DNA from: Candidatus Margulisiibacteriota bacterium
Lineage (GTDB): Bacteria > Margulisbacteria > Riflemargulisbacteria > GWF2-35-9 > DYQY01
DNA length: 32,552 bases
Assembly (NCBI GenBank): GCA_028706105.1
Contig: JAQWCF010000009.1
Span: 1 to 32,552, forward strand
Direction of reading: 5' to 3'
A program made the translations under genes and the position numbers. This document shows, piece by piece, positions 1 to 32,552 of the stretch. How positions within the stretch are numbered: position 1 is the first letter of the stretch; each line of letters begins with the position of its first letter. The notes under the pieces are model-generated. The model did no database searches and was not told the origin of the DNA. It saw only the letters and a list, made by a program, of their open reading frames with translations.

Positions 1-284
1 ACATGAATATTTCTTTGACTCAAAGAACCAAATTAATGAAACCATTGTTGTTAACAAAAACTAATGATAGATATGATGTTATTGCTTCAGTTAATGGTGG
101 TGGAATCAGTGGTCAAGTAGATGCAGTTATGTATGGTATCGCGAAAGGTCTTAATGTTGTTTCTGAAGAATATAGAACAATTCTAAAGGGTGAAGGACTT
201 TTAACTAGAGATGATAGGATAGTTGAGAGAAAGAAGTACGGTAAGAAGAAAGCCAGAAAAGGCACACAGTACAGAAAGAGATAA
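1..284 (+). CDS. rpsI: Ribosomal protein S9 (uS9), C-terminal part; start lies before the window
   Basis: Structural protein of the small ribosomal subunit whose basic C-terminal tail reaches the decoding centre. The visible 93 residues match the last two thirds of S9: the glycine-rich VNGGGISGQ segment, then GIAKGL, GLLTRDDR, ERKKYGKKKARKG and the terminal QYRKR, which corresponds to the family's usual FSKR ending. About 37 N-terminal residues are missing compared with a 130-residue S9. The ATG at base 3 is therefore only an internal methionine and the gene runs off the left edge. A strong terminator begins 4 bases after the stop, so this is the end of a ribosomal operon, probably rplM-rpsI as in most bacteria (an inference, since rplM is not visible). 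Confidence 0.96.
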   Translation, partial: MNISLTQRTKLMKPLLLTKTNDRYDVIASVNGGGISGQVDAVMYGIAKGLNVVSEEYRTILKGEGLLTRDDRIVERKKYGKKKARKGTQYRKR

Positions 285-288
285 TTTC

Positions 289-314
289 AAAAGCACCCGA
301 AAGGGTGCTTTTTT
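289..314 (+). terminator. Rho-independent terminator after rpsI
   Basis: Perfect 10-bp stem (289-298 with 303-312) containing GCACCC/GGGTGC, closed by a GAAA tetraloop, with A's on the 5' side and a run of six T's at 309-314. It starts 4 bases after the rpsI stop and ends 23 bases before serA. That leaves little room for a serA promoter that does not overlap the hairpin. Confidence 0.93.
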
Positions 315-337
315 GTTGATTCAGGGGAGAAGGGTCC

Positions 338-1285
338 ATGTCCAAGGAAAAGATTTTAATCAGTGATAAGTTATCTGAAGAGGGATTATTGATACTGAAC
401 AAGAAGTATCAAGTGGATGTTCTAACAGGACTTTCTGAAGAGGAATTAGTTTCTATTGTTGCGGATTATGACGCGATGATTGTAAGAAGCGAAACCAATG
501 TTACCAAAAAAATTATCAATGCTACAAAAAAAATGAAAATTATTGGGCGTGCCGGTGTTGGAGTTGACAACATTGATGTTCAGGCAGCGCACAATAAAGG
601 AATTGTTGTAGTTAATTCACCCGAAGGGAATACCGTAGCAGCAGCTGAATATACGCTAGGTATGGTTTTATCAGTTAGTAGAAACATTCCCTTTTCACAT
701 CAAAGCTTACAAGACGGAAAATGGGACAGACCAGCTTTTCTCGGAACCGAACTGAGGGGTAAGACGCTTGGAATCATTGGGTTAGGTAAAATTGGTAGAC
801 AAGTGGCTTTGTATGCTAAAGCATTTGGCATGAAGGTTGTAGGTTATGATGTAGGCGTGACTAATGCTTACCCTGAGTTAGATGGTCTTAAATTACTTGA
901 TTTGAATGAAGTATTGTCTACGTCAGACTTTTTAACCTTACATATTCCTAAAAATAAAGATACAGAAGGATTATTCAATAAGAGTATGTTTGATAAAATG
1001 AAAGATGGAGTTTTTTTTGTTAATTGTTCTAGAGGTGGAATCGTTGTTGAGAAAGATTTAAAAGACGCAGTAGAGAGTGGCAAGGTTAAGGCAGCGGCTG
1101 TAGATGTTTTTTCTGAAGAACCTGCTGGTAAGAGAAATTCATTAATTGGAGTAAAGAATATTATTACAACACCACACTTGGGTGCAGCTACAAAAGAAGC
1201 AAAGATTAATGTGGCAATTGATGTCGCCAAACAAGTAGATGCTGTTCTTAGTGGAGATAAAGCAGGTTGTTCTGTGTGTTTATGA
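338..1285 (+). CDS. serA: D-3-phosphoglycerate dehydrogenase, short form without regulatory domain
   Basis: Oxidises 3-phosphoglycerate to 3-phosphohydroxypyruvate with NAD+, the first step of serine synthesis. The 315 residues cover only the catalytic and nucleotide-binding domains. GRAGVGVDNID lies at about 70-80 and the Rossmann GLGKIG at 148-153. The catalytic trio of the D-2-hydroxyacid dehydrogenase family is visible as Arg232 (CSRGG), Glu261 (SEEPA) and His280 (TPHLGAA). There is no C-terminal ACT or ASB domain, so serine feedback through ACT is not expected; the tail ends in GCSVCL. The ATG has a purine-rich GGGGAGAAGGG stretch just upstream. It follows the rpsI terminator, so expression may depend on readthrough or on a promoter inside rpsI. 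Another 2-hydroxyacid dehydrogenase substrate cannot be fully excluded. Confidence 0.88.
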   Translation: MSKEKILISDKLSEEGLLILNKKYQVDVLTGLSEEELVSIVADYDAMIVRSETNVTKKIINATKKMKIIGRAGVGVDNIDVQAAHNKGIVVVNSPEGNTVAAAEYTLGMVLSVSRNIPFSHQSLQDGKWDRPAFLGTELRGKTLGIIGLGKIGRQVALYAKAFGMKVVGYDVGVTNAYPELDGLKLLDLNEVLSTSDFLTLHIPKNKDTEGLFNKSMFDKMKDGVFFVNCSRGGIVVEKDLKDAVESGKVKAAAVDVFSEEPAGKRNSLIGVKNIITTPHLGAATKEAKINVAIDVAKQVDAVLSGDKAGCSVCL

Positions 1286-1319
1286 AAGCAAAATTTGTTG
1301 ATAGTAAAGAAAGGGTTCG

Positions 1320-1347
1320 TTTACTTTTTGAGTAAAGTAAATATAAT
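1320..1347 (+). promoter_or_regulatory. Promoter of the histidine kinase gene, predicted leaderless start
   Basis: TTTACT at 1320-1325 and a perfect TATAAT at 1342-1347, spaced 16 bases. Only 6 bases separate the -10 box from the ATG at 1354, so transcription would begin at or next to the start codon. Confidence 0.62.
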
Positions 1348-1353
1348 TAAGGT

Positions 1354-2919
1354 ATGACAAATAAAATAAAAGTATTTTCATTTAGATTTAAGTTTTTTTT
1401 AATAATTACTTTATTTTTTCTTTTTTTCTTGGCATCAGCCGTTGTCTTATTCAATAACTTTCAGAAGGACAGGCAGATAGATAGTAAATTAGCTTTTTAT
1501 GCGTATAATGCCAATGCTGTTCAAAATATATATACATCTTTTTCCAAACTTTTCTATTTGTCATATAAACATTCTGATAGTGTCACTTATGAGGCGAGAA
1601 GAGATTTTATTCATTTAATCAATAGTTTAGATTATCAATTTCACAATTTTCTTAGGAGTAGTAATCAATATGGTAGCTCCTATGTTGGAGTTATGCAGAA
1701 AGAATATGAGTTTTACATAAAAACTAAGGATTTAATTCAGATACTTTTTGAGAAGAAAATATCACAAGCAGAAAGACAAGCGATTGTTCGTCAGCTTAAC
1801 TTTCTTGAGGATAGCGTGTTGTCTGAATTGCATCGCATAACTAATGAGAACTATGCAGATGTTTCTTTTGTTTTTCGTCAAAGGACATTGTCGTATGAGA
1901 GGTTTTTAGTTTTTTATATAGGAGCACTTATCTTTTTTGTTATTTTTGGATTTGGATCTTTGATTTATTTTTATGTAAAAAACTTTTCTAGCCCATACAA
2001 GAAATTTTTAGCTTCAATAGATAGTGTTAAAAATGGAATTTTTGAAAAAACAATAGATGTCAATTCCAATAAGGAATTTAATGAATTAGCTGATGCTTTT
2101 AATGGTATGATGCAACGATTGTTTGAGATAGATAAACAATTAAAAGAGCATATAGATAACATTGAAGATATTGTAGAGGCAAAGACTAAAGAGTTAGAAG
2201 ATAAGAATAAACAGTTAATGGAGCTTGATGAGCTTAAAGATCAATTTCTGCAAAACATTTCGCATGAACTAAGAACACCATTAACTAGCATACTTGGCTA
2301 TATTGAAATAGTTCTTAACTATGGAAATATACCTAAAACACAAGAAACATTTTTGAGAATAGCACATGAAAATAGTTTATCTTTATTGAAGATTATTAAT
2401 AAATTGCTTTTGCTAAATGAGGTAGAGTCTGGAAATACAAGGCTCAATTTACAGATGGTAGATGTTAGCGTTTTAATTAACGACACAGTTAAGAAAATTA
2501 TGATACAAGCCGACAAAAAGAAATTAAAACTTAATGTTAATATTATTAAAGGTAAAAGCGTGAAAGATTTGCTGGTTGAAGTTGATATAGATAATATGGA
2601 GAGCGTTTTTTCCAATTTACTTTCCAATGCAATCAAGTTTACCGAAAAAGGACAAATAGATGTTAATGTTACTGGCGGGAAAGACAAGATAGTTGTTGAA
2701 ATTAAAGATAGTGGTATTGGTATAAAAAAAGAAGACCTGAAAATAATTTTTGATAAATTTAGGCAAGTGGATAATTCGTTAACAAAAATATATGACGGTA
2801 CTGGTCTTGGTTTATCTATCGTAAAAAACATCATCGAATTACACGGTGCTGACATTAGCGTAGATAGCGTTCTTGGAAAAGGAACGACATTTACTGTTAC
2901 TTTATATAAAAAACATTAA
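1354..2919 (+). CDS. Membrane sensor histidine kinase (HAMP-HisKA-HATPase), orphan
   Basis: Autophosphorylating sensor of a two-component system, 521 residues. The order is: short cytoplasmic N-terminus; membrane helix at about 13-32; a helical extracytoplasmic sensor of about 150 residues with no recognisable fold; second membrane helix at about 184-207; HAMP linker; a coiled coil with VEAKTKELEDKN; the HisKA dimerisation domain with phospho-acceptor His304 in NISHELRTP; and an ATP-binding domain with N box (NLLSNAIKF), G1 (DSGIGI), F box (FDKFRQ) and G2 (GTGLGLSI). No receiver domain is fused and no response regulator lies in this window, so its partner is elsewhere. A TATAAT box 6 bases before the ATG suggests its own leaderless promoter. 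queA follows after 3 bases. The signal it senses cannot be read from the sequence. Confidence 0.92.
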   Translation: MTNKIKVFSFRFKFFLIITLFFLFFLASAVVLFNNFQKDRQIDSKLAFYAYNANAVQNIYTSFSKLFYLSYKHSDSVTYEARRDFIHLINSLDYQFHNFLRSSNQYGSSYVGVMQKEYEFYIKTKDLIQILFEKKISQAERQAIVRQLNFLEDSVLSELHRITNENYADVSFVFRQRTLSYERFLVFYIGALIFFVIFGFGSLIYFYVKNFSSPYKKFLASIDSVKNGIFEKTIDVNSNKEFNELADAFNGMMQRLFEIDKQLKEHIDNIEDIVEAKTKELEDKNKQLMELDELKDQFLQNISHELRTPLTSILGYIEIVLNYGNIPKTQETFLRIAHENSLSLLKIINKLLLLNEVESGNTRLNLQMVDVSVLINDTVKKIMIQADKKKLKLNVNIIKGKSVKDLLVEVDIDNMESVFSNLLSNAIKFTEKGQIDVNVTGGKDKIVVEIKDSGIGIKKEDLKIIFDKFRQVDNSLTKIYDGTGLGLSIVKNIIELHGADISVDSVLGKGTTFTVTLYKKH

Positions 2920-2922
2920 TTA

Positions 2923-3960
2923 ATGGCTTCAATCTTTGATTTCGATTATGAGCTCCCTAAAGAGTTTGTTGCTCAATTACCTTCTGATAAACGTTCTGAT
3001 TCAAGGTTAATGGTCCTTGATAGAAAAAATAAAAAAATAACTAATAAGATTTTTAATCAACTAGAAGAGTTGTTGGAATCAGGAGATTTGTTAGTTTTCA
3101 ATAATGCAAAAGTTCTACCAGCAAGGCTTTATGGGAAAAAGCAAACAGGTGGTAAAGTAGAAGTTTTTTTACTGCAAGACAGAAGCAAAGAAGGAGAAAT
3201 TCTTTGGGAAGTCCTTGTTAAGCCAGGAATAAAAGTTGGAACAGTGGTTTGTTTTTCTTCTGATTTATCCTTTGAGGTTGTTAGTATTTTGGAAGAAGGT
3301 AAAAGATTAGTTAGCTTTCAAACAAATTTTGATTTTTTCGAAGTAATAGATAGGTTAGGTCAGATACCGTTACCACCATATATAAATTATGAGGAAACAA
3401 AAACAGATTTTTATAAACAAAGATACCAAACAGTTTTTGCTGAAAAAAAGGGGGCGGTAGCTGCTCCTACTGCTGGTCTGCATTTTAATAATGAGCTATT
3501 AGAGACATTAAAGAACAAGGGGATTGATAGTACATTTCTGACGCTTTATGTGGGTATTGGTACTTTTCGTCCGATTAAATGTGATAATTATTTAGAGCAT
3601 ATAATGCATAGTGAGAATTATGAAATTTCAACAGAAACCATAGATAAAATTAATGAAACCAAAAGCAAAGGCAAAAAAGTTATCGCTGTAGGGACAACGA
3701 CTACAAGGGTTTTAGAGGGGGTATTTCAGAAACATGGAAGACTAGAAGCAGGAGAAGGCTCAACAGACATTTTCATTTATCCTGGATTTGAGTTTAAGGT
3801 GGCTGACTCTATTATCACAAATTTTCATTTACCTAAATCATCATTATTGTTAATGATTTCAGCGTTTGCAGATAGAGATTTTATAATGCAATCATATGAA
3901 ACAGCAAAGAAGTTGGGGTATAGATTCTTTAGTTTTGGTGATGCGATGATAATTATTTAA
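2923..3960 (+). CDS. queA: S-adenosylmethionine:tRNA ribosyltransferase-isomerase
   Basis: Transfers and isomerises the ribosyl part of SAM onto 7-aminomethyl-7-deazaguanine in tRNA, giving epoxyqueuosine at wobble position 34. The 345 residues match the usual QueA length. Family signatures run in order: FDYELPKEFVAQLP at the N-terminus, NNAKVLPARL, GGKVEVFLL, the conserved AAPTAGLHF block, TLYVGIGTFRPI, HSENYEI, VGTTTTRVLE and TNFHLPKSSLLLM near the C-terminus. It starts 3 bases after the histidine kinase stop without an obvious ribosome site, so translation is probably coupled or weak. Its stop overlaps the stop of the converging CYTH gene in the four bases TTAA at 3957-3960. Confidence 0.96.
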   Translation: MASIFDFDYELPKEFVAQLPSDKRSDSRLMVLDRKNKKITNKIFNQLEELLESGDLLVFNNAKVLPARLYGKKQTGGKVEVFLLQDRSKEGEILWEVLVKPGIKVGTVVCFSSDLSFEVVSILEEGKRLVSFQTNFDFFEVIDRLGQIPLPPYINYEETKTDFYKQRYQTVFAEKKGAVAAPTAGLHFNNELLETLKNKGIDSTFLTLYVGIGTFRPIKCDNYLEHIMHSENYEISTETIDKINETKSKGKKVIAVGTTTTRVLEGVFQKHGRLEAGEGSTDIFIYPGFEFKVADSIITNFHLPKSSLLLMISAFADRDFIMQSYETAKKLGYRFFSFGDAMIII

Positions 3961-4427
3961 CGTAAGTTTATTCCGTAAATAGCTATATTTTTGTTTTTAT
4001 ATTTAACATCAGTAGTAACTTCTTCACCAAACCATTGTGGGGGAACAAAAGTAGCGCTTTCATCAACTGAGCAAAATTCTATTTCAGCTACGAATAAACC
4101 TTTGAGATGGCCATGATAGACGTCTAATTGAATGATAAATTCATTATATGGAAGATAATATCTAGTTTTTTTTATTCTTCTGCCTGAAGTAGTTGGCCAG
4201 AACTTGTTGTAGTGTTCAAGGGAGATTGTTATTTCGTACTCATCTCGGATAAGTCCTTTCCCTGTTTTAACTGTCATTGTGTATGTTTTATCCAGCTCTC
4301 TTAGTCTTACTTCTGTTCCATCTCCATCTACACTAATATATCCTTGGATTATTTCAGCATGTTTGTTTGAGAAGTAATCTGTTGGTAATTTTTTTATGAG
4401 AAATTTTCTTTCAATTTCTTTAATCAT
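3957..4427 (-). CDS. CYTH-domain protein, probable inorganic triphosphatase
   Basis: Member of the CYTH / triphosphate tunnel metalloenzyme superfamily, 156 residues, a normal length for a single-domain bacterial member. The signature ExExK is present as EIERK (Glu4, Glu6, Lys8), followed by tunnel strands with alternating charged residues: EVRLREL, YTMTVKTGKG, RDEYEITI, KTRYYLP, FIIQLDVYHG and VAEIEF. Superfamily members hydrolyse inorganic triphosphate or thiamine triphosphate, or form cAMP (class IV cyclases). The bacterial single-domain group is mainly triphosphatase, so that is the best guess, but the substrate is not settled by sequence. It diverges from pgi and converges on queA. A TATATT box sits 6 bases before its ATG, suggesting a leaderless mRNA. 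Confidence 0.85.
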   Translation of the reverse strand: MIKEIERKFLIKKLPTDYFSNKHAEIIQGYISVDGDGTEVRLRELDKTYTMTVKTGKGLIRDEYEITISLEHYNKFWPTTSGRRIKKTRYYLPYNEFIIQLDVYHGHLKGLFVAEIEFCSVDESATFVPPQWFGEEVTTDVKYKNKNIAIYGINLR

Positions 4428-4433
4428 AGATAA

Positions 4434-4439
4434 AATATA
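4434..4439 (-). promoter_or_regulatory. -10 box of the CYTH gene, predicted leaderless start
   Basis: Read on the minus strand, TATATT ends 6 bases before the ATG at 4427. No good -35 hexamer is found at 16-18 bases upstream, so only the -10 element is called. Confidence 0.45.
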
Positions 4440-4609
4440 ACCTATTTTTGAGGACTTTACTATACAAGGATGATTATGATATTGGCATACAAAAGAAACA
4501 AGTTTTTAGAAAACTTTATTTATTTGTTCGATATATAAAAGAATATAGTATATTATTAGGAAGAATAAAATTTAAAAACAGGGTAGTAAGTTTAGGTAAT
4601 AACATAAAT

Positions 4610-4616
4610 GGAGGGG
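4610..4616 (+). promoter_or_regulatory. Ribosome binding site that decides the pgi start
   Basis: GGAGGGG at 4610-4616, five bases before a TTG at 4622. It is the best ribosome site near the 5' end of pgi and places the start there. The reading frame stays open further upstream to another TTG at 4448, but without a comparable site. Confidence 0.75.
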
Positions 4617-4621
4617 TTACA

Positions 4622-6244
4622 TTGATTTCACAAACAGCGGAATGGATAAAGTTAGAAGAATTAGCAACAAAAGAGATTAATATTAAAGAACAATTTCAGT
4701 TGGATCCTCAACGTTTAGAGAAGATGAGTTTTTCTTTAGGCGAAATGTATTTGGACACGTCAAAGAATAGGGTTACGCAGGAAATTATGTTGGCGTTATA
4801 TAATTTAGCCAAGGTTTCTGATGTTAGTGATTGGGCTGACAAGATGTTTTCTGGTGAAATGATAAACACCACAGAAAAGAGAGCTGTTCTACACGTTGCT
4901 TTACGTAATGTTAAGTTAGATTCTAACAAGTTTATTCCTAAATCTTCGATTTTTACTGAAGGCAAAGACGTCATGCCAATGGTCTGTGATGTTTTAAATA
5001 GGATGTCAGTTTTTACTGATAAGGTCAGGAGTGGTCAGTGGAAGGGTGCAACTGGTAAAAGAATAAAGACAGTTGTGAATATTGGCATAGGAGGGTCTGA
5101 TTTAGGCCCGAAAATGCTTGTTAGGGCATTAGAACCGTATAGAACTAAAGAAATTACCTTCCATTTTGTTTCCAATGTTGATGGACAAGATATTTATGAA
5201 GTTTTACAAAAGTGTAACCCTGAAGATGCTTTGTTTATTGTTGCTTCTAAAACATTTACAACTCAAGAAACTATGCAAAATGCTGTTACCGCTAAGAATT
5301 GGTTCTTAGCTAAGATGAAAGATAAAGATGTTGCTAAACATTTTGTAGCAGCCTCTACAGCTGAAAAAGAAGTTTCTGAATTTGGGATAGACCTCGAGAA
5401 TATGTTTCCTTTTTGGGAATGGGTCGGAGGTAGATATTCTTCCCCATCAGCAATTGGTTTGCCAATCATGTTATCTATTGGTAAAGATGCTTATGCAGAT
5501 TTATTGGCAGGGTATAACCTTATGGATGAGCATTTTTTAAATACTCCAGTCGAAAAAAATATTCCCATGAACTTAGCGTTATTGGGTATTTGGTATAATA
5601 ATTTCCTTGGTGCTGAGACCATGGCAATGCTCCCTTATGACCAACGTTTAGAAAGATTTGCTGCCTATTTTCAACAAGGAGATATGGAAAGCAACGGTAA
5701 AGTTATTACCCGAGATGGTGAAAGAGTAGACTATCAAACTGGACCTGTTATTTGGGGCGAGCCGGGTACGAATGGGCAACATGCCTTTTATCAACTTATT
5801 CACCAAGGAACAAAGCTTATTCCTTGTGATTTTATAGCTTGTATTAATCCTGCACACCCGTATAGAAAAGAGCACCATGACAAGCTGATTGCGAATTTTA
5901 TAGCTCAGCAGGAAGCGTTAATGAATGGCAAGTCTAAAGAACAGCTTATCGCTGAAGGTTGTTCAGAAGAGCTTATTCCACACAAAACATTTGAAGGTAA
6001 TAGACCAAGTAATGCGATATTTTTGCAGGAATTATCGCCGAAGACCTTGGGTATGCTTGTTGCTATGTATGAGCATAAGATTTTTACTCAAGGGATAATT
6101 TGGCAAGTGCTGAGTTTTGACCAATGGGGTGTTCAATTGGGAAAAGAGTTAGCTGGTGTTATTTTAAAAGATATTGAGTCAGGTAGTCCAAGGTCACATG
6201 ATCCATCAACAACTGCACTAATTAAAAAATATCTAAAAGATTAG
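4622..6244 (+). CDS. pgi: Glucose-6-phosphate isomerase
   Basis: Interconverts glucose 6-phosphate and fructose 6-phosphate. The frame is open from 4448, but the 58 extra residues look unlike Pgi. A TTG at 4622 preceded by GGAGGGG gives 540 residues, close to the 549 of E. coli Pgi, beginning with the Pgi-like [10 protein letters not shown]. Signatures seen are [14 protein letters not shown] (sugar-phosphate loop), [43 protein letters not shown] with its catalytic Glu, [18 protein letters not shown] with its catalytic His, and the C-terminal [10 protein letters not shown] with its catalytic Lys. The 5' region is AT-rich and shared with the divergent CYTH gene; a pgi promoter could not be fixed there. 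No convincing terminator follows. Confidence 0.95.
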
Positions 6245-6331
6245 TTGGGGAAAGCTATTTTTGTAAATAAATTGTAAGGGCTGGCATTTTTTATTTTTTA
6301 TAAAATTAATTGCTTTATTGTTGATTTCTCA

Positions 6332-6370
6332 AGCTTTAGGCTTTTAGCTTTCAGCTTTTAGCCTTATAAT
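6332..6370 (+). promoter_or_regulatory. thrC promoter module, copy 1 of a repeated 39-base element
   Basis: Tandem-like AGCTTT(T)AG units (AGCTTTAGGCTTTTAGC...) run straight into TATAAT at 6365-6370, six bases before the thrC ATG. It matches 18942-18980 upstream of glyS at 34 of 39 positions without gaps. A usable -35 is not clear; TTTTAG sits at the right distance but fits poorly. Confidence 0.7.
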
Positions 6371-6376
6371 ACCTTT

Positions 6377-7426
6377 ATGCATTATATGGGACTTATTAAT
6401 AGATATCGTGAGTATTTGCCAGTTTCGGCTAGCACTAAGATTATTACATTAAATGAGGGGAATACTCCACTTATTCCAGCTGTTCATATTTCTTCTTTGC
6501 TTGGTAAAGGCATAAAAGTGTATTTTAAGTACGAAGGCCTTAATCCAACAGGTTCATTTAAGGACCGTGGAATGACTATGGCTATTACCAAAGCAGTTGA
6601 AAAGGGAATGAAGGCAGTTATGTGTGCTTCTACGGGCAACACTTCTGCTTCTGCTTCTGCTTATGCTGCCAGAGCTGGCATTAAGTCTGTTGTAATAATT
6701 CCCGAAGGCAAGATTGCCTTAGGTAAGTTAGCTCAAGCGATGATGCATAATGCGCTTGTTATAGAAATTGAGGGTAACTTTGACGATGCGCTTAATACAG
6801 TGAAAGAAGTTACAAGTATGTATCCAATCGAGTTGGTTAACTCTATTAATCCTTTTAGAATAGAAGGGCAAAAGACAGCCGCTTTTGAGATTATTGATGC
6901 GTTAGGTTTTGCTCCTACGTATCATTCATTACCAGTAGGAAATGCTGGTAATATTACTGCATATTGGAAGGGATATACTGAGTATAGAGATAATAAAAAG
7001 GCACGAAGTGTCCCAAAGATGATAGGGTTTCAGGCAGAGGGTTCTTGCCCTATTGTAAAGGGACATATTTTTGATAAACCAGAAACAGTAGCAACAGCTA
7101 TTCGCATTGGAAATCCAGCAAGTTGGAAACAAGCAGAAACAGCGAGAGATGAGTCTTTTGGGCTTATTGATAGCGTAACTGATGAGGAAATATTGTCAGC
7201 GTTTAAATTGTTAGCAGCAACGGAAGGCGTTTTTTGCGAACCAGCTTCTGCAGCATCTGTTGCTGGAATATTAAAAAAGAAAGAGATGTTTAAATCTGGG
7301 GACGTTATCGTTTGTACTCTGACTGGTCATGGCTTAAAAGACCCAGACAATGCAATCAAGATGTCTGAAAAAACACATAAAGTATCAAATTCACTTAGTG
7401 AAATAGTAAAATTAATAGGGGTGTGA
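6377..7426 (+). CDS. thrC: Threonine synthase
   Basis: PLP enzyme converting O-phosphohomoserine to threonine and phosphate. The 349 residues fit the short bacterial/archaeal type rather than the longer E. coli or plant forms. The N-terminus GLINRYREYLPV and LNEGNTPLIPA are typical. The PLP Schiff-base lysine is Lys62 in NPTGSFKDRGM, followed by ASTGNTSASASAYAARAG (cofactor phosphate and substrate contacts), LPVGNAGNITAYWKGY, and EPASAASVAGI near the C-terminus. It has its own promoter with TATAAT six bases upstream and is followed after one base by an Lrp-type regulator. A second ATG at 6386 is possible as a start, but the first ATG fits the -10 distance better. Confidence 0.93.
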   Translation: MHYMGLINRYREYLPVSASTKIITLNEGNTPLIPAVHISSLLGKGIKVYFKYEGLNPTGSFKDRGMTMAITKAVEKGMKAVMCASTGNTSASASAYAARAGIKSVVIIPEGKIALGKLAQAMMHNALVIEIEGNFDDALNTVKEVTSMYPIELVNSINPFRIEGQKTAAFEIIDALGFAPTYHSLPVGNAGNITAYWKGYTEYRDNKKARSVPKMIGFQAEGSCPIVKGHIFDKPETVATAIRIGNPASWKQAETARDESFGLIDSVTDEEILSAFKLLAATEGVFCEPASAASVAGILKKKEMFKSGDVIVCTLTGHGLKDPDNAIKMSEKTHKVSNSLSEIVKLIGV

Positions 7427-7427
7427 A

Positions 7428-7925
7428 ATGATTATTAAAGAAAAACTGACTCAAATCTTAAAGGAAAACTCCAGATTGGCTAATGCTGATATCGCAAAGA
7501 TGATTGGTATTTCAGAGAAGGAAGTTGATAGTTTAATCAAAGAACTGGAAGCTGATAAGATTATTTTAAAATACACAGCGGTAATTAATGATGAATTATT
7601 AGACAACGGCCAGTCCGTTACTGCTTTTATTGAAGTAAAAGTTACTCCTGAAAGAGACAAAGGTTTTGATAGTTTAGGTGAACGGCTACAAAAATTTTCT
7701 GAAGTTAAGTCAGTCTATTTGATGAGTGGAGCATATGATATCCTAGTAGTAGTAGAGGGTAAATCACTGAAAGATATTGCCTCCTTTGTTTCAAAAAAAC
7801 TTTCTCCAATAGGCAGAATACTTTCCACTGCAACACATTTTCAATTAAAGAAATATAAAGAAAACGGCGTGATTATGGGTACTATTGAATGTGAAGGTTC
7901 CAGCCGTTTAAATGTTGCATTCTAG
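7428..7925 (+). CDS. alaR: Lrp/AsnC-family transcriptional regulator, AlaR-like
   Basis: 165 residues. An N-terminal winged helix-turn-helix (about 1-50, IKEKLTQILKENSRLANADIAKMIG) is followed by the RAM/AsnC ligand-sensing alpha-beta domain (about 60-140, with VKVTPERDKGFD, VKSVYLMSGAYDILVVVEG and STATHFQLKKYK). The match to B. subtilis YugG/AlaR is recognisable from memory, including the position immediately upstream of an AlaT-like aminotransferase. It probably controls that operon in response to an amino acid, perhaps alanine (an inference). It starts one base after the thrC stop with an AGGGGTG-like site, so it is co-transcribed with thrC. An effector other than alanine is possible. Confidence 0.87.
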   Translation: MIIKEKLTQILKENSRLANADIAKMIGISEKEVDSLIKELEADKIILKYTAVINDELLDNGQSVTAFIEVKVTPERDKGFDSLGERLQKFSEVKSVYLMSGAYDILVVVEGKSLKDIASFVSKKLSPIGRILSTATHFQLKKYKENGVIMGTIECEGSSRLNVAF

Positions 7926-7934
7926 GAGCTATAA

Positions 7935-9080
7935 ATGAAAGAGTTATCTGCCAGACTTAAGCAAGTAAAGCCTTCAGGCATCCGAAAGTTTTTTGATTTA
8001 GTTCTTAACAGTAAGGACGTCATTTCTCTTGGTGTTGGCGAGCCTGACTTCCCAACTCCTTGGCACATAACAGAGCAAGGCATTTATCATTTAGAAAAAG
8101 GCCATACCTCGTATACTTCCAATATGGGATTATTGGAGTTAAGGAAAGAAATCAGTAATGATTTACAGACACGCTTTTCTGCTGAATATGATCCCAAAGA
8201 TGAAATAATGATCACCGTTGGTGTGTCAGCTGGGCTTGATTTGACATTTAGAACACTGCTTGACCCTGGAGATGAAATAATAATTCCAGTGCCAAGTTAT
8301 GTTTGTTATGAGCCATTGGCCTATCTAGCTGGTGGGGTTCCTGTTATTGTAGACACTAGGTCCACTGATTTAATTCTCACAAAAGAGGCAATTGAAAAGC
8401 ATATTACGCCGAAGACAAAGGCTGTTCTTATTTCTTACCCTAGTAATCCTACAGGTAAAATGATTAACAAAGAACAACTTATGAGCATCATTGAGACATG
8501 CAAGAAACATGACCTTTGGCTTATTTCTGATGAGGTTTATGGCGATTTGGTTTATGAGATGGAACCACTTTCTGCTTCTACTTACATTAAAGACAGGTTA
8601 ATCCTTCTCAATGGTTTCTCCAAAGGATACGCGATGACTGGCTGGAGAATTGGCTATGTGGCTTGTCCTAGAGAAGTTCTTAACGAAATGGTTAAAATAC
8701 AGCAGTATAACGTTTTATGTGCTCCAATAATGTCGCAATATGCAGCTATTGAAGCATTAAGGAATGGACGTGCGGAGTTAAAAAGAATGAAAAATTCGTA
8801 TGAGTTAAGACGTAATTATTTTTATGAATCATTAGTTGAAATAGGATTTGATGTGCAAAAACCAGAAGGAGCGTTTTATATGTTTCCCAATGTGAAAAAG
8901 TTTGGTCTTAGCGCTGAAGATTTTTCAATGAAACTTTTACAAGAAGGTAGAGTAGCAGTAGTTCCTGGCAATGCCTTTGGAACTATGATTGATGATCATG
9001 TGCGTTGTTGTTACGCCTGCAGCTTGGATGAGCTCAAAGAGGCCATTGTCAGAATCAATAAATTTATTAGTACTTTATAG
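7935..9080 (+). CDS. alaT: Class I/II PLP aminotransferase, AlaT-like
   Basis: 381 residues, fold type I aminotransferase. SLGVGEPDFPTPWH at the N-terminus binds the substrate carboxylate region. Asn171 (SNPTGK), Asp199 (ISDEVYGD) and the Schiff-base lysine Lys230 (GFSKGYAMTGWRIGY) form the PLP site, and the C-terminal arginine lies in DHVRCCYACS. The sequence and the adjacent Lrp-family gene resemble B. subtilis yugG-yugH (alaR-alaT), so pyruvate/alanine transamination with glutamate is the best guess. Related subgroups act on aspartate or aromatic amino acids. It starts 9 bases after the regulator with a GGAG site six bases before the ATG. Confidence 0.9.
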   Translation: MKELSARLKQVKPSGIRKFFDLVLNSKDVISLGVGEPDFPTPWHITEQGIYHLEKGHTSYTSNMGLLELRKEISNDLQTRFSAEYDPKDEIMITVGVSAGLDLTFRTLLDPGDEIIIPVPSYVCYEPLAYLAGGVPVIVDTRSTDLILTKEAIEKHITPKTKAVLISYPSNPTGKMINKEQLMSIIETCKKHDLWLISDEVYGDLVYEMEPLSASTYIKDRLILLNGFSKGYAMTGWRIGYVACPREVLNEMVKIQQYNVLCAPIMSQYAAIEALRNGRAELKRMKNSYELRRNYFYESLVEIGFDVQKPEGAFYMFPNVKKFGLSAEDFSMKLLQEGRVAVVPGNAFGTMIDDHVRCCYACSLDELKEAIVRINKFISTL

Positions 9081-9130
9081 ATATTTAAATTAAATCGTTT
9101 AAAAATTCCTTTATTGGGCATAACTTAGTT

Positions 9131-9745
9131 ATGGAACTAAAAATAATTTCTATTAATGACGAGGCCTTGGACGTGCAGATTTGTAGGTTATTATATAATT
9201 TAATTGCGCGAACCAGTAATCTTGAAAATAAGTATTTGTATATTAGGGGAGTTGCTCCTTCTGAGGCATTATTTGCTGTAAATAAACAAAATGGACAAGT
9301 TGATAAGTCTAAAGCAGTAACGAATAGAGGAGATGATGAAACGAGACTTTCTTTTGGCTTGAATGAGATAGGGCAAAAGGGGGTTTCCATGCAAGTACTA
9401 GAGGATGTGATTTTAGAAATAGCATATTATGCCAATATGGGTGCACATGTGGAAGCTACAGGCAGCAAAGATGTTTCTTCTGAATTTCAAGGGTATTTTT
9501 TAGTTTTTGCAACAGATGAACCACTTGATAGGCATGGCATAAACCCAGCTATGTATGGTAAAAATTGGAGGACTACGGCTGAGCTTCCAGAGGGGATTGA
9601 GGATTCATTAGCTTTTATTATTAAGGCTCCGATTAGTGCGGGTCTTTCTTCTTTTCAAGCTTTTGATATCAATCAGAGGGTTAGTATTACCGGCAATGTC
9701 GACCAAGATAGTCTTGCGTTTGTTGGTATAAGTTTGAATAAATAA
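9131..9745 (+). CDS. Protein of unknown function, 204 residues
   Basis: Not recognised. The frame is convincing: ATG start, codon use like its neighbours, and a sensible mix of hydrophobic and charged residues. The protein is soluble and acidic, with no signal peptide or membrane helix. It looks alpha/beta: an N-terminal helix region (LDVQICRLLYNLIARTS), a central stretch VLEDVILEIAYYANMGAHVEATGS, then strand-like FQGYFLVFATDE and a C-terminal part with IEDSLAFIIKAPISAG and SLAFVGISLNK. It begins 50 bases after alaT without a clear Shine-Dalgarno site; a weak CATAAC at 9119-9124 ends six bases before the ATG, like the other leaderless candidates here. It could be the last gene of the thrC operon or a single unit. 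Confidence 0.8.
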   Translation: MELKIISINDEALDVQICRLLYNLIARTSNLENKYLYIRGVAPSEALFAVNKQNGQVDKSKAVTNRGDDETRLSFGLNEIGQKGVSMQVLEDVILEIAYYANMGAHVEATGSKDVSSEFQGYFLVFATDEPLDRHGINPAMYGKNWRTTAELPEGIEDSLAFIIKAPISAGLSSFQAFDINQRVSITGNVDQDSLAFVGISLNK

Positions 9746-9791
9746 AACTTGAATGAACCTGTGGAGCAAATTCCAAAATACAATTGTTTAG

Positions 9792-9805
9792 CAAATAGCT
9801 ATTTG
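9792..9805. promoter_or_regulatory. Perfect 14-base palindrome upstream of apgM, possible operator
   Basis: CAAATAGCTATTTG is its own reverse complement and lies 43 bases before the proposed apgM -35 box. It could bind a dimeric regulator. It has no T-tract and little GC, so a terminator is unlikely. Palindromes of this size can arise by chance in AT-rich DNA. Confidence 0.4.
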
Positions 9806-9847
9806 GGGCGGGCAAATAAAACAATGCTTGGGCAAGTGAAGTCGAAG

Positions 9848-9876
9848 TAAACAAATCAACAAATAAACGTTATAAT
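9848..9876 (+). promoter_or_regulatory. apgM operon promoter, predicted leaderless start
   Basis: TAAACA at 9848-9853, a 17-base spacer, and a perfect TATAAT at 9871-9876. The ATG follows after 7 bases, so the mRNA would have no or almost no leader. It heads the seven-gene run up to 16920. Confidence 0.62.
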
Positions 9877-9883
9877 AAAACAC

Positions 9884-11035
9884 ATGAAGTATATAGTTAT
9901 TATAGGTGATGGGATGTCTGGATGGCCTTCTGACAGTAAAGACGGTAAAACTGCGTTAGAACTAGCAAATATTCCTAATTTAGATTTATTGGCTAGCAAA
10001 GGTGAAATAGGTTTAGTGAAAAATACGCCTGATAATTTACCTCCAGGCAGTGATGTTTGTAATTTGTCTGTGTTTGGATATAATCCAGCCAAGTATTATA
10101 CAGGACGTGCTCCTATTGAAGCAGTTGCCCAAGGCATTGAACTTGGTGATGAAGATACTGTTTTTCGCGCTAATTTAGTTACTATAGAGAATGGCAAAAT
10201 GAAGGATTTTACGGCTGGCCATATTTCCAATAAAGATGGTAAGGACGCGATTTGTGCGTTGAATAAAATGATAGAACATATCAATAATATGAAGTTTTTT
10301 TCTGGCGTAAGTTATCGAAATTTATTGAAGGTTGAAGGTGAAGTTTTTAATATTGAGACTACACCTCCGCACGATATTAGTGGTCAAGGTATTTCTGATT
10401 ATTTGCCAAAAGGGATGAGTTCTTCGTTAATTAAAGAAATAATGGAAAAAAGTTTGAAAATAATGCCAACAAATATTCAGGCAAATATGGTTTGGTTGTG
10501 GGGTCAAGGCACAAAGTTGTCTATTCCAAATTTTGAATCAGTATATGGATTAAAAGGTGGCGTTATCACGGCTGTAGATTTAATTAAAGGTCTTGGTTTT
10601 GCTGCTGGGATGGATTATGTTTCGGTTCCAGGTATTACAGGTTTTGTTGATACTAATTATGAAGGTAAAGCAAGGTATGCAATTGAGGCTTTAAAAAATT
10701 ACGATATTGTTTTTATTCATGTCGAAGCACCTGATGAGGCTGGGCATCTTGGAGATTTGAACTTAAAAATAAAAGCTATTGAGGATTTTGATAACAGGGT
10801 AATTGGTACAATTCTGTCAGAAATAGGAGACATAAATTATAAAATACTAATCTTGCCAGACCATTCGACACCAATTGAAATTAAGACACACTCAGCAGAT
10901 TTAGTCCCATATATTATTTATGACAGCAGTATTAATCAAAAGAATAAGGATGCGGTGTATACAGAAAAGTATGCTCAGGATAATTCTAAGGAAGCAATCA
11001 TTGGCCATGAGTTAATGGGCCGATTTATTAAATGA
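9884..11035 (+). CDS. apgM: 2,3-bisphosphoglycerate-independent phosphoglycerate mutase, archaeal (ApgM) type
   Basis: Interconverts 3- and 2-phosphoglycerate in glycolysis/gluconeogenesis without a bisphosphoglycerate cofactor. 383 residues of the alkaline-phosphatase superfamily. Metal and nucleophile motifs are IGDGMSGWP (Asp9), PPGSDVCNLS with the phosphorylated Ser56, and KYYTGRAPIEA; then HVEAPDEAGHLGD and LPDHSTPIE in the C-terminal metal site. These are hallmarks of the ApgM group rather than of E. coli-type GpmI. The gene heads an operon and its stop overlaps the rseP start as ATGA. Confidence 0.94.
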   Translation: MKYIVIIGDGMSGWPSDSKDGKTALELANIPNLDLLASKGEIGLVKNTPDNLPPGSDVCNLSVFGYNPAKYYTGRAPIEAVAQGIELGDEDTVFRANLVTIENGKMKDFTAGHISNKDGKDAICALNKMIEHINNMKFFSGVSYRNLLKVEGEVFNIETTPPHDISGQGISDYLPKGMSSSLIKEIMEKSLKIMPTNIQANMVWLWGQGTKLSIPNFESVYGLKGGVITAVDLIKGLGFAAGMDYVSVPGITGFVDTNYEGKARYAIEALKNYDIVFIHVEAPDEAGHLGDLNLKIKAIEDFDNRVIGTILSEIGDINYKILILPDHSTPIEIKTHSADLVPYIIYDSSINQKNKDAVYTEKYAQDNSKEAIIGHELMGRFIK

Positions 11036-12039
11036 GTTTTGTTGTTGCATTATTAAGCCTATCTATAATCGTTTTAGTTCATGAGCTAGGTCATTTTGTG
11101 ACAGCAAAATCAGCCGGGATTAGTGTTTCTGAGTTTTCTATAGGGATGGGTAAATGTTTTTTTAAAAAAGAAATTAATGGTACCGTGTTTTCTTTACGAA
11201 TCTTCCCTTTAGGTGGATATGTAAGAATTCCAGCTTTAGAAGACAAAGACAGTAATGTGAAAATTAGTTTTTGGAATAGGTTGAAAATTCTTTTGGCAGG
11301 GTCAATTAATAACTTGCTTTTTGCTTGGTTAGTGTTTTTTTTAATATTTTTTGTTACAGGTATCCCTAATAAAGTAACGAATGTAATTGAAACCATCTCG
11401 CAGAATGGCCCCGCACGAATGGCAGGACTAATGCAAGGAGACGCTGTTTTATCTATTGATGGCAAAAAGGTTTCCTCAGGGAAAGAAGTCATTAATGCGT
11501 TGAGCCGGTACGAGGGGAAAGAAAAAATTATCTTGGTTCAAAGGGGTATGGATGAGCATTCATATAAAGTAACTCCTGTTGAAAAAGCTGGAAGAAGCAT
11601 CATTGGCATTGTTTTGGCGACAGAAAATAAGGAAAGATTTTCTGTCATAAATTCACTAAAACATTCGTTAGACCAGTGTATTAATATTGTGGTTGTTACC
11701 TATAAAGGATTGTGGATGTTGGTTAGTAGAAAAATTGGCGTTGATCAAGTTTATGGACCAGTTGGCATAATTCAGTTAACAAGTCAGGCTACTAGCCAAG
11801 GATTTGCTTATTTTTTTAGTTTTCTAGCGATGTTAAGTATTAATTTGGCAGTTATTAATCTATTTCCTTTCCCAGCATTAGATGGGGGCAGGATTGTCGT
11901 CTTGTTTTTGGAGTTTATTTTTGGGGAAAAGATAACGAAGAAACTTGAATATAAATTTCATTTTTTAGGGTTTATTATATTAATTTTCTTTGTTATATAT
12001 ATTTCTTATTTTGATATTCATAAATTGCTGTTAAAATAG
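11032..12039 (+). CDS. rseP: RseP-family site-2 intramembrane metalloprotease
   Basis: Zinc protease that cuts transmembrane substrates within the membrane. In other bacteria it releases anti-sigma factors and clears signal-peptide remnants. 335 residues: a first membrane helix carries the HExxH motif HELGH (His17, Glu18, His21); the cytoplasm-facing GGYVRIP follows; a second helix lies near 90-110; one PDZ domain spans about 115-190 (PARMAGLMQGDAVLSIDG); GPVGIIQLT follows; and the third metal ligand is in the NLFPFPALDGGR motif before the last helices. A single PDZ matches Firmicutes RasP and many other families; E. coli RseP has two. It overlaps apgM by four bases (ATGA), indicating coupled translation, and precedes transketolase by 9 bases. 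Confidence 0.94.
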   Translation: MSFVVALLSLSIIVLVHELGHFVTAKSAGISVSEFSIGMGKCFFKKEINGTVFSLRIFPLGGYVRIPALEDKDSNVKISFWNRLKILLAGSINNLLFAWLVFFLIFFVTGIPNKVTNVIETISQNGPARMAGLMQGDAVLSIDGKKVSSGKEVINALSRYEGKEKIILVQRGMDEHSYKVTPVEKAGRSIIGIVLATENKERFSVINSLKHSLDQCINIVVVTYKGLWMLVSRKIGVDQVYGPVGIIQLTSQATSQGFAYFFSFLAMLSINLAVINLFPFPALDGGRIVVLFLEFIFGEKITKKLEYKFHFLGFIILIFFVIYISYFDIHKLLLK

Positions 12040-12048
12040 CTAAAAGAA

Positions 12049-12900
12049 ATGTTAACAGCAAACCAATTAACTTATCTTCATAATATCTCCGCCAAAATAC
12101 GAAAGCATATAATCGAGATGACACATTATGCTAAATCGGGTCACCCTGGTGGCTCAATGTCTATGACTGATATTGTTACTTTTTTATATTTTAATTGGTT
12201 AAATATTGACCCAGAACAGCCTAAAAAAGCAGACAGAGATATTTTTGTTTTATGTAAGGGTCATGCTGCACCTGCTTTGTATTCAGCAATGGCAATAAAA
12301 GGATTCTTTCCAGAAGAAGAGCTTAAAACACTTAGATGTATTGGTTCGAGATTGCAGGGTCATCCAGATATGAATAAATTACCGGGGATAGAGATGTCTA
12401 CTGGTTCATTAGGACAAGGGTTGTCAGTTTCAGTTGGGATGAGTTTGGCGCTGAAGTTAGATAACAAAAAGAATCGCGTCTATGCAGTTATGGGAGATGG
12501 CGAGTTACAAGAAGGACAAGTGTGGGAAGCAATGATGTCAGCCGCGCATTATAAATGTGATAATCTGTGTGTTTTTGTAGATAATAATAAGCAACAGATA
12601 GATGGTAATATTACTAATGTAATGGGAATAGAGCCATTAACTGATAAACTTAAAGCCTTTGGCTGGGAAGTTATTAATATTGATGGTCATGATTTTGAGC
12701 AAATTGAGAGTGCTTTAGTAACGGCAGACAAAGTAGTTGGGAAGCCGACTGTTATAATAGCGGCGACAGTTAAGGGCAAGGGCGTGTCTTTTATGGAGAG
12801 CCAGCTTTGCTTTCATGGTGCTCCTTGTAACGATGAACAGAAAGCAATAGCTTGTAGTGAGTTAGATAAAAAAATGGGAGTTTGTGGATGTCAGGAGTAG
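12049..12900 (+). CDS. tkt: Transketolase, N-terminal (thiamine diphosphate-binding) subunit
   Basis: First half of a split transketolase, 283 residues, moving two-carbon ketol units in the non-oxidative pentose phosphate pathway. ThDP pyrophosphate-domain motifs are all present: GHPGGSMSMTD near the start, CKGHAAPALYSAM, STGSLGQGLSVSVGM, and the GDG...N cofactor motif (GDGELQEGQVWEAMM to DNNKQ). The C-terminal FHGAPCNDEQ is typical of split N-subunits. The partner subunit begins 6 bases downstream, and its ribosome site lies inside the last codons of this gene. Separate N and C subunits are common in Clostridia, archaea and many candidate phyla. An N-half of DXS is less likely because the motif spacing and partner fit transketolase. 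Confidence 0.93.
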   Translation: MLTANQLTYLHNISAKIRKHIIEMTHYAKSGHPGGSMSMTDIVTFLYFNWLNIDPEQPKKADRDIFVLCKGHAAPALYSAMAIKGFFPEEELKTLRCIGSRLQGHPDMNKLPGIEMSTGSLGQGLSVSVGMSLALKLDNKKNRVYAVMGDGELQEGQVWEAMMSAAHYKCDNLCVFVDNNKQQIDGNITNVMGIEPLTDKLKAFGWEVINIDGHDFEQIESALVTADKVVGKPTVIIAATVKGKGVSFMESQLCFHGAPCNDEQKAIACSELDKKMGVCGCQE

Positions 12901-12905
12901 CAGCA

Positions 12906-13832
12906 ATGAGAGATTATTATGCAAAAGTATTAATCGCTTTAGGTAAGAAAAACAAAGATATTGTTGTTTTAGATGCAGACTTATCTTGCTCAACCAGAAC
13001 AGAGAAGTTTGCCAAAGAGTTTCCGGATAGATTTTTTAATGCCGGAATAGCTGAACAAGATTGTATTGGAATGTCTGCAGGCTTTGCTTGTATGGGTAAA
13101 ACAGTTTTTGCAAGTTCCTTTGCAATGTTTATTACTGGGAGAACATGGGAGCAGATTAGAAATTCAGTTTGTTATCCTAATCTTAATGTAAAAGTATGTG
13201 CCACTCACGCAGGAATAACTGTGGGAGAAGATGGAGCTTCGCATCAGGCACTGGAGGATATCGCTTTAATGAGAATACTTCCCAATATGAGAGTTATAGT
13301 TCCGGCTGATGCTCTAGAAGCGGAACAAGCAATCCATTTTGTTGCCAAAGAATCTGGTCCTTTTTATGTAAGAATGAGCCGAGGAGCAACTCCTGTTATT
13401 TTTAACGAAGGGGAATGTGATTTTCAGCTAGGCAAGAATAAAGTTTTGAAAGAAGGTAAAGATGTAACAATAATGGCATCTGGAATAATGGTTAAGATGG
13501 CTTTAGATGCTGCAGATGTTTTGGAGAAAGAACATGAAGTTTCTGCCGCAGTTGTTAATGTTTCTAGTATTAAACCTCTAGATGAAGAAAATATTTATAA
13601 AATGGCTGTTAGCACAGGTGCATTTGTTACAGCTGAAGAACATTCAATCTTTGGTGGTGTTGGTAGTGCTATAGCAGAAGTAACTGCTCGCAAGTGTCCT
13701 GTTCCAATCGAAATGCTTGGTATCGCAGGAGTATTCGGGGAGAGCGGGAAACCAGATGCCCTATTAGAGAAGCATGGGCTGAATGTAAAAGGCATTGTTT
13801 CTAAAGCATTACTTGCTGTCTCACGCAAATAA
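12906..13832 (+). CDS. tkt: Transketolase, C-terminal (Pyr and transketolase-C) subunit
   Basis: Second half of the split transketolase, 308 residues. A pyrimidine-binding domain carries DADLSCSTRTEKFAKEFPDRFFNAGIAEQDCIGMSAGFA, where the Glu of AEQ activates thiamine. THAGITVGEDGASHQALEDIALMR and FYVRMSRG follow, and then the transketolase-C fold (VNVSSIKPLDEENI, TAEEHSIFGGVGSAIAE). The frame is open back to a TTG at 12882, but AGGAG at 12893-12897, eight bases before the ATG at 12906, supports this start. The next gene, ftsE, begins on the base after its stop. It needs the subunit encoded at 12049 for activity. Confidence 0.93.
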   Translation: MRDYYAKVLIALGKKNKDIVVLDADLSCSTRTEKFAKEFPDRFFNAGIAEQDCIGMSAGFACMGKTVFASSFAMFITGRTWEQIRNSVCYPNLNVKVCATHAGITVGEDGASHQALEDIALMRILPNMRVIVPADALEAEQAIHFVAKESGPFYVRMSRGATPVIFNEGECDFQLGKNKVLKEGKDVTIMASGIMVKMALDAADVLEKEHEVSAAVVNVSSIKPLDEENIYKMAVSTGAFVTAEEHSIFGGVGSAIAEVTARKCPVPIEMLGIAGVFGESGKPDALLEKHGLNVKGIVSKALLAVSRK

Positions 13833-14510
13833 GTGATTAGGCTAAGGAACGTTACTAAAAAATATCAAGACTTTGTTGTTCTTAACCATATAAATCTTCA
13901 TATAGCTAAAGATGAGTTTGTTTTTTTAGTTGGGCCTACTGGTGCAGGAAAAACTACTATTTTGAGCCTTTTAACAAGAGAGCAAACTCCTGAATCTGGC
14001 AAAATATACATGGGGATGACTAGTATTAATGAGCTTAATGAGAAGCAAGTTTCTAATTTGAGAAAAAACATAGGATTTGTTTTTCAAGATTTTAAGATAC
14101 TAAATAGAACTATTTATGAAAACTTAGCTTATGTTTTAAAAATTCAAGGTGAACGAAAGAAGATTATCGTAGAGAAGATCGAACGGGTGGCAGAGTTAGT
14201 AGGGTTGGAAAGCAAGCTACACTGTTATCCTTATCAGCTTTCAGGTGGTGAACAGCAAAAGGCGTGTATCGCGCGTGCAATAATTAACAAACCTCCAGTT
14301 TTACTTGCTGATGAGCCAACAGGTAATCTTGATCCTGATGCGTCACTTGAAATAATCCAGTTAATGTCAAAAATCAATTTAGACAATACGACTGTAGTTG
14401 TTGCAACACATGACAAGGCAATAGTCGATCTTATGAGAAAAAGAGTAATTGCTTTACATGGTGGCAATATAATCCGAGATCAGCAAATGGGCAGTTATCA
14501 TGAGTGTTAG
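13833..14510 (+). CDS. ftsE: Cell-division ABC transporter ATP-binding protein FtsE
   Basis: Cytoplasmic ATPase that with FtsX forms a mechanotransmission complex controlling septal peptidoglycan hydrolases. 225 residues: Walker A GPTGAGKTT at 34-42, Q-loop VFQDFKIL, ABC signature LSGGEQQKACIARA at about 136-149, Walker B VLLADEPTGNLDP at about 156-168, and the H-loop histidine in VVATHDKAI. The start is GTG directly after the transketolase stop, so translation is probably coupled. The last 11 bases overlap ftsX. The FtsX-like neighbour distinguishes it from related LolD/MacB-type ATPases. Confidence 0.95.
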   Translation: MIRLRNVTKKYQDFVVLNHINLHIAKDEFVFLVGPTGAGKTTILSLLTREQTPESGKIYMGMTSINELNEKQVSNLRKNIGFVFQDFKILNRTIYENLAYVLKIQGERKKIIVEKIERVAELVGLESKLHCYPYQLSGGEQQKACIARAIINKPPVLLADEPTGNLDPDASLEIIQLMSKINLDNTTVVVATHDKAIVDLMRKRVIALHGGNIIRDQQMGSYHEC

Positions 14511-15402
14511 AGTTTTAATTTTTTTATTTGAAGAGTCAATTAGCTCAATTAAACAGAATGCTGTCATGACTTTCTTATCTTTTCTTACGGTAACACTTTC
14601 ACTATCTGTGTTAGCAATGTTTTTGATAGTGTTTATGAACATTAATTCCATGATAACGGCTATAGGTGATGACCTTAATATTTCTGCTTATTTGACTCGT
14701 GATGTCACAGAAGCGCGGTTGCGCCAAGTTAGTGATCAGATAAAGATGATTAAAGGTGTAAAATCCTTATCTGTAGTGACTAAAGAATCTGCTTGGGAAG
14801 ACCTTAAAGGCAAGCTTCAATACCAAAAAGAAATAATCGAGCTTATCCCTAGTAATCCTTTGCCAGACTTGATAATCATTAAATTAAAGAAGGTTAATAA
14901 CACTGATAGTGTTTTAAAAGAATTGAAGTTTATAAAAGATATTGAAGAAGTAAGACATGGTAAAACTATTGTTAATAAATTTAGAAGCATTGTTAAGTTG
15001 TTTGATTTAATAGGAGGTTTAATCGTTATCTTGCTACTTTTTTCAACATTTACAATCATTTCAAGTACTATCAATATCACGATGATAGCTAAAGAAAAAG
15101 AAATAAAAATAATGAAATTAGTGGGTGCAACCAATGGTTTTGTGGAATCTGTTTTTGTCTTAGAAGCTTTTATTATTGGGCTGCTAGGTTCTTTAATGGC
15201 AGTTGGTCTTATTAATTTGATATTTTTTCTTGTAAATAGTAATTTACAACAGGTCTTTCATTTTGCTTATGTTTTTACAAAGCAAATGAATTTTGTTTCT
15301 TTAAATATTTTTATTATCAGTATAGGATTAGCAATTAGTGTTAGTGCCAGTTTTTTTTCAGTAAAAAGTTTATTAAAGAATATTTTAAAAAAGTATAGCT
15401 AG
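14500..15402 (+). CDS. ftsX: Cell-division membrane protein FtsX
   Basis: Permease-like partner of FtsE, 300 residues, inner membrane. It shows the FtsX layout: a cytoplasmic N-terminal helix (ISSIKQNAVMTFLSFLTV), membrane helix 1 at about 20-45, an extracytoplasmic domain at about 50-155 (LNISAYLTRDVTEARLRQ is the usual start of this domain), then three more membrane helices at about 165-190, 220-245 and 265-290. EKEIKIMKLVGATNGFVESVFVLEA is the conserved FtsX coupling segment. The ATG lies inside the end of ftsE. FtsX activates amidase regulators or CHAP/NlpC hydrolases in other bacteria; no such hydrolase is in this window. Confidence 0.94.
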   Translation: MSVRVLIFLFEESISSIKQNAVMTFLSFLTVTLSLSVLAMFLIVFMNINSMITAIGDDLNISAYLTRDVTEARLRQVSDQIKMIKGVKSLSVVTKESAWEDLKGKLQYQKEIIELIPSNPLPDLIIIKLKKVNNTDSVLKELKFIKDIEEVRHGKTIVNKFRSIVKLFDLIGGLIVILLLFSTFTIISSTINITMIAKEKEIKIMKLVGATNGFVESVFVLEAFIIGLLGSLMAVGLINLIFFLVNSNLQQVFHFAYVFTKQMNFVSLNIFIISIGLAISVSASFFSVKSLLKNILKKYS

Positions 15403-15411
15403 GAGGTAAAA

Positions 15412-16920
15412 ATGTTAAATTTTTTGAGGGAGAGAGCTAAAGAAATATTAACAATAACAGTCGTGTTATTTGTCTTATCATTTTTAGGAATTGGGGCGTA
15501 TTCTTTTTTGAATCAAGGTAATGGTGAAGAAAACAAAGAGGAAGCAACTTCTGCCTTAGGTTTGTTAAATGGGAAACCATTGGATGGTTATTATTATAAT
15601 AGGCAATTTAATCAAGCTTTTTCTAATATTCCTAGTGAGCAACGGATGCTTTTGGATCCGGATGTAGTGGATTATTATCGTTATCAGGCCTTTCAAGAAA
15701 CAGTAGCAAACATGTTAATGATGGACGAAGCTAATCGAGAAGGGATAAAAGTTTTCCCTCAGGAGTTTAATTATAGGATGGAACAGCTAGTTAAGGCTTA
15801 TGGCTTAAAGAATGTAGGTGCGTTAAAGAAGCTCATAAAAGATAATAAGATAGAGTGGAAAGTTTTTAAAGAACAACAGAAGAATGATATTATTGTTTCA
15901 AAATTTTTAGGTGGTATCACTAGCAGGGTTAGAGTTACACCTTTGGATAGGGAAATGGCTTTTACGGAGGCTAAAGTTAGACATATTTTGATAAAAGTTG
16001 ACCAACAAGCAACAGATAATATGGAAGAAGACCTAATTAAATTAAAGAAAGCAGAAACAATTTATGAAATGGTTCTGAGTAACAAAAAAAACTTTGCGAA
16101 AATAGCAGAAAAATATTCAGAGGATACTGCGTCAGCTGAAAAAGGTGGGGATTTGGGCTGGGTCGGTCGAGGACAGATGGTCCCAGAATTTGAGTCCATG
16201 TTGCATACACTAACAAAGGGTGAAATAGGTGGTCCAATAAGAACTATTTACGGGTACCATATTATTTTAGTTGAAGATAAGAGAGAAAAAGATAAACCAG
16301 CAGACCTGACAGATGAACGTGTAGATCAGATAATCTTGCAACAAAAGCAACAGGAAGCCATTCAGGAATGGCTGAAGCCACTAAAGTTGTCAGCTAATAT
16401 CGAAATAATAGATTCTCAAATAAAGGCCTATGATTACAAAGTTAATCAGCAGTATGAAGAGGCTTTAATTGAGTATCAAAAAGCGTTGATGGCTAATAGT
16501 GAACTACTTACTTATACTCAGATTGCTAGGATGCTAGATAGATTGGGCAACAAAGATGAAGCAATAAGAGCTATCAGGAAAGCGCTGATACTGCAAAATA
16601 GGCTTCAAGGATACCGTTACCCTTCATTATATTTTGCAGGGCTAGATCTTTTTATTAAGTATAAACTAACTGATCTTTATTCTAGTTTAATAGATGATGC
16701 TTTGGTTACATTCAAAGGGAAAGAAGTAGTTTTGAGTGTTTTAGATAAGAATTATAAAAACAAAATGACCAAAGAACAGAAATCTAATCTAGATGAACAA
16801 TTAAAGTTAATTGATGATCAAAAGAAGGAAGCAGAAGCAACGAAAAAGAAAGATTCACTTAATCCTTTTTCAGCATTAGAGGCGTTGGATAGCTTAACAG
16901 AAAATAGTTTAGCAAAATAG
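15412..16920 (+). CDS. Membrane-anchored parvulin peptidyl-prolyl isomerase with C-terminal TPR region
   Basis: Probable extracytoplasmic foldase, 502 residues, with a strong AGGAGG site five bases before the ATG. An N-terminal uncleaved-looking membrane anchor (about 10-33, ending GIGAYSFL) is followed by a SurA/PpiD-like helical chaperone part (about 50-180) and one parvulin domain at about 186-288 (VRHILIKV, AEKYSEDTASAEKGGDLGWVGRGQMVPEFE, and GGPIRTIYGYHIILVEDK). The family consensus residues of the parvulin active site are largely present. The remaining about 210 residues hold TPR-like helices (YEEALIEYQKAL, DRLGNKDEAIRAIRKAL) and a charged low-complexity tail with KKEAEATKKKDS. It closes the operon after ftsEX. 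PrsA, PpiD and SurA are the nearest named relatives; the TPR extension is not part of those classic forms. Confidence 0.88.
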   Translation: MLNFLRERAKEILTITVVLFVLSFLGIGAYSFLNQGNGEENKEEATSALGLLNGKPLDGYYYNRQFNQAFSNIPSEQRMLLDPDVVDYYRYQAFQETVANMLMMDEANREGIKVFPQEFNYRMEQLVKAYGLKNVGALKKLIKDNKIEWKVFKEQQKNDIIVSKFLGGITSRVRVTPLDREMAFTEAKVRHILIKVDQQATDNMEEDLIKLKKAETIYEMVLSNKKNFAKIAEKYSEDTASAEKGGDLGWVGRGQMVPEFESMLHTLTKGEIGGPIRTIYGYHIILVEDKREKDKPADLTDERVDQIILQQKQQEAIQEWLKPLKLSANIEIIDSQIKAYDYKVNQQYEEALIEYQKALMANSELLTYTQIARMLDRLGNKDEAIRAIRKALILQNRLQGYRYPSLYFAGLDLFIKYKLTDLYSSLIDDALVTFKGKEVVLSVLDKNYKNKMTKEQKSNLDEQLKLIDDQKKEAEATKKKDSLNPFSALEALDSLTENSLAK

Positions 16921-16991
16921 CTTAGCAGAGTATAACGCCTTTTTTATTGAGCTTGAGAGCTTATGGTTAAATAGCTAGGGGATATTTTTTA

Positions 16992-17585
16992 TTAACTACA
17001 ATATTTGCTTATGAAAAAATTGTATAATAGTTTATTATTTTTTTTTGCCAACAAAGGTAGTATAAATTTAAAAATAATTGATTTAGGGTTAAACCTAAAA
17101 GTATCTAAGATGATTTTGTAAGAGATAATCTGCGGGTAAGCTTTTGCTAAATGAAATAGTTCCATGTCTACAGTGTAAGCGTTGTTGAACTGTCTAGATA
17201 GTTTTTTCTTGTTCTGAAGGCTATTTACTGTGATATTTTCAACATGACTGCTGGAATCAAGAATCAATTTTTCTTTTCCATTGTTGCCAAAGCTTTTGCC
17301 TATTTTTAGAATTGTAGACGCTTTAATGCTTTTAAGTGCTCCTGCATTGCCTAGGTTGAAGGTTTTTTCTGCTTTAATGTCTTGAAGAAATTCATTTTGG
17401 TTTTTTAGAGTTCGCTTAATTGCATTTTTCCCTACACCAGTAACAATGAGTAGTATTCTTTTGTTATTTATTGTAATTAAAAAAACTCTGTCATTCACCT
17501 TTTTTGCTTTCTTAAGGAAAGAGGAAACTTCTCTTTTTTCAGCAGCAAAAACAAGATAATCAATCTTTTTGTTTCCCATAATCAT
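16992..17585 (-). CDS. Nucleosidase/phosphorylase-superfamily protein (MTA/SAH nucleosidase-like), divergent
   Basis: 197 residues. Weak but ordered similarity to the purine nucleoside phosphorylase / MTA-SAH nucleosidase fold: VTGVGKNA at about 48-55, NLGNAGAL at 78-84, VDMELFHLAKA at 139-149 (family VEME, which contacts ribose), and YKIILDTF with Asp161 where the catalytic ISD aspartate is expected. The histidine/phenylalanine-rich regions of classic MTAN are not evident, so the substrate may be different; futalosine and hopanoid-pathway hydrolases are relatives. Its start shares one base with the stop of the DUF1015 gene (TAATG), so the two are translationally coupled. A second in-frame ATG six bases later is an alternative start. 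Confidence 0.72.
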   Translation of the reverse strand: MIMGNKKIDYLVFAAEKREVSSFLKKAKKVNDRVFLITINNKRILLIVTGVGKNAIKRTLKNQNEFLQDIKAEKTFNLGNAGALKSIKASTILKIGKSFGNNGKEKLILDSSSHVENITVNSLQNKKKLSRQFNNAYTVDMELFHLAKAYPQIISYKIILDTFRFNPKSIIFKFILPLLAKKNNKLLYNFFISKYCS

Positions 17586-18835
17586 TAGTCTTCTAGACTG
17601 TGGATTATAAGTCCGCTTCGAAGTTTAGGTTCGAACCACGTTGTTTTAGGTGGCATTATCATATTATTGTCGGCTATTGCCATTAGTTGCTCCATGGAAA
17701 CAGGATACATCGCAAAGGCAGCTTTCATTTCTCCAGAGTCTACTCTTTTTTCTAGTTCTTGTAGTCCCCTGATTCCTCCAACAAAGTCGATCCTTTTGCT
17801 TGTTCTTAAGTCATGAATATTAAGCAATGGTTCTAATACAAACTTTGTAAGAGTTGTGACGTCAAGCGCATCAATTGGGTCTTTGTCGTTGTAAGTGTTT
17901 TCTTTAAAAGAAAGCTTATACCAGTTGTTATCTAGGTAAAGACCCATGATGTGTTTGTTTTCTGGTCGATAAGTCTCTTTACCCTTGTTTTCTATAATAA
18001 AATTTTGAGAAAGTTTTACTAAGAACATGTCAGGAGTAAGTCCATTCAAATCTTTAATAAGGCGATTATAGTCAAAAATTTTTAATTGATTATCTGGGAA
18101 AAGAACAGTTAAAAAATAATTGAATTCTTCTTTTCCAGTGTAGCTTGGTTGTTTTTCTCTAAGTTCTTTGCCTACTAATGCTGCTGCGGCACTCCTATGG
18201 TGTCCATCTGCAACATAGGTATAGGGTATATTTGTGAAAATTTTGGTAATTTCATTAATGGAATCTTTGCTTGTAATAAGCCAAAAAGAATGAGTAATTC
18301 CATCCTCTGAGGTGAAGTTATATTCAGGTTCAAACTTACTAATTGTTTTCTCAAGAATTTGGTCAATTCTAGGGTTTGCTGGATATGCCAAGAAAATAGG
18401 CTCAATGTTAGCATTATTTATTTTGACATGGACCATTCTGTCTTCTTCTTTGTCTTTTCTGGTTAGCTCGTGTTTCTTGATGTTTCCATTTAAGTAGTCG
18501 TCGATGCTAGAGCAAGCCACTAGTCCAATCTGTGTTCTTCCTTCCATTTTTTGTGAGTAAATATAGTATTTTTCTTCTTTGTCTTGAATAAGCCAATTGT
18601 TTTCTTTAAATTTATTGAAATTCTCTAGCGCTTTATCATACACTTGCTGTGAATGTTCATCAGTGCCGACAGGGAAGTCTATTTCTGGCTTTATTATGTG
18701 ATAGAGAGACATGTTGTTGTCTTTGGCTTCAGTGCGTGCTTCTTCAGAGTTTAAAACGTCGTATGGACGTGAAGCTATCTTTGTTTCTAATCCTTTTTGT
18801 GGTCTAATCCCTTTGAACGCTTTTATTGTGACCAT
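17585..18835 (-). CDS. DUF1015-family conserved protein with DGHHR motif
   Basis: 416 residues, the usual length for the family (PF06245), whose function is not established. Signatures are AFKGIRP at the start, ASRPYDVLNSEEAR, SLYHIIKPE, KKHELTRKDKEEDR at about 120-133, and YVADGHHRSAAAA with DGHHR at 210-214. IDFVGGIRGLQELEKRV and the C-terminal MPPKTTWFEPKLRSGL follow. DGHHR also occurs in the ParB/SerK-type fold, where it binds nucleotide in serine kinases, so a small-molecule kinase-like role is a reasonable guess but not shown. AAGGAG five bases before the ATG is one of the strongest ribosome sites in the window. It heads a two-gene operon with the nucleosidase-like gene and diverges from glyS. 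Confidence 0.88.
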   Translation of the reverse strand: MVTIKAFKGIRPQKGLETKIASRPYDVLNSEEARTEAKDNNMSLYHIIKPEIDFPVGTDEHSQQVYDKALENFNKFKENNWLIQDKEEKYYIYSQKMEGRTQIGLVACSSIDDYLNGNIKKHELTRKDKEEDRMVHVKINNANIEPIFLAYPANPRIDQILEKTISKFEPEYNFTSEDGITHSFWLITSKDSINEITKIFTNIPYTYVADGHHRSAAAALVGKELREKQPSYTGKEEFNYFLTVLFPDNQLKIFDYNRLIKDLNGLTPDMFLVKLSQNFIIENKGKETYRPENKHIMGLYLDNNWYKLSFKENTYNDKDPIDALDVTTLTKFVLEPLLNIHDLRTSKRIDFVGGIRGLQELEKRVDSGEMKAAFAMYPVSMEQLMAIADNNMIMPPKTTWFEPKLRSGLIIHSLED

Positions 18836-18941
18836 GTTAACTCCTTAGCCGAAAGTCCTTCTCGCTTGAGCGTGAATCTGTTAGTGATTTTCTCACAGAG
18901 ATAGAAATAGCAAAAGGACAAAATTAAGCATTCATTGTCAT

Positions 18942-18980
18942 AGCTTTAGGCTTTTAGCTTTTAGCTTTAGGCTATATAAT
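18942..18980 (+). promoter_or_regulatory. glyS promoter module, copy 2 of the repeated 39-base element
   Basis: AGCTTTAGG and AGCTTTTAG units lead into TATAAT at 18975-18980, seven bases before the glyS ATG. It matches the thrC copy (6332-6370) at 34 of 39 positions. The similarity continues across both start codons as CTTTATGnATTAT. A glycine T-box leader is excluded here for lack of space. Confidence 0.7.
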
Positions 18981-18987
18981 AATCTTT

Positions 18988-21018
18988 ATGAATTATCTAT
19001 TTGAAATTGGTACAGAAGAAGTCCCCGCAAGGTTTTTACAAAGCTTAATAAGTGATTTAGTTGAGAATGTTACAAAGAGACTAGAGAAAATAACTTACCA
19101 TGAAGTTGAAACCTTTGCGACTTATAGAAGATTAGCTTTGATCATAAAAGGACTATCAAAAGAACAGTCCTCGAAACAAGAAGAGATAAAAGGCCCACCA
19201 GAAAAAGTTGCTGTTAATGAAGATGGAAGTTACACAAAAGCAGGAGAAGGTTTTTTGAAAAAGTTTGGAGCAACTGAGGGTGTTATCCGTGAGGGATATT
19301 TGTATGTTAGTTTTTTTGAAAAAGGCAAACTTACTAAAGATATTTTAGGAAAGATTGTTGTTGATGCGCTCTCTGCTTTGTACCTACCAGTAGCCATGAA
19401 ATGGGGAAATGAGACACAGAAGTTTTATAGACCAGTGCATTGGATAGTTTCAATATTAGATGACACCATTTTGCCTTTAGAATTTGCAGGAATCAAAGCA
19501 GGAAATACCACTTGCGGACATCGGTCTTTTAGTAAAGGACTAAATATTAATGGGGCGGAATTATTAATTGACTTACCTGAAAATTACGAAAATTTACTTT
19601 TAAAAAATAACGTCAAAGCTTCTTTCTTAAAGAGAAAGGAATATATTAAAAGTCAACTTATTAAAGTGACAAGCAATGTCGTTCTTGATGAAGTCTTACT
19701 TAATGAGGTTTGTGGATTAGTTGAAAATCCTGTAGTTTTACAAGGCGAATTTGAAGAAGAATTTTTGCAAATTCCAGACAGAATCCTGATTACATCTATG
19801 CAAAAAAATCAGAAATATTTTCCACTAATCGAACAAGGGAAATTAACAAATAAATTTTTAATGGTTGCCGACAATGTAAACGAAAAAAACAGTAAAAATA
19901 TTATTGCTGGTAATCAAAAAGTTTTAAGAGCTAGACTTTTTGATGCAAAATTTTTCTTTGAAGAAGATACTAAATATGATTTTGAACATTTTAACAATCA
20001 GTTAAAGACAATAACTTTTCAACAAAAATTGGGAAGTATTTATGAGAAAGTTGCGAGGAATATTTTAGTTGCTGAGTTTATAATTAAGAAACTAAAGCTA
20101 GATTCAAAACAAAGAGAAACTGTTTTGGCAATTACGGGAAATGCGAAGGCAGATTTGGCAACAGGTATGGTTAATGAGTTTGCTGAGTTACAAGGCTATG
20201 TTGGACAGCAATATGCTTTAAAATGGGGTATCGATAAAAACATTGCAGATAGTATTTATGAGCATTATCTTCCTTCCTTTGCTGGTGATGTGTTGCCAAG
20301 TTCTTTAATTGCATCTATTGCTTCTGTTTCTGATAAAATTGAAACTATTGTTGGTCAGTTTGTAATAGGAAAAATACCCTCTGGTTCTCAAGATCCTTTT
20401 GGGTTAAGACGACAAGCTAATGGCATTGTCAGAATATTTTACGAAAGAGATTATTTCCCCTTTTCTTTAGAGGAGCTATTGGAAGCCACGGTTAGTTTGT
20501 ATAAAAACTTTGATCTTTCCAAGGACAATATTTCCAAATTATATGATTTTTTTGAACAAAGAATAGAGCAGTATTTGAAAGACCAAAATGTTGCAAATGA
20601 TGTAATTCAAACTGTGAAGTCGTTCAATATTCTCTTGCTTAAGAAAAGATTAAATTTTATTTCAATTCTTTCTGCCTCAGAAAAGAGGAAAGATGTTTTA
20701 GAAGCAATAGTCAGAGTTCTTAATATTACCAAAGATGCTAATTTGGGAGAATTAAAGGTTATAGACCCCTTTTTGTTTGAGGATGCTTCTGAGAGAGCAC
20801 TTTTTGATACCTTTAAATCATTAACAAAAATAGAAAGAGCATGGGATGATTGTCTTGTTCAAGAGTGGAAGCTTTTAGCAAAAACAATAAGTAACTTTTT
20901 TGAAGCAGTTATGGTCATGGTTGATGATGAAAAGATAAAGAATAATAGACTGAGTTTGTTGCATAATATGAGGATGTATTTTGAACAATTTGGAGATTTG
21001 AAGACTTTACAGTTTTAG
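18988..21018 (+). CDS. glyS: Glycyl-tRNA synthetase beta subunit
   Basis: Beta subunit of the alpha2beta2 bacterial glycyl-tRNA synthetase; it carries tRNA binding, while the alpha subunit (GlyQ) carries aminoacylation. 676 residues, close to the usual 690. The typical N-terminus YLFEIGTEEVPARFL is followed by ATYRRLALIIKGL, the conserved MKWGNETQKFYRPVHWIVSI block, HRSFSKG, LVENPVVLQGEFEEEFLQIP, QKYFPLIEQGKL, VLRARLFDAKFFFEED, TGMVNEFAELQGYVGQQYAL, HYLPSFAGDVLPSS and SQDPFGLRRQANGI, with a DALR-like anticodon-binding end. No glyQ is in the window, so the two subunits are encoded apart, or glyQ lies elsewhere. The 39-base module and TATAAT indicate its own promoter. Its stop overlaps the stop of converging murB in TTAG at 21015-21018. 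Confidence 0.96.
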   Translation: MNYLFEIGTEEVPARFLQSLISDLVENVTKRLEKITYHEVETFATYRRLALIIKGLSKEQSSKQEEIKGPPEKVAVNEDGSYTKAGEGFLKKFGATEGVIREGYLYVSFFEKGKLTKDILGKIVVDALSALYLPVAMKWGNETQKFYRPVHWIVSILDDTILPLEFAGIKAGNTTCGHRSFSKGLNINGAELLIDLPENYENLLLKNNVKASFLKRKEYIKSQLIKVTSNVVLDEVLLNEVCGLVENPVVLQGEFEEEFLQIPDRILITSMQKNQKYFPLIEQGKLTNKFLMVADNVNEKNSKNIIAGNQKVLRARLFDAKFFFEEDTKYDFEHFNNQLKTITFQQKLGSIYEKVARNILVAEFIIKKLKLDSKQRETVLAITGNAKADLATGMVNEFAELQGYVGQQYALKWGIDKNIADSIYEHYLPSFAGDVLPSSLIASIASVSDKIETIVGQFVIGKIPSGSQDPFGLRRQANGIVRIFYERDYFPFSLEELLEATVSLYKNFDLSKDNISKLYDFFEQRIEQYLKDQNVANDVIQTVKSFNILLLKKRLNFISILSASEKRKDVLEAIVRVLNITKDANLGELKVIDPFLFEDASERALFDTFKSLTKIERAWDDCLVQEWKLLAKTISNFFEAVMVMVDDEKIKNNRLSLLHNMRMYFEQFGDLKTLQF

Positions 21019-21842
21019 TATATTTTAATTTCAGGTTCTAGCTTAATTTGAAAATTAGTACTTACTTTGGTTTGGATAATTTTAATGAGTTCAACAAAAT
21101 CCTCAGCTTTTGAATTTTTATTGCATAAGATAACGTTGGCATGAGTGTTACAAATTTGTACTGATTTATATGAGTAGCCTTTTAGCTCGCAGTCATCAAT
21201 AAGTTTACCAGCAGAGAACCCTTTAGGGTTTTTGAAAATGCTTCCTAATGTATAAGCTAGAGGATGCGAAAGCTCTCTTTTTTGTTTAAAGGTACTACAG
21301 TTGTTTTGTATTGTTCCAGAATCTTTGTTTTCTAGTTGTAATAAGCAAGCAGTAATTAAGTATTTATTAGTTTTAAAAACAGAATGCCTGTAACCAAAAG
21401 CACATTCTTGCTTAGAGAGCGTTAGGTGCTTTTTGTTTTTTAAATCAAAGCAATTAACCTCTATGATTAAATCGCTTATGGTTTTATCAAAGGCTCCAAA
21501 GTTTTGATAAATAGCACCACCTAAAGTAGCAGGGATTGGATAAGTAAATTCAAGTCCTCCGATATTCTGAGCTTTTAGATTTTTAATCAAATTAGGTAGC
21601 AAGATACCAGCTTCAGCATAAAGAATATTTTTCTTTAGTTCGTATTTTGCAAGTTTTTTTAACGATACAAATTGGTTTTTTTGATTGCTAATAAAAAGCG
21701 TGTTTGTTCCATTTCCTAAAATAAAAGCATCTTCGTTTATCTCAATTAATTCAGAAATATTTTCTGGAAAATGTATTTGGTAGTTTTCTCCAAGGCAACG
21801 AGAAGCACTTATCTCTTGAGCATTTATAGTGCTAACAATCAT
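21015..21842 (-). CDS. murB: UDP-N-acetylmuramate dehydrogenase
   Basis: Flavoenzyme reducing UDP-GlcNAc-enolpyruvate to UDP-MurNAc with NADPH. 275 residues, the compact type II form. FAD-binding motifs are ILGNGTNTLFI and GLEFTYPIPATLGGAIYQNFGAF; FGYRHSVF is the substrate-loop motif. GSIFKNP carries the serine that protonates the enol, and AGKLIDDCELKG, HANVI and LEPEIKI (catalytic Glu near the C-terminus) follow. FTYPIPATLGG replaces the common AGIPGTVGG, a mild change. It is the last gene of the minus-strand cluster, one base after murC, and no ddl or ftsQ follows as is often seen; instead glyS converges. Confidence 0.95.
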   Translation of the reverse strand: MIVSTINAQEISASRCLGENYQIHFPENISELIEINEDAFILGNGTNTLFISNQKNQFVSLKKLAKYELKKNILYAEAGILLPNLIKNLKAQNIGGLEFTYPIPATLGGAIYQNFGAFDKTISDLIIEVNCFDLKNKKHLTLSKQECAFGYRHSVFKTNKYLITACLLQLENKDSGTIQNNCSTFKQKRELSHPLAYTLGSIFKNPKGFSAGKLIDDCELKGYSYKSVQICNTHANVILCNKNSKAEDFVELIKIIQTKVSTNFQIKLEPEIKIY

Positions 21843-21843
21843 T

Positions 21844-23220
21844 TTAGTTGTCTACTTTTTTCATGTTTAGAATTTGTACAATTTCTTTGGAAACGAAGGT
21901 TACATCTCCTGCTCCTAAAGTTATAATCAAATCACCAGCTTTTGCAATTTCTGCTACTTTCGGAGGAATATTACTAACTATGGGGATAAATTCAGCTTTA
22001 TTTTTTTCAAACATAGGTAAAATGTCTATTGCTTTGACATTACCTGGGTCTTCTCCAGCAGCATAAACTTCCGTAAAGAAGACTTTATCAGCGACAGATA
22101 GTGATGTAACAAAATCCTTTTGAAAAGCTGCAAATCTTGAATAACGATGTGGTTGGAAAATCGCGATTATTCTTCTGTTGTACTCTTTGGCTGCTTCTAG
22201 TGTGGATTTAATTTCAGTTGGGTGATGGGCATAGTCATCAAATATCATAATGTCATTAACTTCGCCAGCCTTGTGAAATCTGCGACTTGCGCCTTCAAAT
22301 GTCTGGAATGATTTAACTACATCAGAGTAACTGAGGTTAAAGTTTTTTGCTAAAGCAAAAACAGTTAAACAGTTTTCAATGTTATGTTTACCAGGTATGT
22401 TTAATTTAACTTGAGAGGCAATTAGTTCTCCATCAACATAGACGTCAAAAGATTTTCTACCATCCGTTTGGATTAAGTTTTTAGCTTGTACTGTATTATT
22501 ATTATTAAAGCCATAGGTTATAACTTTTTTGCCTTTAACATTCAATTTTTTAATGTTTTCATTGTCACCATTAACAATCAGAAGATTGTTGTTTTTATCG
22601 AGTCTTTTAATAAAGTTATTAAATGCATCTAAAATATCTTTAATATCTTTAAATTGGTCCATATGCTCTTCTTCTATGTTTGTGATTACAATAATATTAG
22701 GATTCAAAAAAAGAAAAGAGCGGTCACTTTCATCTGCTTCAGCAACGCAAAAATCCTTTTGACCATACTGGGAGGCAATTGTAGTGTTTTTTAACGGTGC
22801 ACCAATAATGTAGGTTGGTTTTCTTCCAATAGAGCAAAGATAGTGAGAGATGAAGCTGGTTACTGTTGTTTTTCCATGCGTTCCTGCTACTGCAAGACGA
22901 ATGTTGTGTTGATCCATAATATATGAGAGCATTTCTGCTCTTTTTAGAATAGGGAGGTTATGACTAATTGCTCCTTTTAATTCAACGTTATTTGCTTTAA
23001 TTGCAGCAGAAATTACTACAATTTCTGCCGTTCTAATATTACTTACATCATGTCCATAGAATATTTGAACACCTTTATCTTTCAGCAAAAGAGTATGGAT
23101 GTTTTCTTTTATGTCACTGCCGGAGATTTTGTATCCCATATCAACAAGCACAGAAGCAATCGGGTTCATTCCGCTTCCGCCTATTCCAATAAAATGAATG
23201 TTTTTATTTTCTAGTATCAT
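21844..23220 (-). CDS. murC: UDP-N-acetylmuramate-L-alanine ligase
   Basis: ATP-dependent addition of the first L-alanine to UDP-MurNAc. 458 residues with the three Mur-ligase domains. HFIGIGGSGMNPIA at the N-terminus contacts UDP, and VAGTHGKTTVTSFI is the P-loop (THGKTT is typical of MurC). ADESDRSFL, TNIEEEHMDQF with its metal-binding residues, PGKHNIENCLTVFALA and FDDYAHHPTEIKSTL in the ATP/C-terminal domain follow, then FQPHRYSR. Its ATG overlaps the murG stop (ATGA), so translation is coupled. Confidence 0.97.
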   Translation of the reverse strand: MILENKNIHFIGIGGSGMNPIASVLVDMGYKISGSDIKENIHTLLLKDKGVQIFYGHDVSNIRTAEIVVISAAIKANNVELKGAISHNLPILKRAEMLSYIMDQHNIRLAVAGTHGKTTVTSFISHYLCSIGRKPTYIIGAPLKNTTIASQYGQKDFCVAEADESDRSFLFLNPNIIVITNIEEEHMDQFKDIKDILDAFNNFIKRLDKNNNLLIVNGDNENIKKLNVKGKKVITYGFNNNNTVQAKNLIQTDGRKSFDVYVDGELIASQVKLNIPGKHNIENCLTVFALAKNFNLSYSDVVKSFQTFEGASRRFHKAGEVNDIMIFDDYAHHPTEIKSTLEAAKEYNRRIIAIFQPHRYSRFAAFQKDFVTSLSVADKVFFTEVYAAGEDPGNVKAIDILPMFEKNKAEFIPIVSNIPPKVAEIAKAGDLIITLGAGDVTFVSKEIVQILNMKKVDN

Positions 23221-24218
23221 AAGTATCCTTTTTCTTTCAAAGTATCAATGATAATACCACTTGCGTTATTAGGCAATTTATTAAGTGCAGATTGGTATTT
23301 CTTACTGTTTGTATTAAGTTTATTCAGGGTTTCTAGTAAGTTATCTTTATTTAAGCTTTTTTCTAAGATCATTTCTCCACCATTGTTTTCAACAATAAAC
23401 TTTGCATTAAAAACTTGGTGATTATTTGTCGCATAAGGGTAGGGAATATAGAGCGAAGGTATTCCATTCTCAGTAAGCTCAGAGATACTCATCGCCCCTG
23501 AGCGACTAATCGCTATTTTTGTGCAAGCAAGTAGTTCAGGCATATCATTGCGGAAGGGGTATATTTCTAGCTTAATTTCGGTCACTTGGTATAGATTATC
23601 TGCTATTTTTTTAGCCTTTATTTTTTCTATTATCTCCGGATATGTCTTTTCTCCAGTGAGCCAGACAATGTCTAGTCCTAATGAGGAAATAGCAGTGAGA
23701 TTGTCTGCAATAAGTTCATTAATAGCCTTTGAGCCTTGGCTACCACCAAAGACTAGAAGTTTTGTTTTTTTTCCTTTTATTGTTTGAGCAACGGGATTGC
23801 CGGAGAAAATAGTTTTCTTTTTTGAAAAAGAAGTAATTGGATAACCTGTAAAAATAACTTTCGCAAATTTAGCTAAAAATCTGTTTGTTTTGCCAGGAAT
23901 ACTGTTTTGTTCAAGTAGAATAATAGGCAAACCTAATGAGATTGCTGCGACTCCAACTGGGAGAGTAACATAGCCACCAGTTGAGACTATAAATTTGGGT
24001 TTTAATTTTTTTAAGATAGTTCTTGCTTTAAACATACTAATAACAATGTTAAACAAATCTCTTTTTAATGACGGTAGGCAGATGAAATCATAGTTTTTAA
24101 TCATTAGTTTTTCTAGTCTGTCGCCACCAATAAACGTAATACTTTCATTAATCTTGTCAGCAAGATTTAAGGCAGGAGAGATATGCCCTCCAGTTCCTCC
24201 GCAGGTAAAAACTATCAT
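23217..24218 (-). CDS. murG: UDP-GlcNAc:undecaprenyl-PP-MurNAc-pentapeptide GlcNAc transferase
   Basis: Adds GlcNAc to lipid I to give lipid II on the cytoplasmic membrane face. 333 residues, slightly short for the GT28 family. G-loops are GGTGGHISPAL at the N-terminus and GGSQGSKAINELI in the middle; STGGYVTLPVGVAA, LLEQNSIPGKTNRFLA and the donor-site AISRSGAMSISELTENGIPSLYIPYP with NNHQ are all present. It starts inside the ftsW stop (TAATG) and runs into murC by ATGA. Confidence 0.96.
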   Translation of the reverse strand: MIVFTCGGTGGHISPALNLADKINESITFIGGDRLEKLMIKNYDFICLPSLKRDLFNIVISMFKARTILKKLKPKFIVSTGGYVTLPVGVAAISLGLPIILLEQNSIPGKTNRFLAKFAKVIFTGYPITSFSKKKTIFSGNPVAQTIKGKKTKLLVFGGSQGSKAINELIADNLTAISSLGLDIVWLTGEKTYPEIIEKIKAKKIADNLYQVTEIKLEIYPFRNDMPELLACTKIAISRSGAMSISELTENGIPSLYIPYPYATNNHQVFNAKFIVENNGGEMILEKSLNKDNLLETLNKLNTNSKKYQSALNKLPNNASGIIIDTLKEKGYL

Positions 24219-25351
24219 TAATGAATCCTTTGTTGATATCTGGAAGCATTCATGATAACTCCAGTTACTGCGAGAGCCATAACAATTGATGTCCCCCCAA
24301 AACTAATAAAGGGAAGAGTTATACCTTTCGTTGGTGCGAGGTTGATAGAGACCGCAATATTAAAGAGAGATTGAAAAGAAAGCCAAGTAGTTATTCCGAT
24401 GATAAGTAGTTTGGAATATAGTGTTGTTTGTCTAATTGCAACAAAATAGCATTTTATGTAAAAAATAGTCATTGGTAATAAAAACAGGATAATTGTTAGG
24501 ATAAATCCTAATTCCTCACAGATGATTGCAAAAATAAAATCCGTATATTGTTGAGGTAAATAAAAGAATTTTTGTCTTGATTGTCCAAACCCTAGACCAA
24601 AAAGCCCACCTGAACCTACAGCAATCATTGATTGTATGACGTGGAATCCTTTGCCATATTTGTCAGCCCAAGGATTTAAGAATCCTTGCACTCTAGCTAA
24701 TTGATATGGTCTTGCTAGTATACTTAGCGCACCAACTAATCCTACGAGTCCACCCATAGACAACAGCCACTGCATTGGTACACAGGCAATAAGAATTTGT
24801 ACTAAAAAAACCATTCCAATAACAATAGTTGTCCCTAAGTCAGGTTGAGTAAGAACGACAGAAGCAGAGGCGCCTATTATCGCAACTAAAACTAAAAACA
24901 ACCTTAAGTTTTTGTTTATTATTTCTTGATATTTATCTAAAAAATCAGCAGTGAATAGTAATGCAGCAAATTTAACCAACTCAGAAGGTTGGAAGGTAAG
25001 TCCTAAAAATTTAATCCATCTGGTTGAACCACTTATAGTAATTCCAATGCCCGGTATATGTGTTAGCATTGTTAAAAAAATAGCACCAGACAGTATCAAC
25101 CAAGAAAATCTTCTAATAAACTGGTGTGGAAAAATGTAAGCTGTAAAAAAAGCAAAAATTCCTATGAAAATAAAGATGAAGTGTCTAGTGACAAAGTAAA
25201 AGCTTTGGTTATGCTCTTGGTAGCCAATTACATTGGATGAACTCATTATCATAATTATCCCAAAAATAGTAAGCCAAACAGCTAGCCCTAGTAATTTAAA
25301 GTCGGGTTTACTTGTTGTTGGGAATTGCTGATACAATTTGTTTAAAATCAT
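24218..25351 (-). CDS. ftsW: SEDS-family septal peptidoglycan polymerase FtsW
   Basis: Polytopic SEDS glycosyltransferase for septal peptidoglycan, 377 residues from the chosen start, with about ten membrane helices. Seen are SSSNVIGY, GSTRWIKFLGLTFQPSELVKFA, TQPDLGTTIVIG, YQLARVQGFLNPW, GFHVIQSMIAVGSGGLFGLGFGQS, YLPQQYTDFIFAIICEELGF and the C-terminal LPFISFGGTSIV. The frame is open further back to an ATG at 25423 inside murD, but GAGGA eight bases before the ATG at 25351 and the family N-terminus favour 25351, giving a 44-base overlap with murD. Its place between murD and murG supports FtsW rather than RodA. The partner transpeptidase (FtsI) is not in the window. Confidence 0.94.
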   Translation of the reverse strand: MILNKLYQQFPTTSKPDFKLLGLAVWLTIFGIIMIMSSSNVIGYQEHNQSFYFVTRHFIFIFIGIFAFFTAYIFPHQFIRRFSWLILSGAIFLTMLTHIPGIGITISGSTRWIKFLGLTFQPSELVKFAALLFTADFLDKYQEIINKNLRLFLVLVAIIGASASVVLTQPDLGTTIVIGMVFLVQILIACVPMQWLLSMGGLVGLVGALSILARPYQLARVQGFLNPWADKYGKGFHVIQSMIAVGSGGLFGLGFGQSRQKFFYLPQQYTDFIFAIICEELGFILTIILFLLPMTIFYIKCYFVAIRQTTLYSKLLIIGITTWLSFQSLFNIAVSINLAPTKGITLPFISFGGTSIVMALAVTGVIMNASRYQQRIH

Positions 25352-26531
25352 TGCCACGTTCCTCGAAGTTTTTGTACATATCAAAGCTTGCACAGGCAGG
25401 AGACAATAAGATGATATCTCCACTATTAGATTTGTTATAGGCTAAATTAATAGCTTCTTCTAAATTATGTGTGTTGCCTAGCAAAAGATTGCTATCTTTT
25501 AGTTCTTCATAAAAGAAGTCTCTTGCACCGCCAAAGGCTATTGAGCGAACTTTCTTTTTTTTAATTAAATTAAACATTGTTTGGTAGGAAACTGCTTTTT
25601 TATCTCCACCTAAAAGAAGGATAATTTTTTCGCTAGGAATAGAGTTAAGTGCAGCAATCGTAGAGTCTGGGTTAGTCGCTTTGGAGTCATTTATGAATTC
25701 AATATTGTTGATTGTTCTAACTTTTTCCAAGCGATGCGGATAGGCCTTAATGTTTTTGATTTTATCAACTGTAACAGACTCTTGATTGATAATTAGTGAT
25801 GCGTTTATAGCAGCACTAAGATTTTCTTGATTATGTTCACCGAGTAGCGGTGATTCCTTTAGAAATTGGCTAACTGATTCTCTGTCTTGGAGGTCAATTA
25901 GCTGAGCTTTTATCTGGTTTTTAGATAGAAAACTCATTATAAAGGAGTCTTTACTGTTATAAATAAAATAATCTTTATCAGTAAGTAAATGTAGTACTTT
26001 TAGTTTAATTCTGGCATATTCTTTCATTGTGCCATGCCTTTCAAGGTGGTCTTCAGTTATATTCATTAAGATGTAAATCTCAGGTTTAAAGTTAGGCGAC
26101 ATTTCTAGTTGATAACTAGACGCTTCTAATGAAATTGTTTTGGGGACCTTGAGTGGATTATTGGAAACAAACTCTATTAGTGGCACTCCAATATTACCGG
26201 CGGAAGGGATGTTTAATAGTTGTGAAATTAAATCTGTTGTTGTTGTTTTTCCGTTTGTGCCTGTAATTGTTATAAGTTTTGGGGGATTCTGGTAGTATTG
26301 AAAAAGTAAATATGCCAGCTCTATTTCACTAATAATTGGAGCTGTAATTCCCAAAGTATATTTTTTAGGGTCTAAGCCAGGAGAAATTATGACAAGGTCA
26401 GTGTTTGTAGTATCATTTGTTAATTCGAATAGAGCTAATTCATTAAGTTTCTTTATAACAGCTTTAGCTGTTTTGCCTTCACCTAAAACTGTAATTTTTT
26501 TAATGGAAGAAATATTAATGTTTTTAGCCAA
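25308..26531 (-). CDS. murD: UDP-N-acetylmuramoyl-L-alanine-D-glutamate ligase
   Basis: Adds D-glutamate to UDP-MurNAc-L-Ala. 407 residues, shorter than E. coli MurD (438), with a compact N-terminal domain. The P-loop is TITGTNGKTTTTDL at about 88-101; LEASSYQLEM, MNITEDHLERHGTMKEYARIKLKVL (metal and carbamylated-lysine region), LGEHNQENLSAA, PHRLEKV, FINDSKATNPDSTIAAL, LLLGGDKKAVSY and LLSPACASFDMYKNFEERGNDF at the C-terminus are classic MurD motifs. The start overlaps mraY by 8 bases, and the 3' end carries the ftsW ribosome site and start. Confidence 0.96.
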   Translation of the reverse strand: MAKNINISSIKKITVLGEGKTAKAVIKKLNELALFELTNDTTNTDLVIISPGLDPKKYTLGITAPIISEIELAYLLFQYYQNPPKLITITGTNGKTTTTDLISQLLNIPSAGNIGVPLIEFVSNNPLKVPKTISLEASSYQLEMSPNFKPEIYILMNITEDHLERHGTMKEYARIKLKVLHLLTDKDYFIYNSKDSFIMSFLSKNQIKAQLIDLQDRESVSQFLKESPLLGEHNQENLSAAINASLIINQESVTVDKIKNIKAYPHRLEKVRTINNIEFINDSKATNPDSTIAALNSIPSEKIILLLGGDKKAVSYQTMFNLIKKKKVRSIAFGGARDFFYEELKDSNLLLGNTHNLEEAINLAYNKSNSGDIILLSPACASFDMYKNFEERGNDFKQIVSAIPNNK

Positions 26532-27459
26532 TTTTTATCGCAATTATTAACATTATTATTCCAATAATCCAAAATCTAAGAACTACTTTATTTTCTGACC
26601 ATCCGCAAAGTTCAAAGTGATGGTGAATGGGAGACATTTTGAAAATTCGCTTGCCTTTAGTTATTTTAAAATAACTAACTTGTAGCATAACAGAAAGGGT
26701 TTCAGCGATAAATACTAAGCCAAGGGGGATAAGCATAAGTTCTTTATGTAGGAGAATTGCAATGCCAGCCAAGATTGCTCCTAAAGACAAAGAACCAGTA
26801 TCGCCCATAAATATTCTAGCTGGATTAATGTTAAACCAAAGGAACCCTAGCAATGCACCAATCATTATTAGAATAAAAATTAAGATGGTTATATTGGTGC
26901 TAATAAAGGCTAGATAAGCAAAGCCAATTAACGAAATAATCGTTAGTCCTGCAGCTAGTCCATCTAATCCATCTGTTAAATTAACAGCATTAGATGTGCC
27001 AACAATCATGAAAATTATAAAAATATAGTATAACATTGGTGGTAGAAATTGCAGCGCACCTTGGATGTAAATGAAGTTGTTCGATACTGCCAAAATGCCA
27101 GCAAAAATACAGGCAAAAGAAATCTGTAATATCAGTTTTAATTTAGCGGACATACCTTTGTTGTGTTTTTTTCTTATTTTATTTGTGTCATCAAGTATTC
27201 CTATAAAAGAGTGAGAAACTAGTAGAAAGGTGAGCATGAGTATATTGAAATCAATGGCGGAACGGAAGATAGCTAGAGAAATTAGAGTGCTAATCAAGAT
27301 AGCAAGTCCACCCATAGTGGGTGTTCCTTCTTTTACCATATGTGTTTCTGGTGCATCTTTTAAAATATATTGACGCATTTTGGCTTGCTTTAGAATGTTT
27401 ATTAGAATATTTGTTAATACTAGGGACAGAACAAAGGCTGTTAGGATTATGTTAGTCAT
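26524..27459 (-). CDS. mraY: Phospho-N-acetylmuramoyl-pentapeptide transferase
   Basis: Integral membrane enzyme transferring phospho-MurNAc-pentapeptide to undecaprenyl phosphate to form lipid I. 311 residues with about ten helices, similar in length to Gram-positive MraY and shorter than E. coli (360). Signatures are KEGTPTMGGLAIL, DDTNKIRKKHNKGMSAKLKL with the catalytic Asp pair, NAVNLTDGLDGLAAG, FMGDTGSLSLGAIL, and the MraY-specific PIHHHFELCGWSENKVV, which separates it from WecA/TagO. It overlaps murF by 8 bases and murD by 8 bases. Confidence 0.97.
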   Translation of the reverse strand: MTNIILTAFVLSLVLTNILINILKQAKMRQYILKDAPETHMVKEGTPTMGGLAILISTLISLAIFRSAIDFNILMLTFLLVSHSFIGILDDTNKIRKKHNKGMSAKLKLILQISFACIFAGILAVSNNFIYIQGALQFLPPMLYYIFIIFMIVGTSNAVNLTDGLDGLAAGLTIISLIGFAYLAFISTNITILIFILIMIGALLGFLWFNINPARIFMGDTGSLSLGAILAGIAILLHKELMLIPLGLVFIAETLSVMLQVSYFKITKGKRIFKMSPIHHHFELCGWSENKVVLRFWIIGIIMLIIAIKIG

Positions 27460-28579
27460 TTTTTATAAGTTCCTTTATTATTGTTTCCATTTTAGTTGAT
27501 CGTGAACCTTTAAAAAGAATCACGTTATTATTTGGGCGTATTTCATTGAGCTTGTTCAGTATCAATGATTTGTCTGTATAATAGTAACATTTGTCGTCCT
27601 TTTTCTCAATTCGAAGATATGTATTTCCATAAAATATCGCTTTTTCAATTTTTTGGTCGTGGATAACTGTATTTACTAGTTCTTTGTGGAAAAAATCTTC
27701 TTTTTTCCCTAGTTCTTTCATTTCGCCAAAGACTGTAATGATTTTTTTGTCAGGATAGTTAGCTTTGGTTTTATTTATTGAGAATTCCATGCTCTTAGGA
27801 TTAGCATTGTAAGCATCATCAATAATAATATTCCCTTTCCATTCTAGGACTTCTTCTCTATGTGGGCTTGTAGACTTTAGGTTTAAGTTATCGATGTCTT
27901 TTTGGGCGATCCCAAATTGAAGTGCTAAGGCTGTAGCTAGCTTTTGGCTAGATAACAATGCATCATTTTCGGTTATTGAATTTATTTTAAATCCATTTTG
28001 TATAGCCTTAGTCTTTACTAAATTAAAGTAATCAATTGTAGTGTTCAAAAAAGTTAAATATTGTTTGTTTTTATCTTTAGGAAAGTTAAAAATTTCGGAT
28101 TTACCTAAAGCAATATTTCGTTGTGTTTTTAAGAGTTCAAGATGTGCTAATCCAATGTTAGTTATTAAGGTAATGTCAGGTCTTATAATATTTACTAAGT
28201 AGCTAATGTCTCCTCTGTGTCTCATGCCCATTTCTACAATAATAAAGTCAGCATTATTAGGAGCATTGAGAATTGTTAGCGGTGCTCCAATTTCGTTGTT
28301 TTGGTTTTCAAAGGTGCTGTGCACTGTATACTTAATGCTCAGTATTTGATGGAGCATGTCTTTAAGTGTAGTTTTGCCAGAGCTACCAGTTAGTCCAATA
28401 ACCGTTGCTTTTATATTGTTAATTCTATGGTGCAGGGCATATTCTTGTAGATTTACATCCAGCACTTTAATTTTCCGTTTAACCATAGCAGGGATAAAGC
28501 TATGTCCGTCAAAATTTTCACCTTTAATAGGAATGAATATGTCATTATCTTGAATTTTACGAGTATCTATTGAATACAA
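27452..28579 (-). CDS. murF: UDP-N-acetylmuramoyl-tripeptide-D-alanyl-D-alanine ligase
   Basis: Adds D-Ala-D-Ala to the UDP-MurNAc-tripeptide. 375 residues against about 450 in E. coli. The N-terminal domain has the IDTRKIQDNDIFIPIKG and FDGHSFI motifs, but the P-loop GLTGSSGKTTLKD begins at about residue 62, roughly 38 residues earlier than usual. Then come FIVEMGMRHRGDISYL, NIGLAHLELL, GKSEIF, DDAYNANPKSMEFSI, VFGEMKELGKKEDFFHKEL and a C-terminal LFKGSRSTKMETI. SSGKT and NANPKSM are MurF-specific. The start lies within the last 13 bases of murE. Confidence 0.95.
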   Translation of the reverse strand: MYSIDTRKIQDNDIFIPIKGENFDGHSFIPAMVKRKIKVLDVNLQEYALHHRINNIKATVIGLTGSSGKTTLKDMLHQILSIKYTVHSTFENQNNEIGAPLTILNAPNNADFIIVEMGMRHRGDISYLVNIIRPDITLITNIGLAHLELLKTQRNIALGKSEIFNFPKDKNKQYLTFLNTTIDYFNLVKTKAIQNGFKINSITENDALLSSQKLATALALQFGIAQKDIDNLNLKSTSPHREEVLEWKGNIIIDDAYNANPKSMEFSINKTKANYPDKKIITVFGEMKELGKKEDFFHKELVNTVIHDQKIEKAIFYGNTYLRIEKKDDKCYYYTDKSLILNKLNEIRPNNNVILFKGSRSTKMETIIKELIKND

Positions 28580-29727
28580 AGGGCTAGTTCCTTTACTACT
28601 TCACTATCATCGAAGTGTGATTTATTAACACCTATTATCTGATAGTCCTCGTGTCCTTTACCAGCTATCATTATAAAATCCTTTTCTTTTGCAATTTCTA
28701 AAGCTTTTTTAATAGCTTCTTTTCGGTCTATTTGTATTATTAATTTGTTCTTATTAGTTATACCAGAAGCTATTTGGTCAATTATTGTTTGAGGGTCTTC
28801 GGTTCTAGGGTTGTCAGAAGTAACAATAATAGTGTCAGCCCATTTGTCAGCAACTTTACCCATGAGGGGCCTTTTCTTATTGTCTCTATCGCCACCAGCA
28901 CCAAAAACAGTTATAAGCTTTGTATTTGTAAGTTTACGGGCTTCTTTGAGAACATTGTCCAAACTGTCTGGAGTGTGAGCGTAATCCACTACAACAGTAT
29001 AAGTTTTATGAATGGCGACTTTTTCGAACCTTCCTTTTGGTGGTAGTGCGTTAGCTAATGCTAGCTCGATTGTTTTTATCGGAATGTTAAGTGCTTGGCA
29101 AATAGCAAAAGCAGCTTTGAGATTGTTTTCATTAAATTTACCAATTAGTTTGTGTTCGAAGTTTAGTTTAACTTGCTTATAGGTAGAGGGATATATTGTT
29201 TTGCCAAAGGGATTTGTTAAGAACTTAAATTTAGCGTTCACATAGTTTTTAAAAGTTTTGTGATAATCTAAATGGTCTTGGGTAATATTAGTAAGGAGTT
29301 TTACAGTAAAAGGTAGCCCATATATTCGATTTTCTTCTATTCCTATGGAGGAAACTTCCATGATAAGATGCGTTTCTTTTTTTTCTAGCATATCTTTGAT
29401 TATAGATAAGAGATCAAATATTTCTGGAGTGGTTAGAGGCGAATTTATTGTTCCAATTACTCTGGGCTTTGCTCCAGCTTGTTGGAGAATTTCATGGACT
29501 AAGTAAGTAACAGTAGTTTTTCCGTTTGTGCCAGTAATGCCTATTATTTGAATTTTATCCATGTCTAGGGTCCAGAGTGTGCTAAGATATTTGAAGACAG
29601 ATTTTTTGTCAATTTTGATGATTTTTTTGGTTTTTTCTATCAATTCTTTAGTTATATAGTTTTGACCTTTGTCGATAGCTAAAAAAATGTCATTCATGTT
29701 TATTTTTCTGGTGTCATACTGTATCAT
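28567..29727 (-). CDS. murE: UDP-MurNAc-L-Ala-D-Glu:meso-diaminopimelate ligase, compact form
   Basis: Adds the third stem residue to UDP-MurNAc-dipeptide. 386 residues against about 495 in E. coli. The N-terminal UDP-binding domain is shortened: YDTRKINMNDIFLAI is present but the usual DGH segment is not seen, and the P-loop GITGTNGKTT begins at about residue 63, roughly 45 earlier than usual. Then LLTNITQDHLDYHKTFKNYVNAKFKF (metal and carbamylated-lysine region), LIGKFNENNLKAA, PPKGRFEKV, VVDYAHTPDSLDNVL, VFGAGGDRDNKKRPLMG and SDNPRTEDP. DNPR is the accepted signature for meso-diaminopimelate rather than lysine. The usual EVSSHA is EVSSIG here, losing a conserved histidine. It heads the eight-gene cluster. 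Confidence 0.93.
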   Translation of the reverse strand: MIQYDTRKINMNDIFLAIDKGQNYITKELIEKTKKIIKIDKKSVFKYLSTLWTLDMDKIQIIGITGTNGKTTVTYLVHEILQQAGAKPRVIGTINSPLTTPEIFDLLSIIKDMLEKKETHLIMEVSSIGIEENRIYGLPFTVKLLTNITQDHLDYHKTFKNYVNAKFKFLTNPFGKTIYPSTYKQVKLNFEHKLIGKFNENNLKAAFAICQALNIPIKTIELALANALPPKGRFEKVAIHKTYTVVVDYAHTPDSLDNVLKEARKLTNTKLITVFGAGGDRDNKKRPLMGKVADKWADTIIVTSDNPRTEDPQTIIDQIASGITNKNKLIIQIDRKEAIKKALEIAKEKDFIMIAGKGHEDYQIIGVNKSHFDDSEVVKELALCIQ

Positions 29728-29736
29728 ATAACAAGA

Positions 29737-29766
29737 ATTATAAGGCTATAACAGAAGCAAATGCAA
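29737..29766 (-). promoter_or_regulatory. Promoter of the murE-murB cluster, short or no leader
   Basis: On the minus strand, TTGCAT (29766-29761), an 18-base spacer, and a perfect TATAAT (29742-29737). The murE ATG lies 9 bases after the -10 box and no Shine-Dalgarno sequence is visible, so the leader is zero to a few bases. It overlaps the 5' region of the divergent sigma-factor gene. Confidence 0.55.
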
Positions 29767-29796
29767 TACTGAGATATTTCAAAAAAAGGGGTCGCT

Positions 29797-30561
29797 TTGT
29801 TAACAGGCAAAGAATTATTTATTAAATACAGAGAAGCAGAGGATCCAAAACTTAAAGATCAAATTATAGAACAGCACTACAACCTTGTGATATATGTTGC
29901 ACGTAAGTTTTTGGGTAAAGGTGAGGAATTAGAGGATCTGATCCAAGTTGGGATTATTGGACTCATTAAGTCCATGGACAATTATGACCCAAGCTATAAT
30001 GCTGCTTTTGCTACTTATGCTATGCCAATGATAGTTGGTGAGATAAAACATTATTTTAGAGATCACGCTAGATTAGTGAAGCTTCCTAGAAGATTGCATG
30101 AGCTTAATGCCCAAATAAAAAAATTAGCCTTTGAGTTTCAACAAGATTATGATCGTTCGCCTACGATTGAAGAGATAGCAACAACGCTTCATGCTTCAGA
30201 GGAAGAAGTTTTGGAAGCGATGGAGGCTGGTGAGTCCAGCAGGGCGTTGAGTTTGGATTCTCCTGCTTTTGTGACAGAGAGAAGCGGAGAAGTTGTTTCA
30301 GATGCTAGATCGTCCTTGATGGATTCTTTAGGTGTTGACCATCTTGAATCGAAGATAATAGACAGAGAAACACTAAAGTTTGCTATCGCTAATATTTTAA
30401 ACAGGCGAGAGCAACGGATTATTTATATGAGATATTATGACAACCTTTCTCAGCATGAAATTGCGACATATCTTAGATTATCTCAAATGCACGTATCTAG
30501 GTTAATTAAGAATGCTATTGATAAATTATCTAGATATATTCAAAAAAATTCAGTGATATAA
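29797..30561 (+). CDS. Sigma-70 family factor of the SigB/SigF/SigG type
   Basis: Alternative RNA polymerase sigma factor, 254 residues, start TTG with AAGGGG five bases upstream and an in-frame stop at 29770. Region 2: HYNLVIYVARKFLGKGEELEDLIQVGIIGLIKSMDNYDPSYNAAFATYAMPMIVGEIKHYFRDH in outline, with the core-binding EDLIQVG and the -10 recognition part FATYAMPMIVGEI. Region 3: LPRRLHELNAQIKKL and RSPTIEEIATTL. Region 4 helix-turn-helix: RREQRIIYMRYYDNLSQHEIATYLRLSQMHVSRLI. This layout is that of the stress/sporulation group (B. subtilis SigB, SigF, SigG), usually held by an RsbW/SpoIIAB anti-sigma factor. It converges with a SpoIIE-type phosphatase gene; no anti-sigma gene is adjacent. Confidence 0.92.
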   Translation: MLTGKELFIKYREAEDPKLKDQIIEQHYNLVIYVARKFLGKGEELEDLIQVGIIGLIKSMDNYDPSYNAAFATYAMPMIVGEIKHYFRDHARLVKLPRRLHELNAQIKKLAFEFQQDYDRSPTIEEIATTLHASEEEVLEAMEAGESSRALSLDSPAFVTERSGEVVSDARSSLMDSLGVDHLESKIIDRETLKFAIANILNRREQRIIYMRYYDNLSQHEIATYLRLSQMHVSRLIKNAIDKLSRYIQKNSVI

Positions 30562-30574
30562 CACCCTTTTCCAG

Positions 30575-30779
30575 CCTCACCCCCTAAAGTTACTTCATGG
30601 TAGTAGTTATATTTTTTTATCCCCCTCTCCTGGCAGAGAGAGTGGGAATCCTTATGTATTGTTGATAAACCCTTTCTTTTAAGTAAATATAAAACTGTAC
30701 AGTAACTAAACCTCTCTGTTAGGAGAGGTAGCTACAATTTAGGTAGTTGAATAAATGAAAGAAACTTGAGCTGGTGAGG
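30575..30779. repeat. 205-base imperfect palindrome of two inverted ~66-base units, REP/MITE-like
   Basis: The gap between the converging sigma and phosphatase genes holds two copies of one unit facing each other. The unit is CCTCACC, 5 bases, AAGTT, nCTT(T)CAT, 25-26 bases, then CCTCTCCTnnCAGAGAG. Arm one is 30575-30640 (+), arm two 30779-30712 (-). Each arm also folds on itself through CTCTC/GAGAG. The spacer contains the perfect 10-base palindrome ACTGTACAGT at 30694-30703. The CCTCACC...CCTCTCC pattern recalls the intergenic palindromic repeats found in many bacteria. It could act as a bidirectional terminator. No transposase or coding capacity is seen. Confidence 0.72.
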
Positions 30780-31757
30780 TTAGCTATATTCCAGTAGCAT
30801 CATTGTAATATCGTCATCAGTGGTGGGGCTTTTGCTATATTCTTTAATGTCATCTAAGATTTTTTGAAAAAGATTCTCGCCTGAGAGCCAACTGTTGTCT
30901 TGGAGTATTTTAATTAATCTTTGAGTCCCAAATAATTCTCCGTTTTCATCTTTTGCTTCAGTTAATCCATCTGTGTATAAAAATATTTTATCGCCTTGTT
31001 CTAGGATAATATCTTTTTGTTCGAATTCTGGTGATTCAAACATTCCTAGAAAAACACCTTCAGTTTCTAGCAAGACAACAGAATTATTTTTCTTCAGAAG
31101 TATTGGGGCAGTGTGTCCTGCTTTAGAATAAGTTAATTTATTGTTGGTGACATCAAGTGTTGCACTGAAAATAGTAACAAAGTTAATGGCGCTTCCTTCT
31201 GTATACTCAAGTAAACGTTTGTTGGCTATTTCCATCATCGGCTTAAGTTGGATTTGCTGAGCAAACAAATCTTCTAATGTATTTTTGGATAGAATCATTA
31301 CAAGAGCAGACGCAACTCCATGACCAGAAACGTCTCCAATGGCAAAGTTGAGTGTTTCATCTTTTTTGTTTTTTAGAGTAATTACACCTTGTTCATTGTC
31401 CGTGGATTGTATTTTATTTTTTATGTCCTTAGCCATAATAAAAAAGTCTCCGCCTATTTTTTCTGCAGGCATGCAAAGTGCAGTAAGTTGGTATTTTTTG
31501 TATTGGATTTTATTGGTAGAGAGTAGTCCGCTTTGTATTCTTCTCGCCATATCTAAATCACGCTTGTTTTTCATTTGGTTCCTGTCAGTAGTTTTTATAA
31601 GCAGTTCTGCTTCTTGTTTACGTATTTCTGCATCATTTTTTAGTGTTTCTGTTTCTTTAATAGTGAGTAGTTTTAAATCTTTTTCTTTTTTAAGTAAAAG
31701 AAGAAGATTAGCAGTTATTATTAAGAATATGAGTATATATATAATATGAATTAACAT
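30780..31757 (-). CDS. Membrane-anchored SpoIIE/RsbU-type PP2C serine phosphatase
   Basis: 325 residues. One N-terminal membrane helix (about 4-23), a charged coiled coil (about 24-75) with the DMARRIQSGLLS linker typical of RsbU-like proteins, then a PP2C-like SpoIIE domain (about 85-324). Metal-binding aspartates are Asp104 (GGDFF), Asp142 (GDVSGHG), Asp263 (YTDGLTEA) and the DDD at 314-316 (TTDDDITMM). AGHTAPILL is also conserved. The stretch between GGDFF and GDVSGHG is longer than usual and polar. Such enzymes dephosphorylate anti-anti-sigma proteins, freeing sigma-B/F-type factors. The converging sigma factor makes that role attractive, but no RsbV or RsbW is here. No clear ribosome site precedes the ATG. 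Confidence 0.9.
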   Translation of the reverse strand: MLIHIIYILIFLIITANLLLLLKKEKDLKLLTIKETETLKNDAEIRKQEAELLIKTTDRNQMKNKRDLDMARRIQSGLLSTNKIQYKKYQLTALCMPAEKIGGDFFIMAKDIKNKIQSTDNEQGVITLKNKKDETLNFAIGDVSGHGVASALVMILSKNTLEDLFAQQIQLKPMMEIANKRLLEYTEGSAINFVTIFSATLDVTNNKLTYSKAGHTAPILLKKNNSVVLLETEGVFLGMFESPEFEQKDIILEQGDKIFLYTDGLTEAKDENGELFGTQRLIKILQDNSWLSGENLFQKILDDIKEYSKSPTTDDDITMMLLEYS

Positions 31758-31782
31758 AGTTGTTCGTAATTAGCCCCCAATG

Positions 31783-31788
31783 ATTATA
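31783..31788 (-). promoter_or_regulatory. Candidate -10 box of the phosphatase gene
   Basis: TATAAT on the minus strand, ending 25 bases before the ATG at 31757, which would give a leader of about 18 bases containing GGGGG near its 5' end. The -35 region is not convincing. Confidence 0.35.
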
Positions 31789-31838
31789 TTTAAGAATATT
31801 AGCATCAGATATGCAAAATCAATAGGGGGGTAAGAACT

Positions 31839-31867
31839 AGAAATCCTACTAAAAGTGTAGGCTTTCT
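31839..31867. other. Hairpin between the EF-hand gene and the phosphatase gene
   Basis: AGAAA-t-CCTAC, a 7-base loop, then GTAGG-c-TTTCT: ten base pairs with one mismatch. It lies 36 bases after the stop of the EF-hand gene on the minus strand. No T-tract follows in that direction, so it is not a standard terminator; it could protect a 3' end or be a protein site. Confidence 0.4.
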
Positions 31868-31902
31868 AAATTTTATTGGTGGGTTTTGAACCTTTTCGAT
31901 AA

Positions 31903-32394
31903 TTATTTTTTTACTGTTGGCGTAGGAATTCCGTTTAAAATGCTATTTATTTGCTTTTCAATAGTTTTTGGTTCTGTTGTTTGTACCGCAGGAACTTTCT
32001 CTTCAATAGGTTTTGCTTTTATTGTTTCCGTCTTGGGAGCTTTCGTTTCGTTGGATGTTGATTTTTTTAATCGTTCATTTCTGGAGTACTCTATTGCTTC
32101 TTGTGCAAGTTTGTCCCATTTATAGGATTCTGGGTCTCTTGATTCCTTCATCGCTTTTTGATCAACTTCTGTTGGTGTATCTGTAATTTTAAGTCGTTCT
32201 CGTAAATATCTTTCCGCTAAAGCTGGATTATTTGCTTTTGTAAATATAACTGTTTTTGTTATTTGACCTACCGCGGTTAGAAGTTCCTTCCCTTCAAGTT
32301 TTGTGTTTCCATCAGAATCAGCTTTAGTTAATATTTCTCTTTCTGCTACTGTTGTCATTGATTTTCGTACGAATCCTTGCAGGGATATTGACAT
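31903..32394 (-). CDS. Small protein with one EF-hand-like calcium loop, function unknown
   Basis: 163 residues, not recognised as a named family. Residues 26-37 form an EF-hand-like loop (DSDGNTKLEGKE) with ligands at positions 1, 3, 5, 9 and 12 (Asp26, Asp28, Asn30, Glu34, Glu37) and a hydrophobic position 8; Thr replaces the usual Gly at position 6. The next 70 residues are helical and charged. The C-terminal 60 are low-complexity, rich in Lys, Thr, Pro and Glu, ending GIPTPTVKK. There is no signal peptide or membrane helix. AAGGAG eight bases before the ATG supports the start. Only one loop is seen, whereas EF-hands normally pair, so it may dimerise or be degenerate. It could be a single transcription unit. 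Confidence 0.72.
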   Translation of the reverse strand: MSISLQGFVRKSMTTVAEREILTKADSDGNTKLEGKELLTAVGQITKTVIFTKANNPALAERYLRERLKITDTPTEVDQKAMKESRDPESYKWDKLAQEAIEYSRNERLKKSTSNETKAPKTETIKAKPIEEKVPAVQTTEPKTIEKQINSILNGIPTPTVKK

Positions 32395-32552
32395 GGTATG
32401 TCTCCTTAATTTTTATATTAAATTGTCGAAGCAGAACTTAAATAATGCATTGATATATTATGTTTGTTTGGAATTACTTATCAGCGCATTAAAAAACATG
32501 CAGAAATCGTACGAGGGGTGGGCATCGAAAAATTATAATGCATTTTTTGGGT
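32395..32552. other. AT-rich right edge, no gene seen
   Basis: Holds the leader of the EF-hand gene on the minus strand with its AAGGAG site at 32408-32403. A TATAAT at 32534-32539 on the plus strand may serve a gene beyond the window; the same bases also read TATAAT on the minus strand (32537-32532). Confidence 0.4.

Follow-up and report, generated by a model that had tools for sequence, protein, structure and literature searches.

In a survey of 953 bacterial genomes, leaderless genes of the TA-led type were patchily distributed among bacterial groups (Zheng et al., 2011; PMC3160421). Such genes have a Pribnow-like box some 10-12 bp before the start and no Shine-Dalgarno (SD) site, and they occur beside SD-led genes, as we observe here; in low-GC genomes the box is a full TATAAT, sometimes with an extended TG (PMC3160421). 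For Deinococcus-Thermus, it was reported that a -10 motif located a few bp before an ORF is a leaderless promoter, which is the arrangement predicted here, and that an added -35 element strengthens it (Zhong et al., 2025; PMC12340547). The leaderless transcriptome of mycobacteria also coexists with SD-led genes, as in our genome (PMC3898074, PMC4633059). As for translation, a review (PMC9031893) describes the known route for leaderless mRNAs as 70S- or IF2-dependent.

We analyzed a stretch of 32,552 nucleotides, hereafter the window (contig 9, bases 1-32,552), from an assembly of Margulisbacteria sensu lato (Candidatus Margulisiibacteriota) of 1.93 Mb in 147 contigs with a GC content of 34%. 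The closest relatives of its thrC gene came from Marinamargulisbacteria and Margulisbacteria GWF2_35_9. The original prediction placed -10-type hexamers 6 to 9 nt before six ATG codons lacking SD sites; all six hexamers were read at these positions, and none of the six starts has an SD site (Table 1). In our view, leaderless or near-leaderless mRNAs (leaders of 0-3 nt), transcribed from sigma-70-type promoters placed at the start codon, constitute the best explanation of the sequence evidence, with a probability of about 0.88. The sites of the histidine kinase, thrC, apgM, glyS and murE are well supported. The CYTH site is the weakest of the six, as its hexamer is TATATT, it is without a good -35 and its spacing is 12 nt in the sister genome (G028), and it was set aside. 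A seventh TATAAT-N6-ATG of the window (32537-32523, minus strand) meets a stop after 14 codons and opens no gene. Those of the proposed SD-led contrast genes that were checked also behaved as announced: SD sites were confirmed at alaT and at the parvulin, DUF1015 and EF-hand genes, and GGAGGGG precedes the probable start of pgi (4622-6244), which is probably TTG 4622 and not the first TTG of the ORF at 4448.

Table 1. Features of the window and related arrays elsewhere; positions refer to the window unless a contig is given.
Feature	Position	Strand	Remark
-10 box TATAAT	1342..1347	+	6 nt before histidine kinase ATG 1354
Predicted leaderless start codon, histidine kinase	1354..1356	+	sister ortholog ATG nearly in the same place
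Weak -10 box TATATT	4434..4439	-	6 nt before CYTH ATG 4427
Contrast gene pgi: SD GGAGGGG and probable start codon TTG	4611..4624	+	
Heptad array (GCTTTNN)4	6333..6358	+	runs into thrC -10 box; at orthologous site in sister G028
-10 box TATAAT	6365..6370	+	6 nt before thrC ATG 6377
-10 box TATAAT	9871..9876	+	7 nt before apgM ATG 9884
Heptad array (GCTTTNN)4	18943..18968	+	runs into glyS -10 box; also at sister glyS
-10 box TATAAT	18975..18980	+	7 nt before glyS ATG 18988
-10 box TATAAT	29737..29742	-	9 nt before murE ATG 29727; predicted leader about 2 nt
Further heptad arrays	G000 C1:19147, C2:9013, C3:4229, C15:8353, C40:14634, C43:1165, C82:7347, C110:1180		

Some other features of the window deserve mention. 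MurE (29727-28567, minus strand) starts only four residues before its conserved D-[ST]-R-K motif; this unusually short N-terminus is common to its relatives. Further along, a SigB/SigF-like sigma factor (29797-30561) lies beside an RsbU-like PP2C phosphatase (31757-30780), both assigned by sequence recognition, and the pair suggests that an alternative sigma factor is controlled by partner switching. The sister genome has the segment from the histidine kinase to CYTH (C31:40762-43826) at a distance of about 33 kb from its thrC (near C31:77350), and the gene order of the window is therefore broken between CYTH and thrC (1354-4427 versus 6377).

The distance between box and start was studied in a 789-kb sample covering about 41% of the genome, and patterns were also counted over the whole genome. 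The sample comprised a first batch of 396 kb, which contains the window and in which the pattern was first seen, and a holdout of 393 kb. Genes in the sampled stretches were called by hexamer score, and start codons rest on ORF scoring and homology, not on proteomics. A -10-like hexamer was defined as a TANNNT that differs from TATAAT at no more than one position, and expected numbers were taken from spacers 12-35. The sharp peak in -10-to-start distance that the original prediction implied was present at the heads of gene clusters, where boxes at spacers 6-7 numbered 20 against 4.1 expected in the first batch (P = 1e-8) and 14 against 3.8 in the holdout (P = 4e-5). Spacer 9 was also raised at heads, with 5 and 4 boxes in the two batches against about 2 expected in each. 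No clear peak at spacers 6-7 was seen for operon-internal genes (4 versus 1.9 and 1 versus 2.1 expected), and a -10-like box 5-10 nt before the start was found at 48 of 267 heads versus 10 of 269 operon-internal genes (Fisher P = 4e-8). The peak concerned ATG only, as GTG and TTG starts, in the sample pooled with the thrC loci of relatives, showed no clear distance peak. Among ATGs at spacer 6, 23 of 38 open a called gene (16/26 in the first batch, 7/12 in the holdout), while at other spacers this is mostly so in 0-25% of cases. Over the whole genome, TATAAT-N6-ATG occurs 102 times versus 29 for the reversed pattern, a 3.5-fold excess; the alternative N16 distance control shares its codon phase with N7 and not with N6, which makes N6/N16 ratios only indicative.

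After subtraction of background, spacers 6, 7 and 9 leave an excess of about 31 heads among the 267, or close to 12%, and comparison with operon-internal genes gives about 14%. This share is a floor, as degenerate boxes would add more. Leaderless initiation had been proposed as a normal mode of this organism alongside SD-led translation; it is supported as a mode, which is a minority one predicted at about one in 8 heads, with only some 12-14% of heads above background and many heads leadered.

Three features that played no part in the selection of the sites were examined. For the first two, 57 predicted leaderless starts were superimposed at their -10 boxes and compared with 6,841 in-gene -10-like sites. 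T was present at -23 in 44 of the 57 starts, versus 30% of in-gene sites (binomial P = 2e-13), and at -22 in 36 of them, versus 34% (binomial P = 6e-6). These two positions match a -35 TT spaced exactly 17 bp from the -10 box, which the starts show as a set; taken singly, the sites of the window have poor -35 boxes. The G of an extended -10, at -2, occurred in 26/57 versus 19% of in-gene sites (binomial P = 4e-6). Finally, SD matches of at least 4 nt preceded 10% of the predicted leaderless starts (7% after shuffling), 59% of the other and doubtful heads (shuffled 35%) and 50% of operon-internal genes (shuffled 33%). The -35 TT at 17 bp, the extended -10 G and the SD absence support the idea that these boxes are true promoters. 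The anti-SD at the 3' end of the 16S rRNA is intact, GGATCACCTCC (GGATCACCTCCTTTCT), and SD matches are in excess elsewhere; SD initiation is therefore kept, and the predicted leaderless genes would be the exception.

Orthologs within the order mostly keep a box 6-10 nt before the ATG while the flanks diverge. For the histidine kinase, TATAAT was found at 6-10 nt in 5/5 order relatives in which the start was found, and in the sister ortholog the ATG lies 6 nt behind the same -10, at a nearly identical position. A -10-like box precedes thrC in six of the seven relatives examined, including a Saganbacteria genome, mostly 6-7 nt before the ATG (at locus L024 the automated reading was 9, and 7 by eye); the seventh has an SD site in its place. 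The glyS box is located at 6-7 nt in 5/6 order relatives, the sixth having AAGGAG and a GTG start. For murE, TATAAT or TATACT stands 7-10 nt before the start in 14 of 22 relatives across the phylum, often preceded by an extended TGn, and leaders would be about 0-3 nt if transcription starts 7-8 nt after the box. The apgM box is kept in the sister and, at 6-7 nt, in the distant families f21 and f28, and is lacking in the rest of the order. Of 14 relatives searched for CYTH, the sister alone yielded an ortholog. Because start conservation in relatives, the 17-bp-spaced -35 TT and the SD absence agree with the position peak, the main inference is supported.

Sigma-70 holoenzyme starts transcription about 7-8 nt downstream of the -10 box. 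A sigma-70-type promoter so near the start codon would thus initiate at the A of the ATG with spacers of 6-7, and 1-3 nt before it with spacers of 8-10, giving a leaderless or near-leaderless mRNA. The expectation of strictly leaderless mRNAs at all these heads consequently stands for spacers 6-7 and is modified for murE and the other cases at spacers 8-10, where a leader of 1-3 nt is predicted. The 5'-terminal AUG would probably be recognised by 70S ribosomes or by 30S-IF2, whereas operon-internal genes and many other heads would use SD sites. Box position, the -35 at 17 bp, the preference for AUG, the lack of SD sites and the conservation are read directly from the sequence; the transcript 5' ends and this ribosomal route are inferred.

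Other explanations were considered. The boxes might be real promoters serving true starts located further downstream, behind ordinary leaders, the proximal ATG being incidental. This would fit the histidine kinase, where the coding score alone chose a start at 1429, 75 nt downstream of ATG 1354. We judge it improbable, as only ATG starts, and only spacers 6-7 and 9, show the peak, and as orthologs keep both the proximal ATG and its spacing; in addition, murE starts only a few residues before its conserved motif, which leaves no plausible downstream start. Slightly less probable still is an extra promoter upstream, giving a leadered transcript and reducing the proximal -10 to a minor role. AT-rich intergenic DNA does hold other -10-like hexamers (the background is about 2 per position over 140 heads), against which stand the starts without SD and a conservation centred on the proximal box.

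That the boxes are chance AT-rich hexamers of a 34% GC genome appears highly improbable. TATAAT is frequent, with 48 occurrences in the window on both strands, and the CYTH site could be one of these chance matches, but for the set as a whole the reversed-pattern and other-distance controls, the -35 signal and the conservation argue otherwise, and the holdout peak contradicts it. Several points weigh against leaderless or near-leaderless initiation itself: the CYTH site is not conserved, the apgM box is shared with the sister and not with the rest of the order, many heads are leadered, and in two relatives of the order (G029 and G033) the N6 excess over the whole genome is small. We retain such initiation as the preferred reading.

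Heptad arrays precede two of the window promoters (Table 1). A scan for perfect periods returned no period-7 arrays because the heptads are degenerate; the arrays were found by a motif scan. With overlapping matches counted, the motif GCTTTNNGCTTTNNGCTTT is present 33 times in this genome, corresponding to about 14 distinct arrays, with 0 matches in the reversed control; it occurs 7 times in the sister and 0 times in the other six genomes from the order and class. Ten of the roughly 14 arrays run into TATAAT or TATACT with an ATG 6-10 nt further on (nine at 6-7 nt, lysS at 10), one runs into the -10 box of a gene with an SD site and three into none. In most arrays the register is fixed, the last GCTTT supplying the first T of the -10 box. 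Arrays are near-identical at several unlinked loci and, within the order, were seen only in this genus; those of the sister thrC and glyS have the same place and a different make-up. In the sampled stretches, they precede 6 of 67 predicted leaderless heads versus 1 of 286 others (P = 2e-4). The genes behind them, recognised from N-terminal sequence and not by family search, are thrC, homoserine dehydrogenase, a citramalate/isopropylmalate synthase-like gene, glyS, lysS, cysS, ribulose-phosphate epimerase, a QueD-like protein, an ABC ATPase and a small zinc-ribbon-like protein; many of these serve amino-acid synthesis or tRNA charging.

The simplest reading is a promoter module whose -35 region would fall within the heptad array. 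It is also possible, if rather doubtful, that a dispersed module, (GCTTTTA)n GCTTTATAAT with its heptads in -10 register, drives about ten mostly leaderless genes of amino-acid synthesis and tRNA charging, perhaps as a regulon or as a genus-specific family of promoters tuned by copy number. The nearest published relatives in kind that we found are the intergenic heptamer direct repeats of Beggiatoaceae and Cyanobacteria, with the unit TAACTGA, proposed to be translational sites (PMC4679880). Like our arrays, they consist of short direct repeats of seven bases close before start codons, but they sit only a few nt from the start codon (PMC4679880), whereas here the unit is another and the array ends at the -10 box; it would therefore lie outside the mRNA. 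Also, a second array type, (ATTGAACG)n, of period 8, abuts TATAAT or TATACT before two or three predicted leaderless starts, and one heptad array, followed by no -10 box, is located immediately downstream of the 16S rRNA gene (G000 C97:548-573, L228).

Beyond this genome, many members of families f25, f26, f28 and others show a 5- to 25-fold N6 excess relative to the reversed control, and the excess is strong in Gastranaerophilales-type genomes (G076-G080; loci L033, L039, L042, L060, L097), e.g. 128 versus 30. With the same control it is absent in genomes of families f10 and f12, and it is small in several Omnitrophota and other genomes. This patchiness agrees with the earlier survey (Zheng et al., 2011; PMC3160421). 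The excess is also seen in Saganbacteria-like families of the phylum, which, with Gastranaerophilales, belong to lineages discussed as neighbours of Cyanobacteria (PMC6349859), and it bears on the age of leaderless initiation in this region of the tree. In Margulisbacteria, tools built around SD sites probably miscall gene starts, and the -10 box offers an independent start signal.

Margulisbacteria do not figure in the list of groups with leaderless genes given by Zheng et al. (2011; PMC3160421), and we found no report joining them with leaderless genes in the open-licence literature. A known kind of mechanism is predicted here in a lineage for which we found no earlier report. The leaderless fraction looks lower than the 20-40% of Actinobacteria and Deinococcus-Thermus (PMC3160421). 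In Deinococcus-Thermus the dominant motif is TANNNT, at about 30% of ORFs and with reporter evidence (PMC12340547), and mycobacterial leaderless transcripts were mapped experimentally at high GC (PMC3898074, PMC4633059), while our case, at 34% GC and with a near-complete TATAAT and a -35 TT, is known from sequence alone. With a box about 10 bp upstream, a position peak, SD absence and an AUG start, the genes described here show the marks of the TA-led class.

Follow-up and report, generated by a model that had tools for sequence, protein, structure and literature searches.

What is the large palindrome that separates the convergent ends of two regulatory genes in a margulisbacterial genome, and how did it come to lie there? 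The window that we analyzed, 32,552 nucleotides long, is the entire contig C9 of a 1.93-Mb genome in 147 contigs (G000, hereafter the own genome). Near its right end, a palindromic element without strand assignment, made of two inverted units and a spacer, extends from 30575 to 30779. It is preceded by a gene for a sigma-70 family (SigB/F-like) sigma factor (29797–30561, plus strand) and followed by one for a SpoIIE-domain (PP2C-type) phosphatase (30780–31757, minus strand), both outside the element; the domains detected, Sigma70_r2, r3 and r4 in the former and SpoIIE (E=2.5e-46) in the latter, bear out the identities that an initial annotation had given these neighbors. As that annotation also stated, 13 bases separate the end of the sigma-factor frame (30561) from the element, and the stop codon of the phosphatase, starting at 30780, directly abuts it.

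The initial annotation described the gap as built from two inverted copies of a ~66-base unit. The two ~67-bp units are indeed present, a left one of 66 bp (30575–30640, plus strand) and a right one of 68 bp (30712–30779, minus strand), but a 71-bp spacer (30641–30711, no strand assigned), partly common to copies on contigs C60, C7 and C75, also fills the gap. The outer ends agree over seven bases, with CCTCACC at 30575–30581 (plus strand) and its complement GGTGAGG at 30773–30779 (CCTCACC on the minus strand) marking the boundaries of the element; the right-hand end is common to independent copies. AAGTT occupies unit positions 13–17 in both units, and the inner 17-base hairpin motifs, CCTCTCCTGGCAGAGAG (30624–30640, plus strand) and CCTCTCCTAACAGAGAG (30712–30728, minus strand), are identical at 15 of 17 positions, all of which had been read correctly. 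The units nevertheless belong to different classes. The left one (class 2) consists of the outer block CCTCACCCCCTAAA, a spacer arm without a stem and the inner TCCCCCTCTCC hairpin, whereas the right one (class 3) carries the outer CCTCACC, a variable stem AGCT/AGCT closing a loop of ~35 nt and the inner CCTCTCC hairpin. Because the left unit is of class 2, the right unit is the only part of the window element with an arm stem.

The predicted foldability of the element held up in that its folds beat those of dinucleotide shuffles, both as RNA (z=-4.9 for the plus and -3.3 for the minus strand) and as single-stranded DNA (z=-2.9). An Rfam search of the window found no known structured RNA.

Copies of the unit and their arms

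The window element belongs to a multi-copy family. In searches of the own genome we found dispersed copies, 72–85% identical in the stronger matches, in which similarity stops at the outer CCTCACC. Copies of the right unit on C60, C7, C75, C127, C5 and C16 are 78–85% identical and all end at 30780 ± 1, and matches on C60, C7 and C75 cover the spacer region (query positions 84–222, 106–221 and 107–221). With a covariance model trained on 13 of the units, we identified 50 places at E<0.001. For the pattern CCTCACC-N22-50-CCTCTC there are 21 matches in the own genome and none when it is read backwards, in agreement with the initial annotation's view of a dispersed CCTCACC/CCTCTCC palindromic repeat. 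Within the window, the inner 17-mers occur at only two places with up to three mismatches (mean in shuffles, 0.29), and two places were reached in 3 of 100 window shuffles, a figure that taken alone would leave some room for a chance or low-complexity inverted repeat. Against the 21 exact-pattern copies with 0 in controls, their common ends and the covariation described below, we give that explanation no credence.

The copies take the form of inverted pairs, of single units and of compact versions with one common central hairpin (C4, C42 and C7). The paired arrangement had been regarded as peculiar to this locus; the pair is there, but pairing is common across the family. Besides the left unit of the window there are five class-2 units (one each on C60, C75 and C77 and two on C4), and many copies lie 0–13 bp behind a stop codon. 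The copies are extragenic, multi-copy and often inverted-pair palindromes, as is characteristic of the REPIN type. A related unit forms 115-bp tandem arrays at the contig ends of C76 and C89. The two arrays (C76, L150 7886–8199; C89, L100 1–411) are near-identical, with the repeating unit CCTCTCTC..CTCTCTCC, and lie beside a DUF559 gene on C76 and beside mutS on C89.

In most units, a stem of 4–5 bp stands between the fixed CCTCACC and CCTCTCC blocks, and its sequence varies from copy to copy (GGCG/CGCC, AGCTA/TAGCT, GGTCG/CGACC, AGTGG/CCACT, AACG/CGTT and others). Arms were aligned by MAFFT, a fit in which structure was not used, the structure itself having been chosen after reading the same units. 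Compensatory changes are found in 5 of 5 pairs and G-T pairs in none; the covariation score was reached by 0 of 500 shuffles, and sliding the partners lowers the paired fraction to 41–55%. Self-complementary arms are also seen in other phylum genomes (longest stem 4.9, compared to 3.2 in shuffles). In class-2 units the arm stem is missing and the C-rich hairpin is longer. Since the arm contains no G-T pairs, its fold is suggested to matter in DNA rather than in RNA.

Sites with and without the element

The sites occupied by the family are polymorphic among relatives. G001, the only same-genus genome compared, has a sigma factor with 95% identity, and its gap between sigma factor and phosphatase measures ~30 bp, versus 218 bp here; the check for an empty site in a close relative that the initial annotation had called for thus came out positive. 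The G001 gap keeps a 24-bp residue, GGTGGTGGG, that could be the remnant of a lost copy. The element is likewise absent from this gap in G002, G003, G005 and G006, which belong to the same order. Two further sites differ in the same way: behind groEL on C60, a 438-bp cluster of units stands in place of the 14 bp of G001, and on C94 the 487 bp between trpG and trpD hold a DUF559 gene and its palindromes, against 22 bp in G001. As the window site is empty in most outgroups, the simplest reading is that the window element is an insertion in the G000 lineage, although with one same-genus genome the direction of change at each site is unproven.

Several neighboring features were noted at these loci. 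In G004, the same gap (L165, on G004:C25) holds a palindrome that is independent of the window element and of a different motif type, CCTCATCC-GGCAC..GTGCC-ACCTTTCTCC. G001 has a further unit (L099, G001:C31 1501–1580) on the far side of the phosphatase, ~1.7 kb from the sigma factor and near the place where the contig of the window ends; a repeat may be what broke the contig there. On C94 (L173 2582–3068), the trpG frame runs through the palindrome into DUF559, giving an open frame of 339 amino acids and a possible natural fusion.

DUF559 genes bracketed by palindromes

We first noticed a DUF559 gene beside the tandem array on C76. DUF559 is still a Pfam family of unknown function. A search placed seven members in the own genome and showed the family in 27 of 38 genomes, and when we read the flanks of these genes, inverted pairs surrounded nearly all of them. 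A structure predicted from an alignment of 24 sequences (mean pLDDT 86) matches 3hrl, the catalytic domain of I-Bth0305I (3r3p, E=1.7e-5) and, more weakly, Vsr (1cw0), and the invariant residues of the family include acidic ones, Q, H and R. The structural matches together with these invariant residues indicate that DUF559 is most likely a nuclease with a Vsr/EDxHD-type endonuclease fold. In one report, a Thermosynechococcus DUF559 gene is termed EDxHD (PMC9403480).

To quantify the bracketing, we scored the local alignment of each upstream flank with the reverse-complemented downstream flank, using displaced intervals of the same loci as controls. Across the phylum, DUF559 genes have a median flank score of 36 compared to 19 in controls (n=34 versus 64, p=4e-12), and a fresh sample of 20 phylum loci gave a median of 41.5. 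A strict pattern, in which an outer block is followed within 40 bases or fewer by an inner block, occurs on both sides at 8 of these 20 loci and on at least one side at 13. The association extends beyond the phylum. In a collection scan with a 5-sequence alignment, we obtained 79 DUF559 loci from named genomes, mostly Bacteroidota with others from Cyanobacteria, Cloacimonadota, Spirochaetota, Chloroflexota, Bipolaricaulota and Proteobacteria. Their median score is 27 against 19.5 in 226 controls (p=4e-17); 37 of the 79 exceed the 99th percentile of the controls, and about half have no significant inverted flanks by this score. Motifs such as CCTCACCCCAGCCCTCTCC..GGAGAGGG recur around DUF559 in the named loci.

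Some DUF559 genes and their palindromes form whole units. The elements on C42 and C61 lie in unrelated surroundings and match at 81% identity over 530 bp, a stretch coterminous with the outer ATCCCCC..GGGGGAT blocks, and the differences between their arms are compensatory. The single DUF559 gene of G001, in the trp cluster on G001:C17, is flanked to its left and right by CTCACCCC..CCCCTCTCC, and these blocks are those of the window element. This gene and the DUF559 gene on C2, which has class-1 units on one side only, are the nearest links to the window motif. None of the seven DUF559 loci of the own genome carries the exact CCTCACC/CCTCTCC window motif on both sides, and the direct partner of the window copy may therefore be the C2 gene, a gene that was lost or one missing from the assembly. 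Still, units and DUF559 genes keep company in the own genome: 8 of the 50 covariance-model matches fall within 1 kb of a DUF559 gene where 0.4 were expected, or 3 of 29 once loci are merged (P=0.002).

Palindromes of the CCTCACC/CCTCTCC type are present in 42 of 74 phylum genomes. Tabulated over the 74 genomes, unit and DUF559 co-occur (24 with neither, 11 with the unit alone, 7 with DUF559 alone and 32 with both; p=1.5e-5), and the association persists at family level (p=0.003), the family-level table being the one way in which relatedness was handled in these phylum-level counts. Several of the 11 unit-carrying genomes among the 35 without detected DUF559 are incomplete assemblies.

Candidate movers of the element

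These observations make it probable that the window element is a non-autonomous, REPIN-like mobile palindrome with a DUF559 endonuclease as its partner. The association of genes and palindromes makes the partnership likely, and from it a mechanism can be proposed. The plan of the element, an outer CCTCACC block, a variable self-complementary arm and an inner CCTCTCC..GGAGAGG hairpin, followed by the same inverted, would allow it to fold into a cloverleaf as single-stranded DNA. Full-length relatives encode a DUF559 protein of ~120 amino acids between two inverted units. DUF559 would recognize the folded ends and nick or cut them, and replication or repair would copy the element to new sites, for the most part immediately after stop codons. 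Short copies such as that of the window might be moved in trans or derive from full-length elements by internal deletion. We lean, with rather less assurance, towards a broader reading, in which a DUF559 endonuclease bracketed by palindromes is a widespread and so far unrecognized mobile element of several phyla that spreads itself together with swarms of non-autonomous palindromes, much as in REPIN-RAYT systems and with another class of nuclease. Counting against DUF559 as the mover, Vsr-like enzymes are not known to transpose DNA.

The mover that REPIN-like features would ordinarily suggest is a Y1 HUH transposase. Paired palindromes that are extragenic and numerous, with single units too, are REPIN-like (PMC3116915), and Y1 genes occur in 34 of the 74 phylum genomes, which would fit a classical REP/REPIN element mobilized by RAYT/TnpA-REP. 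Yet Y1_Tnp (PF01797) is absent from the own genome and from G001–G004, G006 and G007, and the seventh other genome of the class searched, G005, has a weak fragment only. At the 20 phylum Y1 loci that we read (L255–L274), the window unit flanks none. Nor do the units, when read, show the unpaired GTAG or CGTC tag beside the hairpin that marks REPs (PMC3733652); their conserved blocks are CCTCACC and CCTCTCC. Mobilization by RAYT is thus very improbable, and the REP-associated (TnpA-REP) transposase that the initial annotation brought up found no support: with Y1_Tnp missing and different palindromes at Y1 genes, we rejected a TnpA-REP/RAYT partner. The Y1 loci have palindromes of their own, GGAAACCTGCG..CGCGGTTTCC (GGAAACC type) and CCCCACA..TGTGGGG.

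A role for the host is somewhat easier to entertain, though still doubtful: the element could be a bidirectional terminator or an mRNA 3'-end structure, kept between convergent genes for that purpose. The converging neighbors and the strong fold speak for it, as do the several copies 0–13 bp behind stop codons, the class-2 hairpins elsewhere that are followed by T runs (C60, C75 and C77) and the independent palindrome in the same gap of G004. However, a terminator scan of the window element found no intrinsic-terminator-like site and so lends no support to the earlier suggestion that it could end transcription on both sides; five relatives (G001, G002, G003, G005 and G006) manage without the element at the same site; and the compensatory changes involve the arm and not the hairpin alone, in which the lack of G-T pairs points to DNA. 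The strongest rival, unlikely as we judge it, turns the relationship around: another enzyme, or replication slippage or template switching, would move the palindromes, and DUF559 would be a homing-type passenger that invades them. ISPpu9, which inserts into REPs, offers a parallel. The homing-endonuclease fold of DUF559 is in keeping with such a passenger, and so are the many palindromes without a nearby DUF559 gene and the genomes that carry the unit in its absence (11 of 35). What weighs against it is that palindromes and gene behave as one. The C94 element is missing from G001 as a whole, palindromes included; C42 and C61 have palindromes and gene in common as a block between unrelated flanks; and palindromes of different subfamilies are found, each bracketing a DUF559 gene.

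Comparison with known systems sharpens the picture of a palindrome partnered by DUF559. REPINs are likewise short extragenic palindromes, non-autonomous, often in inverted pairs and also found as single units, and their partner gene elsewhere is flanked by the same palindromes (PMC3116915, PMC3733652, PMC8266576). Here the candidate partner is DUF559, of the Vsr/EDxHD nuclease fold, and not a Y1 HUH transposase; the GTAG/CGTC tag is lacking, a covarying arm separates outer and inner blocks, and copies number in the tens, which is low. The REPs described so far bear a GTAG or CGTC tag and are associated with RAYTs, the CGTC REPs lacking a known transposase, and neither CCTCACC nor CCTCTCC appears in the text of that report (PMC3733652). 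The structural model relates DUF559 to EDxHD/Vsr-like homing endonucleases, through its match to I-Bth0305I and its weak match to Vsr, but those insert into one cognate site, often in introns or inteins, whereas DUF559 is encoded by a free-standing gene that inverted palindromes bracket and that occurs in many unrelated places. MITEs resemble the element in being small and non-autonomous, in carrying terminal inverted repeats and in having relatives with empty sites. They differ in that here the whole element is structured and not the ends alone; comparing sites with relatives, we saw no direct repeat at the ends of the window element that would represent a target-site duplication, and a non-exhaustive search met no DDE transposase relative with matching ends. 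A review of prokaryotic MITEs does not mention an endonuclease partner. In work on yeast mitochondria, mobile palindromic GC clusters are described, and endonucleases of mitochondrial introns were proposed to assist their movement (PMC4478555); these clusters are organellar and GC-rich in AT-rich DNA, and the endonuclease is not bracketed by them, which makes the likeness one of analogy only.

We know of no mover for CCTCACC/CCTCTCC-type palindromes. The papers searched contain no link between DUF559 and palindromic repeats; as subscription journals lay outside this coverage, along with most preprints, we regard the partnership as provisionally new. Linking the two makes both testable, since the link predicts a binding target for DUF559 and accounts for the origin of the palindromes. 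If true, intergenic repeats of the CCTCACC/CCTCTCC type would gain a partner enzyme, and the REPIN-type partnership of a nuclease with a short palindrome would gain a second enzyme class.

The window also holds a pair of direct repeats, 40 bp long and 88% identical (AGCTTTAGGCTTTTAGCTTT.., 6332–6371 and 18942–18981), with a start codon a few bases downstream of each (open reading frames at 6377 and 18988).
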